DNA of 63,081 bases from a virus. The DNA is taken from the IMG/VR virus record IMGVR_UViG_3300011116_000165, positions 1 through 63,081 of that record. One strand, 5' to 3'. Position numbers and translations under genes: made by a program. The notes under the pieces were generated by a model that saw only the letters and a program-made list of their open reading frames with translations, did not search any database and had not been told where the DNA came from. Shown here piece after piece: positions 1-63,081 of this stretch; within the stretch, counting starts at the first letter, position 1, and every line of letters begins with the position of its first letter.

Positions 1-127
1 CGTAGCACCAGCAGTTAAAGAGTTTTTGGCGGCTAACCCCAACGCACTTTCAACCACAACACCAACACGAAGCGGCGGGATGTTTGGTAACGTAGCTAAT
101 ATAAGCACGAATCTTTCCCCAGACACC
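1..127. repeat. Left copy of 127-bp terminal direct repeat (circle overlap)
   Basis: Identical to 62955-63081. The reading frame of the flanking gene is continuous when the two copies are merged, so this is the overlap of a circular or circularly permuted genome, not two biological repeats. A length of 127 is a common maximum k-mer in short-read assembly, which suggests an assembly origin for the duplication. Confidence 0.95.
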
Positions 128-1984
128 ACCGCAGCTTCTACATCGTCCGCAGCAGAGCCGTCCATAGTACGCGTTGCAGATCAAGCCACTGCACCCGCCG
201 CAGCCCCAAGGGGTGGAATGTTTGGTAACGTAGCTAATATAAGCACGAATCTTGGCGCAGCCCCAGCCGCAACAGGTCTGACGGCAAATGCAGCTAACCA
301 AGCAGCTACGGGTAATACTACGGCTGCAAATGCGCTAAGCAATGCTGGGGTGACTACCGCAGCCGCAGCCCCCGCCAACCAACAAGCGCTGGCCATTCAA
401 GCCGTGCAAAATGGAATAACTGCGGGTAAAAGCCCTGCTGAAATTGCTGCGGAAGTAAATACCCAGTACGGTAAAAACTTTACTGCACAAAATGTTCGGG
501 ATTTTGCGTTTGCTAACGGTTTGGAAGCAGTTACACCAGCGTTAACTACGGATCAATATGTCGCGCAAAACAAAATTCAAGAAGGCCAATTTGGCGGTTT
601 GGGTTCGTTAAACGCCCAACAGCAACAAGCATTAGCACTTGCCGAAGCTAAAAAAGGTATTGCCGCCGGACTTAGCGATGCCGACATTGCCAGAAATGTT
701 GATGCTAAATACGTAAAAGGGTTTACTACCCAAAACGTAACGGACTTTATTAAGGCCAATAAGCTGCGCCCAATAAACCAACCACCAAACTCCACAATTA
801 TTGGGGATGGGACAGGGGTGCTCACGGATACAGGCAAACTCCTACCCGTCTCAACGCTTACAGACGGCACACAAGTCGTAGTTAACCCAACACAAGTCGC
901 AACGACCGGAGTAACTGCCCCAACCGTACTGAACGAAGCCGCCCGAACTGCACTGCCAGTCGGTGTATCGGGCAACCAAACTGCGACGATCAACCCCAAC
1001 GGTACGGTGTCCATGAACACAGGCACACCTAATATGCCTGCTGGTGGCTATACAGGTATACAGAGCTTGCGCAATGCTTACACCAAAGGCGGCGGTAGCT
1101 TGGGTTACGCCCCTGCCGCGCCTAAGACAATGGCTGAGTTCAACCAAAAGTACAACACACTTAGCGGTGGCTCCAAGCAGGCTTATGACTACCTGATGGG
1201 TGGTGAATATTCGCCGACTCCGTACACAAAAACGGGTGAAGTGATGAAGCCTTACTCTGAGGCAGTGCTTGGTATACCGGGAGATGTAAGCAAGAAGCGT
1301 TATTTGTTTGACCCGGCAACTCGGTCGTACAAAACAAACCCTGACTACGTGCCTATAACGTATGACAGCAAGGGCAATAAACTTGTCGGTATATCCAATA
1401 AAGACGTTGCATCCTACGTAAATTCAAACAAAAATGCTGCTACTTCGGACTATCAAAAGTGGATGACTGACAACAATGTTTCCCTTGAGCAGCTTGCAGG
1501 GGCGTTGGGTATTTCTCTTGCAGATGCCAAAAAGCGGTTTGGCACAGGAACAACTACGGATACAACTGCTACGACAGGCGTAGCTTTTGATGCAGGGGGT
1601 AATAGAGTCGATGAACTTGGCAGGATAATCAAAGGCCCAGTTACTATCGCTAGTGGTGGTTTGGCTTCTATGGCTGGCGGCGGTATGTCGGCCCAATACG
1701 ATCTTGGCTCTTACTCCGATGGTGGTCGACTGCTTCGTGGCCCCGGCGATGGTGTGTCTGACTCTATCCCCGCTACGATTGGTAAGGGCAGGCCAGCACG
1801 TTTGGCCGACGGTGAATTCGTAGTACCGGCGCGTATTGTTTCCGAGATCGGCAACGGCTCTACTGAGGCCGGTGCACGTAAGTTGTACGCAATGATGGAC
1901 AGAGTTCAAGCTGCCCGACGTAAGTCAATTGGTAGAGGCAAGGTGGCTAAAAACACCCGTGCCGACAAATATCTTCCCGCATAA
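2..1984 (+). CDS. C-terminal 661 codons of large virion (probable ejection) protein, 5' part at 61840-63081
   Basis: The gene starts at 61840 and crosses the circle junction; merged length is about 1032 aa. This part has two copies of a GGMFGNVANISTNL motif, then two related helical modules of about 50 aa (nt about 380-535 and 623-775, each ending in a (F/K)xFTxQNVxDF-type segment), a Gly/Thr-rich middle, and a C-terminus with GGLASMAGGGM, GPGDGVSDSIPA and LADGEFVVPARIV. These C-terminal signatures recur in structural proteins of environmental phages. It is followed after 11 nt by another structural gene. No enzymatic domain was recognised; the ejection or internal virion role is inferred from position and from the three similar neighbours. 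The first in-window start-like codon (TTG at 26) is not the real start. Confidence 0.85.
   Translation, partial: VAPAVKEFLAANPNALSTTTPTRSGGMFGNVANISTNLSPDTTAASTSSAAEPSIVRVADQATAPAAAPRGGMFGNVANISTNLGAAPAATGLTANAANQAATGNTTAANALSNAGVTTAAAAPANQQALAIQAVQNGITAGKSPAEIAAEVNTQYGKNFTAQNVRDFAFANGLEAVTPALTTDQYVAQNKIQEGQFGGLGSLNAQQQQALALAEAKKGIAAGLSDADIARNVDAKYVKGFTTQNVTDFIKANKLRPINQPPNSTIIGDGTGVLTDTGKLLPVSTLTDGTQVVVNPTQVATTGVTAPTVLNEAARTALPVGVSGNQTATINPNGTVSMNTGTPNMPAGGYTGIQSLRNAYTKGGGSLGYAPAAPKTMAEFNQKYNTLSGGSKQAYDYLMGGEYSPTPYTKTGEVMKPYSEAVLGIPGDVSKKRYLFDPATRSYKTNPDYVPITYDSKGNKLVGISNKDVASYVNSNKNAATSDYQKWMTDNNVSLEQLAGALGISLADAKKRFGTGTTTDTTATTGVAFDAGGNRVDELGRIIKGPVTIASGGLASMAGGGMSAQYDLGSYSDGGRLLRGPGDGVSDSIPATIGKGRPARLADGEFVVPARIVSEIGNGSTEAGARKLYAMMDRVQAARRKSIGRGKVAKNTRADKYLPA
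80..253 (+). repeat. Two 36-bp identical direct repeats inside virion gene
   Basis: Bases 80-115 and 218-253 are identical over 36 bp and both encode MFGNVANISTNL, 138 bp apart. The linker between them encodes an Ala/Thr/Ser-rich spacer. Perfect DNA identity suggests a recent or conversion-maintained internal duplication. Confidence 0.9.
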
Positions 1985-1995
1985 GGAGCCGACAA

Positions 1996-3024
1996 ATGGC
2001 TGATACCCCAACCCAAGTCACACAAACGCAGTACGGTTTTGCACCGGAGATTGCCCCCTACGCCCAAGATATGTTGGGTCAGGCTGCGGCTTTGACCGAC
2101 ACGTCAATGAATCCGTACATGCAGTACCAAGGAGAGCGCGTTGCTCAGTTCTCTCCACTGCAACAACAGTCATACCAAGGTGCGGCACTTATGCAGGGCG
2201 CTCCTCAGTTGCAAGATGCGACTGCTATGGCTGGACAGGCGGGGCTCGGCGCACTAAATACTGGATACACATACAACCCCTATCAAGCGCAATCGTTCAC
2301 ATCGCCGGGCACTGCTCAGGCGTACATGAACCCGTACATGCAGCAGGTGGCGGATATCCAAAAGCGCGAAGCCCAGCGGCAATCAGGTATCCAAGGCACC
2401 CAGCAGCAAGCCCAAGCAACCCAAGCCGGAGCATTCGGTGGAGGCCGCGATGCCATTATGCGGGCAGAACGAGAGCGCAATCTTGGTACGCAGATGAACG
2501 ATATCCAAGCGCAGGCTTCCAACCAAGCCTATCAACAGGGTATGGGCCAGTTCAATGCAGAACAACAGGCTACACAAAACGCAGCGCAGCTTAATGCCCA
2601 GCAAGGTCAGTTTGGCGCTGGACTTGGGCTACAGGCGCTACAAACAGCCAACACGGCTGCACAAAATCTGGGCAACTTGGGTAATCTCCAATACAACCAG
2701 AACATGGGCATCAATCAGTTGCAGAACCAATACGGTGGTCAGCAGCAGGCCCAAGTGCAACAAGACTTGACAAACAAGTACAACGACTTCCAAAGCTTCC
2801 AGAACTACCCATACAAACAGTTGGGCTTCATGTCTGACATTATTCGTGGCGCACCCCTTACGCAAACGGGCTCTTCTCTGTACACTGCTGCTCCAAGTAC
2901 TGCACAAAATATTGCATCGTTGGGTCTTGGTGCTGCTGGTATTGCCAAGGTTGCAGGTATGGCTCACGGTGGTATGACTCGCTCCGGTGGATTGGGCGCA
3001 CTAGCATTACATTCTTTGGGGTAA
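1996..3024 (+). CDS. Gln/Ala-rich internal virion protein, probable
   Basis: 342 aa starting at an ATG with AAGGAG 8 nt upstream. The sequence is very rich in Gln, Ala and Asn, with long helical stretches (residues about 100-260) and the segment VAQFSPLQQQSYQGA near residue 50. Its C-terminus has MAHGGMTRSGGLGAL, the same GGM type of tail seen in neighbouring virion proteins. It lies in a run of four large genes after the tail nozzle candidate, the usual place of podoviral ejection proteins. No catalytic motif is visible. Structural role inferred; exact function unknown. Confidence 0.75.
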   Translation: MADTPTQVTQTQYGFAPEIAPYAQDMLGQAAALTDTSMNPYMQYQGERVAQFSPLQQQSYQGAALMQGAPQLQDATAMAGQAGLGALNTGYTYNPYQAQSFTSPGTAQAYMNPYMQQVADIQKREAQRQSGIQGTQQQAQATQAGAFGGGRDAIMRAERERNLGTQMNDIQAQASNQAYQQGMGQFNAEQQATQNAAQLNAQQGQFGAGLGLQALQTANTAAQNLGNLGNLQYNQNMGINQLQNQYGGQQQAQVQQDLTNKYNDFQSFQNYPYKQLGFMSDIIRGAPLTQTGSSLYTAAPSTAQNIASLGLGAAGIAKVAGMAHGGMTRSGGLGALALHSLG

Positions 3025-3027
3025 CAC

Positions 3028-4614
3028 ATGATTGACCAAGCCTCAGTTTTTGCCGAGCGGTACAAAGGTCGTCCGCAGATTCTTCAAGCCACAGTTTTAG
3101 GGCAGGGCGGTGATCCAAACCTAGACCCCTATACGGCACTGCGTGCTCTCCAGCTAATCAAAGAATCTAACCGGATGGAGATGGCTCGTCAGGCTCAGCA
3201 GCCTACGTCGGCCCCGTCCCTTTTGTCCGATGCAATGGCCCCTGTCCAACCCCCGGCTATGCCGATGGGCGCTCCCGTAGCTCAAGGCCAACCCCCACAA
3301 GGTATGCCCCCACAAAGGCCCATGCCCCAAGGTATGCCCCAAGGCCCAGCGCCTCAAGCTCCTGTTATGCAGGCATCCGGTGGTCTGGCTGGTATGCACG
3401 TCCCTGAAGAACACTACGCAGGTGGTGGAATTCTTGCGTTTGCAGATGAAGGACTTGTAGACTCCGACGCAGAGCCTAGAAGCGCGGATGCTTCTGACTC
3501 AAGCAGGCTGGCTGAGCAGTATCGTTTGTACGGCGAAGGAAAGTTAGACGATGGCGAAGATACAGGGGATGATGGCAGTCCGGCTGACCAAGCTCGTTTT
3601 AACCGTTTGGCTACGAAGAAATTGGAAGCTCTTGCGAAGTACGACCCCAAGGAAATGAGCGCAGCAGACCAAAGACAATTTATTTCTGACTACATTACGC
3701 GGGCAAGACAATCGGCGGGCCCGGATATTTATGCCCCTGCGCAAGCCGATCAATCTGCGAGGGAAGAGGCACGTAAGTCCAATATGGGCCAGATGAGCGG
3801 TTTGGCTTTACTTCAAGCTGCCGGTGCTGTGCTTAAAGGGCGCAATTTAGCTGAGGGTGCTAGTAACGCAGCCCCTGCTTACGCTACTGCTATGAACGAA
3901 GCCATGCGTGCCGATCAAGCTGAGAAACGCTCTATTGAACAAATGAATTTTAGCCTTGCTGATGCACAACGCAAAGAACGCCAAGGGTATCACCGTGACG
4001 CTAATGCAGCGTTGGGAGAAGCGCGTAAGTTCCAAGCGGATGCAAACAAAGCTAAGTTTGATAGAGACAAAGCTTTGGCAGAAATTGCGGTCAGGGGTTC
4101 GGCTGCAAACCGACCACTGCGTTCCGGTGCTGGTGCAGGTGGCGGGACTAAACTGGCTGAGCAGTTGGCTGCGGCAGAAATTGCGTACGAAAAAGACCCA
4201 AGCAAAGAAAACTTGCAGACGGTCAAAGGGTTGCGTGCGGCTGCAAGCCAGATGCGCTCCATGACTTCTACATCCAATATCACTAGCGAGTCTGGGCCGG
4301 TTAAAGCGGGCACTAGCTTGACTACGGGTACTGCTCCAGTACAAGAAAAAGTGGATGCAGCAGTTTCTGCGGCAATGAAAACCTTTGGTAATTTAGATCC
4401 CGCATACCGTAAAGCCAAGCGGACTGGTAATACTACTGAAGCAGCACGTCTTTGGAGCGAAGAAGAAGCACGGCAACGGGCTATATTTAGAAACACTGAG
4501 GGCGTAACGCAGAATCCGCTCCCTGCTCCTATTACAAATACACGAGGAACTACGTCGGCCCCCCGCACTTCTGTTCCTCCTCCCCCTCCCGGCTTTAATT
4601 TAAATACACGTTAA
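3028..4614 (+). CDS. Virion-associated protein, probable ejection protein
   Basis: 528 aa, three bases after the previous gene. It has a Pro/Met/Gln-rich segment at residues about 65-115 (repeated PQGMP), then GGLAGMHVPEEHYAGGG and ILAFADEG, a signature seen in large structural proteins of related environmental phages, then a long Ala/Lys/Glu helical region (about 190-400). The C-terminus is proline-rich. The order of neighbours suggests a component of the ejected internal core. No enzyme domain recognised. Confidence 0.7.
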   Translation: MIDQASVFAERYKGRPQILQATVLGQGGDPNLDPYTALRALQLIKESNRMEMARQAQQPTSAPSLLSDAMAPVQPPAMPMGAPVAQGQPPQGMPPQRPMPQGMPQGPAPQAPVMQASGGLAGMHVPEEHYAGGGILAFADEGLVDSDAEPRSADASDSSRLAEQYRLYGEGKLDDGEDTGDDGSPADQARFNRLATKKLEALAKYDPKEMSAADQRQFISDYITRARQSAGPDIYAPAQADQSAREEARKSNMGQMSGLALLQAAGAVLKGRNLAEGASNAAPAYATAMNEAMRADQAEKRSIEQMNFSLADAQRKERQGYHRDANAALGEARKFQADANKAKFDRDKALAEIAVRGSAANRPLRSGAGAGGGTKLAEQLAAAEIAYEKDPSKENLQTVKGLRAAASQMRSMTSTSNITSESGPVKAGTSLTTGTAPVQEKVDAAVSAAMKTFGNLDPAYRKAKRTGNTTEAARLWSEEEARQRAIFRNTEGVTQNPLPAPITNTRGTTSAPRTSVPPPPPGFNLNTR

Positions 4615-4616
4615 AC

Positions 4617-7600
4617 ATGGCGCTCCAAACAGCTACCAATCCCCAGACGGGGGAAAGTGTTGCCTTGGTTAACGGTAATTGGCAGCCAATTGCACAGACA
4701 GCTACGAACCCCCAAACAGGTGAACGTGTTGGACTGATTGGCAACGAGTGGATACCTCTCCCCGGCGCTGCTCCCAAGCCTGTTACGCCGACTGCAAAGC
4801 CTGCGTCTGATGATTTTGACTTTGGTTCTCCAATGGGAACTGGTGCAGAAGAGATCATGGCGCAAGCCAATAAACCAAAAAAAGTTTATACGGGTAGTGT
4901 GTTTGATACGCAGCCGTTTAACCCCCCTGCCAACCCCCCATTTAACCCAGTAGAAGCACAAGCAGTACCCGAGCGCCGGGTTCAAGAAATGCGGGCAACC
5001 CCCAAAAGTGTGTTTGAGCGGTCGGCACTAAAGGCTGCTGGGGACACTACGATTGGTATTTTGCAAGGCATGGTGTCAATACCAAAAAGCATTGTAGATA
5101 ACATCCCGTTCGACAACCCCCTATCGCAGTTCTACAAAGATGCGTATAAAGCCGGGGAAGAATCAAAGTCGGGGTATTTGCGTTCTAAAAATGTAGAGCG
5201 CAGCGCCAACTTAGAAAACATACGTAAAAACCAAGGGGAGTTAGCGGCTACCCGCGCTTCTTTTAACACTATGTTTAGCCCTACGGGCGCGGATATTGTT
5301 GCCCAAGGCGCTGGGTCTTTAGTCCCGCTTATGGGCCTAAGCGTGCTTGATTTTGGCGCTAAGTCAATGACGGCAATGAACGTATTGGCAAATGCTGGCG
5401 ATGCGGCTCAGCAAACTGCGGCAAAGATGGCAGACCTAAGCCCTGAACAGTGGAGCAATAGTGCTGCGTACCAAGCATTACGTGAGAAAGGGCTAGACCA
5501 CAAAGACGCAGTGCGTATGCTCGCACCGTTGTATGCACTGCCTGCCCAAGTTGTTGCCGGTATTACTGGGAAAATTTCTGGGTCTACTGGTTTAGAAAAA
5601 GCTTTGGTCAAAGGGGGAGCAAAAACAGCCCGTGCCCGTGCTGGCCGAGCCGGAGCCGAACTTTTGGGCGAAGAGTTTGAAAGCCTTGCCCCCGAACTTA
5701 CCGGGAATGTCACTCAACGTCTGTTGGACGACAAAGCCTCCTTGCTTGATGGGCTTGGGCAGACTGCGGTAGAAACTCTTTTTGGGACATTGCCCGGAGC
5801 AGGATTAGCGGCGGCGGCGAGTAAGGGACAAGGTAAACAAACAGCCGAAGCACCCGCAACCCCTAGCGCACCCCCCGTTGCGCAAACTGAAGCCCCAGTT
5901 GCGCCTACGCCCCCGGAAACACCCGCACCCCCTAGCGCACCCCCCGTTGCGCCGCCCGCACCACCCGTTGCGCCGCCCGCACCCCCCGTTGCACCACCCA
6001 CTGCCCTCTCTGAAGTTAAAGTAGATGAAGCAGCGGCGGCTAGACGCGACCGTATCAATGCAGCTACTGAGCAGCTTGAGCAAATGGGTATCCCTACGGA
6101 CAACGCTAAAGGGATTGCTACTCGGCAAGTAGACGCTGCACTTACGGCTGAGGCAAAGACTGCCGCAATCAAAATACCGGAAGGCCGTGTAGAAGAAATT
6201 ACACAGGACTTGATTTCTGCTGGGGTAGCACCACAACAAGCAGCTATTGATGCAAAAAACCTAGCACAGGCGGAAGCAGAAGCCGATGCTAAAGCAGAAA
6301 CAGAAGGAGCCCAAGATGTTACAAGACCTAACGCGGAGCCAGATAGAGCAGGCGTTCCAGTGGCTGGAGAAGCCGCCCCCGCTCCAAGCACCACCGGAGA
6401 ACCTACAGCAGTTGAACGAGATGGAGTGGTTCCTGCTGAGCAGAATGTTGGAGAACCTGTTGCAGGAGAAATCGTTAAGCCGACTACAGTAGCAGCGGAA
6501 GAAAAAAGCCGCGAACTGCACGATAAAGCAAGTAGCCTTATTAAAGCAAAAGCAAGCCAAGAAGAAATTAGTGCTGCTATTGAAGAAGCTACAGCCTTTG
6601 ATGCTGAAAACAAAGTTGGACTTTCCGTTCCTCTTGAGTCTGCCGCAAAAGCTGCCCCTACCGAAATTACCACTAAAACAGAAGGAACCCCAAGTGCCAC
6701 TGAAACCATTGAAACCCAGCAAACAGAAACGCAAGGACAAGAAGCACCAGCAGCCGCAGGAGTAGCTCCAGCCAAGCGCGGACGCCCAGCAGTCCAGCAA
6801 ACTCACGTTGTTGCAGCAAACCCAGAGGGTGGGTTTAATCACGTTTCTAGTGGTGAAGTAGTTGCGACCTACGCAAATAAGAAGCAAGCGACTGCGGCAG
6901 TTGATTTGGCCAAGGCACAGGATAAGGGCGATGCCGCGCTTATCGCCAAGAACCAAACTAGGTTAGATGCAGCATTGGCTTCGCAGGGGCGTGGCCGACC
7001 AGCAGGCACTAAGACTGAGGGTGGGACTAAGAGAATTACCGCAACGGTAAAAGCAGACCTTGCAGATTTAGATTCGGCACTTGAAACTTACAACTCCCCT
7101 GATTCGAGCGATAAAAAAGTTAGGGAATCGGCGGAGTACATATACGAAGTTGCCAATGACGTGGGTGAATCCGATGTAGTGCGTAACCACGCGCAACAAA
7201 TGATAGACGATCAGATCGCCGAGGAACATATACCCAGCGGGGCTAAGCCCAGCGCGTCAACGGCAAAGATTAAAGCTGCTTTGGCTGCTACTGGTAAGCG
7301 TGCGCTACCGTCTAAATTCACCAATGCACCAGCAAATACTGATTTTGGTAAAGTAACCAATGCTTCTGAAGCGGTGGGGCTTGTCGTTAAAACAGGCACG
7401 TTGTTCCAAAAGTTTGTTGCCCAGCGTTTGCGGAGTAGCGTAGTCGGCATAAAGTTTGTAGTGTTGGAGAAAGGGGACGCTATCCCCGATGAAATGGATA
7501 ACGCTCGTGGTTTGTTTGAGTACAACCCCGGTACCAACAAACATGTTATCTATGTTCGCGGTGCAAGTTTTGGCGATATGCAGGGCATCAACAATGTCAC

Positions 7601-10600
7601 TGTTTTGCATGAGCTACTACATGCAGCTACGGCTAGGCGAATAGAAGCAGGTTTATCGGGTGGCCCTAAAAACGTCCAACTTACAAAATTCATGGACGAG
7701 ATGCAGACCCTAATGAAAAGGGTCGAAGCTGCGTATGAGTCGGGTGTACGTAGAGGTATTATTTCCGCTGAACTCCAAGACTTGGTTGAAGCCGACGCAG
7801 AAAATACAAAGTACGACGAAAACGATAACCCTAAGTTTGAAATCTTTAACTCGCCGCATGAGTTCCTAGCCTATGGCATGTCCTCAGATGAGTTCCAGCG
7901 TTTCCTTATGCGGATTAAAGGTACTCGTACATCAGAAACTGGGTTCACTAAGTTTGTCACTAGCATCCGCGATTTGTTTGGCGTGAAATCAAGTGAAGCA
8001 ACCGCTTTCACCGACTTGGTAAATATTACTGACGATGTTTTAAACACAACCGCAGGTGTTGCCCCTACGCAAAGGCAAGCGTTCCAACAGAAGAAAAAGT
8101 TTAAACCCCCAGTCTTTGATGAAAAAGAAGACATACGGGCTCGGCGCTCGGCCAAAAAGCTGGCTCGGGATACGAAAATTGCTAAAGCTAAAGTGGCTAC
8201 TTCCCGTGAGGGCAACATTGGTGAAGCTACCGAAGAAATGCAGGGGGCGCGTGATCCTAGCGAGGCCACAAATATACTTGCAAGGTTCTGGACTTGGGCT
8301 GATTACTGGGCAAAAGAACAGTTGGTGAAGCTGCCTACGTTTGATGTATTGGCTAAGCTGGCTGCGGATAAGGGTGTACCGGCTCTGATGCAGGTAGATA
8401 CGCAGCTTGGACAAATGCTGGGCATGTCGCAGAAGTTTTTGGGCGGTGCAAACCAAATGATTGACATGCTAAAGCGTGGGTTTAAAGAAGACTCTAGCCT
8501 TAGCCGCACAAAGTTTGAAGATTTTGTGTACGCAACTACGCTTGCAGAAATTGATCCGTCTGATCCCAATGCAGTAGAGCGCAGTAAAGACCTCGACAAA
8601 GATTACAAAGCGTTGGGTGCAGTAGGTCAGCGTATGTACAAGCAATTGAAGTCGTACTACGAATCAATCATTGAGTTGTACTCTGACCTTTTGGATGCGC
8701 AGATCAACAACATTCAAGGTATGTCCCCGGAGGAGAAGAGCAACCTGATGCTTGTGCTTCGTAAGACATTTGAGGCCAAAGCCCGTATCACTCCTTTCTT
8801 CCCCTTGGTTCGCCGAGGCGATTACTGGCTGGCTATTGGCGAAGGTGCGGAGCGTCAGTTCTACCTGTTTGAAAGTCGTTTTGACCGAAATAACAAGGCA
8901 AAAGAACTTGCTGCTCGCCAAGGCGACAGCTTAGAAGACTTGCTGTTCCAGCAAAAATTTGAACAAGGCAATGACCTCGGCAGCTTGCGTGCGGCATCTA
9001 AAGACTCCAGCGCCATGCTCAAGCAAGTGTTTGAAGCAATCGACAAAATGGAGTTTGGCGGTGCGGACTCTAACGCTGCTAAAGCTAAAGAAGGCTTAAA
9101 GGATGCGGTGTACCAAGTCTACTTAACCACCATGCCAGAGCAAAGTTTCCGTCGGCAGTTTACACATCGTAAGGGCCGTACAGGTTTTAGTACAGACCTT
9201 CAGCAGAACATTGCTACCACTGCATCCAAGCAGGCTATTCAATTGTCTCGGTTGAAGTACGCGCCCGTACTACGTAACGCTTTATCCCAAGCAAAAGACT
9301 CTATCCGTGAGCGTGAGGAGCTATCTCCTTTCGTGCAGGAAGCTGAAAAGCGTATCAATTTGGCCCTGTCTGGTCAGAGCGGTGGGCTTGGCGAAGCTGT
9401 TGCTGGGGTAGCAAACAAGGCCTCATACTTCTGGTACCTGTCCGGTGTATCTTCTGCACTAATCCAGCCTGCCAGTGTGTTTATATCGGGACTCCCAATA
9501 CTTGCAGCGAACCATAACAACGCAGCCGGTGCAGGTCTTGAGCTTGCCAAGATGGCTACACTGGTAAACCAATACAGCGTGTACCGTAAAAACATTGACG
9601 GCACTACATCTCTTGTTGCGCCTAGCCTAGCCAATAATAAATCCCTCCCTGCGGATGAGCGCAAGGCTATAAGTGAGATGGTGTCTCGCGGGGTAACTCA
9701 GTCTACCTATGCCTCTTTGGTGTGGGGCTACAAGAGCATGAGTACTGAAGCAAATGAAGGCGTACGGGGTAAGGGTAAACGGCTAGCTAACTTGATGGTC
9801 GGCGCACTGATGCACAACACGGAGCGTCTAAGCCGGGAGGCGGTGTACTTAGCTTCGTATAGGTTAGGTCGCAAACGTGGGCTTTCTTATGAAGAAGCTG
9901 TACAGCAAGCGGCTGACGATACCAACGAAGCACTTGGTAACTATGACATTACAAACCGCCCACGCTATATGCAACAGGGTTTGGGCAAAGTAGCGTTTCA
10001 GTTCAAGATGTATCCGTTGCAAATGACTTTGCTGCTGCTGACCAACTTCAAGAAAATGCTGCCCTATTTAAATAAAGAAGGCAAAAAAGAAGCGGCGACT
10101 AAATTCTTCGGCATGATGGGTACATCGTTCCTTGCTGGCGGCGCAGCAAACATGGCGCTCTTCAGTCCCATTATGGGACTACTTGGCTGGGCGTGGAACG
10201 CAATGGGTAAAGATGATGATTGGCCAGAAGAACTTAAATCCCTTAGCTTTGAAACTTGGTTTAAGACTGTTTTCTTGCCTGAAAAACTGGGTGATGTTTC
10301 CATTGGTGGAGTACCTTTAAGCGACTTAGTAGAACGTGGCCCATTAAACGCAATCACTGGTTTAGAAATTGCTTCTCGTATTGGCCTTAATGATTTGTGG
10401 GGCCGGGATAGCAAAGAAACTAAAACTTCCAGAGATAGCGCAATTGCATTTATGCTTGATCGTTTTGGCGGGCCGACTGCTAGCCTAGGGCTTTCCTTTG
10501 CCGACGCTTACGATGCTTACGCTATGGGTGACTACCAAAAGATGACGGAGAAGTTGCTTCCCGCTGCCCTGCGCAATCTTGTTGTAACTAACCGCATGGC

Positions 10601-11075
10601 GAACGAAGGCATGAAGACTGCCCGAGGGATGGAGCTTGTAACCAAGGATGACGTGAAGTTGGGTGAGTTGATTGGGCAAGCAATTGGGTTTCAACCTGAC
10701 CTGCTTTCTGCTACCCAAGTAAACAGCTTTAAGTTAACTGGCATTGAGCAGCGCATCCTTAACCAGCGAACAATGATACTGAACAAACTGGACTTCCAAT
10801 ACCGCCAAGACACTGATGCAGCGGATGAGAAGTTTGACAAAATCCTTGAGGATGAAGTCACCAAGTTCAATACAAAGTACCCATCCTATGCTTTAGACCC
10901 AGACGCTATCGTCAGTTCCCTTGAAAAGAAAGCGGAGCAGAGGGCTGGTTCTCGTGCGGGCGTGATAGCGACTGAGAAGAATGTACCCATCATCGAGCAA
11001 GCTACGGATACGATGGAAGCTAGGCTTGACCAAAGGGCTGCGGAGATGAAGGCTCGGCGCGAAAAGGACAAATGA
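4617..11075 (+). CDS. Giant polyvalent virion protein with HELLH zincin motif
   Basis: 2152 aa, the largest gene. The N-terminus holds two tandem copies of a NPQTGExVxLxxxxWxP motif (residues about 7-50). Residues about 400-465 are a Pro/Ala repeat (APPVAPP units). Residues 470-900 are Ala/Glu-rich and mostly helical. H998-E-L-L-H1002 in NNVTVLHELLHAATARR is a classic zinc metallopeptidase motif. A C-terminal region (about 1780-1850) includes AFQFKMYPLQMT followed by hydrophobic helices (FFGMMGTSFLAGGAANMALF). The architecture matches large polyvalent phage proteins that travel in the virion and enter the cell; the zincin could cut a host protein or process the ejected complex. This role is inferred. 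There is no clear Shine-Dalgarno before the ATG. It is the last rightward gene before the convergent terminator. Confidence 0.8.
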   Translation: MALQTATNPQTGESVALVNGNWQPIAQTATNPQTGERVGLIGNEWIPLPGAAPKPVTPTAKPASDDFDFGSPMGTGAEEIMAQANKPKKVYTGSVFDTQPFNPPANPPFNPVEAQAVPERRVQEMRATPKSVFERSALKAAGDTTIGILQGMVSIPKSIVDNIPFDNPLSQFYKDAYKAGEESKSGYLRSKNVERSANLENIRKNQGELAATRASFNTMFSPTGADIVAQGAGSLVPLMGLSVLDFGAKSMTAMNVLANAGDAAQQTAAKMADLSPEQWSNSAAYQALREKGLDHKDAVRMLAPLYALPAQVVAGITGKISGSTGLEKALVKGGAKTARARAGRAGAELLGEEFESLAPELTGNVTQRLLDDKASLLDGLGQTAVETLFGTLPGAGLAAAASKGQGKQTAEAPATPSAPPVAQTEAPVAPTPPETPAPPSAPPVAPPAPPVAPPAPPVAPPTALSEVKVDEAAAARRDRINAATEQLEQMGIPTDNAKGIATRQVDAALTAEAKTAAIKIPEGRVEEITQDLISAGVAPQQAAIDAKNLAQAEAEADAKAETEGAQDVTRPNAEPDRAGVPVAGEAAPAPSTTGEPTAVERDGVVPAEQNVGEPVAGEIVKPTTVAAEEKSRELHDKASSLIKAKASQEEISAAIEEATAFDAENKVGLSVPLESAAKAAPTEITTKTEGTPSATETIETQQTETQGQEAPAAAGVAPAKRGRPAVQQTHVVAANPEGGFNHVSSGEVVATYANKKQATAAVDLAKAQDKGDAALIAKNQTRLDAALASQGRGRPAGTKTEGGTKRITATVKADLADLDSALETYNSPDSSDKKVRESAEYIYEVANDVGESDVVRNHAQQMIDDQIAEEHIPSGAKPSASTAKIKAALAATGKRALPSKFTNAPANTDFGKVTNASEAVGLVVKTGTLFQKFVAQRLRSSVVGIKFVVLEKGDAIPDEMDNARGLFEYNPGTNKHVIYVRGASFGDMQGINNVTVLHELLHAATARRIEAGLSGGPKNVQLTKFMDEMQTLMKRVEAAYESGVRRGIISAELQDLVEADAENTKYDENDNPKFEIFNSPHEFLAYGMSSDEFQRFLMRIKGTRTSETGFTKFVTSIRDLFGVKSSEATAFTDLVNITDDVLNTTAGVAPTQRQAFQQKKKFKPPVFDEKEDIRARRSAKKLARDTKIAKAKVATSREGNIGEATEEMQGARDPSEATNILARFWTWADYWAKEQLVKLPTFDVLAKLAADKGVPALMQVDTQLGQMLGMSQKFLGGANQMIDMLKRGFKEDSSLSRTKFEDFVYATTLAEIDPSDPNAVERSKDLDKDYKALGAVGQRMYKQLKSYYESIIELYSDLLDAQINNIQGMSPEEKSNLMLVLRKTFEAKARITPFFPLVRRGDYWLAIGEGAERQFYLFESRFDRNNKAKELAARQGDSLEDLLFQQKFEQGNDLGSLRAASKDSSAMLKQVFEAIDKMEFGGADSNAAKAKEGLKDAVYQVYLTTMPEQSFRRQFTHRKGRTGFSTDLQQNIATTASKQAIQLSRLKYAPVLRNALSQAKDSIREREELSPFVQEAEKRINLALSGQSGGLGEAVAGVANKASYFWYLSGVSSALIQPASVFISGLPILAANHNNAAGAGLELAKMATLVNQYSVYRKNIDGTTSLVAPSLANNKSLPADERKAISEMVSRGVTQSTYASLVWGYKSMSTEANEGVRGKGKRLANLMVGALMHNTERLSREAVYLASYRLGRKRGLSYEEAVQQAADDTNEALGNYDITNRPRYMQQGLGKVAFQFKMYPLQMTLLLLTNFKKMLPYLNKEGKKEAATKFFGMMGTSFLAGGAANMALFSPIMGLLGWAWNAMGKDDDWPEELKSLSFETWFKTVFLPEKLGDVSIGGVPLSDLVERGPLNAITGLEIASRIGLNDLWGRDSKETKTSRDSAIAFMLDRFGGPTASLGLSFADAYDAYAMGDYQKMTEKLLPAALRNLVVTNRMANEGMKTARGMELVTKDDVKLGELIGQAIGFQPDLLSATQVNSFKLTGIEQRILNQRTMILNKLDFQYRQDTDAADEKFDKILEDEVTKFNTKYPSYALDPDAIVSSLEKKAEQRAGSRAGVIATEKNVPIIEQATDTMEARLDQRAAEMKARREKDK
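5941..6000 (+). repeat. 21-bp tandem repeat encoding APPVAPP
   Basis: Units at 5949-5969 and 5970-5990 (gcgccgcccgcacc, then a or c, then cccgtt) plus partial copies on both sides. They encode a proline-rich linker in the giant virion protein. Confidence 0.8.
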
Positions 11076-11104
11076 AAAAAACCCCCGAGGATTAATCGGG
11101 GGTT
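11075..11104 (-). terminator. Terminator of the leftward transcription unit
   Basis: A 9-bp perfect stem (11080-11088 with 11096-11104, AACCCCCGA/TCGGGGGTT) and a 7-nt loop. On the minus strand the stem is followed by a run of Ts (11081-11075). On the plus strand no T-run follows, so it is oriented to stop leftward transcripts arriving from 11160. It sits right at the end of the rightward giant gene. Confidence 0.85.
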
Positions 11105-11159
11105 GAGGGGGCGGGTTGCGCCCAAGGAGAAAGCAACAGACTAACGCACAAAGTCTACC

Positions 11160-11354
11160 TCATGCCCGCCATACCCGCAAGCCTTTAACGCCATCCACTA
11201 CAACTACTTTAGAAATAGTTTTGATTTTTAGGCGAGTACTTATTGCCGCTAACGTGCGACGGGCAGCTTTGTGGTCAATGCAGGGTACAAAAAACGAGTA
11301 CCCTTTCCTAAACTTGGCCCAGTTAATCCGGTACGTCACCGTCTCGATTTTCAT
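11160..11354 (-). CDS. Small basic protein, unknown function
   Basis: 64 aa (starts MKIETVTYRINWAKF), overlapping the 3' end of the primase-helicase gene by 32 bp. The protein is compact and basic (WAKFRKGYSFFVPC, then RRTLAAIST and VVVVDGVKGLRVWRA), reading like a folded domain rather than a shadow frame. Last gene of the leftward operon, just before the terminator. The start was chosen as the ATG inside the upstream gene's end; a longer form upstream to 11435 is possible but would overlap more. Function not recognised. Confidence 0.6.
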   Translation of the reverse strand: MKIETVTYRINWAKFRKGYSFFVPCIDHKAARRTLAAISTRLKIKTISKVVVVDGVKGLRVWRA

Positions 11355-14172
11355 CTTGCTTAATGTAAGTGTCCATTTGCAGGAACTCTGAAGCTGATGC
11401 GTCAAACTTAAGCACCCGAACCGCAGGGGATACAACCCTCATGCCCTTGGACATGCGCTTATTTGTACCCTCAATAAACACCTTGATCTTCTCTAAGTCT
11501 TTTAGTGTGCTGCGGTAGTTGATTTGCTGACGTACACAAAAATCTTTAAAGTGCTTCGCGGAAACGTATAGGTCTTTCGTGTCTGGTTCGTAGCGTATGA
11601 GTAGCTCTCCCTTGGGTTCTAGTAGCGGCAGTGATACCAAGTTGCTGCGGGCATCCACCTCACCGTTGACCACAAGTGCGTTGGCAATATAGGTGTTCAT
11701 AAACTCACCCAGCACCGTAACAGGGGACGATTGCGGAGGCTTAACCTCGTAGCGCATCTCCTCCAACATAACTTTGAGCCACTCGTAGACAGACTTCATA
11801 TCGTAGTCGTGCAGGCCAAGGGACTTGGAGATCAAGCCACCAGCAATATTGCAAGCAGCAACACCCGACCAAAACCTCTCCCGTTGAGTAAACTGAACTT
11901 CTCGGTCAAGCCTAGCTTGGACTTGGCGCATAAGGCTAACGGCCTCTTCCAAATTATTGACAAGCCATTGGGCATAAATCTCCATTGCGTGCCCGTAGTT
12001 TTCCCGTAGTTGATGGTCGAACATTGCCTTGCCCTCTTGCACCTCAATAACATTGTTTGGGCTAATCTTGTATTCCAGCAAACGCATTGACTCACCATCG
12101 GGCGAACTTTTAGATACGCCGAGCTTTTCGTAAAAGCTGGCATTGGAAGAGCATAGGGTGATGCCTTGCCACTTCGTATTATTAATGCGTAGTTCATTGG
12201 TTGAGCCTTTCATCTTGTCCTTGCCCCTACCCTGCGAGATGCTGTACGCAAGGTCTGAGAACTCCATGCCCGACAAGTTGGTGATCTCGTCGATAGTGTT
12301 GGCCAAATTGTTCATCACGCCGAGCCGGTGGATTTTTGCGTTGAACGTATCCTTGAACATGGACGTTAAGTCTTTGGGCATACCCGTCACGCTATTGCAC
12401 ATGAACAGGGCAGTGGACTTACCGGAGCCAGACTCAGGATGAATAAGGTTAATGATTGCCCCCTCCAAACCCGTGAACTTCAGCAGCGGGGAGCCAAAGG
12501 CTGTGAGTGCAGCAAACGCATGGGGCTCCAAACCCTTGCGGCTATACATATTGAACGCTTCTTTCCACTTCTCAAACGTACCCTTAACGTGAATCTTATC
12601 TACTACGTCCTTAGTTGTAGATGACGGGGGGCTATAAAACACACCGTCCTTAGTTATTTCTCTGTCGCCGACAATAAATTTACTGTCTCCTTCAACCCAT
12701 CCAAATTGAGTTCTCATTGTTTCCGCCTTTCTGACGTATTGCAGGTTCTTAACAAAATACACAACGAACCGTGCTAAGTTTTCATATTGCTTGATGTGGG
12801 CTACCACACCTTGCTGCGCTAATTGCTTTCGTAGATCATCCTTGGTTGATATCGACATTGTGGATATGGTGAATTCCCTGATCCCATCGTGCGGTAAGTG
12901 CAATCTGAACAGGGCAACCTCGCCCATCTCAGGGTCACGCATCCGCTTGACTACGTACAGATCATGCTCGTACACCAATGCAGGTTCCGACTCTTCATCG
13001 TCGGCTTCGGGCCGTATATAAATGCCACCGTTCTTACCCCGGAAAAATGGAAAGGGGTACTCGGGTATGCGTGATATCTCCTTGCTCTCCGTATCCTCAA
13101 TAACGTATTCATCACCGTCTACGTCGGCTTCTTCTATTTCCACGCCCAGCATGATTGGGGACTTAATTTTCCCGTGATGCTGACAGCCCTCGCAACCTTG
13201 TGGGTTGAGCTTGGCAAACGTGGTGCAGTGGTGTGGCCCACCTTTCTTCCTAATATCACTAACCTTCTTATCTACTTCTGACGGGTCATACCCTTCGTGC
13301 TTGTTGGACAGCTTGTGTGCTGCTGCGTCCCCATCTATGCAAAAAGCTGCAATGGATAACGCCGAGCGCCACAGTGGCTCATCAATACTCTCCTGATTCT
13401 CAAAACAATGAAGCAGTTGGTTGCACCCATCCTCACCCTTCAGCATGATGGTTTTAAAACGCTTTACCTTGTTCCCCATCAACGCTTCCATCATTGGGCT
13501 GATGCTGCGCGGAATGAAGTCAGGTACCTCGTCTTTGGGCTCTGCCGCACCTAGGAGACTTTTGATCTCGTCGTACGTCATGCGCTGGGTCACGTCATTA
13601 AGGACGGTCACCGGCTGCGGCTGCTCATTCTTGTAATTGAATGTGCCGGGGATGCGCAGGACACGGGATGCCTCAAATACTGAGGAGTCCACAATTAACC
13701 CTTGCTCGACGCACAATTCACGGAGCCTGTCGGCTAACGGTTCCCACTCGCGGCGGGAGATCGTTTTGTCTAGTAGCCAGTACGCATGTACGCCGTATCC
13801 TGAGCTAACTAATAGTGGCCTTGGTAAGCCGACTGCGATGCAGAACTTCTTAAACTCACTGAGTCCAATCTGCTGAGTCAAGTAGCCTTTAATAACGCCC
13901 TTCTCATCCGGCACACCTTTAGTGGGGCCGCAGTCAATGTCCATCCACAATGCGCGGAAGTACGTGGCGTTCTCGTGAGTCCTGTTGTTTAACGGGCCAA
14001 ACTTAGCGCATCCAAAATACGCATCAACTTTGCTCGCTACAAATTCCTCGGCTATCTCATCAACTTCTTCCTTAGTATCTACAAATCGCTGATCGGGGTA
14101 CCGACCCATTCCAAACACACAGTACCGCCCTTCCGTAGGCAGCACGGCGTCCAATAGATCGAATGCGGACAT
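11323..14172 (-). CDS. Primase-helicase fusion (AEP-type primase + DUF927-like ATPase)
   Basis: 949 aa. The N-terminal domain has archaeo-eukaryotic/RepB-type primase signatures: WMDID (metal-binding D78, D80), SSGYGVHAYWLL (123-134) and RIPGTFNYK (173-181). A Cys/His cluster at about 314-332 (HHC...CEGCQHH) looks like a zinc-binding linker. The C-terminal part has a Walker A, PESGSGKST with K585, in a DUF927-like helicase/ATPase domain. Expected to prime and unwind DNA at the phage replication fork. Downstream of the HTH and zinc-binding genes in the operon started at 15.78 kb. Confidence 0.85.
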   Translation of the reverse strand: MSAFDLLDAVLPTEGRYCVFGMGRYPDQRFVDTKEEVDEIAEEFVASKVDAYFGCAKFGPLNNRTHENATYFRALWMDIDCGPTKGVPDEKGVIKGYLTQQIGLSEFKKFCIAVGLPRPLLVSSGYGVHAYWLLDKTISRREWEPLADRLRELCVEQGLIVDSSVFEASRVLRIPGTFNYKNEQPQPVTVLNDVTQRMTYDEIKSLLGAAEPKDEVPDFIPRSISPMMEALMGNKVKRFKTIMLKGEDGCNQLLHCFENQESIDEPLWRSALSIAAFCIDGDAAAHKLSNKHEGYDPSEVDKKVSDIRKKGGPHHCTTFAKLNPQGCEGCQHHGKIKSPIMLGVEIEEADVDGDEYVIEDTESKEISRIPEYPFPFFRGKNGGIYIRPEADDEESEPALVYEHDLYVVKRMRDPEMGEVALFRLHLPHDGIREFTISTMSISTKDDLRKQLAQQGVVAHIKQYENLARFVVYFVKNLQYVRKAETMRTQFGWVEGDSKFIVGDREITKDGVFYSPPSSTTKDVVDKIHVKGTFEKWKEAFNMYSRKGLEPHAFAALTAFGSPLLKFTGLEGAIINLIHPESGSGKSTALFMCNSVTGMPKDLTSMFKDTFNAKIHRLGVMNNLANTIDEITNLSGMEFSDLAYSISQGRGKDKMKGSTNELRINNTKWQGITLCSSNASFYEKLGVSKSSPDGESMRLLEYKISPNNVIEVQEGKAMFDHQLRENYGHAMEIYAQWLVNNLEEAVSLMRQVQARLDREVQFTQRERFWSGVAACNIAGGLISKSLGLHDYDMKSVYEWLKVMLEEMRYEVKPPQSSPVTVLGEFMNTYIANALVVNGEVDARSNLVSLPLLEPKGELLIRYEPDTKDLYVSAKHFKDFCVRQQINYRSTLKDLEKIKVFIEGTNKRMSKGMRVVSPAVRVLKFDASASEFLQMDTYIKQDENRDGDVPD

Positions 14173-14175
14173 TGA

Positions 14176-14412
14176 TTATTTTTTCTTGAGTTCTTCGATG
14201 TATTTGGCTACTTGCGGAGCTAAGCGTGGGTGGGGGCGAGAAGCCCCTTGAAACCAGTTGTAGACCGTCATCCGACTTACGCCAAACGCTTGCGCCAACT
14301 GATTCACGCTTATCCCAGCAGGTATACATACACGACCCAAGGCTACGCCCAGAGACTTAGCATTAGCCGCTTTATTGGCTGACACTAAGCTCAGGCTATA
14401 ACCGTAGCTCAT
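14176..14412 (-). CDS. Small HTH DNA-binding protein, Cro/XRE-like
   Basis: 78 aa. Residues about 33-57 form a helix-turn-helix (SVNQLAQAFGVSRMTVYNWF) followed by basic ASRPHPR. It lies 3 nt from the primase-helicase and shares the operon with it. A plausible ligand is the dyad operator in the promoter of this operon (15775-15802) and its twin at 21351-21378, which would make it an autoregulator; this link is inferred. It is also a candidate binder of the dispersed CTAACA palindromes. Confidence 0.75.
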   Translation of the reverse strand: MSYGYSLSLVSANKAANAKSLGVALGRVCIPAGISVNQLAQAFGVSRMTVYNWFQGASRPHPRLAPQVAKYIEELKKK

Positions 14413-14415
14413 GCG

Positions 14416-15306
14416 TTACTCCTCATCACTCCAAGCCTTCACCACGGAGTCAAGGTCTTTCTTGACGGTAGGCTTAGGCTCGGATTTCTTTTCGCGCTTG
14501 GTGGGCTCATCAATAGGCGATTCCAACTTCGGCGCAGCGGCAACGGGTGCAGGTGCTTCCAACTTAGGTGCTCGGCCTGATGTGTCCGCTTGATACGGAG
14601 TCATGATGACCATCTTCTGCACCTCGGGAGTAGCAGCTACCTTGCTGGTAACCGCAAACTGAGCCTTGTTGATGAAGCGCGTCGGCGTGAACATAACCGA
14701 CTGGTTGTCGTTGTCCTCGTTAAAGCTGATCTGCGTAACCACGTAGTCCAAACTCTTGCCGTTGTTCGACAGGTACTTGGTGTAGTTCTCAAACGTATGG
14801 GTGTTGTCCCCTGCGCCATCACCGAACAGCGACTTGGATGCCAAGTTCATCTGATACACAGAACCTTCCAGTGAAGTACCAAAGTCCTCTTCCAACACAA
14901 GCGCAATACGGCGTGAGTAACGGCAGGCCTTAGAGTTGCCCATGCCCGAACCTTTGATGTTCTTATCGCAGCTATCGCAGCGGTCTGCTTGGGGGTTTGC
15001 GGAACCAGCATCGGGTGCACGGCCATCATTGGAGAAGCAATCGGGCGCAGTCGGCTCGGCTTCGGGGCTCCATGTCTTCGTGTAGAAGATACGGCCAACG
15101 TGGGGGGATGCACTAACAATGATGGTGCTAAGGTCACCCTTAACTTTACCCATCTCTTCGCCACCAACTACCTTGCGAAAAATACCGTTCTTTGGAACGA
15201 TGCGTTTAACCCCGGTCTTACCAGCGAGTTGTTTTGTAAGCTCACTGACACCTGCGGTTTGCAGGAAGTCGGGCAAGTCTTGGTTTAGTAAAGCGATATC
15301 ACTCAT
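14416..15306 (-). CDS. Replication-operon protein with Cys4 zinc-finger-like insert
   Basis: 296 aa, acidic, between the HTH gene and a coiled-coil gene. Four cysteines (PDC, then CDSC, then KAC, residues about 93-131) suggest a bound metal. The C-terminal tail is Pro/Ala/Lys-rich and ends in acidic DSVVKAWSDEE, like the acidic tails of single-stranded DNA-binding proteins. Such proteins often sit next to phage primase genes, so an SSB-like role is possible, but I cannot assign the family with certainty. Confidence 0.6.
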   Translation of the reverse strand: MSDIALLNQDLPDFLQTAGVSELTKQLAGKTGVKRIVPKNGIFRKVVGGEEMGKVKGDLSTIIVSASPHVGRIFYTKTWSPEAEPTAPDCFSNDGRAPDAGSANPQADRCDSCDKNIKGSGMGNSKACRYSRRIALVLEEDFGTSLEGSVYQMNLASKSLFGDGAGDNTHTFENYTKYLSNNGKSLDYVVTQISFNEDNDNQSVMFTPTRFINKAQFAVTSKVAATPEVQKMVIMTPYQADTSGRAPKLEAPAPVAAAPKLESPIDEPTKREKKSEPKPTVKKDLDSVVKAWSDEE

Positions 15307-15307
15307 T

Positions 15308-15730
15308 TCATTTTTCCTTTGAACGTCTAACTACCACGGAATAAGAACTCTCCACGTTGAGACCAGCGGGAAGAAGATCGGGATTCTCAATAAGAAAGTC
15401 CTTCATGTTGGTTTGATGAAGTCGTTTCTCTAACAGGCCAAATGCACCTTGTTCTTCGATGAACGTGTACATTGAATCCCAATCATTCGTCCAGTACCGT
15501 GACTTTACCGAACGGATGATCGTGCCATGTGGGGTGCGTATGCTATCCGCATTCATCTCTTTGCATACGTCGAGCATCTGTGTTTCCAAAACTTCCATCT
15601 GCTCTTTTAAATCGGCGTCGGCTTCCTCAAACTCACGTTTGTTTTCAGCGCGTTTATCTCGTATCTTGATGTAGATTGTGGTGAGCTTGCCCAAATCTAT
15701 GGGGGCAGCTACCTCTTGAACTTCGTCCAT
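15308..15730 (-). CDS. Coiled-coil phage protein, unknown function
   Basis: 140 aa, first gene of the operon driven from 15.78 kb, with AGGAG 7 nt before the ATG. Residues about 15-60 are a charged coiled coil; the rest has TPHGTIIRSVKSRYWTNDW and an ENPDLLPAGLNVE stretch. It resembles small replication-cluster proteins of siphoviruses (Gp157-like layout), but the match is only by shape. Ends one base before the next gene starts. Confidence 0.65.
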   Translation of the reverse strand: MDEVQEVAAPIDLGKLTTIYIKIRDKRAENKREFEEADADLKEQMEVLETQMLDVCKEMNADSIRTPHGTIIRSVKSRYWTNDWDSMYTFIEEQGAFGLLEKRLHQTNMKDFLIENPDLLPAGLNVESSYSVVVRRSKEK

Positions 15731-15753
15731 CTAATTCTCCTGATTGGTTGTAA

Positions 15754-15770
15754 TCGTGCGACGTGCACGA
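15754..15770 (-). promoter_or_regulatory. Inverted repeat at transcription start
   Basis: TCGTGC-GACGT-GCACGA, a perfect 6-bp dyad, lies 4-20 bases downstream of the -10 box, over the expected start site. A second candidate operator for this promoter. Confidence 0.5.
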
Positions 15771-15774
15771 ATTG

Positions 15775-15802
15775 ATTATAACACTGCTTTTTACAGTGTC
15801 AA
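15775..15802 (-). promoter_or_regulatory. Consensus sigma70 promoter with dyad operator
   Basis: On the minus strand TTGACA (15802-15797), 16 bp, TATAAT (15780-15775): perfect boxes. The spacer holds a perfect dyad ACACTG-(7)-CAGTGT (15781-15799). It drives 15730 to 11160. Nearly the same 27 bp occur at the promoter at 21.36 kb (22 of 27 identical), so both are probably controlled by one regulator. Confidence 0.85.
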
Positions 15803-17184
15803 GCGTCTTCTGAAATTATTTGTTTGTAAAGGTCAATGACCTTTTGGTGGTTGCCAATGTTGCCCCTGAGCATGGAGTACATGCGCGTCTCCACAGGGCT
15901 GCCATTGATGTGCACGACTGTCATGTTGTTGACCTGACCGGGGCGGTCAATCCGTGCGTTGGCTTGCAGGTAGGTTTCTACGCTGGTGCATGGAGCGTAC
16001 CAAATAATTGTGTTGGCCGCAGTTAGTGTTAACCCGTGGGATGCCGCTTTAGGCTGAATAATCAGCACCTTGGGGTCGGGGTTGTCTTGGAACCGTTTAA
16101 CTATGTCGGCGCGGTTGTTAACCGAGACAGCACCATTTATTACGTCACACGTAATGTTGTTCTTGGCTAAGTGCTTCTGAAGTAGCTCAATGGTGTGCGT
16201 GAACGGGACAAAGACCAGCACCTTGTGGCTGGACTCTTCAATGACTTCCTGCACCACTTTCAGTCGGTTGCTCACGTCAAACTCAATGATCTCACCGTTG
16301 TCCGAGTACACCGCACCGCCAGCAATTTGCAACAGCTTATTAATTTGTACCGCAGCATTAACGGCTGTGATCTCTTCGCCAGATGCCTCAATCAACATCT
16401 GCTTCTTAAGTATCCGGTAGTACTTTAATTGCTGTGGCGTCAGTGGCGCGTCTCTGTCTACAAAAGTAACAGGAGGCAGATCAAGGCAGTCGGCTTTCTC
16501 AAACCGGATGGCTGGCTGCAACGCCTTGTGCACGATGTTTTGCGCAGTTGGCTTTGGTATCCAGCGGTACAGACCCATCTTGAGCATCACTGAATCGCGG
16601 AACATACTGAAGAATTGCGGGACTCCAGTGGGGTTCACTAGCTTTGCCAGCCCATACGCATCTGCGGGGGACTGTGCTGCCGGTGTGCCTGTGAGCATCC
16701 ACAAGCCCTTGATAACTTTTGTTAGGTCACGCAGGTCTTTCCATCGGTCAGTCTGCGCATTCTTGTAGGCCGACGCCTCGTCCACCACGATCAGGTCAAA
16801 CCCGCCCGCAATAATTTCTTTCTTGACGATGCCAACGCCATCAAAATTAATGATGACAAAATCTGCGCCCATGTTGATAAGCTGTTTGCGTTTCTGCGCA
16901 GCACCGTATGCCACCGTAACCGTACGATGGATGGCAAACTTAAACAAGTCGTTCTGCCATGCCGACTTCATAATGGACAGGGGGCAGATCACCAGCACTC
17001 GGTTCACCAGCCCACGCTGCATCAAATAGTCTACGGCCCAAATCACTGATGCCGTTTTACCTGTACCCTGCTCGTTAAAGCAAAACGCTTTACGGTTTGT
17101 GGTTAGGAACTCTGATGTTAATTTCTGATGGTCGAATGGGGTAAACCCCGGAGGCCGGGGCCACTCATACTCTGATAGGCTCAT
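15799..17184 (-). CDS. SNF2-like superfamily 2 DNA helicase
   Basis: 461 aa. Helicase motifs: NEQGTGKT (Walker A, K43), VVDEAS (D135-E136, a DEAH-box variant), LTGTPA (motif III, about 164-169), and QANARIDRPGQ (motif VI, about 406-416). Two RecA-like lobes without extra domains, the size usual for phage helicases of this type. It probably remodels or unwinds DNA during replication or recombination. The start overlaps the end of the HNH-like gene by 4 bp (ATGA). The stop codon lies inside the -35 region of the next promoter. Confidence 0.85.
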   Translation of the reverse strand: MSLSEYEWPRPPGFTPFDHQKLTSEFLTTNRKAFCFNEQGTGKTASVIWAVDYLMQRGLVNRVLVICPLSIMKSAWQNDLFKFAIHRTVTVAYGAAQKRKQLINMGADFVIINFDGVGIVKKEIIAGGFDLIVVDEASAYKNAQTDRWKDLRDLTKVIKGLWMLTGTPAAQSPADAYGLAKLVNPTGVPQFFSMFRDSVMLKMGLYRWIPKPTAQNIVHKALQPAIRFEKADCLDLPPVTFVDRDAPLTPQQLKYYRILKKQMLIEASGEEITAVNAAVQINKLLQIAGGAVYSDNGEIIEFDVSNRLKVVQEVIEESSHKVLVFVPFTHTIELLQKHLAKNNITCDVINGAVSVNNRADIVKRFQDNPDPKVLIIQPKAASHGLTLTAANTIIWYAPCTSVETYLQANARIDRPGQVNNMTVVHINGSPVETRMYSMLRGNIGNHQKVIDLYKQIISEDA

Positions 17185-17495
17185 TTTTTCTTACGCTCTT
17201 TGGTACTGACCTCTGATACTACCTTGTGGTTTGACCCACGCTTGAACGAACGGTTGGCGCTTGGGCTTTGCAGCTTTGTACCATCCTTGTTAGTTCCACC
17301 TTTAGATAAAGCCTTGATGTGTGCAACATCTTTTCCTTCGCGCACGTCAGCTTCTCCGTTGTTGTTTGTGTCGGGGTTCTTTTTATCAATTGCTTCTCTC
17401 GCTCGTTGTCGCTCAAGGCGGGACTTGCCCTCACCTCGGGCAAGCTGTTGGTCGTATTCTTTCTTATACGGACGGGGTTTATTTACGTAGGGCAT
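17181..17495 (-). CDS. Small HNH-like nuclease, probable
   Basis: 104 aa, highly basic. Residues about 50-90 carry GKDVAHIKALSKGG and later SPSANRSFKR, the pattern of compact HNH nucleases (the His of the first motif, the Gly-rich turn, the Asn-Arg end). There are no Cys pairs. AAGGA lies 8 nt before the ATG. It overlaps the helicase gene at ATGA, implying coupled translation. Could instead be a nucleic-acid-binding relative that lost activity. Confidence 0.6.
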   Translation of the reverse strand: MPYVNKPRPYKKEYDQQLARGEGKSRLERQRAREAIDKKNPDTNNNGEADVREGKDVAHIKALSKGGTNKDGTKLQSPSANRSFKRGSNHKVVSEVSTKERKKK

Positions 17496-17500
17496 GACTA

Positions 17501-17791
17501 TTATCCTTTTTCAATCATGTGGGTACTAAGTTCTTTGTGGTCAAAACCAAAATCCTCGGGCTTTGATTCCCAAAGCGGCTTGCGACCTTCCTTCTCAATC
17601 AGGTTCAACATCTGCCCGACATTGATGCTGATCTCCATTAGCATTTTAGTTTTCTGCTCGGTAAAAATTGCTTGCATCTGCTTAGATACTTCTTCGCGCA
17701 CAATATTTACGGACACCTCATGCACTCGGCGCTTAAGTTCACCTTCAAGGATGAGGGCGGTATCGGTTTCTTCGTTAGTCATTGCACTCAT
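17501..17791 (-). CDS. Helical phage protein, unknown function
   Basis: 96 aa; the ATG at 17791 was preferred because AGGAG lies 7 nt upstream, giving MSAMTNEETD. Mostly amphipathic helix with a coiled-coil stretch (about 15-60), ending in HKELSTHMIEKG. No recognisable domain. Sits between a Cas4/RecB-like nuclease and the HNH-like gene. Confidence 0.6.
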   Translation of the reverse strand: MSAMTNEETDTALILEGELKRRVHEVSVNIVREEVSKQMQAIFTEQKTKMLMEISINVGQMLNLIEKEGRKPLWESKPEDFGFDHKELSTHMIEKG

Positions 17792-17793
17792 TT

Positions 17794-18456
17794 TTAGCTC
17801 CTGTTGTATTCGCAATCTTTCACTGCACAAAACTTGCACAGTGGGCCTTGGACAGGGTTCCACACCCCATTTTCCTTCGCTGCGTCGATTCGTGCAACAT
17901 CCTCGGTGGGCTTTTGCATATACTTGGGCAGCATCTCAACGTAGTGGTCGGCCCGAACAAACTCTTTACTCACCGTAAAAAGTAGAGCGGACTTCACCCT
18001 CTGGAGAGTCGGGAACTTGGCGAACAGGCCACAAGCTACAAGATCGAGTTGCTTCACGTCCGCATATCTCGCACTCTTGCTTGTCTTGTAGTCCACTGAG
18101 TAGGCCATCGTTTGGGTCGGATTGATAACCACCAAATCGGCTATTCCATGCCACCACACATTCGGCGCATCGAAATCGCAGCTTTCCAAGCTCCTTGTCA
18201 ACCCAAGCCTTACTTCGCATAACTTATCTCCGGGGATAGCCTTCAGTACATCTAAGGTAGCTTGCATATAAGCAAACTGCGGTGGGATTGGCACGTCATC
18301 ACGGATGTATTCTTCTGCTACCGTATGCGCTGTCTTGCCATAAAGCGTTGCCTGTGTATCGGGCTCAACAATATCTCGGACTACCTTGGTGTGGTAGTAC
18401 TTGCGGGGGCATTGCTGAAACGTCTTCAGACTGCTAAATGACCAGACAGTATTCAT
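17794..18456 (-). CDS. Cas4/RecB-like PD-(D/E)XK nuclease with Cys cluster
   Basis: 220 aa. The nuclease core is visible: H44, D107 (GIADLVV), D122-x-K124 (VDYKT) and Q136 (QLDLVA). Four cysteines, C16 (QQCPRKYY) and C207, C210, C215, match the split Fe-S cluster site of Cas4/AddB-type exonucleases. Expected to resect DNA ends in replication-linked recombination. No cas genes or repeats are nearby, so this is a phage recombination nuclease rather than part of a CRISPR locus. Confidence 0.85.
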   Translation of the reverse strand: MNTVWSFSSLKTFQQCPRKYYHTKVVRDIVEPDTQATLYGKTAHTVAEEYIRDDVPIPPQFAYMQATLDVLKAIPGDKLCEVRLGLTRSLESCDFDAPNVWWHGIADLVVINPTQTMAYSVDYKTSKSARYADVKQLDLVACGLFAKFPTLQRVKSALLFTVSKEFVRADHYVEMLPKYMQKPTEDVARIDAAKENGVWNPVQGPLCKFCAVKDCEYNRS

Positions 18457-18641
18457 TTTGCTCGTTCCTTCATGTCGTTGATAGCGTGGAGCATCAGCTT
18501 GGTCTGCACTATGGCTTCCAGCGTTTGCTCAGCAGCCTCGTCATACATATTGGCTAGCATAAACAGGTGCGCATCCTTTAGCGCCTTCTCCGCCATCATC
18601 GCGGGAAACGCATAATCAACAATCGCCGTAACTTTTTCCAT
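18453..18641 (-). CDS. Small helical protein, unknown function
   Basis: 62 aa from the ATG at 18641, which has GAGG 6 nt upstream; a GTG four codons earlier is less well placed. Helical, Met/Ala-rich (MEKVTAIVDYAFPAMMAEKAL). It overlaps the polymerase gene by 26 bp and the Cas4-like gene by 4 bp, so it is translated as part of the same operon. Confidence 0.6.
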   Translation of the reverse strand: MEKVTAIVDYAFPAMMAEKALKDAHLFMLANMYDEAAEQTLEAIVQTKLMLHAINDMKERAK

Positions 18642-20433
18642 ATCCAGCCTCACAATTTAAAGGTAAATCCAACGCCCATTTGGGGCGTAATCTCATGCAC
18701 AACTCTACGTACTCCTTGGCCGTTTCAACTTCGGCTTCGGGAACAACGATAGCAATTGCATCATGCACCGTCATGACCACTCGGTATTTCTTAGCGATCA
18801 TAAGCATCTGCTCACCGATCACAATCCGCGCAAGGGCTTGGCACATGTTCTCAATTACCTTGCCGCCGTAGATTCGGTTCGGTATTATGGCCTTGCCCTT
18901 CTTTGTATCGTAAACGATCTCGGCTTTGCCATCCTGCCCCTCATGCACTCTTAGGTTGGGGTAGCGTAGGTACAAGCCATTGGGTAGCCGTATACCGCCT
19001 GTGCCTTGTACCTCTAGTGCGCCATCCCGTCCAAATGTTGTCTGCTGGTTGCTTAAGATAGCTTTGAGGGCTGAGGCGGCAGACTTCCACAACTCTGTAA
19101 TCCTTGGGTAAGTTCTGCGGTAGGTATCAATGACGTGCTGGGCTGCGTCCAACTCAAACTCGACCCCAAAGTTTTTAAGCTGCGCTTTAAATTTGGCAGC
19201 ACCCATACCGTAACCACACCCAAGAATCGTAGTCTTACCCACAAATCGCTCATCCTTGGTAATGTCGCTCTCTGCTTTGTTGTAGATAGCTGAAGCCATG
19301 ATCTTGTATACGTCATCGCCCCGATCAAACGCAGCTACCAAGTCATCCTGCCCAGCCAACCAAGCCAACGTACGTGCTTCAATCTGCGAGGAGTCTGAGT
19401 CAATCATTACGTACCCATTGGGCGCAACGATGCAGGACTTAAGAATGGACTTGCGCGGCAGGTTCTGAAGGTTCAGCTTATCGTCGCCACCCCAGCGTCC
19501 AGTATGCGCAGCGTAATACCGTAGGGGTACAGGCAGTGCACCGCGGTAAGCAATACCGATAAACCTCTCTGTCCGCGTCTCTTCGATCGTTGACTTGGTT
19601 CCCAACCTAGCAGCCACTAACGCCTGTACTGCGGGGTCACTATGCTCTAGCAACGCCTTAAACTCTTCGTCCGTCTTAGAGAATGCGTAAGTTTGTTTAC
19701 CGTTGGCGGGGCTAACTTTCATCGGGGGCTCTACGCCCATCGCTCTGAGCAAGTCGGCGAACTTGGGGTTGCTCATCAAGTCGTCTTTGTTGTACGTACT
19801 AAGTATGCGCTTTTTGTTATCCTGCACATCAAGCAAATAGGTTTTCAGCTTCCCAACGTCCAGCCGCAGTACAGGCTCCGTAAACATCTTGACCGTCAGA
19901 TCAATGAGTCGCAACTCAGTCGGCGGGAAGTCCGTAGCCATCGCTTGAAAAAGGGCGTATGTGATAGCCACATCGTTCTTGCAGTACTCGCCATACCTTT
20001 GCAGTTGCTCGGGGCTGAAGTCCTTGCGGCGTAGGCCCAACGCATTTTCAACTTCGGTTCCCTTTTCGCCGATACCATAGTGGTTTGCTAGGACTTTAAG
20101 GCTGCCCCCTACTTCAGTACCGTGTAAGGCTCGGCCCATCGACAGAGTATCAAGCCAACCCTTGGGGCTGAGTCCGTATACCCAAGACAAAATTGCACCG
20201 TCAAACGGAGCGTTGTGCGCAAGGGCGAGGGAATTCCCCCAATCAAACTGAGCAAGGAACTGGTGCATGGCAGCAGCATCGCCGCTAAACCAAACTGGCT
20301 CTCCGTCGTTGATCTGCACCGACACGCCGATCGTTTCAAACTGCGAGCTACGAATGTATTCCTCAGTGGTAACTTTTGTTAGGCTGAACTCACGCGAATA
20401 AAAGGTCTCAAAGTCGATCGTGAGGATATTCAC
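18616..20433 (-). CDS. Family A DNA polymerase with 3'-5' exonuclease, Leu762 type
   Basis: 605 aa, replicative polymerase. The N-terminal DEDD exonuclease shows D7/E9 (IDFET), D78 (HNAPFDGA) and D154 (KNDVAITYA). Polymerase motif A: DSDSSQIEARTLAW (about 345-358). Motif B: R396-xxx-K400-xxx-L404-xxx-Y408-G. Motif C: TVHDAI (about 555-560), where the usual VHDE has Ala for Glu. L404 aligns with E. coli Phe762; Leu there is known in many viral PolA proteins and has been linked to slower, less strictly lytic replication. No 5'-3' exonuclease domain. Confidence 0.95.
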   Translation of the reverse strand: MNILTIDFETFYSREFSLTKVTTEEYIRSSQFETIGVSVQINDGEPVWFSGDAAAMHQFLAQFDWGNSLALAHNAPFDGAILSWVYGLSPKGWLDTLSMGRALHGTEVGGSLKVLANHYGIGEKGTEVENALGLRRKDFSPEQLQRYGEYCKNDVAITYALFQAMATDFPPTELRLIDLTVKMFTEPVLRLDVGKLKTYLLDVQDNKKRILSTYNKDDLMSNPKFADLLRAMGVEPPMKVSPANGKQTYAFSKTDEEFKALLEHSDPAVQALVAARLGTKSTIEETRTERFIGIAYRGALPVPLRYYAAHTGRWGGDDKLNLQNLPRKSILKSCIVAPNGYVMIDSDSSQIEARTLAWLAGQDDLVAAFDRGDDVYKIMASAIYNKAESDITKDERFVGKTTILGCGYGMGAAKFKAQLKNFGVEFELDAAQHVIDTYRRTYPRITELWKSAASALKAILSNQQTTFGRDGALEVQGTGGIRLPNGLYLRYPNLRVHEGQDGKAEIVYDTKKGKAIIPNRIYGGKVIENMCQALARIVIGEQMLMIAKKYRVVMTVHDAIAIVVPEAEVETAKEYVELCMRLRPKWALDLPLNCEAGYGKSYGDC

Positions 20434-20795
20434 TTGAAAAACCCCGACAGTTGGGTTGACACCTTGTTGTTCTCGCTGCTGATATTGACGGAATCCACAA
20501 GGGCGGCGTGTGGGTTAATGCCAGCAATAGCAGTGGCATATCGGCCTGACGCTTTTATCTTTACGGTGTTCTCCATCTCTTCGGTAAGCAACTCCTTGAA
20601 CACCATAGAGTCGAACTCCTTGCGCCGCACTGCCTTCAACGCCTCGTGCAACGCGCCCTTCTCGGGCTCGGTCAGTACCTCACGGAAGTTAGGCTTAAAC
20701 ATAAAATTCCACTTCGGTGCATCCCCAAAAAACTCTTCGGGGTTTGATTCCATCCGTGCTACTAACGTACGCACTCCATCACTAAATTGGCTCAT
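20430..20795 (-). CDS. Polymerase-operon protein, unknown function
   Basis: 121 aa, overlapping the polymerase start by 4 bp. Contains FFGDAPKWNFMFKPNF and a Lys/Glu-rich middle; the C-terminus KVSTQLSGFFK ends in an aromatic tail. No domain recognised. Position suggests a replication or recombination accessory role. Confidence 0.6.
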   Translation of the reverse strand: MSQFSDGVRTLVARMESNPEEFFGDAPKWNFMFKPNFREVLTEPEKGALHEALKAVRRKEFDSMVFKELLTEEMENTVKIKASGRYATAIAGINPHAALVDSVNISSENNKVSTQLSGFFK

Positions 20796-21031
20796 TTCGG
20801 TTCCTCCAGTAGTTTCATCATTCCAATTGCGGTGTGCTTGTCCAGCCCTTTGGCTAGGGTCGTTGAATGCCTGCGCTGCAACTCAATCGAATACTCATTC
20901 CTGTATATTGAGTACTTGCCGTACCTAAACTTCATCACATACCACATACCAGCCTTTTCGTACTCAATACCAAACAGTTTGTTAAGCCCCGGTAACAATT
21001 CTTTGAGTAGGTCAGCACGGCTAATTGCCAT
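20792..21031 (-). CDS. Small early protein with major-capsid-like N-terminus
   Basis: 79 aa; ATG at 21031 chosen (AAGGTGA 6 nt upstream) over a GTG three codons earlier. The first 24 residues match the N-terminus of the major capsid protein (41631) at 21 of 24 positions (shared LLKELLPGLN), while the DNA agrees at only about 69%, so the protein sequence is conserved rather than freshly copied. After residue 24 the proteins diverge completely; the tail is basic with KFRYGKYSIYRNEYSI. Encoded with replication genes on the opposite strand from the capsid. Function unknown; a capsid-assembly or GroEL-binding decoy is possible. Confidence 0.75.
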   Translation of the reverse strand: MAISRADLLKELLPGLNKLFGIEYEKAGMWYVMKFRYGKYSIYRNEYSIELQRRHSTTLAKGLDKHTAIGMMKLLEEPK

Positions 21032-21323
21032 TGCACTCACCTTCTATCCAACCCTTCAAGTCATCTATGTTTGTTTCGTAAATGACCGCAGTTAAACCAC
21101 CGGCTTCTCGGATAGCTTTAAGGTTTTTCTCTTGCAGCGCGGTAGTTGTACCCTTCCCTGCCTTAGCTTCAATAGCCAAAAACTTACCGTTCACGCAGCA
21201 AAGGAAATCGGGGACGCCACTGTTGCCGTAGCCAGTACCAATCGGCATGGCGTAGTAAACGTTGTGGGCTTTGAGGATGGCCTTAATCTTTGCTTTGACC
21301 TTGGCCTCGGGTGTTTGTGCCAT
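21021..21323 (-). CDS. VRR-NUC nuclease
   Basis: 100 aa, a full single-domain VRR-NUC (PD-(D/E)XK superfamily). Visible active site: D39 in GVPDF, E52-x-K54 in AIEAKAG, Q64 in ALQEKN. Stand-alone phage members cut branched DNA such as Holliday junctions. GGAG lies 7 nt before the ATG. First gene after the promoter at 21.36 kb, so it leads the polymerase operon. Confidence 0.9.
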   Translation of the reverse strand: MAQTPEAKVKAKIKAILKAHNVYYAMPIGTGYGNSGVPDFLCCVNGKFLAIEAKAGKGTTTALQEKNLKAIREAGGLTAVIYETNIDDLKGWIEGECNGN

Positions 21324-21350
21324 CTCATACTCCAGTTGTTTTCAGCCTCC

Positions 21351-21378
21351 AGTATAACACAGTGTTTTACTCTGTCAA
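21351..21378 (-). promoter_or_regulatory. Sigma70 promoter with dyad operator, twin of 15.78 kb
   Basis: Minus strand TTGACA (21378-21373), 16 bp, TATACT (21356-21351). The spacer has an imperfect dyad ACAGTGT-TTT-ACTCTGT. Shares 22 of 27 bases with the promoter at 15775-15802. Drives the VRR-NUC, capsid-like, polymerase and nuclease genes. Confidence 0.8.
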
Positions 21379-21390
21379 GGGTACAGGCGT

Positions 21391-21413
21391 AAAAAAGCCA
21401 CCCGAAGGTGGCT
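21391..21413 (-). terminator. Rho-independent terminator
   Basis: Minus-strand hairpin AGCCACC-TTCG-GGTGGCT (21413-21396) followed by TTTTT. A 7-bp perfect stem with a UUCG tetraloop. It closes the small-gene operon ending at 21441 and precedes the next promoter by about 12 bp. Confidence 0.9.
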
Positions 21414-21423
21414 AGTACTTACC

Positions 21424-21437
21424 CTAACATTTGTTAG
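21424..21437. repeat. Dispersed palindrome 1 (14 bp, perfect)
   Basis: CTAACATTTGTTAG, within a longer CCTAACATTTGTTAGG, just after the stop of the DUF3310 gene and before the terminator. Confidence 0.9.
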
Positions 21438-21440
21438 GTA

Positions 21441-21881
21441 TCACTTGAGCATACTGATCTCTCGCGTCAGATACCACTGTGCCTTGCGCAAGTCCTCCAG
21501 CTTGTTGCCTTTGTGGTCGGCGCGGGTCAGATACTTGACTACGTTGCCAAGGTTGTACCCCAGCTTCTTAGCCTCAATGAAGTCGATGGTCTCGATACCA
21601 CCTACCTTGTAATGGGCAGGGTGATTGACGTTATCGGGGGCGTTCACCGTATCGTTACTTGTGATGATTGCCAGCGTCTTCCACTTGTTCGCTGCTACCT
21701 TAGCTGACTTGCGTGGTACACGTGGGATGCCCTTCTTAGCTTTCTTGTCGTACGAAAGGGTTGCGTATACGTTCCTCAACGTAACACCCTCCAACGCCGC
21801 CGCAATATCATTTGGCTTAGCCTTGGGATGCTGCTTAACGTACGCACGGATTTTTGCTGCTGCTGTCTTAGTTTGTTTCAT
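21441..21881 (-). CDS. HTH-like domain fused to DUF3310
   Basis: 146 aa from the ATG at 21881 (GGAG 6 nt upstream). The N-terminal 50 residues look like a winged or plain HTH (KAKPNDIAAALEGVTLRNVYATL). A basic linker follows, then a C-terminal DUF3310 domain (NHPAHYKVGGIETIDFIEAK, then YLTRADHKGNKLEDLRKAQWYL). DUF3310 also occurs in the T7 gene 1.7 nucleotide kinase, but most members have no known activity. Last gene of its operon. Confidence 0.75.
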   Translation of the reverse strand: MKQTKTAAAKIRAYVKQHPKAKPNDIAAALEGVTLRNVYATLSYDKKAKKGIPRVPRKSAKVAANKWKTLAIITSNDTVNAPDNVNHPAHYKVGGIETIDFIEAKKLGYNLGNVVKYLTRADHKGNKLEDLRKAQWYLTREISMLK

Positions 21882-22083
21882 TTTTAACTCCAGTTTGGTT
21901 AGTAACATACTCAGTAAGAATTTCTCTCATCTTGGCTTGCTTTGTATACGCAAAGTTAGTGTTGAAGTAATCCATCACCTCCTTTGTTAGACGCAGGCTC
22001 GTATTGAAAAGCGCGGGTTTCTTACCCAATCCCCGCCCTTTTCGTTTTTTCTCCGGTTTTAAAAACTCAATCCCTGTTGTCAT
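21868..22083 (-). CDS. Ribbon-helix-helix-like protein (BrnA-antitoxin-like fold)
   Basis: 71 aa. A basic N-terminus is followed by LFNTSLRLTKEVMDYFNTNF and KMREILTEYV, the beta-strand plus two helices of RHH DNA-binding proteins; the spacing resembles BrnA-type antitoxins. No partner toxin is adjacent, so a regulator is more likely. Candidate binder of the nearby palindromes. Overlaps both neighbours. Confidence 0.55.
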   Translation of the reverse strand: MTTGIEFLKPEKKRKGRGLGKKPALFNTSLRLTKEVMDYFNTNFAYTKQAKMREILTEYVTNQTGVKNETN

Positions 22084-22231
22084 TGGTTTGTTCCTTTCGT
22101 GCTTTCATAAATTGGTCGGCTATCGTAAACGCCTGCTCATGTGGAAAGTTGTCGTTCTTATTTCTAATCAACAACGCTGCCATTACAAACATAGCTGCAA
22201 GGTCTCGTAAATTCTGTTCATGCTCGGTCAT
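22067..22231 (-). CDS. Small early protein
   Basis: 54 aa, start at the ATG with GGAG 7 nt upstream (MTEHEQNLRDLAAM). One hydrophobic helix (AAMFVMAALLI, residues about 11-21) then a charged tail; possibly membrane-touching but too short to call a transmembrane protein with confidence. Overlaps the RHH-like gene by 17 bp. Confidence 0.5.
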   Translation of the reverse strand: MTEHEQNLRDLAAMFVMAALLIRNKNDNFPHEQAFTIADQFMKARKEQTNDNRD

Positions 22232-22478
22232 CGTAGGCTCCAAAAGGCATAGGGCAATTCTCAGGCGGTACAACTACGCACCATACTGCGCTCCACTTGC
22301 CTCGGCCTTTACCCACCTTGGGAATCCATCGGTCAATATAAGCGTCGGGCATCTTCTCTAAGCTACGCCCTGCATTGGTGTAGTTCATATTGAGGTAGTT
22401 GGATACATCTAACAATGTTAGGCCATCGTGGTACTGTTGCAATAGCATCCTAATTCGATGCTGCGGGGGTGTGTTCAT
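22218..22478 (-). CDS. Small HTH-like protein
   Basis: 86 aa with AAAGGAG upstream of the ATG. Residues about 5-45 look like a winged-helix HTH (RMLLQQYHDGLTLLDVSNYLNMNYTNAGRSL in outline), the rest a Trp-rich hairpin (KWSAVWCVVVPP). Contains palindrome 2 in the codons for LTLL. DNA-binding role inferred from the fold only. Confidence 0.55.
   Translation of the reverse strand: MNTPPQHRIRMLLQQYHDGLTLLDVSNYLNMNYTNAGRSLEKMPDAYIDRWIPKVGKGRGKWSAVWCVVVPPENCPMPFGAYDDRA
22409..22421. repeat. Dispersed palindrome 2 (13 bp, perfect, in gene)
   Basis: CTAACAATGTTAG inside the HTH-like gene, read as LTLL. Confidence 0.9.
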
Positions 22479-22720
22479 GTGTTTTTCTCCTTTAGTTTGG
22501 TTTCAATGGCTTTATAAAAAACACCCCAGCCATCGTTCTGCCATTGCTCGTACGCTTGTTGTTGCTCTTCATCCGTCAACCCAACCCAAGGGCGCTCAGG
22601 CCACTGCGCTACCACATCAGCACGCACCCGCAGGGCAAAGTTATATATCTCAGGTGTCATCTGCTTGATGCCAGCCTCCGCGCCAATCCTGTCCAGCTTT
22701 GGTATTAGTCGTTCACCCAT
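22475..22720 (-). CDS. Small phage protein with PWVGLTDEE motif
   Basis: 81 aa from the ATG at 22720 (AAGGAG 7 nt upstream). Contains RPWVGLTDEEQQQAY, a motif common in accessory proteins of tailed phages and shared with the gene at 23205. Function unknown. Confidence 0.6.
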   Translation of the reverse strand: MGERLIPKLDRIGAEAGIKQMTPEIYNFALRVRADVVAQWPERPWVGLTDEEQQQAYEQWQNDGWGVFYKAIETKLKEKNT

Positions 22721-22943
22721 TGTTTTTCTCCTTGAGAATTGACTCTGCACTGGTTGCAGCTTGCTTCGCTGCCGAATCCCAAAAATCAATCATGGCGTGG
22801 TGTTTGATACGCCATGCAAACACGCGCAGTTCAGGTGTTAACTCAACCCGCGCTTCCTTTGCAATTGCTTCTAGCTTTAGCTTCTCTTCTTCCATAGTTT
22901 TGTATACGTCGTAGCGTTTGTATAAATGTTCTTTGCTATCCAT
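22713..22943 (-). CDS. Small early protein
   Basis: 76 aa from the ATG at 22943 with AAGGAG upstream. Charged coiled-coil-like N-terminal half; ends in ILKEKNNG, like the KEKNNG end of the preceding gene, suggesting a shared junction sequence (AAGGAGAA.AATAATGG) duplicated between genes. Confidence 0.55.
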   Translation of the reverse strand: MDSKEHLYKRYDVYKTMEEEKLKLEAIAKEARVELTPELRVFAWRIKHHAMIDFWDSAAKQAATSAESILKEKNNG

Positions 22944-23208
22944 TATTCTTCTCCTTGTCTGCTTTCTCCTTGTCTTTGCGCTCCAGTGCAATCATGTAAT
23001 CCAGTGAATCTTGAATCGACTTTTGGTTTCTTACTGACAGATTTTTCAAATCTTCAAACGTGATATGTGGTTTTTTCTGGGTGTCGCATAACTCTGCCAT
23101 GTACGCAAAGTAATCCCTACGCGCTACCGTTTCTATATACCATATTAGCGTTTGTAGCTCGTTTGTATTTGGCACACCAAGTAGTTCAATCATTTCAGTG
23201 TTAGTCAT
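22936..23208 (-). CDS. Small early protein
   Basis: 90 aa (MTNTEMIELLGVPNTNELQT...). Mostly helical; no domain recognised. Overlaps neighbours on both sides by 4-8 bp, so it is part of the translationally coupled small-gene run. Confidence 0.55.
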   Translation of the reverse strand: MTNTEMIELLGVPNTNELQTLIWYIETVARRDYFAYMAELCDTQKKPHITFEDLKNLSVRNQKSIQDSLDYMIALERKDKEKADKEKNNG

Positions 23209-23471
23209 ACGTTCTTATCCTTAAATTTAGTCAGCAGGTCACGGGCAAAACCAATAGGCGTGGGTCTTTTGAAGGGTTCCCTTGACCAGTATGTTTTAGT
23301 AATCTCCTCGTCCGTCAGGTCTACCCAAGGGCGCTGTGCTGCTTTCTTTCCGTCATAGAAACCGCTTTGGTATGCAATCGTCAACGCATCGTCGTGGTCT
23401 TGGTATACCTGCGTATCGTCATCGTCCAGCTTGTCCCGCGCTGCTGCGCGTTTGCTTTCGTAGCCTGTCAT
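23205..23471 (-). CDS. Small phage protein with PWVDLTDEE motif
   Basis: 88 aa. Acidic N-terminal half (KLDDDDTQVYQDHDD), then GFYDGKKAAQRPWVDLTDEE. Shares this last motif with the gene at 22475. Unknown function. Confidence 0.6.
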   Translation of the reverse strand: MTGYESKRAAARDKLDDDDTQVYQDHDDALTIAYQSGFYDGKKAAQRPWVDLTDEEITKTYWSREPFKRPTPIGFARDLLTKFKDKNV

Positions 23472-23680
23472 GCTCTACCTCTTGTGTAAACGATCTGCCT
23501 AAAATTTTCAATCCAAAAAGCAGCGGGTTTATTTTGCAGCAGGGGGTTGTCCTCTACTGGGCGCAGTTCCTCTATCGACTTCATAATGGCTTCACGCTCA
23601 TGCGCTGCTACCAATTCGGCAAAGCGTTCCAGCCAATAGTCGCGTTGACCCGCTTGCTTTGCTAGTTCAATGTAGTTCAT
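23468..23680 (-). CDS. Small early protein with FAELVAAHERE motif
   Basis: 70 aa. RFAELVAAHEREAIMKSIEE is closely related to FAALVAAHEREECAKVVED in the next gene, so the two are tandem paralogs. Such short motif-sharing proteins are frequent in phage accessory regions; no function known. Confidence 0.6.
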   Translation of the reverse strand: MNYIELAKQAGQRDYWLERFAELVAAHEREAIMKSIEELRPVEDNPLLQNKPAAFWIENFRQIVYTRGRA

Positions 23681-23871
23681 GCTTCACCTCTTGCTCTGAT
23701 TTTTTCAACAATGAAATCGGCTATTTCATCTGGGGGTACAAACAAATCCTCAACTACTTTGGCGCACTCCTCACGCTCATGCGCGGCTACCAATGCGGCA
23801 AAGTGTTCTATGTCACCATGCAAGTTCAGCCCATTGGTTTCAATCAGTTTAATAATTTCATCTTGTGTCAT
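23677..23871 (-). CDS. Small early protein, paralog of 23468-23680
   Basis: 64 aa, opens MTQDEIIKLIETNG and carries FAALVAAHEREE. Overlaps both neighbours by 4 bp. Confidence 0.6.
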   Translation of the reverse strand: MTQDEIIKLIETNGLNLHGDIEHFAALVAAHEREECAKVVEDLFVPPDEIADFIVEKIRARGEA

Positions 23872-24191
23872 ACCTTGCCCCTTGCTCTGTCCATAACTCT
23901 TTCCATCGCGTCTGAGTAGCTCATGCCTAACGCTTTGTTTATAAGCGCCAATGACTCATCAATGATTTCATCATGCACTCCCGCTTCTACTTCCCTGAGA
24001 ACAGTTAGCGTCATCTTTGCATCCTCTAACGCTTCAATGTCTGCGCTGTTAACTTTCCACATCAACTCAATGTCTTCTTCAATTGTGTCAACGTAGGGCT
24101 TAATTGGCTTCAAAGGTTTTATCCGATCAAACATCTTCTTGCCTAGTTCGTAAAACTCTTTGTCTTTGCCTGTGTTGTTATCTATAGTCAT
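23868..24191 (-). CDS. Small acidic early protein
   Basis: 107 aa from the ATG at 24191, which overlaps the stop of the membrane protein gene (ATGA), so coupled translation replaces a clear Shine-Dalgarno. Helical and acidic (TIEEDIELMWKVNSADIEAL). Unknown function. Confidence 0.55.
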   Translation of the reverse strand: MTIDNNTGKDKEFYELGKKMFDRIKPLKPIKPYVDTIEEDIELMWKVNSADIEALEDAKMTLTVLREVEAGVHDEIIDESLALINKALGMSYSDAMERVMDRARGKV

Positions 24192-24355
24192 TTCAGCACC
24201 ACCGCAACAAGAATTGACGCCCCCACTACAAAGATCACCCACACGATCAAGCCCTTGACCTGCTGCACAAACTGCGCGTAGTCGCTAGGCTCGGGCTCGT
24301 CGTACTCCCAATCCTTTTGCTTGCGCTCCATGTATTGTTTGTCTGCTTCGTTCAT
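24188..24355 (-). CDS. Small single-pass membrane protein
   Basis: 55 aa. Charged N-terminal half (MERKQKDWEYDEPEPSDY), then one strong transmembrane helix at residues about 36-54 (GLIVWVIFVVGASILVAVVL) and a Lys end. ATGA-type overlaps with both neighbours support translation. Encoded early, away from the lysis genes, so a role at the host membrane during takeover or superinfection is possible but unproven. Confidence 0.6.
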   Translation of the reverse strand: MNEADKQYMERKQKDWEYDEPEPSDYAQFVQQVKGLIVWVIFVVGASILVAVVLK

Positions 24356-24573
24356 TTGGCACGCTCCTTTAGCATTGCGTCTGCAAATTCATAGGACAAT
24401 TTAGCTACACGCTCAAAACTACCTGTTTCCACAATCTGGTAAATTTCTTGCATTGCAAGCCCAGCAAAGTGGTCGCGCATGGTCATGTCTCGGGCGTAGC
24501 CGCCTTCCTTGACTTGCCAGTCAGCGTACTGTTTGGCGTATGCGCCTTCCATAACTATCGGTTGGTCTTTCAT
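24352..24573 (-). CDS. Small phage protein with MTMRDHFAGLAMQ motif
   Basis: 73 aa. The segment GYARDMTMRDHFAGLAMQEI and the end LSYEFADAMLKERAK are shared by many small phage proteins of unknown function. Overlaps neighbours by 4 bp on each side. Confidence 0.65.
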   Translation of the reverse strand: MKDQPIVMEGAYAKQYADWQVKEGGYARDMTMRDHFAGLAMQEIYQIVETGSFERVAKLSYEFADAMLKERAK

Positions 24574-24869
24574 TTGATTTTTCCTTCAAGCATTTCGTTT
24601 ACTAACTCGTGGCACAGTTCCTTGAACCTTGGCGTGTATGTCGTCTTGGTGTTTTCGTACCGCGCAATTTCCTCACCGTCTTTGAAGTACACCAGCACTG
24701 CCTTATCGCTCACATAACCGTTGTAGGTTTGGAAATCAGGTATGTAATGGTCAAACGATTGCAGTATTAACTTGCGGTTTTTGTTTATCTCGCTTCTGTC
24801 TAGGTTTCCACCAACTATTTCTCTGTCGATGGCTCGGCCCATAGCTTCATGCAGTTCTTCGCGGGTCAT
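24570..24869 (-). CDS. Small early protein
   Basis: 99 aa from the ATG at 24869 (GGAG 8 nt upstream). Basic start region (NLDRSEINKNRKLIL), aromatic middle, helical end. No family recognised. Confidence 0.6.
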   Translation of the reverse strand: MTREELHEAMGRAIDREIVGGNLDRSEINKNRKLILQSFDHYIPDFQTYNGYVSDKAVLVYFKDGEEIARYENTKTTYTPRFKELCHELVNEMLEGKIK

Positions 24870-24880
24870 TGCTTGTACTC

Positions 24881-25036
24881 CTAGTGAAGCCAAAGATAAA
24901 AACCATGCAGGATGCCAATCGGAAATAGGATGGCACCAGCCACCAAGAATCCCCACAAGCCCTGTGCAAAGCAAGTGAATACGTGCGTAAGCCAAGCGGC
25001 AAGGCAAGCAAATCCAAATAGTGCTGACCAGTTCAT
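24881..25036 (-). CDS. Small two-pass membrane protein
   Basis: 51 aa. Two hydrophobic helices (residues about 4-24 and 27-47; ends LHGFYLWLH) with hardly any charge. Start codon overlaps the upstream stop as TAATG. Its size and topology are holin-like, but a separate holin candidate exists at 58155 and this one is in the early operon, so another membrane role is more likely. Confidence 0.6.
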   Translation of the reverse strand: MNWSALFGFACLAAWLTHVFTCFAQGLWGFLVAGAILFPIGILHGFYLWLH

Positions 25037-25242
25037 TATTTTTTCTCCTCTGATTTAAAGCTGTCCATACGTGAGTTAAGGCGTAGGATGCGAGCCTTGT
25101 TGTAGTTGACTATGCTCTGCGCATACTCCACTGCGGTCTCGGCTTGTAGCTGTTCGATGTGCGCGTCGGCTAGCTCGGCGGCAATCATTTCCAAGGGCGT
25201 AGGGTTACGCATTTGGGTCTTTATAAACTCAATGAATTTCAT
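25036..25242 (-). CDS. Small coiled-coil protein
   Basis: 68 aa, AAGGAG 6 nt before the ATG; palindrome 3 lies directly upstream of that site. Residues about 15-60 form a long helix (ELADAHIEQLQAETAVEYAQ). Function unknown. Confidence 0.6.
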   Translation of the reverse strand: MKFIEFIKTQMRNPTPLEMIAAELADAHIEQLQAETAVEYAQSIVNYNKARILRLNSRMDSFKSEEKK

Positions 25243-25254
25243 GTGCTTCTCCTT

Positions 25255-25268
25255 CTAACAATTGTTAA
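25255..25268. repeat. Dispersed palindrome 3 (14 bp, one end base off)
   Basis: CTAACAATTGTTAA, core TAACAATTGTTA perfect. It covers the stop of the 278-aa gene and abuts the ribosome site of the next. Confidence 0.85.
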
Positions 25269-26101
25269 GTCTCGTCTACCAATAACACAAACACCTCGTC
25301 ACTAACACGGCAGCCCATATCAGTGATGTACTGTTCGTTCTCTACTAACTTCAACATGCCCAACTTCATTCGCATGACTTGAGGGAACGTATTATCGTCA
25401 TACAAACTAATCTCGTCTCCAATTTTTACTAAGTATTTACCCGCGTCTTTAATTACCAATGCTGTCTTAGCCGCAGCGAATTCACTCTGCACTCGCTCAA
25501 TGGTCAGCATCTCTACCTCCATCTCTTGCTTCTTCTCTAGGTGCATAAGAAGTTTCTGTCGCTCCATAGTCGGCATACCAGCTTGCACGTGCTGCATGAA
25601 TAGGTGGAAGCCCTCACCCAAGATAAACTTATGCGCCGCGTCGAATACGGCGTGCTCATGCTTAGTCTTCTCTCGCTCCTTATTCCATACGCCCCTAGTC
25701 ACAACCCGCTCGGCTTCGTCCCTAGCTTTCTTTAGTCGCTCGGTCTGATTCATCTTGCCGAACATCTTCTTCGCCATGACCACGGCCTTGTCTGCATCCA
25801 TAGTCGTGTACGAACCCTTCCTTGACCTCGCGCCAGCAATGCGGTCGTTATGTATTTCTACTGCTGTACCGCTACGTGTGTGGGTAGTGCCAAAACTGCC
25901 TAGCCTCTCACCATCTAGGGATACAACAAAACTTATGGCAACTGCACCGCCCATACTGCTCGACTGTGCTACCTCAAACTTCCACAGTGGGTACAGTGTG
26001 GCGAGTCGTTGGACTACTGGGGCCAGCGCACTGTGCACTTTCTCCACATTGCCGTACTTATCCTTGTCTACGATTACGTTGGGTAATGTAAAAATACTCA
26101 T
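25265..26101 (-). CDS. Conserved phage protein of the MoxR-VWA module
   Basis: 278 aa. N-terminal alpha/beta half (VDKDKYGNVEKVHSALAPVV), then a long charged coiled coil at about 110-215, then a small beta-rich end. The Shine-Dalgarno AGGAG is partly supplied by the right arm of palindrome 4 (TGTTAGGAG). Follows the 282-aa gene, VWA gene and AAA ATPase gene in order, so it probably works with them. No domain recognised. Confidence 0.6.
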   Translation of the reverse strand: MSIFTLPNVIVDKDKYGNVEKVHSALAPVVQRLATLYPLWKFEVAQSSSMGGAVAISFVVSLDGERLGSFGTTHTRSGTAVEIHNDRIAGARSRKGSYTTMDADKAVVMAKKMFGKMNQTERLKKARDEAERVVTRGVWNKEREKTKHEHAVFDAAHKFILGEGFHLFMQHVQAGMPTMERQKLLMHLEKKQEMEVEMLTIERVQSEFAAAKTALVIKDAGKYLVKIGDEISLYDDNTFPQVMRMKLGMLKLVENEQYITDMGCRVSDEVFVLLVDET

Positions 26102-26110
26102 TGACTACTC

Positions 26111-26124
26111 CTAACAATTGTTAC
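26111..26124. repeat. Dispersed palindrome 4 (14 bp, one end base off)
   Basis: CTAACAATTGTTAC between two genes. On the minus strand its arm runs into the AGGAG ribosome site of the 278-aa gene. Confidence 0.85.
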
Positions 26125-26127
26125 TAA

Positions 26128-26976
26128 TCACCACTCGAACTTGCCCAAGATTGCATCAACCTTAGACTTCAACTTCTCACGCGCTAACGGGCTATCCTTC
26201 ACCTCTTCGATGCTCTCACCAATTAACGCTAGCTCTACTTGCCTACGTGCTTCCTCCAGCTTGGGGTCGTTGGTCACGTTCAGCTTAGTCAGCAACTCAC
26301 ACAACTCCAATGGGTTGCTCAGTAGTGAGTCGTGATACCGCTTCTTATCCTCGCCGGTATCCTCCAGCTTCTTAGACGTATCGACTAACAACTTGTGCAG
26401 TCGCTCCCACGGCATACGCATCGCCTCGGCTAGCTTGCTCTCGCTCTGCTGCTCAAACTCCAGACGCATCTCATCTAAGTCCTGCGTGGGTATGTCCAAG
26501 CGAAAGTCTCCCGCCTCGGGCACAGGCTTGACCGAACGACGGAACCCAAACTTCTGCTTCACCTGCTCAAGGTCGGGGTAGTCCTCTGCCTTGTACAGCC
26601 CTTGCAACGCAGTCGGTGCTTCGGATACTAGGCGCGGATACTCATCAAAAAAGTTATCGCACAGGGACTGGAACGTACGCTCGTACCCATTCATGGTCTG
26701 CTTGTACTCCATGAACAACGCAGTCGGCAACATGCGCTCACCCTTGTCAGCCCACGGTAATGTGTGCTGGTTGTGATACAGGCGAACCCGCGCCGCGAAC
26801 TTCTCAATGTCTGCTCGTAGGCTCGTACCCGCAAACAGATTCTTCTTAGTCTGCGAGGCTCCATGCACTGCCCCTGCGTCCGTATTCACTTTGTTGGTGA
26901 TCTCCCGATCAATCTTTGATGCGGGCCATACGCTGATGTTTAACTCCACTAACACTGCTGATGAACTGATACTCAT
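26128..26976 (-). CDS. Conserved partner protein in MoxR-VWA module (DUF3150-like?)
   Basis: 282 aa with AAGGAG before the ATG. N-terminal strand segment (LVELNISVWPASKIDRE), then a mainly helical body rich in Glu and Leu. The position between a MoxR/VWA pair and the 278-aa protein recalls DUF3150-type proteins that accompany CobS/CobT-like pairs in phages and plasmids; I cannot confirm that family by eye. Confidence 0.6.
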   Translation of the reverse strand: MSISSSAVLVELNISVWPASKIDREITNKVNTDAGAVHGASQTKKNLFAGTSLRADIEKFAARVRLYHNQHTLPWADKGERMLPTALFMEYKQTMNGYERTFQSLCDNFFDEYPRLVSEAPTALQGLYKAEDYPDLEQVKQKFGFRRSVKPVPEAGDFRLDIPTQDLDEMRLEFEQQSESKLAEAMRMPWERLHKLLVDTSKKLEDTGEDKKRYHDSLLSNPLELCELLTKLNVTNDPKLEEARRQVELALIGESIEEVKDSPLAREKLKSKVDAILGKFEW

Positions 26977-26979
26977 GAT

Positions 26980-27225
26980 TTACTCCTTGGTTGGTTTGCC
27001 TGCTAACTTAGCCATTCGATATAGGCTCTCACTGATGACCTTCATACCTATCTGCCGTTCGTTGTCGTACACATGATGTGTGTAGTCCACCCCACCTTCT
27101 GCTCGTTGCTCTTTCGGAATCCACTTGTGCTCATACACCTCGGCCTTCTCTAATATGTCCATTAATGCTATGGCATCCTTATTGGGGAGCACATACGACT
27201 GATACCCTAATTCAACTACTACCAT
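26980..27225 (-). CDS. Small protein in MoxR-VWA module
   Basis: 81 aa (MVVVELGYQSYVLPNK). The ribosome site is made by palindrome 5: TGTTAGGAG, 6 nt before the ATG. An ATG inside the palindrome opens a 7-codon reading frame (MLGVQKW) that stops within this start codon region (ATGGTAG), an arrangement suited to translational coupling. Function unknown. Confidence 0.6.
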   Translation of the reverse strand: MVVVELGYQSYVLPNKDAIALMDILEKAEVYEHKWIPKEQRAEGGVDYTHHVYDNERQIGMKVISESLYRMAKLAGKPTKE

Positions 27226-27235
27226 TTCTGAACTC

Positions 27236-27249
27236 CTAACATTTGTTAG
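27236..27249. repeat. Dispersed palindrome 5 (14 bp, perfect)
   Basis: CTAACATTTGTTAG. Gives the Shine-Dalgarno of the 81-aa gene and the ATG of a 7-codon leader. Confidence 0.9.
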
Positions 27250-27259
27250 ATACCACCGA

Positions 27260-28456
27260 TTAATCTTTGACGTGAATCGTCTTGCCGTTTGGAGCAATGT
27301 CATCGTTACCCCCTACGATTGCCCACAGTACAGGCGCAGTCCACTCACTACCCCAGTCGTTACCCACGTACCCATCGGTTAGCATAATGACGCACTCGGG
27401 CTCGATACGCTTCTCTTTCAGATACGCAGATACGCATGACGGACTCGTACCACCACCGCCTCGTGGCTTCGTGGAACTAACAATGTCGCCCACCATGCTC
27501 TCGGTGTACTCCTCGTGTGCTGCCACATGGCTGTCCCAATAGATTAGGTCTACTTGGCTAGGATTAACTTCCTCAGCAATACCCTTGACCTCACCAAGGA
27601 ACCCCGACAACTCGGCCTGACCGATCGAACCGGACGTGTCAATGGCAATCACTAGGTGACCTACTTTCTCACCGATCATGCTTGGCATATACGTGCCTGT
27701 GGATAGGAACCTACGGTTAACCCTGCGCCATGACGACGTATCCTTTGCGCGGCATGTGGCTTTCACAAACTCACGCAACGCTTCGCGCCAATCAATCTTG
27801 GGCTCAAGTAAGTCCAGCACATCACGGTCTAGCCCACCTGCACCAGTTCCCGCAACTTTCTGCTGCGCCATGACTCCCTGACGAATCGCTTGGTCAATGT
27901 CACGCTCAAGCTCACGCTTAGCCTCGGCACTCAACTCCTGCGCACCATCCCAATCATGCTCATCGAACCCACCGCCACCACCACCGCCGTTCTTCTCTTG
28001 CTCTTCCTTCAGTAGGTCGAACACTTGCTTGGCATTGAGGCCACGATACTTCTCGTCAACCAAGCCCATCGGCAAGCCCTTCATCTTGCCATCCTTGTAG
28101 CGTGGCATGGCAATGACCGACTCGGTAGGATCAAGGTCTTTGAGCTTAAGGTTAATCACGTAGTCACAAGACTGATTGGCTAGGCTGTGATCTTCATCAT
28201 GCAGCTTCTTCCACGTAGTCAGGTGACGAAATGCCTTGTGCAGATTCTCATGTAGCACCACGAAATTCAACTCGGGGTCTTTCAACTCCTTGACGAACTC
28301 GCGTCCATAAGTCTCGTCGCGTCCATTGGTACACGCCGTGGGGATATCGTCCGACACTCGTGTCTTGCCCACCATCATGATGCCCGACCAAAGCGCAAAC
28401 TTCGGGTTACGCATCAAGCTAATCTTGGCCTTCTGTACTCTGCGTTCTTCTAACAT
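27260..28456 (-). CDS. VWA-domain protein with putative HExxH metallopeptidase domain (DUF2201/CobT-like)
   Basis: 398 aa. H69-E-N-L-H73 in FVVLHENLHKAF is a zinc-peptidase motif in the N-terminal domain. Gly/Glu-rich linker (about 155-170). The C-terminal VWA domain has a MIDAS motif D273-T-S-G-S277 and a later MLTDGY. This two-domain form is the DUF2201 type, which pairs with MoxR ATPases. The start ATG lies inside palindrome 6 (AACAAATGTTAG, giving M-L-E-E), with AGGAG 9 nt upstream. The substrate is unknown. Confidence 0.85.
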   Translation of the reverse strand: MLEERRVQKAKISLMRNPKFALWSGIMMVGKTRVSDDIPTACTNGRDETYGREFVKELKDPELNFVVLHENLHKAFRHLTTWKKLHDEDHSLANQSCDYVINLKLKDLDPTESVIAMPRYKDGKMKGLPMGLVDEKYRGLNAKQVFDLLKEEQEKNGGGGGGGFDEHDWDGAQELSAEAKRELERDIDQAIRQGVMAQQKVAGTGAGGLDRDVLDLLEPKIDWREALREFVKATCRAKDTSSWRRVNRRFLSTGTYMPSMIGEKVGHLVIAIDTSGSIGQAELSGFLGEVKGIAEEVNPSQVDLIYWDSHVAAHEEYTESMVGDIVSSTKPRGGGGTSPSCVSAYLKEKRIEPECVIMLTDGYVGNDWGSEWTAPVLWAIVGGNDDIAPNGKTIHVKD

Positions 28457-28463
28457 TTGTTAG
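28450..28463. repeat. Dispersed palindrome 6 (14 bp, perfect, holds a start codon)
   Basis: CTAACATTTGTTAG; on the minus strand the central ATG is the start of the VWA gene. Confidence 0.9.
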
Positions 28464-28474
28464 GTCTCCTTGTA

Positions 28475-28972
28475 TTAAAGTTTTGCTCTCGTATAAACTG
28501 GGTCGGCAAACAAAGCATTCCCTCGCAGCCCCTTCTTCCACCGGCTGCCAAGCAGCCCATACTTCCATCCTTTGTGTCTAGCCCAATCAGCAAGGCTCAT
28601 AGTCAACCCCTCATGTGTAATGAATACGTTAGTAACTCTATTGTTGGCTTGTTCCGTTCGGTTAGCCCACCTAACATTGTTAGGTTCGTAGTTGCCGTTG
28701 TTGTCGATGCGGTCAAGCGTTGCCCCTTTGGGTCGTTCACCAATCGCGGATACAAAAACGGCATAGTCTTCCGCCCACTCTGCACACATGGTTATGCCCC
28801 TACCACCGTAGCGGTGATAGTTTGGGGTGTTTGGGTTGAAGCATCGGTCTTTGATTCCCCTCCATAGTTTGTACATCGGACTGCTTTTGCCTTGCCTAGC
28901 ATCCACTGCGCCACCGTGCTTTGTGCGCTTACGGTTTGCGTCGGCTACGCCTTGGTTGTATTTACGTTCCAT
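28475..28972 (-). CDS. HNH endonuclease, probably mobile (homing-type)
   Basis: 165 aa. YKLWRGIKDRCFNP, then YHRYGGRGITMC, then ATLDRIDNNGNYEPNNVRW form the HNH-like core common in free-standing phage homing enzymes. A C-terminal HTH-like segment (SLADWARHKGWKYGLLGSRW) would aid site binding. It has its own weak promoter and separates the MoxR from the VWA gene, which normally adjoin, as an inserted element would. Palindrome 7 lies in the codons for NNV. Confidence 0.8.
   Translation of the reverse strand: MERKYNQGVADANRKRTKHGGAVDARQGKSSPMYKLWRGIKDRCFNPNTPNYHRYGGRGITMCAEWAEDYAVFVSAIGERPKGATLDRIDNNGNYEPNNVRWANRTEQANNRVTNVFITHEGLTMSLADWARHKGWKYGLLGSRWKKGLRGNALFADPVYTRAKL
28671..28683. repeat. 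Dispersed palindrome 7 (13 bp, perfect, in gene)
   Basis: CTAACATTGTTAG inside the HNH gene. Confidence 0.9.
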
Positions 28973-29013
28973 GATTTACTCCGGTTATAAGTGGGACTCA
29001 CCACCATGTAATG

Positions 29014-29019
29014 AGTATA
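29014..29019 (-). promoter_or_regulatory. Possible extended -10 promoter for HNH gene
   Basis: Minus strand TGGTATACT with no good -35 box at the right distance. The TGTGGTATA string is the same as in the promoters at 30.2 and 32.3 kb. Confidence 0.35.
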
Positions 29020-29039
29020 CCACACATCAAGACTAAGTC

Positions 29040-30104
29040 TTATAATAAATCTTGGTTTAACGCGACCCACTCAGAGAATGCCTTGCAGCTAAACGCAATG
29101 CTCTGCTTGCTCTGCGTCTTGCTCAAGTTGATAGCGAACACCGCTTGCCACTCGGCATCGAACCGCTTGAGGTACTCCATGAATGGTGTGATCGTCACCT
29201 TGTCGATACGTGCGATAGCACCGAACACCACGATGGCACACGCCCCTGAACTCGTAGGCACAGGCGTATTCTTTGGGTCACGGATAGTCGCCTCCCACGT
29301 AGGTAGCTGGTCGGCAAACTCTATGTATGCTTGCATATCTCTAGCACCACTCTCGCCAATAGCACCGGTCAACGCAGCGATCACGGCATCGGGGTCATTG
29401 TCCTTGCGGGTCTTAACAATGTTAGATGCAGTCTCCAGCGAACGTGGGGATACGAACGCATTCTGAGTCTTGCGCGGGTTAAAGATATAGGGGTTGTCGC
29501 CCTGCCCACCGTCGGTGTAGCTTGCCAATACTTGCGGGAACCGATTCACCCATGCAATCACCTCGGGCGATACATCCTTCTCGATGGCCCAATTAATCCA
29601 TTCCTCGGAAGTCGGCTTAGCCACCGTGATCTCAACGATACGGTTGCGGGTGTGGGCCTTGAGCGTGTCTCCCACTCCGTCAGTAGACAGATTACCAGTC
29701 AGGAACACCACCGTCCGATTGTCCAGCGATACATCACCCAAGCGTGGATTCTTCTTCTCTAGGCACGGGTGCAGCATATTCTTCACAGGGTCAGCGCCCT
29801 TGCTGAACTCGTCGAACATCATCACCAGTGGCTTGCCATTGTGAATCTTGAACCGTGCGTTGGGATAATACTTTGTGGTACGTGTCTCGTGGTCGATCAC
29901 AGGCATTGCGACATCACCTAAATCCATATTGGGTACGTCGATATACGCATGGTCGTATCCAAGGCGCTCGGCGATCTGCTCCAGCATCGAACTCTTGCCA
30001 ATGCCCGGCTCTCCACGTAGCATGAACCTCGTCTCGGGGTTGGTCACGATTAGGTTGACCGCTTGCTTGAGGGTAACGGTCTTGCCAAAGTTAATTTCAG
30101 CCAT
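29040..30104 (-). CDS. MoxR/CobS-like AAA+ ATPase
   Basis: 354 aa. Walker A GEPGIGKSS (K37), Walker B MMFDEF (D98, E99), sensor-type FLTGNLSTDG and an RNRIVE arginine region. MoxR ATPases act as chaperones for VWA partners, and such a partner lies one gene downstream. AAGGA lies 8 nt before the ATG. Transcribed from the promoter at 30.23 kb. It likely drives remodelling of a phage or host target; which one cannot be read from the sequence. Palindrome 8 lies in the codons for SNIVK. Confidence 0.85.
   Translation of the reverse strand: MAEINFGKTVTLKQAVNLIVTNPETRFMLRGEPGIGKSSMLEQIAERLGYDHAYIDVPNMDLGDVAMPVIDHETRTTKYYPNARFKIHNGKPLVMMFDEFSKGADPVKNMLHPCLEKKNPRLGDVSLDNRTVVFLTGNLSTDGVGDTLKAHTRNRIVEITVAKPTSEEWINWAIEKDVSPEVIAWVNRFPQVLASYTDGGQGDNPYIFNPRKTQNAFVSPRSLETASNIVKTRKDNDPDAVIAALTGAIGESGARDMQAYIEFADQLPTWEATIRDPKNTPVPTSSGACAIVVFGAIARIDKVTITPFMEYLKRFDAEWQAVFAINLSKTQSKQSIAFSCKAFSEWVALNQDLL
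29413..29425. repeat. Dispersed palindrome 8 (13 bp, one end base off, in gene)
   Basis: TTAACAATGTTAG inside the MoxR gene. Confidence 0.8.
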
Positions 30105-30134
30105 GATAAAGTCCTTCTGATTACGCTAATAAAT

Positions 30135-30148
30135 CTAACAAATGTTAG
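30135..30148. repeat. Dispersed palindrome 9 (14 bp, perfect)
   Basis: CTAACAAATGTTAG in the 5' leader of the MoxR gene, about 75 bp after the -10 box. Confidence 0.9.
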
Positions 30149-30221
30149 GTGGGGATTACTCTGCATTTATTTAGAGCCTACACCTACTTGACTACGAACA
30201 GAATTATCCGTGCCAATATAC

Positions 30222-30250
30222 ATTATACCACAAAGTAATAGATATGTCAA
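30222..30250 (-). promoter_or_regulatory. Consensus sigma70 promoter for MoxR module
   Basis: Minus strand TTGACA (30250-30245), 17 bp, TATAAT (30227-30222), with TG before the -10. The spacer end TTTGTGG and the whole layout match the promoter at 32.27 kb closely. Confidence 0.85.
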
Positions 30251-30271
30251 GTATTTCGACACACCATTTGC

Positions 30272-31345
30272 CTACACAAACTTGAACCAATCCGCGTAGT
30301 TTGTACTCGCTACTTTGCCCACAGGCATCCTCACCTGCTCTAACACCTCCTCTTTGAATACCCGCAGCACGAACTCGTCGGCCAGCTTCTCCGCACTTGA
30401 CCGGCTTATCCGAAAGAACTCAGCCTTCGTTGCTATGTGCGTCTGCTGCGCAACTAACAATGTTAGGGCCGCACGATAGAAATTCTCGCCCTTCACCTCG
30501 TCCGGCTGGTCGTTGCGCATCAGGGCCAGCACCTCCAGCTTGTCGGCTTTCTCCCTCGCGTTCTGCATGTCGCGCTCCTTCTCGGCTCCCCATGTTCTCA
30601 GGTGCGTGAACAATGCCTTGCGTGGCTCAGTTGTATCCACCGTAGGAGTACCACCAAACACGTGCACGGTCTGCCCGAACATGTTCACCACTGTTTCCAT
30701 GTGTACTACCACTTCTGTCTTAGCCACAAACGGTGTCTCGGCAGTCGGCTTGTTCCACCGCTGGTTGGCATACCTCACATCAAAGTCGATGTGCTCGGTC
30801 AGGATTGAAGTCATGCCCTTGTAGTACTTGAGAAACTCAGTGTACGGCGCTCTAACAATGTTAGCTTTCGCTTTGCTCAGTCTCCACTCCAGCGCACCCT
30901 CGGCCTGCACCACCGTCCACACTGGTATGAGTCCACTCTTGTCGCGCTTTATTCTGAACTCGTTCGCACCCAGCACGTACTTGTCCTTGCCATCCCTTAG
31001 CTGCACCACCGTCTTGCCCTTGCTTGTGTACACGTGGATATCGCTCAGCAACTCCACCACAAACTCGCGCACATACGCCGTGTTGTATCTGCCCACACTA
31101 ATCTGTACCTCATCGTTGGGGTGATACGTCACCACCGTCCCATTCTCACCGCTGTAGCAGCAGCATTCATACAAAACTACGCCGTCGGCAATCCTCTCGC
31201 GGATGTACAGGTGCTTATCGCTTCGTTTGGCTAGCGGCCTCGTCTTATTCTTGTCGCCTCGGATAGGCGTGGTCATGTCGTGTCGCTTTTTAGCTTCCTC
31301 ATACGTGCGTATGTACGGTACTCTATGGGTTGAATTGAATGTCAT
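30272..31345 (-). CDS. Large early protein, unknown function
   Basis: 357 aa, GGAG 8 nt before the ATG. Mixed alpha/beta, basic N-terminus (RGDKNKTRPLAKRSDKHLYI), a beta-rich middle (ECCCYSGENGTVVTYHP), and a helical C-terminus. No catalytic signature recognised. Contains palindromes 10 and 11. Upstream of, but not in the same transcript start as, the MoxR module. Confidence 0.65.
   Translation of the reverse strand: MTFNSTHRVPYIRTYEEAKKRHDMTTPIRGDKNKTRPLAKRSDKHLYIRERIADGVVLYECCCYSGENGTVVTYHPNDEVQISVGRYNTAYVREFVVELLSDIHVYTSKGKTVVQLRDGKDKYVLGANEFRIKRDKSGLIPVWTVVQAEGALEWRLSKAKANIVRAPYTEFLKYYKGMTSILTEHIDFDVRYANQRWNKPTAETPFVAKTEVVVHMETVVNMFGQTVHVFGGTPTVDTTEPRKALFTHLRTWGAEKERDMQNAREKADKLEVLALMRNDQPDEVKGENFYRAALTLLVAQQTHIATKAEFFRISRSSAEKLADEFVLRVFKEEVLEQVRMPVGKVASTNYADWFKFV
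30464..30476. repeat. Dispersed palindrome 10 (13 bp, perfect, in gene)
   Basis: CTAACAATGTTAG, codons for LTLL in the 357-aa gene. Confidence 0.9.
30852..30864. repeat. Dispersed palindrome 11 (13 bp, perfect, in gene)
   Basis: CTAACAATGTTAG, codons for ANIVR in the 357-aa gene. Confidence 0.9.
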
Positions 31346-31349
31346 GTCG

Positions 31350-31523
31350 TTACTCCATTGTTTCGGCAGCAGTGCGCAGCCGGTATGCTTTGATACGCTT
31401 GTTGCTCATGTACTTCATCATGTACCGCTCTTTCGCAGCCTCGGCATTCTTGGCCTCGATTACCTCGGTGTCCCACACACCGTAGCGGTTGCTCCATCCT
31501 GTTACGCAGTATCTAGCTAACAT
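31350..31523 (-). CDS. Small protein, start inside palindrome 12
   Basis: 57 aa (MLARYCVTGWSNRYGVWD, then a basic helical half ending TAAETME). AAAGGA precedes the ATG by about 9 nt, and the ATG is the centre of CTAACAAATGTTAG. The stop codon lies 5 bases before the next gene. The Trp/Tyr-rich start and coupled context support a real gene. Function unknown. Confidence 0.6.
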   Translation of the reverse strand: MLARYCVTGWSNRYGVWDTEVIEAKNAEAAKERYMMKYMSNKRIKAYRLRTAAETME

Positions 31524-31776
31524 TTGTTAGGTTCCTTTCGTTTATTTCGTTTGTATGGTTCACCATCATGGCTACCAGCTTATCGGTTAACTTAGCCATG
31601 TGTATCAGCACCGACTGGTCATCACTTTGCGCAACTATCGCCCACACCCTGCCTCGTTGCTTGGCTATATCTGTGAAGTCGTACCACTTGCGCTCGACCA
31701 CGATAAAGTTACCGCTAAACCCGCGCAGTAGCATGTACTTCTTCTTGCGCCGTGGCTTGGTCACCCTCTGCTCCAT
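31513..31776 (-). CDS. Small basic early protein
   Basis: 87 aa. Basic N-terminus (RVTKPRRKKKYMLLRG), then a beta-rich part. Its last codons (LTNVS) are encoded by palindrome 12. Unknown function. Confidence 0.6.
   Translation of the reverse strand: MEQRVTKPRRKKKYMLLRGFSGNFIVVERKWYDFTDIAKQRGRVWAIVAQSDDQSVLIHMAKLTDKLVAMMVNHTNEINERNLTNVS
31517..31530. repeat. Dispersed palindrome 12 (14 bp, perfect, holds a start codon)
   Basis: CTAACATTTGTTAG at the overlap of two genes; encodes the end of one and the ATG of the other. Confidence 0.9.
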
Positions 31777-31964
31777 AGCTTCTCGTACACCTGCGCCTCG
31801 TCACGTAGCGGGTGCAGCGTGGCATCGTCAAGGCTCATCAGTCTGCGCATCTCCACGATTGTCGCGTGGGCCATGTCAGGCTCACCCTTGGCTAGTTTGT
31901 CGTCGGCATCGTCCAACAATGTTAGAAATCTTTGGTATTCACTCGGTCGGATACTTGGTCTCAT
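31761..31964 (-). CDS. Small helical early protein
   Basis: 67 aa (MRPSIRPSEYQRFLTLLDDADDKL...), all helix. Overlaps neighbours by 4-16 bp. Palindrome 13 is read as LTLLD, the same peptide as in the gene at 22218. Unknown function. Confidence 0.55.
   Translation of the reverse strand: MRPSIRPSEYQRFLTLLDDADDKLAKGEPDMAHATIVEMRRLMSLDDATLHPLRDEAQVYEKLWSRG
31913..31925. repeat. Dispersed palindrome 13 (13 bp, one base off, in gene)
   Basis: CCAACAATGTTAG inside the 67-aa gene. Confidence 0.75.
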
Positions 31965-32203
31965 GCTCGCTGCTCCTTCGGATTAGTTTGTTTGAGCGTT
32001 GTGTATGCGCTCGTATTGGTTACAAACTGATAGGCTCCCTTGGTGTACTCTTGGATAATGCACCACGATGTGCGCTCTTGCCTCGCGGCTTCCTCCCCGC
32101 AGAACAAGCACACCGACTTGATGCGAGCACGTTCGGGCGGCTCGATATCGTCACCGCATACTCTGCACGTGGTATTTATGTACCCCAAATTGATTTCTAA
32201 CAT
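31961..32203 (-). CDS. Small zinc-ribbon protein
   Basis: 80 aa. Two CxxC pairs (TCRVCGDD and VCLFCGEE, residues about 13-35) form a zinc ribbon like those of DksA/TraR-type proteins; the C-terminal half (QEYTKGAYQFVT, QTNPKE) is common in small phage proteins. The start ATG lies inside palindrome 14, giving M-L-E-I, with AAGGA upstream. A regulatory role is possible. Confidence 0.7.
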   Translation of the reverse strand: MLEINLGYINTTCRVCGDDIEPPERARIKSVCLFCGEEAARQERTSWCIIQEYTKGAYQFVTNTSAYTTLKQTNPKEQRA

Positions 32204-32210
32204 TTGTTAG
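32197..32210. repeat. Dispersed palindrome 14 (14 bp, perfect, holds a start codon)
   Basis: CTAACATTTGTTAG; its minus-strand ATG starts the zinc-ribbon gene, about 60 bp after the promoter -10. Confidence 0.9.
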
Positions 32211-32269
32211 GTTCCTTTGCTATGTTACGTTTTGCAGGGCAGAAAAAGGATTTCCCCTACCCAGTCTAT

Positions 32270-32298
32270 ATTATACCACAAAATTATATATAAGTCAA
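32270..32298 (-). promoter_or_regulatory. Sigma70 promoter, twin of 30.23 kb
   Basis: Minus strand TTGACT (32298-32293), 17 bp, TATAAT (32275-32270), extended TGG before the -10. Drives the zinc-ribbon gene and those after it. Confidence 0.8.
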
Positions 32299-32379
32299 GT
32301 TTTTAGCTGAAGTGAAAGTTACGTAACAATAGGCAGAAATGGGCTATGTTACGTGTTACAAAACGGGAATGTAACAACC

Positions 32380-32582
32380 TAAGTCGTTGATTCTTAACTT
32401 GAAAAAGGGGAAAATCAGGTTAAAGTTAAAAAGTAATAAAGTTATATGTATGTATATGAAGCCTGCCAAAAAATGGGTGTGGTACGAATTGCGCTTGCTG
32501 CCTTCTTCAACCTCTGCGCAAGTCGTCCATATATGCCCAAAAACATTGTAACTTATAACATAGCTTATAAATCAACGACTTA
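32380..32582. repeat. 13-bp perfect inverted repeat around AT-rich core
   Basis: TAAGTCGTTGATT at 32380-32392 and its exact complement AATCAACGACTTA at 32570-32582, 177 bp apart. Confidence 0.85.
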
Positions 32583-32636
32583 CGAGAAACGTAACGTAAC
32601 AAAGCCCTAAAAAGCGTAACATTGGGCTAATGTTAT

Positions 32637-32650
32637 ATAACATTTGTTAG
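32637..32650. repeat. Dispersed palindrome 15 (14 bp, one end base off)
   Basis: ATAACATTTGTTAG in the non-coding region. Confidence 0.85.
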
Positions 32651-32656
32651 TTTAAT

Positions 32657-32759
32657 CCTACCGCCGCACAGAGAACTGGTGCAGCCCAAACATTCGCCGA
32701 TGCCTCTTTTGTAACAAAGCCTAGCCCTACTGCCGCACAGGGAACTGGTGCAGCCCAAA
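32657..32759. repeat. 34-bp direct repeat pair
   Basis: 32657-32690 and 32726-32759 agree at 32 of 34 bases (CCTAC, C or T, GCCGCACAG, A or G, GAACTGGTG...), 69 bp apart. Each copy can fold as GCACAG-(R)GAA-CTGGTGC. Non-coding; origin iteron or RNA motif. Confidence 0.85.
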
Positions 32760-32786
32760 AAATTTGGGCGAAAAAAAACCCAACAA

Positions 32787-32799
32787 ATAACATTGTTAG
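32787..32799. repeat. Dispersed palindrome 16 (13 bp, one end base off)
   Basis: ATAACATTGTTAG, the only 13-bp copy outside a gene, next to the terminator at 32810. Confidence 0.8.
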
Positions 32800-32809
32800 G
32801 TGTAGACGC

Positions 32810-32833
32810 AAAAAAGCCCGCATAAAGCGGGCT
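32810..32833 (-). terminator. Rho-independent terminator
   Basis: Minus-strand AGCCCGC-TTTAT-GCGGGCT followed by TTTTT. Closes the first leftward transcript (33599 to 32853). Confidence 0.9.
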
Positions 32834-32852
32834 CAGGGTAAGAGCGTAGGGA

Positions 32853-33032
32853 TTAGGAAAAACGCAAGCCAGTGCTTGGGTCAATCAAACCGTCAATGCC
32901 TAGCCTAGTAACGGCTTCACCAACTTCACCGATAGATTTAATAAGTTCGGGCAGGGTTATCAATCCCGAGGCATACATTTGGATTTGCGTCATGGTGTGG
33001 TTATGTAGGTGTTGAATTTGATTTTGCGTCAT
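32853..33032 (-). CDS. Small early protein
   Basis: 59 aa (MTQNQIQHLHNHTMTQIQMY...), GGAG 9 nt before the ATG, stop 19 bp before a terminator. Helical second half (ELIKSIGEVGEAVTRLGIDG) and a DPSTGLRFS end. Flanked by its own palindrome (17) and terminator, which supports a real gene. Unknown function. Confidence 0.65.
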   Translation of the reverse strand: MTQNQIQHLHNHTMTQIQMYASGLITLPELIKSIGEVGEAVTRLGIDGLIDPSTGLRFS

Positions 33033-33056
33033 GGTCTTTTCTCCGAGGGTTGAAAT

Positions 33057-33070
33057 CTAACAATTGTTAG
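33057..33070. repeat. Dispersed palindrome 17 (14 bp, fully symmetric)
   Basis: CTAACAATTGTTAG, 25 bp upstream of the 59-aa gene. Confidence 0.9.
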
Positions 33071-33101
33071 GGATGGGGGAGGGTTTCCCCTCCCCTCCCG
33101 A

Positions 33102-33599
33102 TTAGCCTAGCGTGCTCACGTCTCCGCCCATGCCCTCGTAAACGTCCATCAAGTTAGCTTTGAACATCGAAGCGTTACAGTCTTGGCCCTCTTCCTCTGA
33201 TTTCAGAATACGGTTTATCATGGTTTTCAGTTCCGCCATTGTCTTACTGTCTACGTCCGTCCCGCCGGTAACGCGACCCTTCGGTACGTATCCAGAGGCC
33301 TCTTTCACACGTTGCCAATAAACGTCAATGGTAGGCTTACCGAAACCGGCCTCAGTCATGGCGTCCACAAAAGCGGCGCGCTCTGCCTTGATGCCCTTTT
33401 TGTCTTTGCCCACTAGCTCATACCATGCGGTAACGTTAGTACCGCTAGTGTCGCTGACGTTGTACGTCATGCAAAGGGCATCAGCATACCCTTGGATTAC
33501 CGCGCCCGTACCCTTAGCGGCGGTTACTAACTTGCGCCGCGCCGCAGCGACAATGCCGGTGTCAATAGCGGGGGCGGTGGTGGTGATTACGTTCGTCAT
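33102..33599 (-). CDS. First leftward gene, early protein of unknown function
   Basis: 165 aa. Ala/Lys/Thr-rich; DKKGIKAERAAFVDAMTEAG and TIDVYWQRVKEASGYVP are distinct helical segments, and an EEEGQD acidic turn follows. About 60 nt leader from the promoter at 33.67 kb. As the first gene from the divergence point it is probably made earliest and strongly. No family recognised. Confidence 0.7.
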   Translation of the reverse strand: MTNVITTTAPAIDTGIVAAARRKLVTAAKGTGAVIQGYADALCMTYNVSDTSGTNVTAWYELVGKDKKGIKAERAAFVDAMTEAGFGKPTIDVYWQRVKEASGYVPKGRVTGGTDVDSKTMAELKTMINRILKSEEEGQDCNASMFKANLMDVYEGMGGDVSTLG

Positions 33600-33669
33600 A
33601 CTCTAACCTCTTCTAATAAACCCTAGTGCTCCTAGGAGAGATACCGCATTGTGTGTCGGTATGCTATAT

Positions 33670-33697
33670 ATTATACATATCGTGGTACATAATGCAA
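33670..33697 (-). promoter_or_regulatory. Leftward early promoter
   Basis: Minus strand TTGCAT (33697-33692), 16 bp, TATAAT (33675-33670). Starts the leftward block. Confidence 0.65.
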
Positions 33698-33732
33698 GCC
33701 CATAAATAAAATAATTAAATGGGGTCTATGGG

Positions 33733-33746
33733 CTAACAATTGTTAG
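33733..33746. repeat. Dispersed palindrome 18 (14 bp, fully symmetric)
   Basis: CTAACAATTGTTAG, 36 bp upstream of the -35 box of the leftward promoter, outside the predicted transcript, which favours a DNA-level role. Confidence 0.9.
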
Positions 33747-33983
33747 ATTTCGCCGACACCGATACCCCACCCACCCAAATTAGAGCAAGGGACTCCTGCC
33801 GCCAACTACACACTGTTCCGCTCACCCGATTAGCAAAATTAAACTTTCCCCGCCAAACGGCGGCTCAATAAACTTCCCCTAACTTACCCCCCTCCCCCTT
33901 ATCTTTTCTGTACCACAGTGATATCAAGTCCTTCCCAGAAACACCCCCCGGGTCTAAAAATCTAGGCCAGTCCAAAAAAATTT

Positions 33984-34012
33984 TTGCAAAAATTTAGAAA
34001 CGGTGTTACATT
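33984..34012 (+). promoter_or_regulatory. Candidate rightward late promoter
   Basis: TTGCAA (33984-33989), 17 bp, TACATT (34007-34012), ahead of terS. Weaker match than the early promoters, as expected if an activator is needed. Confidence 0.45.
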
Positions 34013-34046
34013 CGGCCCACTCCCCCAATTCAATTTGGTGCCGAAA

Positions 34047-34065
34047 GGAACGCGAGCTTTGCTCG
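34047..34065 (+). promoter_or_regulatory. Hairpin between Shine-Dalgarno and terS start
   Basis: AAAGGA is about 24 nt from the ATG, too far in a straight line. A CGAGC-TTT-GCTCG hairpin between them shortens the gap to about 11 nt, so initiation may depend on this fold. Confidence 0.5.
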
Positions 34066-34073
34066 AGTAACTA

Positions 34074-34673
34074 ATGATCGAACTACAGCCAACGGCAGAA
34101 CACAAACTGCCCTTTGATTTGTCAGATGAACAGCCCCTTACCCACAAGGACGGCTTAGCTATTGCTGTCAATACGGTAAATCTGATCGAGCAACTTGGCG
34201 GCAGTATTGACTACAGCAACGAAGACCTGCACAAAGCTGCGGAGTTAATCAATGGCGTTGATAAGCCAGAGAAGCCAAAACAAATAACCGTGTCTTCCAA
34301 AGCTAAGGCTACGGCAGTATTGGTACGAGAGTTTGACTTCCAAGCTTTTGTCGATGCCCAGCAAGCCCGCAACTACATCACATCCAAGCTCGTGCAGATA
34401 TCAGACTGCGGAGACACGAAACTAGAACTCAAGGCGTTAGAGTTACTAGGAAAACACAGCGACGTTGGGCTTTTTACCGAGCGCAGCGAGATTACTGTGC
34501 ACCACACAACGTCCCAATCGCTGGAGAATTCCATCAAAGACAGGATCAAACGCCTGATGAATGCCGAGGTGGTGGACATAACCCCGCTAGATGATCTGGA
34601 TGCGCAGCTAGGCCCAGCAGAAGAAACACGTACGGTAGACGTACCGGAAAACGTAGAAACTTCCGATGAGTGA
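34074..34673 (+). CDS. terS: Terminase small subunit
   Basis: 199 aa, directly before and overlapping terL by 8 bp. Residues about 115-165 (QARNYITSKLVQISDCG, ALELLGKHSDVGLFTER) match the C-terminal region common to terminase small subunits. Acidic, disordered end. It recognises the phage DNA for packaging and activates the large subunit. Confidence 0.8.
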   Translation: MIELQPTAEHKLPFDLSDEQPLTHKDGLAIAVNTVNLIEQLGGSIDYSNEDLHKAAELINGVDKPEKPKQITVSSKAKATAVLVREFDFQAFVDAQQARNYITSKLVQISDCGDTKLELKALELLGKHSDVGLFTERSEITVHHTTSQSLENSIKDRIKRLMNAEVVDITPLDDLDAQLGPAEETRTVDVPENVETSDE

Positions 34674-36189
34674 TATCAGTTTGAAGGACATTGAAGCAGT
34701 GCTCAACTCGGGCAAGCTGTCCGATACTGATCTGCGGGTGCTGGAGGCCCAGCTAATTAAGTTAGAAAGGCTCAAAGATCGTGAACTCTGCCAAACAAAA
34801 TTCATCAAATTCACCGAAAAAGTCTGGCCTACCTTCATTTCCGGTGCGCACCATAAGAGGATGGCAGATGCGTTTGAGCGTGTGGCAAATGGGACTTGCA
34901 AGCGCCTCATTATTAATATGCCTCCCCGTCATACTAAGTCTGAATTTGCTTCTTATCTGCTCCCAGCTTGGTTCTTGGGGCGTTTTCCTCATAAGAAGGT
35001 TATTCAAGCGTCTAATACAGGCGAATTAGCAGTAGGTTTCGGTCGAAAGGTGCGAAATTTGGTCGATTCCGAGGTATATCACGAGATTTTCCCCGGTTTG
35101 GCGCTCCAAGCAGACTCAAAAGCAGCCGGAAGATGGAACACCAGCAAGGGCGGTGACTACTTTGCTATCGGTGTGGGTGGTACGGTGACCGGTAAGGGTG
35201 CTGACGTACTCATTATTGATGATCCACACTCGGAGCAAGAGGCTGCGATGGCTTCAAGCAACCCAGAAATCTACGATAAGGTGTACGAGTGGTATACATC
35301 TGGGCCGCGCCAGCGTCTCCAGCCCGGTGGGGCTATTATTATTGTTATGACTCGCTGGGCTCAGCGGGATTTGACCGGTCAGGTGATTAAAGCATCGGCT
35401 GCTCGCAGTAGCGAGGAGTGGGAGGTCATTGAGTTTCCGGCTATTTTGCCCAGTGGCAACCCATTGTGGCCCCAGTTTTGGAGCAAAGAAGAATTAGAAG
35501 CCTTGCGCACGGAGTTGCCCAATTCAAAATGGCAGGCCCAGTACCAGCAGAACCCCGTGGGCAACGAGTCAGCCATCGTCAAGCGAGACTGGTGGAAGTG
35601 GTGGGAGAAAGAAACTCCGCCAAAGTGTGACTACATTCTCCAGACGTGGGACACGGCGTTTGAGAAAAACAACCGGGCCGACTACTCGGCTGGGACGACG
35701 TGGGGCATATTCAACCACGAGGAAGACAACAACCTGCCCAATATTATCTTGCTCAATACGTACCGCAAGCGGGTGGAGTGGACTGACCTGAAGAGGGACG
35801 TGCTCCAAGAGTACAACGACTTTGAGCCGGACGGTGTGTTAATTGAGAAAAAAGCCACGGGTGCGCCATTAATTATGGAGCTTAGGGCGATGGGTATACC
35901 AGCGCAGGGGTACACGCCCAGCAAGGGCCAAGACAAAATTGCCCGCTTAAATGCGGTATCGGACATAATCGCCAGTGGAAAAGTGTGGGTTCCGCAGACA
36001 CGTTGGGCGGAAGAATTAGTAGATGAAATTGCTGCATTTCCATCAGGCGAGCATGACGACTTGGTGGACGCAACGACATTAGCACTCATGCGGTTTAGGC
36101 AGGGTGGGTTCCTTCGCTTACCGAGCGATGAGCCTGAAGAGATCAAATGGTTTAAAGGCCACAGGGCTGGCCGCTTTTACACAGTTTAA
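34666..36189 (+). CDS. terL: Terminase large subunit
   Basis: 507 aa. ATPase motifs: MPPRHTKSE (85-93, Walker A-like) and VLIIDDPHSE (D185, D186; Walker B). Nuclease residues: D329 in QTWDTAFE and D464-D465 in EHDDLVDATT. Complete two-domain packaging motor. Follows terS and precedes the portal gene, the usual order. Confidence 0.95.
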   Translation: MSDISLKDIEAVLNSGKLSDTDLRVLEAQLIKLERLKDRELCQTKFIKFTEKVWPTFISGAHHKRMADAFERVANGTCKRLIINMPPRHTKSEFASYLLPAWFLGRFPHKKVIQASNTGELAVGFGRKVRNLVDSEVYHEIFPGLALQADSKAAGRWNTSKGGDYFAIGVGGTVTGKGADVLIIDDPHSEQEAAMASSNPEIYDKVYEWYTSGPRQRLQPGGAIIIVMTRWAQRDLTGQVIKASAARSSEEWEVIEFPAILPSGNPLWPQFWSKEELEALRTELPNSKWQAQYQQNPVGNESAIVKRDWWKWWEKETPPKCDYILQTWDTAFEKNNRADYSAGTTWGIFNHEEDNNLPNIILLNTYRKRVEWTDLKRDVLQEYNDFEPDGVLIEKKATGAPLIMELRAMGIPAQGYTPSKGQDKIARLNAVSDIIASGKVWVPQTRWAEELVDEIAAFPSGEHDDLVDATTLALMRFRQGGFLRLPSDEPEEIKWFKGHRAGRFYTV

Positions 36190-36200
36190 GGAAACATATT

Positions 36201-38708
36201 ATGGCTACAAGTTCGATGGACAAAGCTCTGTACACCTCCCCTATGGGTCTGGGTGCACTTGCAGATATGGAAGACGAGGCCAATCCAGCGTTGGAGATTG
36301 AGGTTGAAGACCCAGAGTCCATGACCATTGGCATGGGTGACATTGAGATTGAGCTAACCCCTGACGAAGAAAGCGACAAAGACTTTGATGCCAATCTTGC
36401 CGACTACGTAAGTGACGCGGAGCTTGCCACGCTGGGGACAGATTTAATTGAGGACTTTGACAAGGACATCAATGACCGCAAGGATTGGATAAAAACATAC
36501 GTTGATGGCATAAAGCTGTTGGGGCTGAAGTACGAGGAGCGCACGGAGCCGTGGAGCGGTGCCTGTGGTGTGTTCCATCCGATGCTCACGGAGTCCGTGG
36601 TCAGATTCCAGAGCGAGGGAATAATGGAGACGTTCCCGGCGGCGGGGCCAGTCAAGACGCAGATCATAGGTAAAGATACGCCTGAGAAAGAAGATGCTGC
36701 GCAGCGTGTCAGCGAGGACATGAACTATCAGTTGACCGACGTGATGCAGGAGTACCGGCCAGAGCATGAGAAGCTGTTGTGGTCGCTGCCGCTGGCAGGC
36801 TCTGCGTTCAAGAAGGTGTACTACGACCCGAGCATTGCGCGTCAGACGGCGATGTTTATTCCGGCTGAAGATATCGTGGTGCCGTATGGGGCGTCCAGTA
36901 TCGAGCGCTCGCCACGTGTGACCCACGTGATGCGTAAAACTGAGAACGAGGTCATCAAGCTACAAGAAGCTGGGTTCTACAGCGACGTGGACTTGGGCGA
37001 GCCGTCGTATGAGTTGGACGATATTGAGAAGCAAAAAGCTGAAGAGACTGGCATGAATGCCACGCAGGACGATCGGTTCCGCATACTTGAGATGCACGTT
37101 GACTTGGACTTGCCGGGCTACGAGCACAAAGACAAGAAGGGCGAGCCTACGGGCATAGCACTGCCATATGTTGTGACTATCGAGAAGGGGTCAAATAAGA
37201 TTTTGGCTATCCGCCGTAATTGGTACGAGGGCGATGAGTTGCACACCAAGCGCCAGCACTTTGTGCACTACCAGTACATTCCGGGCTTTGGGTTCTATGG
37301 CTATGGCCTGATCCACTTAATTGGTGGCTACGCCAAGAGCGCGACTATGCTGATCCGTCAGTTGGTGGACGCTGGTACGCTGAGTAATTTGCCCGGTGGT
37401 CTGAAGTCCCGTGGCCTGCGTATCAAGGGTGATGACACTCCGATCCAGCCCGGTGAGTTCCGGGACGTGGACGTGCCCAGTGGCTCCATCCGTGACAATA
37501 TCTTACCGCTACCTTACAAGGAGCCAAGCCAAGTTCTGTTTGCTCTGTTCCAGAACATCGTGCAGGAGGGCCGTCAGTTTGCCTCAGCCGGTGACATGAG
37601 TGTCAGCGACATGTCCAGCCAAGCTCCGGTGGGTACAACTTTGGCTCTGCTTGAGCGCCAGTTGAAGGTGATGGGCGCAGTCCAAGCGCGTCTGCACTAC
37701 TCCATGAAGCAGGAGTTCCAGCTTCTCAAAGTAATCATCGCCGACTACACACCAGAAGAGTATGACTACGAGCCGGAGGAAGGGTCGCGCAAGGCCAAGA
37801 AGTCTGACTACGACATGGTGACCGTCATCCCGGTGAGTGATCCGAACGCATCGACAATGGCGCAGAAGGTTGTGCAGTATCAGGCTGTGCTCCAGTTGGC
37901 TCAGTCCGCGCCCCAGTTGTACAACATGCCCCTGCTGCATCGCCAGATGATTGAGGTGCTGGGCATAAAGAATGCGTCCAAGTTGGTGCCTGTGGAGGAC
38001 GACGAGACCCCGACCGACCCAGTGCAGGAGAACCAGAACGTGCTGACGACCAAGCCGGTCAAGGCGTTCATTGAGCAGGATCATCAGGCGCATATTGCGG
38101 TGCACACTTCGATGCTCCAGAACCCCAAGATCATGAGCATGATCCAGCAGACTCCGCAGGGGCAGGCACTTATTGCCGCTATGCAGGCTCATATTAATGA
38201 GCACTTGGCGTTCGCGTACCGCAAAGAAGTTGAGGGTACCGTGGGCCTGCTCCTACCAACGGAAGAGCAGGAAAAGAACATGAGCCCGGAGGTCGCTGCA
38301 CAAGTTGCACAATTGGCTGCACAAGCATCCATGCGTATGGCCCAGCAGGCGCAGGCACAAGCTGCACAACAACAGGCACAGCAGCAAGCGCAAGACCCGA
38401 TCATCCAGATGCAGCAGCAAGAGTTGCAGTTAAAGATGCAGGAGTTCCAACTTAAAGCTCAAAAGCAGAAGATCGAAGCAGCGGCCAAAGCCGACCAGCT
38501 ACGGATAGAAGAGTCCCGTATCGCTGCCCAGAAAGAAATCGCTGCCATGCAGGTGGGTGCCACCGCTGCCGCTGCACGAGACAAACTTCAGAAGCAACAG
38601 CTTATGGAGGGTGCCAAACTTGGCGTTGATATCGCCAAAAACCGCGCTCAGATGGCCGTGCAAGCGGCACAAAGAGCATCCCAAAGTAAGCCGACTAGAA
38701 AGGAATGA
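36201..38708 (+). CDS. Portal protein
   Basis: 835 aa, long for a portal, as in P22/SU10-like podoviruses. The early ERTEPWSGACGVFHPML and DMNYQLTDVMQEYRPEHEKLL segments are typical of this portal family. The last 150 residues are Gln/Ala/Lys-rich helix (QQAQQQAQDP), the expected barrel that reaches into the capsid. Overlaps the next gene by 4 bp. Confidence 0.9.
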   Translation: MATSSMDKALYTSPMGLGALADMEDEANPALEIEVEDPESMTIGMGDIEIELTPDEESDKDFDANLADYVSDAELATLGTDLIEDFDKDINDRKDWIKTYVDGIKLLGLKYEERTEPWSGACGVFHPMLTESVVRFQSEGIMETFPAAGPVKTQIIGKDTPEKEDAAQRVSEDMNYQLTDVMQEYRPEHEKLLWSLPLAGSAFKKVYYDPSIARQTAMFIPAEDIVVPYGASSIERSPRVTHVMRKTENEVIKLQEAGFYSDVDLGEPSYELDDIEKQKAEETGMNATQDDRFRILEMHVDLDLPGYEHKDKKGEPTGIALPYVVTIEKGSNKILAIRRNWYEGDELHTKRQHFVHYQYIPGFGFYGYGLIHLIGGYAKSATMLIRQLVDAGTLSNLPGGLKSRGLRIKGDDTPIQPGEFRDVDVPSGSIRDNILPLPYKEPSQVLFALFQNIVQEGRQFASAGDMSVSDMSSQAPVGTTLALLERQLKVMGAVQARLHYSMKQEFQLLKVIIADYTPEEYDYEPEEGSRKAKKSDYDMVTVIPVSDPNASTMAQKVVQYQAVLQLAQSAPQLYNMPLLHRQMIEVLGIKNASKLVPVEDDETPTDPVQENQNVLTTKPVKAFIEQDHQAHIAVHTSMLQNPKIMSMIQQTPQGQALIAAMQAHINEHLAFAYRKEVEGTVGLLLPTEEQEKNMSPEVAAQVAQLAAQASMRMAQQAQAQAAQQQAQQQAQDPIIQMQQQELQLKMQEFQLKAQKQKIEAAAKADQLRIEESRIAAQKEIAAMQVGATAAAARDKLQKQQLMEGAKLGVDIAKNRAQMAVQAAQRASQSKPTRKE

Positions 38709-38908
38709 TATTGAACGATTACAAAGTATTGGCCTATATAGCCAAGGAAATGGGCAGGCTCCGTTCGGAGCAAGAAGCCTTTGTAACCAGTGGTAGAGCG
38801 GGGGACTTCTCCGACTACCGCCACATCTGCGGGGTAATCCGAGGTCTAAACCTTGCAGAAGACATCATTAATGAACTCGTGCAAAAAATGGAGAAGTCTG
38901 ATGACTGA
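38705..38908 (+). CDS. Small helical protein after portal
   Basis: 67 aa, GAAAGGA just before the ATG, ATGA overlap with the portal stop. RLRSEQEAFVTSGRAGDFSDY and NLAEDIINELVQKM are helical; such small proteins between portal and scaffold genes are common in related phages. Role unknown. Confidence 0.7.
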   Translation: MILNDYKVLAYIAKEMGRLRSEQEAFVTSGRAGDFSDYRHICGVIRGLNLAEDIINELVQKMEKSDD

Positions 38909-39311
38909 ATTTGATACCGCTGCTGTAGACCTATCTGGCATTTTGAATAAACCTGCCGAAGAAAAAGCCAAGCAGTTGCCTGAACCTAAGACGTTCCACA
39001 TGCTCGCTGTAGTGCCCGAAGCTATGGAAGAGTATGCCGAGAGCGAACTGGGGATTCTTAAATCCGCGCAGTCTATGCACTACGAAGAAGTGCTGACTCC
39101 CGTGCTGTTTGTGGTCAAACTTGGCCCAGATTGTTACAAAGACGCAACACGGTTCCCCAGTGGGCCGTCGTGCAAGGAAGGTGATTTCATCATCGTCCGA
39201 CCCAATTCAGGCACCCGTCTGAAGATTCATGGCCGTGAATTCCGCATCATTAATGATGATTCGGTTGAAGCTGTTGTGGAAGACCCGCGTGGCATCACCC
39301 GCGCTGCTTAA
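38901..39311 (+). CDS. GroES-like co-chaperonin
   Basis: 136 aa from the ATG that overlaps the previous stop. The C-terminal two thirds match Cpn10: VLFVVKLGPDCY, then RFPSGPSCKEGDFIIVRP, SGTRLKIHGREFRIIND and DSVEAVVEDPRG. The segment around residues 55-70 (ESELGILKSAQSMHYEEV) would be the mobile loop that docks to host GroEL. Placed just before scaffold and capsid genes, as for T4 gp31-type helpers, so capsid folding is the likely client. Confidence 0.8.
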   Translation: MTEFDTAAVDLSGILNKPAEEKAKQLPEPKTFHMLAVVPEAMEEYAESELGILKSAQSMHYEEVLTPVLFVVKLGPDCYKDATRFPSGPSCKEGDFIIVRPNSGTRLKIHGREFRIINDDSVEAVVEDPRGITRAA

Positions 39312-39321
39312 GGAGTAAATC

Positions 39322-40302
39322 ATGGCAGATGGATATAAGTTCCCTCACGAGCTTGAGGAAGAAAATAAGGGTAAACCCGAAGATGACGAAGGGTTTGAGA
39401 TAGAAATTGAGGACGATACCCCGGCTCCTGACCGAGGTCGTAAGGCTGATCCCAAGCCTCCAGAAGACCCAACGGATGACGAATTATCGTCCTACGATGA
39501 GAAAGTACAGGCACGGATTAAGAAATTTACCCGTGGTTACCACGACGAACGTAGGGCTAAGGAAGAGGCTTTGCGGGAGCGGGAAGCGGCTGAAAACCTA
39601 ACAAAACAGCTTTGGCAGCAGAATCGCGCCCTCCAGCAACAGGTCGAATTAGGGTCTCGCGCCTATATTGAGCAGTCAAAAACCTCTGCCGAGATGGAAT
39701 TTGACAAGGCCAAGAAGGAATATAAAGAGGCTTATGAGTCCGGCGACTCCGACGCGGTGGTGGAAGCACAGGCAAAAATAGCTCGTGCCACACTAAATAT
39801 GGACAAAGTTAGTAATTTTAGGCCTATACAAACGGACGAAAATGAAGTACAAACGCCACAACGTAATACAAATCAGGTTCCTGTTACCCAGCGAGATGCA
39901 AGTTGGCAGCAGGAAAATACATGGTTTGGCACCGACGAAGAGATGACTGCTGCGGCTCTTGGGTTACACCAAAAGCTCGTCAAACAACGTGGTGCTAACT
40001 TTGTAGGCACAAATGAGTATTACAAACAAGTGGACGCTACAATGCGTAAACGATTCTCCGATTACTTTGAAGGTGACGGAAGCTATGAAGATGATGCGAC
40101 TTCTAAACAGGCATCAGAACCGGCAGAGGAAGAAACTCCCCGCCGTGCAACAAAACCGTCTACGGTAGTAGCTCCTGCTGCACGTAGTACACCGCCTAAT
40201 CGTATTCGATTGAAGGCATCCGAAGCAGCGATCGCTCGCCGTCTTGGGGTTCCCTTGGAAGAATATGCTAAACAGGTTGCTCAACTGAAGAGAGGTAATT
40301 GA
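39322..40302 (+). CDS. Scaffolding protein, probable
   Basis: 326 aa, very acidic N-terminus (EEENKGKPEDDEGFEIEIED), then a long Arg/Glu coiled coil (about 70-170), and a basic C-terminus (RIRLKASEAAIARRLGVP). This charge layout and the place between portal and capsid genes fit a capsid scaffold. No protease domain is visible, so it is probably released rather than cut. Confidence 0.75.
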   Translation: MADGYKFPHELEEENKGKPEDDEGFEIEIEDDTPAPDRGRKADPKPPEDPTDDELSSYDEKVQARIKKFTRGYHDERRAKEEALREREAAENLTKQLWQQNRALQQQVELGSRAYIEQSKTSAEMEFDKAKKEYKEAYESGDSDAVVEAQAKIARATLNMDKVSNFRPIQTDENEVQTPQRNTNQVPVTQRDASWQQENTWFGTDEEMTAAALGLHQKLVKQRGANFVGTNEYYKQVDATMRKRFSDYFEGDGSYEDDATSKQASEPAEEETPRRATKPSTVVAPAARSTPPNRIRLKASEAAIARRLGVPLEEYAKQVAQLKRGN

Positions 40303-40304
40303 TT

Positions 40305-40778
40305 ATGGAACAAGCTCAAACAGCCGTTAAGGCGCAAAACCGATTGGCTCGTGAATTGGACACCCGCGAGGTGTTCGCTCGCCCAGCAATGTGGCGTCCT
40401 CCCGAGACTTTGCCTATGCCGGATGATCGTCCGGGATGGTCGCATCGGTATGTGCGTACTAGCACTCTTGGTGCTGCTGATCCAAGCAATATTTCTTCTA
40501 AGTTACGTGAAGGATACGAACCCTGTAAAGGGGAAGACTATCCCGAGCTAATGATGCACGCTTCTACCGAAGGTCGCTTTAAAGGCAACATTGAGGTAGG
40601 TGGACTGTTGCTTTGCCGTATTCCGAGTGAGTTTATGAAACAAAGGTCTGCATACTACGACGACATAAACAAGGCTCAAACTGAATCGGTGGACAACAAT
40701 TTTCTTCGTGAGAATGATCCTCGGATGCCTCTCTTCTCAGAGAAGCGGTCTAAGGTCACTTTCGGTTCTGGTACTTAA
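40305..40778 (+). CDS. Head-associated protein
   Basis: 157 aa from the ATG at 40305 (AGAGG 9 nt upstream; a TTG two codons before is less likely). PAMWRPPETLPMPDDRPGWSH and EGYEPCKGEDYPELM are clear folded-domain stretches. Lies between scaffold and decoration genes. No catalytic motif; minor head protein inferred. Confidence 0.65.
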   Translation: MEQAQTAVKAQNRLARELDTREVFARPAMWRPPETLPMPDDRPGWSHRYVRTSTLGAADPSNISSKLREGYEPCKGEDYPELMMHASTEGRFKGNIEVGGLLLCRIPSEFMKQRSAYYDDINKAQTESVDNNFLRENDPRMPLFSEKRSKVTFGSGT

Positions 40779-40792
40779 TATAGGAGTCTTTT

Positions 40793-41617
40793 ATGGCTTA
40801 TCCGGTTATTGATGCCCCTTACGGGCTAAAGCCGATCAACCTGATCGGCGGTCAGGTATTTGCGGGTTCTACTCGTGAATATCCGATCACTAACGGTTAC
40901 AGCACAGCAATTTTCTACGGCGATTACGTAGGTTTGTCTCGTGGTGAAATCGTGCGCTTGTCTGTGTCTACCGGCACGGCTGGCAATCAAACAGGTGTCT
41001 TTTTGGGATGCCGTTATACAAACCCTGTTACTAAACAGTTGACTTTCTCGCAATACTGGCCCGCATCCACTGCGTCCGGTGATGCAGTAGCCATTGTTAG
41101 TGATGACCCTGATGCGGTCTTTAAAGCAGTGGTTTGCTCGTCTGGAACAACTGTTGCTTCTGGTGCCCGTGCAATGATTGGTCAAAACTTGGCCATGATT
41201 AACAACACAGGCAGTACTGCAACTGGTGACTCCAAGAACGCAGCGTTAGCCCCTAGCGATACGCCCGCCACCACTTCGTCCTTGCCCGTTCGCGTGCTTG
41301 GCTTGGTGCCTGACACGGCTGTTTCGCTTGGAACTGTGACCTATACCAGCATCTCTACCGCTACTGTAACTTGCTCGGCTCTGCCGTTCGCGTTGCCTGT
41401 TGGTACTGACGTTGGTTCGCTGGATTCAAACGGTCAATACGTTTCTTCCGGTTCGTTCGTTGATACCGCTGCTGCTGCCGGTGCTACATCGTTTATTTTG
41501 AATCAGGCTCCTGTTGCTACATTGAACACAACTATTGTGTTGATGCAGTACCCAGAGATTCTGGTCAAGATTAACTTTGGTCAGCATCAGTACTATGCTG
41601 GCACCAGCATTGCTTAA
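40793..41617 (+). CDS. Capsid decoration-like protein
   Basis: 274 aa, starts MAYPVIDAPYGLKPINLIGG, beta-rich and Thr/Ser/Gly-rich, no charged coils. Directly upstream of the major capsid gene, with AGGAG before the ATG. The N-terminal sequence is typical of head decoration or minor capsid proteins of environmental phages. Assigned by position and composition. Confidence 0.65.
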   Translation: MAYPVIDAPYGLKPINLIGGQVFAGSTREYPITNGYSTAIFYGDYVGLSRGEIVRLSVSTGTAGNQTGVFLGCRYTNPVTKQLTFSQYWPASTASGDAVAIVSDDPDAVFKAVVCSSGTTVASGARAMIGQNLAMINNTGSTATGDSKNAALAPSDTPATTSSLPVRVLGLVPDTAVSLGTVTYTSISTATVTCSALPFALPVGTDVGSLDSNGQYVSSGSFVDTAAAAGATSFILNQAPVATLNTTIVLMQYPEILVKINFGQHQYYAGTSIA

Positions 41618-41630
41618 GGAGTAACTTAAA

Positions 41631-42542
41631 ATGGCTATTTCACGCGCACAGCTACTTAAAGAGTTGCTCCCCGGACTCAATGCCTTGTTTGGTATGGAGT
41701 ATTCCCGCTACGGCGAAGAGCACAAGGAAATCTACGAGACTGAAACCTCTGAGCGTTCCTTTGAAGAAGAGACAAAACTGTCTGGTTTCTCTGCTGCACC
41801 TGTTAAGAACGAGGGCTCTGCCATCGCTTACGACAATGCACAGGAAGCATGGACAACTCGTTACAACCACGAAACCATTGCCCTTGGCTTCTCAATCACC
41901 GAAGAGGCGATTGAAGATAACCTGTACGACAGCTTGTCTGCTCGTTACACCAAGTCTTTGGCTCGTGCTATGGCATACACCAAGCAGGTTAAAGCTGCTG
42001 CTGTTATCAACAACGGTTTCTCGGCGGCTTATGTCGGCGGTGACGGTGTTGCTCTATTCAGCACTGCCCACCCCCTGATTTCTGGTGGTGTTAATAGCAA
42101 CCGTCCGTCTACTGCCGCTGACCTGAACGAGACTTCCTTGGAAGCCGCCGTTATCCAGATCGCTGCTTGGACAGACGAGCGTGGTCTTCTGATCGCTGCT
42201 AAGCCCAAGAAGTTGATTGTTCCTCCTGCCCTGCAATTCGTTGCTACCCGTCTGTTGGAAACCAGCCTCCGCGTTGGTACTACCGACAACGATATCAATG
42301 CGTTGAAGAACAACGGTTCGATCCCAGAAGGCTACACCATTAATCACTACCTGACCGACACAAACGGCTGGTATCTGACTACTGATGTGCCTAACGGTCT
42401 GAAGCACTTTGTCCGCTCTCCTCTGGAGAACAAGATGGACGGTGACTTCGATACCGGCAACGTCCGCTACAAGGCCCGCGAGCGTTATTCGTTCGGCTGG
42501 TCTGACCCACTGGGAATCTTCGGATCGCCCGGTTCGTCCTAA
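41631..42542 (+). CDS. Major capsid protein (Mu gpT-like)
   Basis: 303 aa, GGAG upstream. ETIALGFSITEEAIEDNLY, NNGFSAAYVGGDGVALFS and TAHPLISGG match Mu gpT-type capsid proteins. The first 24 residues reappear in an early 79-aa protein at 20792. Followed by a strong terminator, so this operon ends here. Confidence 0.9.
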   Translation: MAISRAQLLKELLPGLNALFGMEYSRYGEEHKEIYETETSERSFEEETKLSGFSAAPVKNEGSAIAYDNAQEAWTTRYNHETIALGFSITEEAIEDNLYDSLSARYTKSLARAMAYTKQVKAAAVINNGFSAAYVGGDGVALFSTAHPLISGGVNSNRPSTAADLNETSLEAAVIQIAAWTDERGLLIAAKPKKLIVPPALQFVATRLLETSLRVGTTDNDINALKNNGSIPEGYTINHYLTDTNGWYLTTDVPNGLKHFVRSPLENKMDGDFDTGNVRYKARERYSFGWSDPLGIFGSPGSS

Positions 42543-42565
42543 GCTAGGGTTTACCCCCTGCTGAG

Positions 42566-42590
42566 AGGGCTCCTTCGGGAGCCCTTTTTC
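42566..42590 (+). terminator. Terminator after major capsid gene
   Basis: AGGGCTCC-TTCG-GGAGCCCT then TTTTC: 8-bp stem, UUCG loop, T-run. Ends the packaging-head transcript. Confidence 0.9.
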
Positions 42591-42605
42591 TTGTATGCTT
42601 AAACC

Positions 42606-42689
42606 GTTGGTGGCTGTTCGGCGGGTTAGCGCCGCCGTGGGAGTTCCTTTCAAATCAGCCTACACTGCTTTATGTGAGCAACCACCAAC
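42606..42689 (+). other. Inverted repeat, possible structured RNA
   Basis: GTTGGTGG (42606-42613) pairs with CCACCAAC (42682-42689); extended to 11 bp with one mismatch. The interior contains a GGCG...CGCC stem. Lies between terminator and promoter. Confidence 0.4.
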
Positions 42690-42695
42690 AATTTC

Positions 42696-42724
42696 TTGCA
42701 CACCCTTTAAAACCGTGATATATT
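42696..42724 (+). promoter_or_regulatory. Promoter for second half of late block
   Basis: TTGCAC (42696-42701), 17 bp, TATATT (42719-42724), about 90 bp before the next gene. Confidence 0.65.
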
Positions 42725-42746
42725 GGCCCCAATCCGGGGTTTTCCG

Positions 42747-42789
42747 GTGCATCAAACAGTCCCGGCTGACGACATACAGATTGATGCAC
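42747..42789 (+). promoter_or_regulatory. Leader hairpin before 42816 gene
   Basis: GTGCATCAA (42747-42755) and TTGATGCAC (42781-42789) form a perfect 9-bp stem with a 25-nt loop in the 5' leader, 26 nt before the ATG. Could control translation or protect the transcript. Confidence 0.6.
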
Positions 42790-42815
42790 TTTACTTGTAT
42801 GTAAGGACACATATC

Positions 42816-43295
42816 ATGGGATTCGCAACTCACCTTGGCCCTTGGCTGCTTGGCACTGTTAAAAACACAACCGGCACCACTGCTGGCACCGTCCGTAATA
42901 CTGGCACTGCAATTGTTTGCCAGAGCGCCGCAGTAACTTCTGCTGATGCCGCTACCTCTTCGGCATTTACTATCCCCGCCGGGTCGCTGGTTACGGCAAT
43001 CCAGCTTTTGCAATCAACCACTTTTACGGGTACATCTGGTGTAATCACCATCTACTTAAACGGTACTGCTGTAGCTACTTGCGCAGCTATTACTGGTGGT
43101 ACGGCTGGCGTAATTACATTCACTGGTACAGCAGGCCAAATGGCTACATGGGCAAACATTGGCTCTACTGATGGAATTATCACGTACACAATGGCAAGCA
43201 GCGGCTCGTTGTCTGCTGGTGCAGGTACTTTGATAATGGCCTACGCTGTACGCGATTCCAGCGGCAACCAATATCCTCCCGCTAGCCAGCAATAA
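42816..43295 (+). CDS. Virion protein, Gly/Thr-rich
   Basis: 159 aa from the ATG at 42816 (AAGGA 8 nt upstream). MGFATHLGPWLLGTVKNTTG is a distinct N-terminus; the rest is beta-rich with AGTV/TGTAG repeats, like small decoration or fibre-tip proteins. Has its own promoter and leader, suggesting high expression. Confidence 0.65.
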   Translation: MGFATHLGPWLLGTVKNTTGTTAGTVRNTGTAIVCQSAAVTSADAATSSAFTIPAGSLVTAIQLLQSTTFTGTSGVITIYLNGTAVATCAAITGGTAGVITFTGTAGQMATWANIGSTDGIITYTMASSGSLSAGAGTLIMAYAVRDSSGNQYPPASQQ

Positions 43296-43302
43296 TTAAT
43301 CT

Positions 43303-43325
43303 CAGGGGCTTCGGCCCCTGCTTTA
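43303..43325 (+). terminator. Weak terminator or processing hairpin
   Basis: CAGGGGC-TTCG-GCCCCTG followed by CTTTA. The T-run is poor, so it may only lower read-through or stabilise the upstream mRNA. Confidence 0.5.
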
Positions 43326-43338
43326 TAGGAGATTGATT

Positions 43339-43617
43339 ATGATGCAAACAGACGTTAAATCAGGCGCAGCGGCGGCTGGTGCGACTACCACTATTTTTGC
43401 TGGCCCAGCCCGCATTAAGGGTATCTCGATTAGCTATTCAACAGGCGCGACTGTTGTACTAAATGACGGGACAAGCGGCACTGCTATGTTTTCTTTTACT
43501 GCGCCAGCGGCTGCGGGTTCTATCTACATGGTATTTCCCGGCGAAGGCATTAAATGCAGTACTAACATCTCCGCAGTGGTTTCAGCAACTACAACGGCAG
43601 TAGTGTTTTATGGCTAA
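43339..43617 (+). CDS. Small beta-rich virion-type protein
   Basis: 92 aa (MMQTDVKSGAAAAGATTTIF), AGGAG 8 nt upstream. No charged coils, an ISYSTGATVVLNDGTSGTAM core of short strands. Common small protein after the capsid genes in aquatic phages. Function unknown. Confidence 0.6.
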   Translation: MMQTDVKSGAAAAGATTTIFAGPARIKGISISYSTGATVVLNDGTSGTAMFSFTAPAAAGSIYMVFPGEGIKCSTNISAVVSATTTAVVFYG

Positions 43618-43855
43618 GTCACCAGCATGGACTCGCAAAGAAGGCAAGAACCCCAATGGTGGCCTGAACGCCAAGGGGCGGGCCTCCGCCAAAAAGCAAG
43701 GGATGAATTTGAAACCTCCCCAGCCGGAAGGCGGCAGCAGGCGCGACTCTTTCTGTGCAAGGATGACTGGGATGAAGAAAAAACTTACCAGCGAGAAGAC
43801 GGCCAAAGACCCGAATTCGCGTATAAACAAGAGCCTCAAGGCTTGGAACTGCTGA
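43610..43855 (+). CDS. Conserved basic phage protein (DUF6321-like)
   Basis: 81 aa. NPNGGLNAKGRASAKKQG, PPQPEGGSRRDSFCARM and SRINKSLKAWNC are strongly conserved in phage proteins of this type. Very basic; overlaps the previous gene by 8 bp. Function unknown, possibly DNA-binding within the head. Confidence 0.75.
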   Translation: MAKSPAWTRKEGKNPNGGLNAKGRASAKKQGMNLKPPQPEGGSRRDSFCARMTGMKKKLTSEKTAKDPNSRINKSLKAWNC

Positions 43856-43863
43856 GGTGATGT

Positions 43864-44415
43864 ATGGCTACAAGATGGGATAACTTACCCGGACTCAATG
43901 ATGATGTCATTGAACGTGCCAGAGAAGACTTGGCCAAAGCTAAAAAAGGTCGTGACGTAGATTCGTCTAACCTTAAAGGTGGAGCTAAAGAGTCTGTTCG
44001 TGAAGCTGGTACTCGTGCCCGTAATCGCAATTTAGGCCGTATGGGCGCTGCGCAAGCCGCGTTTTCTGCTGGGTATGAAGCGGGTCGAGAGCTTGATGAG
44101 CGCACTGGTTTGGGTAAAAAGATGGTTGACAAGTCTGGCATAGGCGACCTTGTAGATAAAGCGGTCAACATGCGGGACAAGGTTAAGCTTTCCAAAGAAG
44201 CACAGAGACGTGTGGGTGAGGGCGAAACAAAGTCTGAAGATACCGATATGGGCAAATATGAGCCTCGCCGTACTGAAGGTGATTTTGGCGCATACAAACG
44301 TGGTGGGGCCGTTAAAAAGATGGCTTCCGGTGGCATGACTTCTAAGGTCTCCAGTGCCTCTAAACGGGCTGACGGAATTGCTCAGCGCGGTAGAACTAAA
44401 GGGCGGTATCTGTAA
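43864..44415 (+). CDS. Virion-type protein with RADG tail
   Basis: 183 aa, basic/acidic helices (EDLAKAKKGRDVDSSNLKGG), then KRGGAVKKMASGGM and ASKRADGIAQRGRTKGRYL at the C-terminus. This tail recurs in the genes at 44650 and 45085. Internal virion role inferred from the tail shared with large structural proteins. Confidence 0.65.
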   Translation: MATRWDNLPGLNDDVIERAREDLAKAKKGRDVDSSNLKGGAKESVREAGTRARNRNLGRMGAAQAAFSAGYEAGRELDERTGLGKKMVDKSGIGDLVDKAVNMRDKVKLSKEAQRRVGEGETKSEDTDMGKYEPRRTEGDFGAYKRGGAVKKMASGGMTSKVSSASKRADGIAQRGRTKGRYL

Positions 44416-44663
44416 TGGAACTCCCGGTCTGGAATGTCTTTTTATCTTTCCTGTCAGCAGCGTTGCTGTTATGGGTAAAGGTATCCCATGATGAAGTCAA
44501 GAGACTAGGTATCCTCCTGAGTAAAACTCGGGAAGAGAACGCCGAAAAGTTTGTGACCAAGAACGATATGCACGCTGATATTAATCGGGTATTGGCCCGA
44601 CTTGATCGGATGGACGAGAAGCTTGATGCCTTTATGAAGGAGCAGCGTAGTGCCCTCGGTTAG
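44415..44663 (+). CDS. Small membrane-anchored coiled-coil protein
   Basis: 82 aa. An N-terminal transmembrane helix (residues about 5-22, VWNVFLSFLSAALLLWVKV), then a coiled coil. TAATG start overlap with the previous gene. Resembles membrane-anchored accessory proteins near lysis or head genes; could be a spanin-like or holin-regulating protein, but it is distant from the lysis genes. Confidence 0.6.
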   Translation: MELPVWNVFLSFLSAALLLWVKVSHDEVKRLGILLSKTREENAEKFVTKNDMHADINRVLARLDRMDEKLDAFMKEQRSALG

Positions 44664-45075
44664 CAAAAAGCAGCACAACTTTATGGCTGCGGTAGCAAAC
44701 AACCCCAGTTTTGCAAGCAAGGCTGGCGTACCCCAATCTGTCGGTGCCGATTTTGAAGCGGCGGATAAAGGCTTGAAGTTTGGTAAAGGATCGTCTAAGA
44801 CCCGTGCTGATCTTCAGAAAGTTAACAACCCAAAGACTTTGCACGGCAAAGCATCTATCATGAAAAAAGGTGGTACTACTATGGCTACAAAGAAAATGAA
44901 CCCATTTGCTAAATTTGAGGCGTCTGCCAAAGACAAAGCAATGGACAAAAAGGCAATGGGTATGAAGAAAATGGCTTCTGGTGGCTCTGCCTCTTCCCGC
45001 GCTGACGGTGTTGCTACAAAAGGCAAGACCAAGGGTACATTTGTGAAGATGAACAAGGGCGGCATGTCCTGCTAA
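44650..45075 (+). CDS. DUF3008-like module fused to RADG-tail module
   Basis: 141 aa, GTG start within the end of the previous gene. The N-terminal SKKQHNFMAAVANNPSFASK and GADFEAADKG match small DUF3008-type phage proteins. A second in-frame ATG at 44881, preceded by AAGGTGG, starts MATKKMNPFAKFEASAKDKA and could yield a separate product. The end is KKMASGGSASSRADGV. Confidence 0.7.
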   Translation: MPSVSKKQHNFMAAVANNPSFASKAGVPQSVGADFEAADKGLKFGKGSSKTRADLQKVNNPKTLHGKASIMKKGGTTMATKKMNPFAKFEASAKDKAMDKKAMGMKKMASGGSASSRADGVATKGKTKGTFVKMNKGGMSC

Positions 45076-45084
45076 GGATCAATC

Positions 45085-45297
45085 ATGGCTGATTACAAGT
45101 ACCCCAAAGATGTTCCTGTGGACGAGCCGGTTAGCAAAAAACCTGCCCCTAAGCCAAAACCAAAGCCAAAAATGCCTATCTACAAGGACAGTGTTCCTGT
45201 GGATGAGCCGGTGGCAGCAATGGCTAAAGGTGGGTCTGCTTCCAGCCGTGCTGATGGCATTGCTCAACGGGGTAAAACCCGTGGAAAGATGTGCTAA
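45085..45297 (+). CDS. Pro/Lys-rich small protein with RADG tail
   Basis: 70 aa. Two DVPVDEPV / SVPVDEPV copies flank PAPKPKPKPK, then MAKGGSASSRADGIAQRG. Likely disordered. Shares its last 25 residues with the two preceding genes. Confidence 0.65.
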   Translation: MADYKYPKDVPVDEPVSKKPAPKPKPKPKMPIYKDSVPVDEPVAAMAKGGSASSRADGIAQRGKTRGKMC

Positions 45298-45300
45298 GCC

Positions 45301-45576
45301 ATGATGGCCTCACGCGGTATGGGCGATATCCTCCCATCCAAAATGCCAAAGGGCAAGAAAACTGCCCGACGGGATAACACTGACTTCACTCAGTACGCTG
45401 AGGGCGGAAAGGTTAATGCTGCTGGCAATTACACAAAACCAAGCCTTCGCAAGAAGATTGTGTCCCAAGTAAAAGCCGCAGCTACCCAAGGCACGGGCGC
45501 AGGAAAATGGAGCGCGAGAAAAGCGCAGCTTGTAGCCAAGAAGTACAAGGCTTCTGGTGGGGGGTACAGAGATTGA
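45301..45576 (+). CDS. Conserved basic phage protein (WSARKAQ type)
   Basis: 91 aa. DILPSKMPKGKKTARRD, DFTQYAEGGKVN and GKWSARKAQLVAKKYKASGGGYRD are shared by many cyano- and freshwater-phage proteins. Often fused to the domain encoded next; here split by a TTGA overlap. Function unknown. Confidence 0.75.
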   Translation: MMASRGMGDILPSKMPKGKKTARRDNTDFTQYAEGGKVNAAGNYTKPSLRKKIVSQVKAAATQGTGAGKWSARKAQLVAKKYKASGGGYRD

Positions 45577-45806
45577 AAGCTCCGCAGCAATCGCTTAAAG
45601 ATTGGGGTGACCAGAAATGGCGCACTAAATCTGGCAAACCGTCTAGCAAGACGGGAGAGCGATATCTGCCGGAAAAAGCCATAAAATCTTTGAGCCCTGC
45701 TGAGTATGCAGCTACTACCAAAGCCAAACGGGCAGGTAAAGCAGCAGGAAAACAGTTTGTGGCGCAGCCTAAGACAATTGCAAAGAAAACAGCAGGGTTT
45801 AGATAA
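45573..45806 (+). CDS. Conserved basic phage protein (DUF5872-like), TTG start
   Basis: 77 aa from a TTG that overlaps the previous stop (TTGA). LKDWGDQKWRTKSGKPSS, TGERYLPEKAIKSLSPAEY and GKQFVAQPKTIAKKTAG are conserved. In related phages this and the preceding domain form one protein, so the split is notable. Stop overlaps the next ATG (TAATG). Confidence 0.7.
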   Translation: MKAPQQSLKDWGDQKWRTKSGKPSSKTGERYLPEKAIKSLSPAEYAATTKAKRAGKAAGKQFVAQPKTIAKKTAGFR

Positions 45807-46729
45807 TGGCATACACCTCCGGCTCCACTACGTTTAACCTTGATCTAGTCGAGCTAGTTGAGGAAGCGTTTGAACGCGCTGGTGGTGAACTGCGCACGGG
45901 TTATGACATGCGCACTGCGCGGCGTAGCCTCAACATTATGTTTGCCGACTGGGCCAATCGTGGTTTGAACATGTGGACGATGGAGACGGGCACCATTAAC
46001 TTGGTGCAGGGTCAAAACACCTATCCACTCCCCGAGGACACGGTAGATTTGCTGGAGCATGTGATTCGCACACAGGCCAATAGCACTACCAACCAAGCTG
46101 ACTTGACTATCACCCAAATTAGTGTATCCACGTACGCTACGATCCCCAACAAGCTCACCCAAGCACGTCCAATTCAAGTGTGGTTCCAACGCTATAACGG
46201 CCAGAACTCGCCGACTGGCTTGACTTTGAACGGCGCAATCAGCGCCACGGACACCACGATTGTTCTCAACTCTACTGTTGGCCTGCCCTCTACTGGGTTC
46301 ATAAAAGTTGACAACGAGTATATTAACTACGTGTATATATCAGGGAATACCCTATATAGCTGCTTCCGTGGGCAACAAAACACCACTGCGGCCAGCCACA
46401 CTACGGGCACTGCCGCATACTGGGCGCAAATACCCGCTGTCACCGTTTGGCCAACACCAGATGGAGCGCAGCCCTATCAATTTGTCTACTGGCGACTGCG
46501 CCGCACCCAAGATGCTGGTGGCGGTGTCAACGTGATGGACGTACCGTTTCGCTTTATCCCCTGCATGGCGGCTGGATTGGCCTACTACATGGCGTTAAAA
46601 GTAGCTGGAGGTGCTGAGCGCCTGCCTGTACTGAAGCAGCAATATGATGATTCTTGGGAGCTAGCCGCTACGGAAGACCGTGAAAAGGCAGCTATTCGAT
46701 TTGTTCCAAGACAACAATTTATAAGCTAA
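45806..46729 (+). CDS. Head-tail adaptor (P22 gp4-like)
   Basis: 307 aa. FERAGGELRTGYDMRTARRS, ADWANRGLNMW and TYPLPEDTVDLLEHV are typical of the first adaptor under podoviral portals. Inserted beta domain in the middle (about 125-185). C-terminal helix RFVPRQQF. Binds portal and next tail ring. Confidence 0.75.
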   Translation: MAYTSGSTTFNLDLVELVEEAFERAGGELRTGYDMRTARRSLNIMFADWANRGLNMWTMETGTINLVQGQNTYPLPEDTVDLLEHVIRTQANSTTNQADLTITQISVSTYATIPNKLTQARPIQVWFQRYNGQNSPTGLTLNGAISATDTTIVLNSTVGLPSTGFIKVDNEYINYVYISGNTLYSCFRGQQNTTAASHTTGTAAYWAQIPAVTVWPTPDGAQPYQFVYWRLRRTQDAGGGVNVMDVPFRFIPCMAAGLAYYMALKVAGGAERLPVLKQQYDDSWELAATEDREKAAIRFVPRQQFIS

Positions 46730-46739
46730 CGGGCCTAAA

Positions 46740-47129
46740 ATGGGTAATCGTTTCGCTTCCGGTAAAAATAGTATCGCTATATGCGATAGGTGTGGCTTTC
46801 AGTTCAAATTAACTGTACTACGCAAAGAAGTTATTAAGACGAAGACGTACAATTTGCTTGTCTGTGATGAGTGCTGGGATCCTGACCAGCCCCAGTTGCA
46901 GTTAGGTATGTACCCAGTAGATGATCCGCAAGCTGTACGCAACCCACGTAGGGATGGTTCATACGTAACAGCAGGGTTGAATGCAAGTGGTAACCTGACT
47001 GGGGGTTCTAGGGATGTTCAGTGGGGTTGGGCACCGGTAGGCGGAGCCAGCCAATTTGACGCAGTTCTTACACCAAATTACTTGGTAGGAACAACAAGTG
47101 TTGGTACAGTATCGGTAACAGTTTCTTAG
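46740..47129 (+). CDS. Zinc-ribbon virion-type protein
   Basis: 129 aa. CDRCGFQFKLTVLRKE and CDECWDPDQPQ give two CxxC pairs; then DDPQAVRNPRRDGS and a beta-rich tail. Conserved between adaptor genes in such phages. Structural zinc site; function unknown. Confidence 0.7.
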   Translation: MGNRFASGKNSIAICDRCGFQFKLTVLRKEVIKTKTYNLLVCDECWDPDQPQLQLGMYPVDDPQAVRNPRRDGSYVTAGLNASGNLTGGSRDVQWGWAPVGGASQFDAVLTPNYLVGTTSVGTVSVTVS

Positions 47130-47138
47130 GAGCTAAAC

Positions 47139-47339
47139 ATGGCAAAAGCAGAATCAATGGCATCGGACAAAAAGCAGGACGTTGCCCTCCTCAAAAAGGC
47201 ATTTAAACAGCACGACAGCCAAGAGCACAAAGGTGGCAAAGGTACATCGTTGAAGCTAAAAAAAGGTGGCCCGACTACGGATGACCGTATGCGTATGGGT
47301 CGCAACTTGTCTCGTGCAGCTAACCAAAAGACGGGGTAA
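47139..47339 (+). CDS. Small basic virion-type protein
   Basis: 66 aa. ALLKKAFKQHDSQEHKGG and KKGGPTTDDRMRMGRNLSR are conserved phage segments. AGGAG 7 nt upstream. Unknown function. Confidence 0.65.
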   Translation: MAKAESMASDKKQDVALLKKAFKQHDSQEHKGGKGTSLKLKKGGPTTDDRMRMGRNLSRAANQKTG

Positions 47340-47343
47340 TACT

Positions 47344-47610
47344 ATGGCTACTTATAGCAAAAAAATAATGGGTAAAGAAATTGGCGCTGCTAGCGTTTAC
47401 GCACCTCCGCACAAGATGGACGGTAAAGCGCTGAAGATTTCTGGTAACCCCGGTAAAGATTCTGAACTTAGTAGCATGTCTACTATGCGCATGAGCGTCG
47501 GCGCTATCAGCAAGTCTGCCGGTGACGAGCAAACCAAAACCAGCGGCATCAAAATCCGTGGTACTGGCGCAGCTACCAAAGGTTTGTACGCAAGAGGCCC
47601 AATGGCATGA
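47344..47610 (+). CDS. Small virion-type protein
   Basis: 88 aa from ATG 47344. Starts MATYSKKIMGKEIGAASVYA, basic and Gly/Ser-rich, ends RGTGAATKGLYARGPMA, the KG(LY)ARGP end being common. Overlaps the next gene by 4 bp. Confidence 0.6.
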   Translation: MATYSKKIMGKEIGAASVYAPPHKMDGKALKISGNPGKDSELSSMSTMRMSVGAISKSAGDEQTKTSGIKIRGTGAATKGLYARGPMA

Positions 47611-48275
47611 ACTACGCTGCGCTTGTAGTTGCGATTTCCGATTACACGGAGAACACCTTTCAAACGGTGGATGTAAACCTGTTCATTACACAGGCAGAGC
47701 AGCGCATCTACAATTCAGTGCAGTTCCCCTCGTTGCGTAAAAACGTGACGGGGACGTTGACGGCTAGTAATAAATACCTAGCTTGCCCAGATGATTTCCT
47801 TGCGCCATATTCTTTGGCTATTTTCCCGGTCGGTGGTGGGGATTACACATACTTGTTAAACAAAGATGTGAACTTCATGCGTGAAGCATACCCAAACCCA
47901 ACTTCTACAGGGACGCCTAAATACTACGGTTTGTTTGGCCCCGCAGTTTCTGGCAGCACCATCAGTAACGAGTTGACGTTCATCCTCGGCCCGACACCGG
48001 ATACAACCTATTCCGCTGAGTTGCACTACTACTATTACCCTGAGTCCATCACCACCGCTTCTAGTGGACAAACTTGGCTGGGCGACAACTTTGATTCCGT
48101 ACTGCTGTACGGTTCTTTGGTTGAGGCTTACACCTACATGAAGGGTGAGCAGGACATGATGGGCCTATACAACCAAAAGTACATGGAAGCCCTTGCACTT
48201 GCCAAACGTCTGGGCGATGGCATGGAGCGCCAAGACGCATACCGTAATGGTCAATATAGGCAGGCGGTCACATGA
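47607..48275 (+). CDS. Second adaptor / tail-interface protein
   Basis: 222 aa. DYTENTFQTVDVNLFITQAEQRIY and GSLVEAYTYMKGEQDMM match SU10-type adaptor proteins of podoviruses. Lies in the expected place between first adaptor and fibre genes. Role inferred from family. Confidence 0.65.
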   Translation: MNYAALVVAISDYTENTFQTVDVNLFITQAEQRIYNSVQFPSLRKNVTGTLTASNKYLACPDDFLAPYSLAIFPVGGGDYTYLLNKDVNFMREAYPNPTSTGTPKYYGLFGPAVSGSTISNELTFILGPTPDTTYSAELHYYYYPESITTASSGQTWLGDNFDSVLLYGSLVEAYTYMKGEQDMMGLYNQKYMEALALAKRLGDGMERQDAYRNGQYRQAVT

Positions 48276-48688
48276 GCATAGTTCAAACCCAGACCACCAG
48301 CTTCAAAAAGGAGTTGTACCAAGGCGTTCACGATCTATCTACGGACACGATCTACATTGCCTTGTACACGGCTGCGGCTGATTTGAACGCAGCAACTACG
48401 GTGTACTCCAGCACCAATGAAGTGTCTGCTACGGGCTACACGGCTGGCGGTCAAGTAATGACTGGGGTTTCCATCAACACGGACGGCTACACGGCCTACG
48501 TTAACTGGGCCAACGTGTCTTGGACTTCTGCTTTGACGGCCCGGTGCGCGTTAATTTATAACGTGACCCAAGGTAATAAATCGGTAGCTGTGCTGGACTT
48601 TGGTTCTGACAAAACGTCAACCACCACGTTTACAATTACGATGCCGTCAAATACCTCAACCACCGCACTTATTAGGAGTTCAAATTGA
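48272..48688 (+). CDS. Tail fibre-type protein, paralog of 49317-49793
   Basis: 138 aa, beta-rich. DTIYIALYTAAADLNAATTV, EVSATGYTAGG and TMPSNTSTTALIR recur in the gene at 49317, separated from it by the small TTG gene and endonuclease VII. ATGA overlap with the adaptor gene. Confidence 0.7.
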   Translation: MSIVQTQTTSFKKELYQGVHDLSTDTIYIALYTAAADLNAATTVYSSTNEVSATGYTAGGQVMTGVSINTDGYTAYVNWANVSWTSALTARCALIYNVTQGNKSVAVLDFGSDKTSTTTFTITMPSNTSTTALIRSSN

Positions 48689-48876
48689 TCGTTACTACTA
48701 CCAAAGGCGATATGGACGATTCCTTGCTTGTCAAACAAGAAGGCTCCATAGATAATGAGAACGAACTTACAGTGTGGACTGAATACTGGCTGGACGGGGA
48801 GCTTGTCCATCGCTCCGCGCACGTTACTTTGAAACAAATGCCCGTTTTTGCGGGTGGCGATACTGCTTCTTTCTAA
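48685..48876 (+). CDS. Small protein, TTG start
   Basis: 63 aa (starts TTG at 48685, AGGAG 6 nt upstream, overlapping the previous stop). DNENELTVWTEYWLDGELVH is conserved-looking and beta-rich. Function unknown. Confidence 0.6.
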   Translation: MIVTTTKGDMDDSLLVKQEGSIDNENELTVWTEYWLDGELVHRSAHVTLKQMPVFAGGDTASF

Positions 48877-48886
48877 GGATGGTTAA

Positions 48887-49324
48887 GTGAAAACTACGCA
48901 CAAATGCTCTGTTTGCAAGGAAGAAAAATCCTTGTCGGAGTTTCCTATGCGTAAAACACACCGTCCGGGGAAGCCTGTATCGCAGTGTACGGCTTGCCGC
49001 GTAGCGTATAACAAAGCATATAGAGCAAAAAACAAAGAAAAAGTTCTTGAAATTGAACGCAAGAGCAAGTTAAAAATGACCTACGGCATTACTGTAGGCC
49101 AGTATGATGCGTTGTTAGATAGGCAAGATGGAAAGTGTGCTATTTGTGCGGCTAAAAAACCGGGCGGTAGGACTAAAATGTTTTTTATCGACCACTGTCA
49201 TAGCACAGGTAAAGTACGCGGTTTACTTTGTATGCGGTGTAATACTGGACTGGGTTTGTTTTTGGACAATCCAAAATTTCTTTTAAACGCAATTTCTTAT
49301 CTTAAGGAGAACTCAGGTGAGTAA
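48887..49324 (+). CDS. Recombination endonuclease VII-like, probably mobile
   Basis: 145 aa. Four zinc Cys at C7/C10 and C34/C37, a second pair C84/C87 and C115/C118, and the active IDHCHSTGKVRGLLC (D102, H103, H105). This is the Endonuclease VII fold. It sits between two paralogous fibre genes, a typical site for a free-standing homing nuclease; it may also resolve DNA junctions before packaging. Confidence 0.85.
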   Translation: MKTTHKCSVCKEEKSLSEFPMRKTHRPGKPVSQCTACRVAYNKAYRAKNKEKVLEIERKSKLKMTYGITVGQYDALLDRQDGKCAICAAKKPGGRTKMFFIDHCHSTGKVRGLLCMRCNTGLGLFLDNPKFLLNAISYLKENSGE

Positions 49325-49793
49325 TACCCAATCAATGTGCACTTCGTTCCTTGGTGAACTGATGACTGCAACCCACAATTTTGGCGCTTCACCAGTGCGT
49401 GCAGCAGCCACTGCTGACACGTTTAAAGCTGCGTTATATTTAGCATCTGCAACGCTTAACGCCTCCACCACGGTGTACTCTGCTACCGGTGAAGTATCTG
49501 GTACAGGCTATACAGCGGGCGGCGTAACAATTACAAATGCAACTGCTCCAACTTCAACCAATGCGTCTGCAACGGCAGGCGTTGGTTATTGGACTCCCTC
49601 TGCGTCTATTGTGTACACAACCGTTACGTTGACAACTTCGTTTGACACGGTGTTTATCTATAACTCTACGCAGTCAAACAAGGCCGTTAGCGTTCACACG
49701 TTTACTGCTCAGACCATTACTGCTGGCACGTTTACACTGACCATGCCATCCAACACCACGACAACAGCGTTGTTGCGTTTGGCTACAACCTAA
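49317..49793 (+). CDS. Tail fibre-type protein, paralog of 48272-48688
   Basis: 158 aa, GTG start with AAGGAG upstream. Shares ASTTVYSATGEVSGTGYTAGG and TMPSNTTTTALLR with the gene at 48272. Slightly longer N-terminus. Confidence 0.7.
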   Translation: MSNTQSMCTSFLGELMTATHNFGASPVRAAATADTFKAALYLASATLNASTTVYSATGEVSGTGYTAGGVTITNATAPTSTNASATAGVGYWTPSASIVYTTVTLTTSFDTVFIYNSTQSNKAVSVHTFTAQTITAGTFTLTMPSNTTTTALLRLATT

Positions 49794-49824
49794 TAGCGGG
49801 GCGCGGCTAGTAGCCGTGTAGGCC

Positions 49825-50967
49825 ATGTTCGGATTTTCCCCGTTCGCCGGAGCCCCATTTGGAGATACGGGGAGTACTACCTCCGCCCCTACTTCGGGGT
49901 GGGGAGCAGGAGCGTGGGGAGATGGGCCTTGGGGCATTTCGGATATATCTCTTGCGCTTACGGGTGTACAGGCATCAGGACAGGTCGGCACAGAAACAAG
50001 TGGAATTAGCCTCGCACTTAGCGGGGTATCCGCCACAGGAAGCACTGGAACAGTAACAGCATCACAGGCTATATCTGTCGCGCTTACTGGGGTATCCGCT
50101 TCTGGTAATGCTGGAACAGTAACCACTTCAGCCACGGCCTCACAAGCATTAACTGGGGTACAAGCAACTGGAAGCGCTGGAACGGTCACCACTTCTGCCG
50201 CAGTTTCACAGGCTTTAACAGGCGTAGCGGCTTCTGGTGTTTTGGGGATAGTAGAGTTAGGTGGAGTTTCTTTAGCTTTAACAGGCGTATCAGCCACGGG
50301 TAGTGCAGGAACAGTAACCGCATCAATAGTCGTATCACAAGCATTAACCGGGGTACAAGCAACCGGCAGCGCCGGGACAGTAACCACTTCAGCCACGGCT
50401 TCACAGGCATTAACTGGCGTTAGTGCAGCAGGATTAGTTGAGTCGGTAACTGCTTCAGCATCTCTTTCCATAGCTTTAACAGGGGTTCAAGCCGCCGGGT
50501 CAGTTGGATCGGTTACCACATCGTTTGTTATATCCCAAGCGTTAACTGGAGTACAGGCTCAAGGTGACAATGGCACAGTAGGCACTACAGCGGAAGCATC
50601 CCAAACCTTAACCGGGGTGCAGGCTGCTGGCTCTATAGGCACAGTAGGTACAAGTAGAATATTTGAAGTTGCGCTGACGGGTGTATCTGCCTCCGGCGCG
50701 GTGGGGGATGTCTCCAGAGAAATTGCAGTTTCTCTAACGGGAGTTTTGGCATCCGCCCTTGCAGGAACGGCAGGAACAAGTCAAAATGTTGTTCGTGCGC
50801 TTACCGGTGTGCAGGCTAACGGGCAAGTTAATGATGTCTACCCGCCGTGGACAATAATTGATGATAGCCAAAACCCGGATTGGCAAGCCATATCCAACGC
50901 ACAAACTGCTGCTTGGCAAGTCATATCTGATGCACAAACTGCTAGTTGGCAACTAATTAACACATAG
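49825..50967 (+). CDS. Repetitive tail fibre protein
   Basis: 380 aa. A GWGAGAWGDGPWG start is followed by about 14 tandem repeats of 20-23 residues, consensus SQALTGVQATGSAGTVTTSA, then WQAISNAQTAAWQVISDAQT repeats at the C-terminus. Regular beta repeats of this kind build long fibres. The reverse frame is open across the repeats but is only a shadow. Confidence 0.8.
   Translation: MFGFSPFAGAPFGDTGSTTSAPTSGWGAGAWGDGPWGISDISLALTGVQASGQVGTETSGISLALSGVSATGSTGTVTASQAISVALTGVSASGNAGTVTTSATASQALTGVQATGSAGTVTTSAAVSQALTGVAASGVLGIVELGGVSLALTGVSATGSAGTVTASIVVSQALTGVQATGSAGTVTTSATASQALTGVSAAGLVESVTASASLSIALTGVQAAGSVGSVTTSFVISQALTGVQAQGDNGTVGTTAEASQTLTGVQAAGSIGTVGTSRIFEVALTGVSASGAVGDVSREIAVSLTGVLASALAGTAGTSQNVVRALTGVQANGQVNDVYPPWTIIDDSQNPDWQAISNAQTAAWQVISDAQTASWQLINT
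49945..50841 (+). repeat. About 14 tandem coding repeats of about 66 bp
   Basis: Each unit encodes ALTGV(Q/S)A(S/T)G followed by GTVTTS. Copies near 50130 and 50360 are most alike. Array of protein repeats, not a CRISPR. Confidence 0.85.
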
Positions 50968-50975
50968 GTATATGT

Positions 50976-51326
50976 ATGGCACTCATAATTGCTGACCGGG
51001 TACAAGAAACCACCACAGTCACCGGGACAGGTACTGCTACGCTTTTGGGTGCAGTTACTGGATTTCAGAGTTTCTCCGCCGTCGGGGATGGGAATTCAAC
51101 GTATTACACAATTGCAGGGCAAAGCGGATCAGAGTGGGAGGTTGGAATTGGGACGTACACTGCATCCGGCACCACACTAGCGCGTACCACAGTAATAGCG
51201 TCCAGTAATTCTGGTTCACTTGTTACTTTTTCCGCAGGTACTAAGAACGTATTTTGTACATTACCGGCAGAACGGGCAACTACATTTGGCAGATCATTAA
51301 TTTCATCCATTGTCTTTGGATACTAA
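50976..51326 (+). CDS. Fibre-associated structural protein
   Basis: 116 aa (MALIIADRVQETTTVTGTGTA), a conserved start among phage fibre-region proteins. TTLARTTVIASSNSGSLVTF gives strands. Likely a fibre collar or repeat-capping protein; role inferred from position. Confidence 0.65.
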   Translation: MALIIADRVQETTTVTGTGTATLLGAVTGFQSFSAVGDGNSTYYTIAGQSGSEWEVGIGTYTASGTTLARTTVIASSNSGSLVTFSAGTKNVFCTLPAERATTFGRSLISSIVFGY

Positions 51327-51335
51327 GGAAACAGC

Positions 51336-51707
51336 ATGGCAAATCCTAATTTAATTAACGCAAGCTCAATTTACGGCAGTACGTCCTATTTGATTCCAAG
51401 CACAACATCGGCGACAACATGGACTGCTCTTACTCCTGCCGCGGGCACGGTAAATAAAATTGATAATATTGTTGCTTCAAATGTAACAGCCTCAACTGCA
51501 ACTGTAACCGTATCAATTAATAGTGCTGCTGCCGGGGGCGGCACTGCATACCGCCTTATTTACCAATTACCGGTTCCTATTAATGCCGCTGTTGTTATTG
51601 TTGATAAAAGCACGGCATTTTATTTAGGCGAAGCGCAATCTATTGTTGTAACAGTAGGAACTGCTTCTGCTATTGAACTCACCGCTTCCTACGAGGCGCT
51701 TACCTAA
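51336..51707 (+). CDS. Small beta-rich fibre-region protein
   Basis: 123 aa, starts MANPNLINASSIYGSTSYLI; typical Ser/Thr/Ala beta composition. AAGGA upstream; its stop overlaps the next ATG (TAATG). Confidence 0.6.
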   Translation: MANPNLINASSIYGSTSYLIPSTTSATTWTALTPAAGTVNKIDNIVASNVTASTATVTVSINSAAAGGGTAYRLIYQLPVPINAAVVIVDKSTAFYLGEAQSIVVTVGTASAIELTASYEALT

Positions 51708-52690
51708 TGTCCACGCAGTACAAGGGTTCTGTTCTTTCATCAACAGAACAACCCACTTCAAGTTCCGTTGCTCAAGGAATTTGGAATACCAGCGATGCAA
51801 TGCAAGCACAAAAGGCGGGAACATGGCCCCTGATGAGTATTCCCGTTGAGTATTTAGTTCTAGCAGGTGGTGGAGCGGGCGCAGCAGGTAACTCAGGAAA
51901 CGTTGGTAATGGTGGAGGCGGTGCGGGTGGTTTACTAACCAGTACTGCAAGTTTTATTCCAGCTACTGCTTATACCTTCACTGTAGGAGCAGGCGCAACA
52001 GGAACTGTTGCAGGTCTTGGAAATGTTGCATCAAACGGATTAAATTCAGTAATTTCTGGCACAGGAATTACCACAATAACCGCACTTGGTGGCGGCAGCG
52101 CAATGGGATATAGGGCAACCGCTGCATCTTCTAATTCTGGAGGTTCTGGCGGTGGTGGTTCATACAACACTGTTACGGCAGGAACAGGAACTGCTGGCCC
52201 TCCACGACAAGGCTATGATGGAGGTGCTGGTGTTGCTGCTGGAACTTATGCTGGCGGTGGAGGCGGCGGTGCTGGCGGAGCTGGAGCAGCAGGCTCTGTT
52301 AGTGGTAATGGTGGAATAGGTGTACAAAGTTCTATTACTGGAACAGCTATATATTATGGCGGCGGCGGTGGCGGCGGCGCATTAAGTGGAACAGCACCTA
52401 CCGGTGGTTCTGGTGGCGGTGGCGCAGGCGGTCTTGCGGCAGCAGGTGTAGCGGGTACTGCTAACTTAGGTGGCGGCGGGGGCGGCGCAGCTAATGTTCT
52501 TTCAACAGGTGCAAATGGTGGTTCTGGTGTAATTATTATTGCGTACCCAGACACTTACCCAAGTGCTTCAGCGGCAAGCGCAGGACTTACTATTAATGGA
52601 AGTGCAGGCAATACAACCCCAGATACAGCATCTAGGTCGGGTTATAAAATATACAAAATTACCGCTGGTACTGGCACTATCACATGGTGA
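51707..52690 (+). CDS. Glycine-rich adhesin, first of tandem pair
   Basis: 327 aa. VEYLVLAGGGAGAAG followed by long Gly-rich stretches (GGGGGGALSG, GGGGAGG) and a conserved GPPRQGYDGG. N-terminal YKGSVLSSTEQPTSSS is shared with the next gene. Poly-Gly domains of this sort form sandwich structures at receptor-binding tips (compare T4 gp38-type adhesins). Confidence 0.75.
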   Translation: MSTQYKGSVLSSTEQPTSSSVAQGIWNTSDAMQAQKAGTWPLMSIPVEYLVLAGGGAGAAGNSGNVGNGGGGAGGLLTSTASFIPATAYTFTVGAGATGTVAGLGNVASNGLNSVISGTGITTITALGGGSAMGYRATAASSNSGGSGGGGSYNTVTAGTGTAGPPRQGYDGGAGVAAGTYAGGGGGGAGGAGAAGSVSGNGGIGVQSSITGTAIYYGGGGGGGALSGTAPTGGSGGGGAGGLAAAGVAGTANLGGGGGGAANVLSTGANGGSGVIIIAYPDTYPSASAASAGLTINGSAGNTTPDTASRSGYKIYKITAGTGTITW

Positions 52691-52696
52691 ACAATA

Positions 52697-53656
52697 ATGT
52701 CTATTAGATACAAAGGCTCTATTCTTTCATCTACAGCGCAAACTACTAGCTCTAGTAGTGCTAAAGGTATTTGGAAAAGATCTACTATCTTGCAAGCGTT
52801 AAAAGCAAGTGCATGGCCTTTGTTTTCAACTTCAGTTTCCGTTGATTACTTGGTTGTTGCTGGTGGCGGCAGTGGGGGTAGAGAAGGTTTTAACACTGGT
52901 ACAGGTGGCGGTGGTGGCGCTGGCGGCTTGTTGACCAATACTGTTACGTTAAATCAGGGAACAGCCTACACAATTACCGTCGGGCCGGGTGGAACAGCGC
53001 CTGCTGGAGCAAGTGTTGGAAATAATGGCACAGCTTCTTCAATTGCCGGGACTGGTCTTACGACTATCTCAGCTACCGGAGGCGGGGGTGGCGGTGGTGG
53101 AGCGTCAGTTGCTACCGTTGGTAACGGCGGTTCTGGTGGTGGTGGTGGTAGCGCATCACAAGCTGGCGGCACAGGAACTGCTGGCCCCCCGCGCCAAGGC
53201 TATAACGGAGGTACTGCTACAGCTAATTTGGGCGGCTCAACTGCTGCCGCTGGTGGAGGTGGTTCAAGCGCTGTTGGTACAAACGGAGCATCAGGCGCAG
53301 GTGGTGCGGGCGGCGCTGGTACTGCATCTAGCTTATCTGGTTCCTCAGTAACTTACGCTGGAGGCGGGGGTGGCTCTGCTTACACCACAGCAGGCGCAGG
53401 TGGTGCTGGCGGCGGTGGTGCTGGTGGTAAATACAACACATCTGTTGGTGTAGCGGGAACAGCAAATACTGGCGGTGGAGGCGGGGGTGGCTCTAATGGG
53501 ACAAATCCAAGTCCCGGCGCTGGCGGTTCGGGTGTTGTAATTCTCAGGGTTTTGCTTGCTGTTACGGCAACAGGCACAACTGGATCGCCTACTGTTACTA
53601 CTGATGCGACTTATCGGTATTATAAATTTACTGGTAGCGGAACAATAACATTCTAA
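52697..53656 (+). CDS. Glycine-rich adhesin, second of tandem pair
   Basis: 319 aa. Same layout as the previous gene (YKGSILSSTAQTTSSS; VDYLVVAGGGS; GPPRQGYNGG). Divergent Gly-rich loops suggest each copy adjusts to a different receptor. Confidence 0.75.
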   Translation: MSIRYKGSILSSTAQTTSSSSAKGIWKRSTILQALKASAWPLFSTSVSVDYLVVAGGGSGGREGFNTGTGGGGGAGGLLTNTVTLNQGTAYTITVGPGGTAPAGASVGNNGTASSIAGTGLTTISATGGGGGGGGASVATVGNGGSGGGGGSASQAGGTGTAGPPRQGYNGGTATANLGGSTAAAGGGGSSAVGTNGASGAGGAGGAGTASSLSGSSVTYAGGGGGSAYTTAGAGGAGGGGAGGKYNTSVGVAGTANTGGGGGGGSNGTNPSPGAGGSGVVILRVLLAVTATGTTGSPTVTTDATYRYYKFTGSGTITF

Positions 53657-53658
53657 TC

Positions 53659-54021
53659 ATGGCACATTTTGCAAAACTTGGTGAAAATAATGTAGTGCTT
53701 GAAGTGCATTGCATCCATAACAACGAGTTATTGGTAGATGGCGTAGAGTCAGAAGCCAAAGGAATTGAGTTCTTAGTTACTTGGAGCGGCGGCTATCCGT
53801 TGTGGAAGCAGACCTCCTATAATGCTACCACCCGGAAAAACTATGCGGGTATTGGCTACACCTATGACTCAGACAGGGATGCTTTTATCCCGCCAACACC
53901 GTACCCTAGCTGGCTGCTTGACGAGCAAACCTGCCAGTGGAAACCCCCCACAGATTTCCCAAATGATGGTAAGATTTACCAGTGGGATGAATCGACAACA
54001 TCTTGGAAAGAGATCCTATGA
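53659..54021 (+). CDS. Conserved fibre-region protein
   Basis: 120 aa. MAHFAKLGENNVVLEV, WKQTSYNATTRKNYAGIGYT, PPTPYPSWLLD and YQWDESTTSWKEI are a well conserved pattern seen in cyanophage and other aquatic phage fibre clusters. Overlaps the next gene (ATGA). Confidence 0.7.
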   Translation: MAHFAKLGENNVVLEVHCIHNNELLVDGVESEAKGIEFLVTWSGGYPLWKQTSYNATTRKNYAGIGYTYDSDRDAFIPPTPYPSWLLDEQTCQWKPPTDFPNDGKIYQWDESTTSWKEIL

Positions 54022-55193
54022 CAGTCAATTATACAACCAACCTTGCGCTTGCCCAACCAGTAACTGGAACAGAATCCGGAACATGGGGCGATGATGTAAA
54101 CAACGGGTTGACATCTTATTTGGATAATGCCATTGCGGGTACGGTGACGCTTACCAATGACGGCGCAGTCACTCTTTCTAATACCCAAGGCACAAGCTCT
54201 GCTACCAACATTGTCTCCAGCTTGACTGGCGCGGGTACAGTTTCAGCGCAGTTTGCCATTATTAAAGTAACCGGCACGCTGACTACTGCAAAGGTACTGA
54301 CAGCCCCCTCAACCAGTAAAACATTTATTGTGGTTAATGCCGCTACCGGCAGCACCGTAACTATCAAGGCATCCGGACAGTCTGGTGTGTCCGTAGCAGT
54401 GGGCGAGTCTGCTACTGTGTACTTCAACGGCACAGACTACGTTAAGAGCGCAACCACTACGGCTGGCTCCGGAACGGTTACTTCAGTTGGCTGGACAGGC
54501 GGCATTGTTTCGGTTGCAACGGCTACCACCACCCCGGCGTTTACAATTGCAGGAACATCTGGCGGCGTCCCTTACTTTAATAGCGGAACTACTTGGGCAA
54601 CATCGGCTGCATTAGCGGCAAGTGCGCTGGTAATCGGCGGCGGGGCTGGCGCAGCACCTGCCACAACAACTACCGGCACTGGCGTGGTGACTGCTTTGGG
54701 CGTGGCAGTTGGTTCTGCGGGTGCGTTTACTACTAACAATGCCGCCAATACTTTCACTGCCCTGCAAACCTTTTCCGGCTCAACCAGTGTGCTGGCAGTA
54801 GCGATGGCAAATGCAGGTGAGGTAGCGACAGTTTCTGCCACGGCGGCTACCGGCACGATTAACTATGACGTGACCACCCAAAGTGTCCTGTATTACACGA
54901 CAAGCGCATCTGCCAACTGGACGGTTAACTTTCGTGGCTCGTCTGGCACCAGCCTTAATACTTTGATGGCAGTGGGCCAAAGCGTTACGGTAGCGTTTTT
55001 GGTCACCCAAGGCGCTACGGCCTACTACAACAACGTTGTAAACATTGACGGTACAGCAGTAACTCCTAAGTACCAAGGCGGCACCGCATGGGCTGCTGGC
55101 AATGCGTCGGGTATTGACTCTTACGTCTATACCATCATAAAGACAGCCAGTGCTACTTTCACTGTCTTGGCCTCACAGACCCAGTTCAAGTAA
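54018..55193 (+). CDS. Tail fibre protein
   Basis: 391 aa. Starts NYTTNLALAQPVTGTESGTWGDD, common in phage tail fibre proteins. Beta-rich and Thr/Ala/Gly-rich throughout. Contains TGTGVVTALGVAVGSAGAFT, a trimeric-fibre-type segment. Confidence 0.75.
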   Translation: MTVNYTTNLALAQPVTGTESGTWGDDVNNGLTSYLDNAIAGTVTLTNDGAVTLSNTQGTSSATNIVSSLTGAGTVSAQFAIIKVTGTLTTAKVLTAPSTSKTFIVVNAATGSTVTIKASGQSGVSVAVGESATVYFNGTDYVKSATTTAGSGTVTSVGWTGGIVSVATATTTPAFTIAGTSGGVPYFNSGTTWATSAALAASALVIGGGAGAAPATTTTGTGVVTALGVAVGSAGAFTTNNAANTFTALQTFSGSTSVLAVAMANAGEVATVSATAATGTINYDVTTQSVLYYTTSASANWTVNFRGSSGTSLNTLMAVGQSVTVAFLVTQGATAYYNNVVNIDGTAVTPKYQGGTAWAAGNASGIDSYVYTIIKTASATFTVLASQTQFK

Positions 55194-55202
55194 GGTTTAG
55201 CC

Positions 55203-57215
55203 ATGCCAGTAATTAAAACTAAAGGCGCCGCATCCTCCCAAGGCTTTGGCGAGTTTGCTAAATCTGCTGCTGTTACCAATTACATTGAGGATGTGTTTTC
55301 AACGTACCTCTACACAGGCAACGGCACTACACAGACCATCACGAATGGCATTGACTTGTCTACTTATGGTGGGTTGGTTTGGACAAAAAGCCGATCGGCA
55401 GTAAAAGACAATGGAATGTGGGACACAGTTCGAGGTGCAGGAACTGGAAGTGGGTCACCAAATAATAAAACCATTAGTTCTAACGGCTTAAACCTTAGTG
55501 CTTTTTATTCGACTGATTATTTATCTGCATTCAATACAAACGGATTCAATGTAACTTATGGCGATGCCACTTACAGTGTGGCAAACCAAAGTGGAACTAC
55601 TTACGCTGGGTGGTCATTTAGGAAGCAACCTAAATTTTTTGACATTCAAACCTGGACTGGTAACGGAACAGCAGGCAAAACAATTTCTCATAATTTAGGT
55701 TCAGTGCCTGGATGCATTATGGTGCTTTGCACTACTGCTAACTACTCTTGGTTTGTATACCACAGAAATGCAAATGCTGGTGGAAACACAACATCATTGA
55801 TGCTTAATAGTACATCTGCGGCCGCAGATGATGGTAATGCTGGTATTCAAAATTTAACATCTACAACATTTGCTCTTGGTAGTGCGGGAGCAACTTCTAC
55901 CAGACTTAATGATTCAGGGCAAACATACATCGCTTATATCTTTGCTCACAACGCTGGCGGGTTTGGCCTTACTGGTACAGACAATGTAATTACTTGTGGA
56001 AGTTTTACTACTGACGCAAGCGGCAGTGTGACAGTTAATCTTGGTTATGAGCCGCAATGGTTGTTAGTTAAAAATACTCAGCTAACTGAAAATTGGGTTG
56101 AGTTGGATAATATGAGAGGTTGGTCTTTTGCTTCTCAACAAAGGTTGTTTCCCAACTTAACAAATGCTGAACAATCGTTAGCAGGAAATTATGGAACGCC
56201 TACGGCAACGGGATTTAACTTTGTAAACGGATTAGGGAATAGTAACACCTACATCTACATTGCCATACGCCGTGGGCCAATGAAAACGCCTACAACAAGT
56301 ACAAGTGTTTTTGGGCTTTCTGCTAGAACTGGAACTGGTGCAAACGCAACAGTAACCGGCGGTCAAACAGATGATTTGTTTATAAGTAAAAATAGAGCCT
56401 CTGGACCTGGAACTTTGTTTGCATCAAGATTAAGTGGAACTGTATATTTAACATCTAGTACAACAACAGGAGAAAATCCAACTGGAACAAATGTACTTCA
56501 AGCAAGCCCTTGGGACATTATGGATGGCGTTAAAGTTGGAACAACATCTAATCAAACAAATGCAAATGGACAAACATTTATAAATTATTTAGTTAAAAGA
56601 GCACCTAATTTTTTTGATGTTGTTTGTTATACGGGTACGGGAAGTGCTACTACTCAAACCCATAATTTAAATGTTGCACCTGAGTTAATAATTGTTAAAA
56701 GACGCAATTTGGCTAGCAATTGGATTGTTGGAGCAACTACAATTGGTTACTCAAATAAATTATATTTTAATTTAACAGACGCAAGCGCGGCAGATTCAAC
56801 TGCATGGAATTCAACGAATCCAACTTCAAGTGTTTTTAGTCTTGGAACAAATACTGAATGCAATGCAGGAGCCTCTACTTACATTGCCTATTTGTTTGCC
56901 TCTTGTCCAGGTGTTTCTTCTGTCGGTACTTATACAGGAAATGGAACAACGCAAACTATTAATTGTGGATTTACTAGCGGCTCTAGGTTTGTAATGATTA
57001 AGCAAACCAATTCAACTGGCGGGTGGTATTTTTACGATACAGCCCGTGGAATGACAACATTGACAGACCCTTATTTGTTTTTTGATAGCACGGCGGGTGA
57101 TGCTGCAACACTTGGCTCTGTAACAACCGTAACAACTGGTTTTGCGCTTGACGCTACGATTTTGGCTGCAATTAATACAAATGCCGCAACTTACATTTAC
57201 ATGGCAATAGCATAA
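55203..57215 (+). CDS. Large tail fibre/appendage protein
   Basis: 670 aa. Repeated domains: RKQPKFFDIQTWTGNG, then KRAPNFFDVVCYTGTG, each followed by a HNL...P segment, suggesting duplicated appendage domains. From about 56.3 to 57.0 kb the DNA is clearly more AT-rich than its neighbours, so part of the gene may be recently acquired. Receptor-facing role inferred. Confidence 0.75.
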   Translation: MPVIKTKGAASSQGFGEFAKSAAVTNYIEDVFSTYLYTGNGTTQTITNGIDLSTYGGLVWTKSRSAVKDNGMWDTVRGAGTGSGSPNNKTISSNGLNLSAFYSTDYLSAFNTNGFNVTYGDATYSVANQSGTTYAGWSFRKQPKFFDIQTWTGNGTAGKTISHNLGSVPGCIMVLCTTANYSWFVYHRNANAGGNTTSLMLNSTSAAADDGNAGIQNLTSTTFALGSAGATSTRLNDSGQTYIAYIFAHNAGGFGLTGTDNVITCGSFTTDASGSVTVNLGYEPQWLLVKNTQLTENWVELDNMRGWSFASQQRLFPNLTNAEQSLAGNYGTPTATGFNFVNGLGNSNTYIYIAIRRGPMKTPTTSTSVFGLSARTGTGANATVTGGQTDDLFISKNRASGPGTLFASRLSGTVYLTSSTTTGENPTGTNVLQASPWDIMDGVKVGTTSNQTNANGQTFINYLVKRAPNFFDVVCYTGTGSATTQTHNLNVAPELIIVKRRNLASNWIVGATTIGYSNKLYFNLTDASAADSTAWNSTNPTSSVFSLGTNTECNAGASTYIAYLFASCPGVSSVGTYTGNGTTQTINCGFTSGSRFVMIKQTNSTGGWYFYDTARGMTTLTDPYLFFDSTAGDAATLGSVTTVTTGFALDATILAAINTNAATYIYMAIA

Positions 57216-57224
57216 GGACACATC

Positions 57225-57671
57225 ATGGAAATCCGAATCAGAGAAACCGGCGCAGTGATGTTTGAGAGCGAGTTCCGCTCCTACCTGCAAGCCAACAATG
57301 GCCCGTCTTACGACACACTGACCCAAGAGGTGGCAGAGGCTTTAAGCGTGGATGTGGTGCTGGAAGGCCCGCAAGCCAGCCCCACGCGCTACCAAGTGGC
57401 CTACCGTGATGGCGTTGAGAAAATTGGCGGCGCTTGGCATACCAAATACAGCGTTGCAGATATGGACGCAGACGCTATTGCCGCCAAAGATGCAGAACAA
57501 GCAAAAGCCATGCGTGAGCAGCGTAATACCAAACTTTCTGACAGCGATTGGACGCAGTTGGCAGACAGTACGGCAGACAAAACGGCATGGGCAACCTACC
57601 GCCAAGCACTGCGTGATATATCAGCACAGTCAAGTTTCCCTTGGGACATTACTTGGCCTGACGCGCCCTAA
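57225..57671 (+). CDS. Tail assembly chaperone-like / fibre assembly protein
   Basis: 148 aa. C-terminal LSDSDWTQLADSTADKTAWA, YRQALRDI and FPWDITWP match phage tail assembly chaperone-type ends that often follow fibre genes. Confidence 0.65.
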   Translation: MEIRIRETGAVMFESEFRSYLQANNGPSYDTLTQEVAEALSVDVVLEGPQASPTRYQVAYRDGVEKIGGAWHTKYSVADMDADAIAAKDAEQAKAMREQRNTKLSDSDWTQLADSTADKTAWATYRQALRDISAQSSFPWDITWPDAP

Positions 57672-57681
57672 CAGGTGATTT

Positions 57682-58155
57682 GTGATCGACCCGATCACCG
57701 CTTTCGCCACAGCCCAAGCGGCGGTAAAAGGCGTCCAAGCCGCGATTAAGTTAGGCAAGGATATCCACGCCATCACTGGCGAGGCAATGAAATTTTTTGA
57801 GGCCAAGGATGTTGTCCAGAGGGCAGCGTCCAAGCCAAAGACAGGGTTTGCAGGGTCGGACACGGCGCAGGCGTTTGAGATAGTCATGCAAGCCAAGCGG
57901 CTGGATGACGCTGAGAAGGAGTTAAACCAGTGGTTGGTGCTTAATGGTCATGCAGATGTTTGGCAACAGTTGTTGATTACAAGAAATAACTTGATACAGC
58001 AGCGCAAGAAAGAAGAAATCTTGGCAGAGCAGCACGCTGCGGCTAAGAAAAAGGAGATGGACGAGTTTATTAACTGGCTCCTTGGCGGTGCAATAGCTAT
58101 TTTGGTACTTGGTTTTGTCTTTTGGTGGTTAACAATTTTGCTGGAGAAACACTGA
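57682..58155 (+). CDS. Membrane protein in lysis region
   Basis: 157 aa, GTG start. Long helical body (AAVKGVQAAIKLGKDIHAIT...), then one C-terminal transmembrane helix at about 131-152 (LLGGAIAILVLGFVFWWLTI). Stop overlaps the holin start (ATGA). Could be an antiholin or spanin-like anchor. Confidence 0.65.
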   Translation: MIDPITAFATAQAAVKGVQAAIKLGKDIHAITGEAMKFFEAKDVVQRAASKPKTGFAGSDTAQAFEIVMQAKRLDDAEKELNQWLVLNGHADVWQQLLITRNNLIQQRKKEEILAEQHAAAKKKEMDEFINWLLGGAIAILVLGFVFWWLTILLEKH

Positions 58156-58667
58156 TGATCCCCATAGTCGCATCTTTGCTTGGGACACTTGCCGAAAACG
58201 GTCTTGGCCTCCTGTCCTCTGCCCTCCAAGCCAAGGGCAAAGAAGTTGTTGAGAACACCTTTGGCATCAAAATCCCGGACTCTCCTACCCCCGAAGACGT
58301 TGCCAAACTGCGCCAGCTTCAGTATGACCACGAAGAGCGCCTGATTGAACTGGGCATCCAAAAAGCCCAAATGGAACTGGATACGCTAAAAGTTTTTGCT
58401 CAAGCAGTTCAAAACGAGGACAACAACGTATCTGATCGCTGGAAAGCAGACATGGGGTCTGATTCTTGGCTGTCTAAAAACATCCGACCTTTAAGCCTTG
58501 TAGCCATTTTTACGGGTTATTTTTTGTTTGCCATGATGTCAGCGTTTGGTTTAAACGCCAATCAAAGCTACGTCACCCTGCTTGGAAACTGGGGTATGCT
58601 CATCATGGGCGCTTATTTTGGTGGCAGAACCATTGAGAAACTGGCAGACATAAGGGGTGGAAAATGA
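58155..58667 (+). CDS. Holin (GTA-holin-3TM-like)
   Basis: 170 aa. N-terminal hydrophobic segment (IPIVASLLGTLAENGLGLL), charged coiled middle, then SWLSKNIRPLSLVAIF and two more hydrophobic helices ending AYFGGRTIEKLADIRG. This order is the pattern of 3TM holins of gene-transfer-agent type. Directly before the endolysin. Confidence 0.8.
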   Translation: MIPIVASLLGTLAENGLGLLSSALQAKGKEVVENTFGIKIPDSPTPEDVAKLRQLQYDHEERLIELGIQKAQMELDTLKVFAQAVQNEDNNVSDRWKADMGSDSWLSKNIRPLSLVAIFTGYFLFAMMSAFGLNANQSYVTLLGNWGMLIMGAYFGGRTIEKLADIRGGK

Positions 58668-59002
58668 GCCTATCGCAAGAACAAGCGGCATTTTTACTGG
58701 ATATGTGCAAACTAATTCAGTACGCCACGGAGCAGGGCTTCGTGGTCACCGGAGGGGAACTGGCCCGCACGCCGGAGCAACAAGCCATTTACTTCAAGAC
58801 CGGGCGGTCTAAAACGATGGACTCCATCCACCTGAAGCGCTGCGCCATTGACTTGAATTTCTTCAAGGATGGGAAGATAATATGGGACAAGGGGATTTTG
58901 GCCCCGCTAGGCGTGTATTGGGAAAGCCTGCACCCAAAAAACCGTTGGGGCGGCAATTTCAAATCGTTGGTTGATTGCCCGCATTTTGAAAGAAACGTGT
59001 AA
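58664..59002 (+). CDS. Endolysin, peptidase M15-type
   Basis: 112 aa. Zinc ligands H56 and D63 (SIHLKRCAIDLNFF) and H107 (DCPHFE, with D104). GGFKSL/WESLHPKNRWGG-type substrate loop. Cuts peptide bonds in cell-wall cross-links. ATGA start overlap with the holin. Confidence 0.85.
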   Translation: MSLSQEQAAFLLDMCKLIQYATEQGFVVTGGELARTPEQQAIYFKTGRSKTMDSIHLKRCAIDLNFFKDGKIIWDKGILAPLGVYWESLHPKNRWGGNFKSLVDCPHFERNV

Positions 59003-61134
59003 TGCCGTTACAAAAACTTGTCCTCAAGCCGGGGGTTAACCGGGAAAACACTCGGTACACCAACGAGAACGGCTGGTATGAGTCCGACAAGATTCGGTTT
59101 CGCCAAGGTACGCCTGAGAAAATTGGCGGCTGGGCGCGTATTTCTGGCAATACATTTATTGGCATTTGCCGTTCCCTTTGGAATTGGGTAACGCTGGCAG
59201 GGCAAAACCTAATGGGTGTTGGAACTACGTCCAAATTCTATATTGAAAATGGCGGGGCTTATTACGACATTACCCCAATCCGCGCAGAACATACGCTGAC
59301 CAATCCATTTGCCACTGATACGGCTACCAACTCCGGTGGCTATACAACAGTAACTGTAACAGATGGTGCAGATGGATTTACTGATGGGGCTTATGTAACC
59401 TTTTATGGTGGCACTGCGGTTGGCGGGGTCACAGTACTTGGGGAATATGCGCTCACTCTTTTAACTGGTTCTACTTACACAATCCGTGTTTCGGGAACTG
59501 CATCTTCCTCCACAACAGGTGGTGGCACTGTCTACGCCGTGTACCAGATTAACCCGGGCGGTGCTACTTATGTACCGTCTGTTGGGTGGGGCGCTGGCGC
59601 TTGGGGTGGAGGGTACTGGGGGCTTGGAACCGTTACTCCTACCGCAGTAGAACCCATCCGTATTTGGAACCAAAATAACTTTGGGCAAAACCTTTTGTAT
59701 GGCGTAGGTGGCGGGCCTTTGTATTATTGGGATGCCAATATTGGGTACTCAAACTCAACAGTAACAATGACAATTGCCACACCTTGTGTGGTTTCATGCA
59801 ATTTAGGGCTTGTTGATCTCACTCCCATTACACTGGCTACCACTGGAGCTTTGCCAACGGGCTTACTGCCCGGAACAACATATTACGTTCGGTATGTCAG
59901 TAGCACATCATTTAATCTGTCGGCTACGCCTACTGGCGCTTTGATTAATACAACCGGTACGCAGTCTGGCGTACAAAGTATTTCCCCTCGCGGTGTTTTG
60001 GTTTCTACTCTGCCCGGTGCTGACGCTTACGTTCCTCTGTACCAAAATGTATTTACAGTATCTGATGCAAGCCGGTTTGTGTTGGTGTTTGGAACCAATG
60101 ATTACGGCAGCACGGTGCTTGACCCCATGCTTATTCGGTGGTCGGATCAGGAGTCTTTGACAACTTGGTATCCGGCAATTACCAACCAAGCAGGCAGCGT
60201 CCGGCTATCCCACGGCTCTAAAATCGTAGCTGTTTTGCAAAGCCGACAAGAGATTTTGGTGTGGACAGACTCCACGCTTTACTCTCTGCAATACCTTGGC
60301 CCGCCGTATGTTTGGGGCAACCAGCTTCTTGCGGACAACGTGTCCCTTATTAGCCAGAACGCCCCTGTTATTGCTTCCGGTGTAACTTACTGGATGGGAG
60401 TGGACAAGTTCTACAAATACGACGGTCGCGTGCAAACGCTTAACTGCGATCTGCGCCAGTATGTTTACGGGGATATCAACCTCACCCAGTCGGTACAAGT
60501 GTTTGGTAGTACCAACGAGGGATTTAACGAGGCTTGGTGGTTCTACTGTTCGGCAGAAAGTAATGTGATCGACAAGTACGTCATCTACAACTACGTTGAA
60601 AACGCTTGGTACTACGGCACTATGGGCCGCACGGCATGGATTGATACCGGCCTGCGTAATAACCCTGTGGCGGCAACCTACTCCTATAACCTTGTAAATC
60701 ACGAGTCTGGCGTGGATGACAACACCAACGGAACCCCAGCAGCAATTACCGCCACAATCACCAGCGCCCAGTTTGATATTGGTGACGGCAATAACTTTGC
60801 CTTTGTCTGGAGGATGCTGCCTGACTTAACGTTCCGTGGCTCCACGGCAGGAACAACCCCTGCGCTGACCATGCAGCTTCTGCCGTTACAAAACTCTGGC
60901 TCAGGGTACAACGATCCCAAATCAGTCGGCGGTACAAGCACAGACGCATCTCAGGCAGTTACAGCTACGCAGACATACCCAATTGACTTGGACACCTACA
61001 ACGGGCAGATTTACATCCGTATCCGTGGACGGCAGATGGCTATGCGTATTACGTCCAACCAGATTGGCACCCAGTGGCAGCTTGGCAGCCCCCGTATTGA
61101 TATCCGTCCTGACGGTCGTCGGGGTAGCGCATGA
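59002..61134 (+). CDS. Tail nozzle/hub protein, probable
   Basis: 710 aa. Starts with LKPGVNRENTRYTNENGWYES and KIRFRQGTPEKIGGW, a conserved opening for podoviral tail proteins of P22 gp10/T7 gp12 function. Mostly beta; a Gly/Thr domain insert at about 95-190. TAATG overlap with the endolysin. Confidence 0.7.
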   Translation: MPLQKLVLKPGVNRENTRYTNENGWYESDKIRFRQGTPEKIGGWARISGNTFIGICRSLWNWVTLAGQNLMGVGTTSKFYIENGGAYYDITPIRAEHTLTNPFATDTATNSGGYTTVTVTDGADGFTDGAYVTFYGGTAVGGVTVLGEYALTLLTGSTYTIRVSGTASSSTTGGGTVYAVYQINPGGATYVPSVGWGAGAWGGGYWGLGTVTPTAVEPIRIWNQNNFGQNLLYGVGGGPLYYWDANIGYSNSTVTMTIATPCVVSCNLGLVDLTPITLATTGALPTGLLPGTTYYVRYVSSTSFNLSATPTGALINTTGTQSGVQSISPRGVLVSTLPGADAYVPLYQNVFTVSDASRFVLVFGTNDYGSTVLDPMLIRWSDQESLTTWYPAITNQAGSVRLSHGSKIVAVLQSRQEILVWTDSTLYSLQYLGPPYVWGNQLLADNVSLISQNAPVIASGVTYWMGVDKFYKYDGRVQTLNCDLRQYVYGDINLTQSVQVFGSTNEGFNEAWWFYCSAESNVIDKYVIYNYVENAWYYGTMGRTAWIDTGLRNNPVAATYSYNLVNHESGVDDNTNGTPAAITATITSAQFDIGDGNNFAFVWRMLPDLTFRGSTAGTTPALTMQLLPLQNSGSGYNDPKSVGGTSTDASQAVTATQTYPIDLDTYNGQIYIRIRGRQMAMRITSNQIGTQWQLGSPRIDIRPDGRRGSA

Positions 61135-61805
61135 CCTATATAGTAACTTCGGAGTACGTCCTCAATCAGGCAGTTGCCCCACGATTACCTGCGGCTACGC
61201 CTGAGTATGATGTTAACTACATAAACCAGCTTAACAACGTCTTGCGGCTGTACTTCAACCAATTGGACAACATACTGGGGCAGATGAAAACAGCGACGGA
61301 TGGAACTTTTAAGATTGATGGCTCAGGGGTCAGGTTCCCTTATGGGGCATTTTCCAGCGATCAATCCCAGTCTACGACTGCCAATACCGCCGCCCTGCTG
61401 ACGTTAAACACCACGGATTTTTCTAATGGTGTAAGTATTGCAAGCTCCAAAATCACGGTAGCCAAAGCCGGTATATACAACTTGCAGTTCAGCGTGCAGG
61501 TTCAAAATCTGGATAACGCTCCGCAAGACCTTTTTATCTGGTTAAAGCAAAACGGCACAGACATTGTTGGCTCTACCGGAAAAGTAGGAATGCCTGCCCG
61601 TAAAAGCGCGGGTGTTCCGACTCATGACATTAAAGGCTGGAACTATTTTCTGTCTATGGCAGCAAATGACTACGTTGAGATTTACTGGTCGCCCACAATT
61701 GCTACCGTAACTATCGAGTACTACGCTGCATCCGGCACCCCAACCAAACCATCTACGCAATCCGTCGTAGCCACAATGACGTTTGTCTCAGCGCTGGCAA
61801 CATGA
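61131..61805 (+). CDS. Tail protein with C1q/TNF-like C-terminal domain
   Basis: 224 aa. N-terminal helix (VNYINQLNNVLRLYFNQLDN), then PYGAFSSDQSQ and a beta domain (ITVAKAGIYNLQFSVQVQN, WLKQNGTDI) similar to C1q-type fibre knobs. ATGA overlap with the nozzle gene. Confidence 0.7.
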   Translation: MTYIVTSEYVLNQAVAPRLPAATPEYDVNYINQLNNVLRLYFNQLDNILGQMKTATDGTFKIDGSGVRFPYGAFSSDQSQSTTANTAALLTLNTTDFSNGVSIASSKITVAKAGIYNLQFSVQVQNLDNAPQDLFIWLKQNGTDIVGSTGKVGMPARKSAGVPTHDIKGWNYFLSMAANDYVEIYWSPTIATVTIEYYAASGTPTKPSTQSVVATMTFVSALAT

Positions 61806-61839
61806 TAATATCGACCAACCCCCATTTTGAGAGGCAAAT

Positions 61840-63081
61840 ATGAGCCTACACGCACTGGCCAACCACATGGCTGAAAAGGGCCGAGGCCCAGATACTATGC
61901 TTATCCACATGGCCCCTAGCGAAGTGCGCGGGCTTCAGGCTTTGGCACAGGCTCATGGCGGGTCACTGACTGTTAATCCCGAAACGGGACTACCCGAAGC
62001 TGGGTTTTTGGACAAATTACTTCCTGCAATTATTGGCGCGGGTATCAGTTATTTTTCGGGCGGTACGATTGACCCTATGACTGCCGCTGCTATGGTCGGC
62101 GGCGTTGAAACTGCGCGCACTGGCGATATTGGAAAAGGTATTTCTGCCGGTCTGGGCGCTTATGGTGGCGCTGGTATAACTGCTGGGTTTATGGGAGCTG
62201 GAGCAAGTGGCGTAGCCGCAGAACAACTTGCTGCTGGACAACTTAGCGCTGGACAGTTTGCAGCGGAGCAAGCGGCGGCTTCTGCACATGGGGCGTACCT
62301 ACCAGCGGCTGAAGCAACGCAGGGCGCTTTCTTGCCTTCCTCTGCTGCCACCGCTTACACCGCAAACCCATCCAATGCTGATTTACTGAGCAAAGGATTT
62401 GATACCGCAACAAGTAGCGGTAAGGCGATGAAAGATTTTGCTCTTGCAAACTGGAAACCAATGGCTGCTGCTGCGCTGCCTGTACTAGCTGACATAGGTG
62501 AAACTACTCAAATGCCGGGTATGAACCAAGTTCCGGGCAAAGTACGTCGGTATTCCTACGATCCCTATGGCCAAAGTTACACACCTGCGGGCACTTACGA
62601 AGCCCCCGGCACCGCAGCAAATGGCGGCTTAATGGGTATGGCTAACGGCGGCATGGCTCGGTATGCGCGTGGGGATTTGGTTCAAGACACCACTTTCCAA
62701 CCTGCGATAAACGATCAAGCTGCTGCCAAGGCCGCTGCTATGGCTCCTGTTATCCCCGTTGCCCCTGCCACCACTGCGGCTCCCGCATTTACAACCCAGC
62801 AAATCCAAGATGCAATTGCGGCGTCTCGCCAGCAAGGGTTTAACAATGACCAGATTCTCCAAGGCGCTCAAGCAAAATTTGGTGTGGATGTCAGTCAGTA
62901 TTTAAGCCCTGCTCCAGCACCAGCCGCAAACAACGGTAATGGATTATTGTCTAGCGTAGCACCAGCAGTTAAAGAGTTTTTGGCGGCTAACCCCAACGCA
63001 CTTTCAACCACAACACCAACACGAAGCGGCGGGATGTTTGGTAACGTAGCTAATATAAGCACGAATCTTTCCCCAGACACC
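61840..63081 (+). CDS. N-terminal 414 codons of large virion protein, continues at base 2
   Basis: ATG at 61840 with GAGAGG 7 nt upstream. Opens MSLHALANHMAEKGRGPDTM and HMAPSEVRGLQALAQAHGG, a start widely shared by environmental phage virion proteins. Two hydrophobic stretches (about 60-130), then MGMANGGMARYARGD and a first helical module (TTQQIQDAIAASRQQGFNND) related to the two modules at 380-775. The frame is open to the window end and joins bases 2-1984 without a break. Confidence 0.85.
   Translation, partial: MSLHALANHMAEKGRGPDTMLIHMAPSEVRGLQALAQAHGGSLTVNPETGLPEAGFLDKLLPAIIGAGISYFSGGTIDPMTAAAMVGGVETARTGDIGKGISAGLGAYGGAGITAGFMGAGASGVAAEQLAAGQLSAGQFAAEQAAASAHGAYLPAAEATQGAFLPSSAATAYTANPSNADLLSKGFDTATSSGKAMKDFALANWKPMAAAALPVLADIGETTQMPGMNQVPGKVRRYSYDPYGQSYTPAGTYEAPGTAANGGLMGMANGGMARYARGDLVQDTTFQPAINDQAAAKAAAMAPVIPVAPATTAAPAFTTQQIQDAIAASRQQGFNNDQILQGAQAKFGVDVSQYLSPAPAPAANNGNGLLSSVAPAVKEFLAANPNALSTTTPTRSGGMFGNVANISTNLSPDT
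62955..63081. repeat. Right copy of 127-bp terminal direct repeat
   Basis: Identical to 1-127; marks the circle closure. Confidence 0.95.

Follow-up and report, generated by a model that had tools for sequence, protein, structure and literature searches.

Gene content of the locus

The stretch of viral DNA analysed here, hereafter the window, is 63,081 nucleotides long and corresponds to IMG/VR record IMGVR_UViG_3300011116_000165. It contains a gene for a protein of 79 residues (79-aa protein), which begins with MAISRADLLKELLPGLNKLFGIEY and is encoded in a tight run of genes for a VRR-NUC-like endonuclease, the 79-aa protein, a protein of the "RMESNP" family and DNA polymerase A (PolA; Table 1). 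The stop codon of the endonuclease gene overlaps the ATG of the 79-aa gene, and the RMESNP gene overlaps the 79-aa gene by ATGA as well as the start of PolA. A sigma-70-like promoter, TTGACA-16-TATACT with an extended TG, is found upstream of the VRR-NUC gene, in a sequence whose promoter-like sites overall show no enrichment over shuffled sequence. The upstream limit of the unit is marked by a terminator-like hairpin followed by a T run. From its apparent co-transcription with VRR-NUC and PolA, and from the sigma-70-like promoter, we infer that the 79-aa gene is an early gene.

The major capsid protein (MCP) begins with MAISRAQLLKELLPGLNALFGMEY and is firmly identified by its matches to PHROG 371 and PF25209. 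Its gene lies in a block of genes on the strand opposite to that of the 79-aa gene, an arrangement that had been pointed out in the original prediction and is real. A GroES-like gene is located just upstream of the putative scaffold gene, a position that it also occupies in several cultured relatives. Small late proteins encoded downstream of the MCP gene, in the window and in many related loci, share a C-terminal motif of the SASSRADGIAQRGKTRGKM-C type although they are not otherwise related. It was detected in 66 frames from 37 loci, within 8 residues of the end in 57 of them and in none of the PolA loci, and looks like another shared terminal peptide.

Table 1. Positions of the genes, protein segments and signals of the window that are discussed in the text.
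Feature	Position	Strand	Basis or remarks
DNA polymerase A (PolA), last of the gene run	18616-20433	-	PF00476, E 6.8e-36
RMESNP early protein	20430-20795	-	Family with hypervariable tails
79-aa early protein: MCP-arm copy (N-terminal) and beta-beta-beta-alpha domain	20792-21031	-	
Compact beta-beta-beta-alpha domain, unrelated to MCP	20804-20947	-	AF2 model, relatives
Copy of the MCP N-arm, 24 codons	20960-21031	-	21/24 aa, 50/72 nt
Endonuclease/VRR-NUC-like, just upstream of the 79-aa gene	21021-21323	-	PHROG 93 endonuclease, E 2.5e-15; VRR_NUC below cut-off
Sigma-70-like promoter	21351-21378	-	11/12 consensus
Terminator-like hairpin and T run	21396-21413	-	
DUF3310 early protein	21441-21908	-	PF11753, E 3.1e-21
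GroES-like gene	38853-39311	+	PHROG 3188, E 1.1e-6
Putative scaffolding protein	39322-40302	+	Position and make-up; phrog_28737 (unknown function); between GroES-like gene and MCP block
C-terminal helix of putative scaffold	40192-40299	+	Copied on early L186, L184, L014; weakly L305
Major capsid protein (MCP)	41631-42542	+	PHROG 371, E 2e-23; PF25209, E 9.5e-16
MCP N-arm, the segment copied in the 79-aa gene	41631-41702	+	Also carried by other small early proteins
MCP residues 46-72, probable E-loop	41766-41846	+	Weak copies, RMESNP tails of L176, L172, L022, L014
MCP residues 93-128, probable spine helix	41907-42014	+	Copied in L134, L013, L018, L117, L205, L209
MCP residues 272-300, C-terminal strand	42444-42530	+	Copied in L182, L184, L175, L176, L235
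SASSRADGIAQRGKTRGKM-C type motif	44998-45033	+	
SASSRADGIAQRGKTRGKM-C type motif	45247-45282	+	

A capsid N-arm copy on a small early protein

The residue and base identities first reported between the start of the 79-aa protein and that of the MCP (Table 1) are both exact, and the match does stop after residue 24, with G28 alone agreeing among the next six positions. When the 79-aa protein was searched against its own 63-kb record, the MCP start was the only match (E = 2.5e-9). Selection at the protein level on two separate genes, as had been proposed, is borne out by the 24 shared codons, for which the NG86 method gave a saturated pS of 0.80 and a pN of 0.16. Likewise, the arm of the window and that of a related locus, L027, differ by a pN of 0.04 with pS saturated, in two proteins whose C-termini differ. 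Since synonymous change is saturated and pN is low in both comparisons, the arm copy is old and its peptide has been kept as protein. A recent DNA duplication is ruled out by the saturated synonymous sites.

Of eight distinct MCP arms, seven have Q at position 7 and seven have A at position 18. In the early proteins, position 7 is mostly E, D or Q and position 18 mostly K, E or D. This pattern suggests that the early arms form a lineage of their own rather than the product of repeated recopying, and that an exposed surface has been altered. As both positions consistently differ, the early arms may not bind in quite the same way as the MCP arm.

The AF2 model of the 79-aa protein (mean pLDDT 82.8) consists of a helix at residues 5-21, strands at 29-36, 39-48 and 53-63, and a second helix at 65-76. 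In this model, the N-terminal helix is tied by a flexible stretch to a confidently predicted beta-beta-beta-alpha domain. A fold search with this domain returned nothing at E<=0.001; its best matches were double-stranded-RNA-binding-domain-like folds with a TM score of only about 0.26, and were set aside. The protein is not a truncated or duplicated MCP either, since beyond the 24 matching residues the remainder is an unrelated domain and the HK97-fold core is absent. The best explanation is that of a two-part protein, in which a compact domain carries a maintained copy of the MCP N-arm as its N-terminal helix.

Relatives of the 79-aa protein

The concern that no relative keeps the gene is laid to rest by a scan of viral contigs, which found 28 related loci. 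Most of these are full-length relatives with the arm, while L022, L023 and L026 keep the domain and have no recognisable arm. In L027 and L028 the arm is attached to a different, charged tail, and in a third group (L117, L119, L120, L202, L203, L205-L209) to another short tail. All of these loci adjoin PolA and an exonuclease or endonuclease. The arm can also be found mid-chain in a 60-aa protein of L242, while in contig G018 it forms the C-terminal end of a frame of 120 residues. Near PolA it is joined to at least three unrelated C-termini, and given these varied settings the arm behaves as a portable peptide. As with capsid-targeting sequences, a short terminal peptide is common here to otherwise unrelated proteins. 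In locus L008 the 79-aa gene occurs twice, at 5119 (-) and 3001 (+); the two copies have diverged, and one of them sits within a longer 222-aa frame.

The relatives carrying copies are all uncultured viral contigs, and no cultured phage with the 79-aa gene was found. Among annotated phages, neither the 79-aa nor the RMESNP protein has a named homologue beyond one weak match over 35 residues to a Xanthomonas phage (E 6), and no homologue of either protein was found in bacterial and archaeal genomes.

Pieces of MCP and putative scaffold in other early genes

The copied arm is, on the evidence of profile comparisons, one member of a wider pattern of MCP and scaffold pieces in early genes. A search with an MCP profile, covering every frame of about 280 loci, revealed two further MCP segments in unrelated early proteins, namely the mid-protein helix (residues 93-128) and the C-terminal strand (residues 272-300). 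Individual cases are the helix in L117 (E 0.0077) and the strand in L182 (E 1.7e-5) and L235 (E 0.0099). Because the predicted MCP structure is poor (pLDDT 37.9), and because sequence and profile searches of solved structures returned no relative of the MCP, the spine helix, the E-loop and the scaffold are identified by order and position.

Pieces of the putative scaffold are found in similar surroundings. L186 encodes a 55-aa protein that starts with the scaffold C-terminal helix (E 1.5e-5). In L188, L014 and L012, scaffold pieces are located in the linker that precedes a DUF3310 domain, and the linker of the L188 protein (382-945, + strand) holds about 65 residues of the scaffold middle region (E 2e-15). 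Overall, 21 of 160 PolA loci contain at least one piece at E<0.05, which is a lower bound because many of these loci are short.

As a control, profiles of 39 late proteins of the window were compared with a dereplicated set of 17,442 frames from early regions. At E<0.001, 0.01, 0.1 and 1, partial matches to the MCP were found in 21, 24, 28 and 34 frames, and partial matches to the putative scaffold in 2, 2, 4 and 7 frames, respectively. Most of the MCP matches are to the N-arm, many of them from relatives of the 79-aa protein, and the other pieces are fewer. None of the remaining 37 late proteins had an early piece at E<0.01, which rules out a general sampling of late genes. For 37 of the 39 proteins, the MCP and the scaffold among them, the profile was also reversed. 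Neither the reversed MCP profile nor the reversed scaffold profile had a match at E<0.1, and the scaffold gave at most one weak match. Three runs with residue-shuffled frames gave 0, 0 and 1 matches for the MCP at E<0.1 and none for the scaffold. A chance resemblance or a generic amphipathic helix of low information content, on which the original prediction would have foundered, is ruled out by these reversed and shuffled controls. The sequence comparisons establish the copies, their specificity for MCP and scaffold, their age and their conservation as protein.

Members of the RMESNP family, which occur as one to three tandem copies, share a conserved head some 72 residues long but have hypervariable tails, and in relatives these tails carry MCP or scaffold pieces. 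The RMESNP tail of the window itself contains no significant MCP or scaffold piece. Among 67 distinct tails, nine scored above 4 bits and four above 10 bits with the MCP profile (0.19 and 0.00 for shuffled tails), and three scored above 10 bits with the scaffold profile (0.01 for shuffled tails). Reversed MCP and scaffold profiles gave 0 matches, and none of five other late profiles exceeded 6 bits. The E-loop-like matches are weak, at 4.0-7.0 bits, where shuffles predict about 0.2 tails above 4 bits, and point to a tendency only. One RMESNP paralogue type (for example in L182, L184, L159 and L161) has glutamine-rich tails with GLLGSIFGG-like ends.

Different pieces are also found at the same gene positions. 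Between the VRR-NUC and RMESNP genes, the window has the arm and its domain, while in L175 and L176 the C-terminal strand of the MCP precedes a domain that is probably related to the window domain (single profile comparison, P 3.6e-5, probability 72%). The slot between PolA and the exonuclease holds the scaffold C-terminal helix in L186, and the MCP arm is located just after the exonuclease in L027 and L209. Arm and mid-protein helix are found on neighbouring genes in L134, where they belong to a 79-aa relative and an RMESNP protein, and in L209, where they belong to an arm protein and the next ORF, with start and stop of the two genes overlapping as TAATG.

Possible roles of the copied pieces

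The procapsid of phage 80alpha has on its inner face a single palisade of helices, to which the scaffold contributes its C-terminal helix and the MCP its N-arm and spine helices; the N-arm helix touches that of the scaffold (PMC5744158). Contacts related to this interface are known for other phages (PMC12749128). The explanation that we favour, tentatively and at slightly less than even confidence, is that the copied pieces are docking peptides. They would dock at the MCP-scaffold interface inside the assembling procapsid, and the early proteins bearing them would be recruited to procapsids, probably into them, in the manner of T4 and P1 targeting sequences, with the difference that the targeting peptides would have been copied from the capsid machinery itself. 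Docking at this interface is favoured because three of the copied elements, two from the MCP (N-arm and mid-protein helix) and one from the scaffold (its C-terminus), correspond by name and order to parts of the 80alpha palisade. We infer both the binding partner and a preference for cargo recruitment over assembly regulation. Scaffold, portal and GroEL had been put forward as partners of the arm; scaffold is the most plausible, because the 80alpha N-arm contacts a scaffold helix and that same helix is copied in early proteins of relatives, whereas nothing points to portal or GroEL, the portal profile having no early copy at E<0.1. That this phage group systematically grafts its own capsid contact peptides onto replication-operon proteins, by which early DNA-handling proteins would be tethered to procapsids under assembly or loaded into them, with the peptides swapped at the same gene positions, is a broader proposal that we consider possible rather than probable. 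Docking sits less well with the relatives that lack the arm (L022, L023 and L026) and with the presence of pieces in just 21 of the 160 PolA loci. The C-terminal strand and E-loop pieces suit docking to scaffold less than do the three elements that correspond to the 80alpha palisade, and cargo, regulatory and decoy roles alike explain them poorly.

The peptides could instead compete with MCP or scaffold, thereby holding back premature assembly at the start of infection or poisoning the formation of capsids by co-infecting phages or satellites. Such competition has precedents at the same interface, since the 80alpha scaffold and CpmB of SaPI1 are competitors for the N-arm helix (PMC12749128), and Ccm of SaPIbov5 is a capsid-protein homologue that redirects assembly (PMC8569155). 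It would also fit copies that derive from both sides of one interface and genes that lie in the replication block, away from the structural genes. We nevertheless consider it unlikely, as a strong self-competitor would harm its own phage unless its timing or affinity were tuned, and several pieces on several early proteins exceed the needs of one inhibitor. A decoy role, in which free early capsid peptides would occupy a host capsid sensor before the real MCP appears, is distinctly unlikely. It leaves the scaffold copies unexplained, the known sites of escape from Thoeris are the E-loop and P-loop and not the N-arm, and early exposure of a sensed piece could itself trigger defence. In its favour, the genes are accessory and mosaic, and capsid sensing is established: Thoeris senses the MCP via these two loops (PMC12578639), and a capsid protein acts as the activator of CapRel (Zhang et al., 2022, cited in PMC12409349).

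Two further explanations dispense with capsid binding or with function. The early proteins might pair among themselves through borrowed capsid helices, which could be indicated by L134 and L209, where the arm and the mid-protein helix are carried by closely packed neighbouring genes in arrangements that are unrelated to each other. This is improbable, since most loci have a single piece and capsid-like sequence on both surfaces would be unneeded if the capsid were no partner. Recombination might also place pieces of late genes, without function, in tolerant termini or linkers of early genes. Protein-fragment shuffling is common in phages (PMC10684548), and the pieces are indeed located in termini, tails and linkers. 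Such capture should sample late genes broadly, which is at odds with the 37 proteins that left no early piece at E<0.01, and for the N-arm it is contradicted by saturated synonymous sites in a conserved protein, which mean long selection; we regard it as very improbable.

If the docking explanation is true, these phages would illustrate a route to tags that link replication-stage proteins with capsid assembly, made from the capsid's own interface peptides, and would offer ready-made peptides with which to learn what short segments suffice to load or block a procapsid. Mechanism aside, that the MCP and the putative scaffold alone among 39 late proteins leave maintained early pieces is an unexplained and testable regularity.

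Comparison with known systems

We found no description of such grafting among the open-licence papers listed for capsid-fragment mimicry and protein mosaicism. The T4 internal proteins are diverse, with a capsid-targeting sequence as their only common part (PMC3012670), and 30 residues of P1 DarB are enough for capsid entry (PMC9024508). The early proteins described here resemble T4 IPI-IPIII and P1 DarB in that small phage proteins with no other relationship share a short terminal peptide, which in T4 and P1 is sufficient for head entry (PMC3012670; PMC9024508). Unlike those of T4 and P1, the present peptides, as candidate targeting sequences, are copied from several different segments of MCP and scaffold, some are C-terminal or lie in linkers, and the genes belong to a replication operon. 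In T4 the head protease cuts the peptide, while no head protease was recognised here, a search of head-region proteins that covered part of the genes having returned no stand-alone protease.

The likeness to 80alpha lies in three copied elements that correspond by name and order to its palisade (PMC5744158), a correspondence that for this MCP derives from sequence order and a low-confidence model. In 80alpha these parts are found in the MCP and scaffold only, whereas here copies are also carried by early proteins. CpmB and Ccm of the SaPIs, being small proteins or homologues, likewise imitate or take the place of scaffold or capsid parts and act at the same interface (PMC12749128; PMC8569155). 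They originate from satellites that hijack a helper phage, whereas the copies described here, of 20-65 residues, belong to the phage's own replication operon.

Follow-up and report, generated by a model that had tools for sequence, protein, structure and literature searches.

What binds a palindrome that is scattered over a single stretch of a phage genome, and what would such binding do? The window, the whole 63,081 bp of viral DNA analysed here, contains 12 exact copies of CTAACAN{1,2}TGTTAG by a window-wide pattern search, all of them in 21424-33746, while 100 dinucleotide shuffles of the window gave a mean of 0.02 exact copies and never more than 1. Six further copies carry one mismatch (Table 1). 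Beyond 21000-34074, no copy in the window is better than two mismatches with gaps of 0-5 tried. The first-pass annotation had described 12 perfect and 6 near-perfect copies confined to the leftward region, and both statements are borne out. Seventeen of the positions it gave are correct, and the copy it placed at 30464 lies ten bases away, at 30454. Equal density in the late block, which it had suggested looking for, is not seen in the window search or in four long relatives.

Twelve copies lie outside gene bodies, 11 of the 14-bp form and the one at 32787 of the 13-bp form, and three of the 14-bp copies contain the ATG of a gene start. The six copies within genes are each of the 13-bp form, and between them they use two reading frames. 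One of these, at 28671, could be coincidental, since its residues, PNNVRW, resemble a motif common in HNH proteins. The leftward block extends to 11323, yet the last site is at 21424, before a terminator-like hairpin and a promoter-like site, so the array marks only the first leftward region. The next leftward unit (nuclease, PolA, helicase) contains no exact or one-mismatch site. The position matching this last copy holds the sole remaining exact site in loci L005 and L006.

Table 1. Coordinates of the palindromic sites and associated features in the window.
Feature	Position	Strand	Remarks
Regulator gene, 165 aa, 14-type	33102..33599	-	proposed site-binding protein
14-bp site, exact	33733..33746		133 bp upstream of regulator start; upstream of its promoter
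Regulator promoter	TTGCAT 33697-33692, TATAAT 33675-33670	-	weak, read by eye
14-bp site, exact	33057..33070		31 bp past regulator stop codon
13-bp site, 1 mismatch	32787..32799		intergenic, behind terminator-like hairpin
14-bp site, 1 mismatch	32637..32650		intergenic
Promoter-like, TTGACT-17-TATAAT with TG (11/12)	32270..32298	-
14-bp site, exact	32197..32210		contains ATG of gene 31961-32203; ~+53 from predicted transcription start
13-bp site, 1 mismatch	31913..31925		within gene 31761-31964
14-bp site, exact	31517..31530		contains ATG of gene 31350-31523
13-bp site, exact	30852..30864		within gene 30272-31345
13-bp site, exact	30454..30466		within gene 30272-31345
Promoter-like, TTGACA-17-TATAAT with TG (12/12)	30222..30250	-	upstream of MoxR-type ATPase gene
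14-bp site, exact	30135..30148		leader of gene 29040-30104; ~+67 from predicted transcription start
13-bp site, 1 mismatch	29413..29425		within MoxR-type ATPase gene
13-bp site, exact	28671..28683		within gene 28475-28972
14-bp site, exact	28450..28463		contains ATG of DUF2201 gene 27260-28456
14-bp site, exact	27236..27249		overlaps next gene's ribosome site (TTAGGAG)
14-bp site, 1 mismatch	26111..26124		overlaps ribosome site of gene 25265-26101
14-bp site, 1 mismatch	25255..25268		immediately upstream of gene 25036-25242 ribosome site
13-bp site, exact	22409..22421		within gene 22218-22478
14-bp site, exact, array's last	21424..21437		between DUF3310 gene stop and terminator
Terminator-like hairpin with T run	21396..21413	-	end of site-bearing region
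Promoter-like (11/12) of next leftward unit	21351..21378	-

The array is not peculiar to the window, as it recurs in related viral contigs, where the palindrome is either 13 bp (CTAACA-N-TGTTAG) or 14 bp (CTAACA-NN-TGTTAG) long. Across 1.27 Mb from 80 relatives and the window, CTAAC-3-GTTAG occurs 442 times and CTAAC-4-GTTAG 317 times; six permuted stems averaged 2.2 and 2.5. Our locus sets overlap, with the same contigs recurring, and one set is the best 80 of 101; for the single-pair, core-strand, orthologous-alignment and promoter-position counts, copies with identical flanks were removed. The four long relatives contain 13, 13, 16, and 13 exact copies, and in these and the window the sites are limited to one 10-13 kb stretch, save for 5 one-mismatch copies. 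The array carriers are a family of aquatic bacterial viruses, with sites across early genes. Comparison of orthologous sites gave 1,544 distinct alignments, of which 135 show one more central base in one partner. One such pair is intragenic (L020 at 2043 versus L017 at 9268), with a base lost beside the site and the frame kept. Among loci labelled 13, 37 of 41 have an exact site in the MoxR gene, as do 12 of 36 labelled 14 and 0 of 4 labelled none; this site is built from synonymous codons (chance from codon use, 0.0012). Label 14 in the locus-level, MoxR-site, long-relative, and nearest-neighbour analyses includes GTAACA (L010), CTGACA (L044), and mixed (L064) loci. Half-site variants GTAACA, ATAACA, and CTGACA occur in other lineages, one half at a time in L164, and L173 has perhaps switched to 15 bp. 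No other repeated dyad stood out in the array-less loci L005, L006, L011, and L024. DSL-LC04, 023Pt_psg01, and HTVC027P are the named isolates whose terminases come closest (53-58% identity), and in 50 kb of each no palindrome with 6-base arms occurs more than twice.

Judged from sequence comparison, the likely binder is the product of the first leftward gene, 33102-33599. Regulator type agrees with site length in 46 of 46 loci, 28 of them T13 with 13 bp and 18 T14 with 14 bp. Among 130 distinct regulator ORFs, with identical ORFs merged, an exact 14-bp site accompanies 0 of 61 T13 and 58 of 69 T14. Of the T14 ORFs, 17 have both site lengths, including the window, 8 have 13-bp sites only, five of them divergent (L163, L168-L172), and 3 have neither; three T13 ORFs come from loci without an exact site (L203, L229, L243). 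The nearest neighbour of the regulator predicts spacing in 43 of 43 cases at every cut, including with relatives of at least 86% MoxR identity excluded. BLAST barely aligns T13 with T14 (mean between-label identity 0.5), making this score in effect a two-type match. The comparison was run with the four array-less loci set aside, on families with at least 20 loci and at least 5 of either label. Phylogenetically independent switches number 3 pairs on well-supported branches, all concordant, and 6 when the full tree is used, which is too small a sample to reach p<0.05. Where more than 6.5 kb upstream is available, the regulator gene is present in 35 of 35 array-bearing and 0 of 3 array-less loci (Fisher 1.2e-4). 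Array-bearing loci without it stop within 5.3 kb upstream of MoxR, and since known distances are 2.5-5.7 kb, their regulator gene may lie beyond the contig end. L005 reaches only 4.1 kb upstream and its missing regulator is therefore uninformative. Between the late block and MoxR, L006 and L011 have an ORF in common (54% identity, 119 residues), which tblastn finds in none of the others of the 80 loci, L024 included.

Other proteins were considered as binders. The RHH gene 21868 and the DUF3310 gene 21441, candidates in the first-pass annotation, are both present in the array-less L005, L006, and L011, and with close relatives removed they predict spacing in 23 of 41 and 18 of 48 cases; we set both aside. 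The HTH gene 14176 is present in the 4 long contigs covering it and falls outside the nearest-neighbour comparison, which used fetched flanks. The regulator gene lies at one end of the array and could be exchanged with it as a unit, so a different host or phage protein might bind while 33102-33599 is merely linked. However, 19 other families of fetched-flank genes, some inside the array, track spacing less well, at 17-81% once close relatives are removed (best 26/32, 90% cut), although with close relatives kept in two of them also score 32/32 and 39/39. We find it highly improbable that the linkage is incidental, and we are confident that regulator and sites form a cognate pair.

Our searches assign the protein itself convincingly to no known family or fold. 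Pfam gave nothing at 0.05 for the window regulator alone, and at a limit of 1 both regulator types gave best values of 0.0062 and 0.028, from single or few members and unconvincing. Similarly unconvincing were the best values from PHROGs (0.018, 14-type only) and PDB sequences (0.28, both types), and tblastn of both types against INPHARED returned no match. The AF2 model is nearly all helical (pLDDT 81). With the 14-type model, Foldseek returned nothing at E<=0.001 from PDB or BFVD. VIA-align scores went up to Z 6.6, for designed helical repeats, a level that helical models commonly reach as noise; none of these searches recognised a known DNA-binding fold. A helix-turn-helix at residues 64-101 would be a guess from the model. 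A prophage scan of genome contigs with both types found no relative, an absence that is weak evidence given its dependence on short patterns.

Do the sites act as DNA or as RNA? The palindromes could form mRNA hairpins, with a 5-bp stem and a loop of 3 or 4, to which the protein binds, chiefly at ribosome sites, so as to control translation. The first-pass annotation listed such an operator as an alternative, and we at first favoured it for the core bias of the 14-bp sites, AAAT 165 to ATTT 39 on the coding strand. Consistent with a hairpin, a simple gene caller places a start codon in a fixed register within 90 distinct exact sites, 60 of them 14 bp and 30 of them 13 bp long, further palindromes overlap ribosome sites, and cores in coding sequence are also strand-biased (13-bp, T 67 to A 37; 14-bp, AA 9 to TT 0). 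The bias vanishes, however, in intergenic sites away from starts, where cores are balanced (AA 23 to TT 23; A 30 to T 32). Nor are G-U pairs favoured. Of 315 single-pair departures, 11 are G-U, 41 A-C, 46 other standard pairs, and 217 neither; for RNA from the opposite strand the first two would be reversed. In this set, the stem on the mRNA strand is not maintained through G-U or compensatory changes. Predicted folds are weak, -1.1 and -2.4 kcal/mol. Finally, the copy that the annotation had noted upstream of the first promoter holds in the window, where the site at 33733..33746 is probably untranscribed because it lies upstream of the regulator promoter as read by eye. It recurs in relatives, with a site upstream of the predicted transcription start in 57 of 62 regulators having both a predicted promoter and a site; the window, whose weak promoter is below criterion, is not among the 62. 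We dropped the hairpin on the separation of start sites, the wobble count, and the upstream site, and now consider it very unlikely. The balanced cores, the lack of G-U preference, and the upstream site favour DNA over RNA, and in all probability the sites act as DNA.

The position of the sites relative to promoters suggests what they might do. We counted 225 predicted early promoters close to consensus, matching it at 10 or more of 12 positions and carrying TG. An exact site starts at +20 to +110 in 156 of them and is absent there in 69, while not one of the 225 has such a site beginning between -50 and +10. The peak position bin reaches 106, against 6 expected. Around the regulator gene, 99 of 120 regulators have a site with at most one mismatch within 250 bp past the stop, and 19 of the 57 T13 regulators having enough flank are without an exact site within 300 bp upstream.

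The best-supported reading remains that of the first-pass annotation, a dimeric DNA binder acting at many points in the manner of stoperators. We propose that the 165-aa protein would bind double-stranded DNA as a symmetric dimer, each subunit reading CTAACA, with members of the family fitted to the 1-bp or 2-bp gap between half-sites. Early expression would come from the gene's own promoter, which carries one site upstream and often another in the leader, and the protein would then shut off early transcription. It would leave promoters uncovered and sit ~20-110 bp downstream of them, as well as at further points in the operon up to the terminator, halting RNA polymerase as a roadblock. In our view, it is reasonably probable that the protein is a self-regulated repressor that stops early transcription once it has initiated and again further along, and we place similar, moderate trust in negative regulation through blocked elongation. 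A roadblock alone does not account for the site upstream of the promoter; looping or activation would.

Sites in these positions could also load a positive factor of the antitermination type, downstream of early promoters and along the operon, to aid polymerase. Nut-type sites follow early promoters, much as the sites here start +20 to +110 from theirs. The regulator gene also comes first in the leftward block, and the site upstream of its own promoter would suit an activator. However, antitermination sites typically occur in small numbers and are recognised as RNA in a single orientation, whereas those here are palindromic with many inside genes, the last copy of the array directly precedes a terminator, and the counted early promoters, being near-consensus, should need no activator. 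A positive role is thus unlikely. A further possibility is that transcription is not the target and the sites serve to organise viral DNA, in segregation, replication timing, packaging, or condensation. Many copies over ~12 kb and one protein would fit, but their confinement to one stretch, their ties to promoters and gene boundaries, and the finding of a ParA-type ATPase (PF13614) in 0 of 15 records make this quite improbable; the last result also counts against the segregation system that the annotation had mentioned.

A repressor acting through dispersed sites has precedent. In Cluster A mycobacteriophages (L5, Bxb1), one phage-encoded repressor serves 20-30 dispersed stoperators, most of them off promoters and some in short intergenic spaces, for which an elongation block is proposed, and site sequence co-varies with the repressor between subclusters (PMC6550527, PMC9283540). 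The same sources describe asymmetric 13-mers, bound by monomers and oriented with transcription, in phages inherited through integrase or parA (PMC6550527, PMC9283540). By comparison, the present array also has many dispersed copies, somewhat fewer (18 in the window and the exact copies given above for the relatives), and its sites also co-vary with their own regulator, with exceptions within T14. It differs in having palindromes of two lengths with intergenic cores balanced away from starts. An elongation block is suggested here by site position. With PF00589 as the integrase model, integrase was found in 0 of 15 records, which are possibly incomplete, and PF13614 likewise in 0 of 15. The L5 repressor has an N-terminal HTH and a Stoperator domain. 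For the regulator here, Pfam and the 14-type fold searches gave no recognised HTH family. Operators of the lambda CI/Cro kind are palindromic, dimer-bound, and beside the regulator gene. The sites here are similarly palindromic with the regulator gene next to them, but number a dozen or more over 10-13 kb and avoid the -50 to +10 region of strong early promoters. Like lambda nut sites in N antitermination, they lie a short way downstream of early promoters; unlike nut, they are DNA palindromes, with many copies inside genes, one before a terminator, and one upstream of a promoter.

Taken together, we tentatively suggest, at slightly less than even confidence, that in these lytic-seeming phages a new family of helical regulators silences the early operon through palindromic roadblocks, with specificity residing in the half-site gap, and that lineages have switched between 13 and 14 bp. 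Such a switch would mean one central base pair gained or lost at many sites per genome, even in frame with compensation. The spacing may keep co-infecting relatives from silencing one another. No description of the array came up in our search of openly available literature. If the proposal is true, control by dispersed roadblock sites would reach uncultivated aquatic phages, beyond the actinobacteriophages where the literature search found it, and there the site is symmetric and the regulator family unrecognised. These viruses would then offer a natural series on the joint change of a regulator and all its operators, with intermediates readable in the sequence as mixed 13/14-bp genomes, hybrid half-sites, coding sites built from synonymous codons, and arrays absent where the regulator gene is absent or replaced.

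The window, an IMG/VR virus record of 63 kb, holds 12 exact copies of the palindrome CTAACAN{1,2}TGTTAG, which is 13 bp long with a 1-bp gap and 14 bp with a 2-bp gap. All lie within 21424-33746, against 0.02 in dinucleotide shuffles, and are joined by 6 one-mismatch copies. Beyond 21000-34074 the window has no copy nearer than two mismatches, confirming the first-pass annotation in limiting the array to the leftward region. Genes of this block include DNA polymerase A, a helicase, DUF927, DUF3310, DUF2201, and a MoxR-like AAA protein (MoxR, named from annotated matches of the gene), while PHROG matches in the rightward block are to terminase, portal, head, and ejection proteins. The nearest named terminase is 58% identical to that of the window, and megablast of 21400-33800 and 34074-50000 against the phage collection gave no match. 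Few parts of the early block are shared as widely as the conserved pair of MoxR-like AAA and DUF2201 metallopeptidase/VWA genes (27260-30104). Two sites flank a pair of near-copies of GGGCTGCACCAGTTC..TGTGCGGC..GTAGG at 32640-32790, where the intergenic region is long and AT-rich.

Using the MoxR-like gene as query, we identified 220 relatives and worked with the best 80 loci. In these and the window (1.27 Mb), CTAAC-n-GTTAG occurs 442 times at n=3 and 317 times at n=4, and 18 times altogether at the remaining n within 0-8. For six permuted stems the mean was 2.2 at n=3 and 2.5 at n=4, so the pattern search proposed earlier for related phages bears out the array. Loci among these 80 carry either 13-bp sites (13-label) or mainly 14-bp sites (14-label), with one mixed (L064), and the two classes are interleaved on the MoxR tree. 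Altered half-sites were seen in single loci of this set, GTAACA-NN-TGTTAC in L010 and CTGACA-NN-TGTCAG in L044, and four loci are array-less (L005, L006, L011, L024). The sole exact site left in L005 (10501) and in L006 (17327) lies just before the end-of-operon terminator, matching window 21424. One phage fragment (L164, 9892-13123) has CTGACA and CTAACA palindromes together, with a hybrid copy at 11756, pairing a CTAACA half with a TGTCAG half, that is possibly a step in half-site change.

Clustering of ORFs over the loci singled out one family, that of the candidate regulator at window 33102-33599 (-), which is present in both site classes and not in the four array-less loci. Its members split into groups T13 and T14, highly dissimilar in sequence and related by profile comparison (E 9e-10). 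In all 46 regulator-bearing loci type and site length agree: 28 T13 with 13-bp and 18 T14 with 14-bp sites, with 0 exceptions. Of the 38 loci whose sequence extends over 6.5 kb upstream of MoxR, 35 carry the array together with the regulator, and both are missing from 3 (L006, L011, L024); array-bearing loci without the regulator are on contigs ending within 5.3 kb upstream, so the gene may be cut off. In the interval that holds the regulator in relatives, L006 (4324-5049) and L011 (5516-6151) have a common ORF (54% identity across 119 residues); it was found in no other of the best 80 of 220 loci. This unrelated-looking ORF is a possible replacement regulator with other sites.

Scans with the two regulator groups yielded, on partly shared contigs, 73 loci for one and 101 for the other, of which the best 80 were kept. 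The T13-found loci (best 80 of 101) had an exact 14-bp site in 0 and a 13-bp site in 77. Merging left 130 distinct ORFs, 61 T13 and 69 T14. The T13 ORFs have 13-bp sites only (58/61) or no exact site (3/61); the T14 ORFs have 14 bp only (41), both (17), 13 bp only (8), or neither (3). Those with neither carry other arrays: GTAACA-2 (L010/L117), ATAACA-2 (L158), and CTAACA-3 (L173, two copies). Because 5 of the 8 T14 ORFs with 13 bp only are divergent members, at 37-41% identity to the window protein (L163, L168-L172), the spacing preference seems to have changed anew within T14.

As a control for shared ancestry, we asked in 20 families with enough loci whether the closest family member's locus shares site length. 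Excluding neighbours of at least 90% MoxR identity, the regulator scored 43/43, the other 19 families 17-81%, and MoxR itself 36/75. Two proteins previously put forward as binders, RHH 21868 and DUF3310 21441, predict site length in only 23/41 and 18/48 under the same exclusion and are not supported in that role. Without exclusion two further families are also perfect (32/32 and 39/39). T13 and T14 show almost no BLAST similarity to each other, so the regulator score effectively comes down to matching one of two types. An independent-pair test gave three well-supported pairs, all concordant, and six on the whole tree, with p 0.05 out of reach.

Sites also change in place. Aligning 13-bp sites to 14-label loci gave 1,544 distinct alignments, which reach an exact 14-bp site (135), a 13-bp site (161), another 14-base stretch (139), or something else, decayed or gapped (1,109). 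Examples among the 135 include L020 4358 to L055, where a 13-bp site becomes 14 bp with the start codon position unchanged, and L020 2043 to L017 9268, within a gene, where a base beside the site is lost and frame regained after it (NRKQSNNVRSRYS and NRKALTNVRSRYS). The MoxR residues SNIV and a mostly basic residue are nearly constant, and the palindrome there needs particular synonymous codons. It is present in 37/41 13-label, 12/36 14-label, and 0/4 array-less loci; codon use alone predicts about 0.0012. Within 14-label loci, 14/20 distinct 13-bp sites are coding versus 21/223 14-bp sites, as expected if gaining a base is hard within coding sequence. These 13-bp sites could be relics or tolerated sites.

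Position was examined around 225 distinct strong extended promoters, predicted in site-bearing early regions; the counts are descriptive, as related phages do not supply independent promoters. An exact site starts at +20 to +110 in 156/225 (69/225 lack one) and at -50 to +10 in 0/225. The bin 25-50 downstream holds 106 sites versus 6 expected from mean density, and sites peak again at -100 to -75 (52), which fits a site preceding a terminator and the next unit's promoter. Many other sites are at gene boundaries, and a start codon from a simple gene caller falls inside 90 distinct sites.

Promoter-like sequences in the window and the sites that follow them
Match	Position	Following site
12/12	30250-30222	30135
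11/12	32298-32270	32197

Because sites sit just after promoters and then at gene boundaries, we propose that the bound candidate regulator would halt polymerase shortly after its start and again farther on. It would also bind around its own promoter. Alternatively, it may activate, antiterminate, or loop.

The sites might act as DNA or as RNA. The 14-bp cores are biased toward the coding strand. Intergenic sites off gene starts have balanced central bases (AA 23, TT 23; for 13-bp sites A 30, T 32), and sites in coding sequence are unbalanced (13-bp T 67, A 37; 14-bp AA 9, TT 0), which we put down to a putative codon constraint. The 315 single-pair departures comprise 11 G-U, 41 A-C, and 46 further standard pairs, the remaining 217 being of no such kind; hairpins in isolation are weak. 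A copy upstream of the first promoter, noted in the first-pass annotation, stands at window 33733, where the promoter is weak and read by eye, and the arrangement recurs. Of 120 regulators with enough flank, 62 have a predicted promoter and a site, and in 57 of these a site lies upstream of the predicted transcription start, about 108-172 bp ahead of the regulator start codon among the rows listed. For T13 regulators, an exact site falls in the 300 bp upstream of 38/57 and is lacking there in 19/57. Given the balanced intergenic cores, few G-U pairs, weak hairpins, and recurrent upstream site, we prefer action as DNA. At about +1 after the regulator -10 box, an inverted repeat ATGCAAAC..GATTGCAT in L106, L214, and others is perhaps a 5'-end hairpin of early mRNA.

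Neither a tyrosine integrase nor a ParA-type ATPase was found in 15 records, and pattern scans of the genome collection gave no regulator relatives. The phages are likely, though not certainly, lytic, and we do not assume classical lysogenic immunity. Cluster A mycobacteriophage stoperators number 20-30 sites, oriented with transcription, most off promoters, and distinct between subclusters (PMC6550527); they are asymmetric 13-mers bound by a monomer (PMC9283540). In contrast, the sites of the window phage are symmetric, and with any regulator homology conjectural as well, we keep its system apart from membership of that group. By analogy, Cluster A stoperators are nonetheless the closest known system, and the window system resembles them in its putative way of working.
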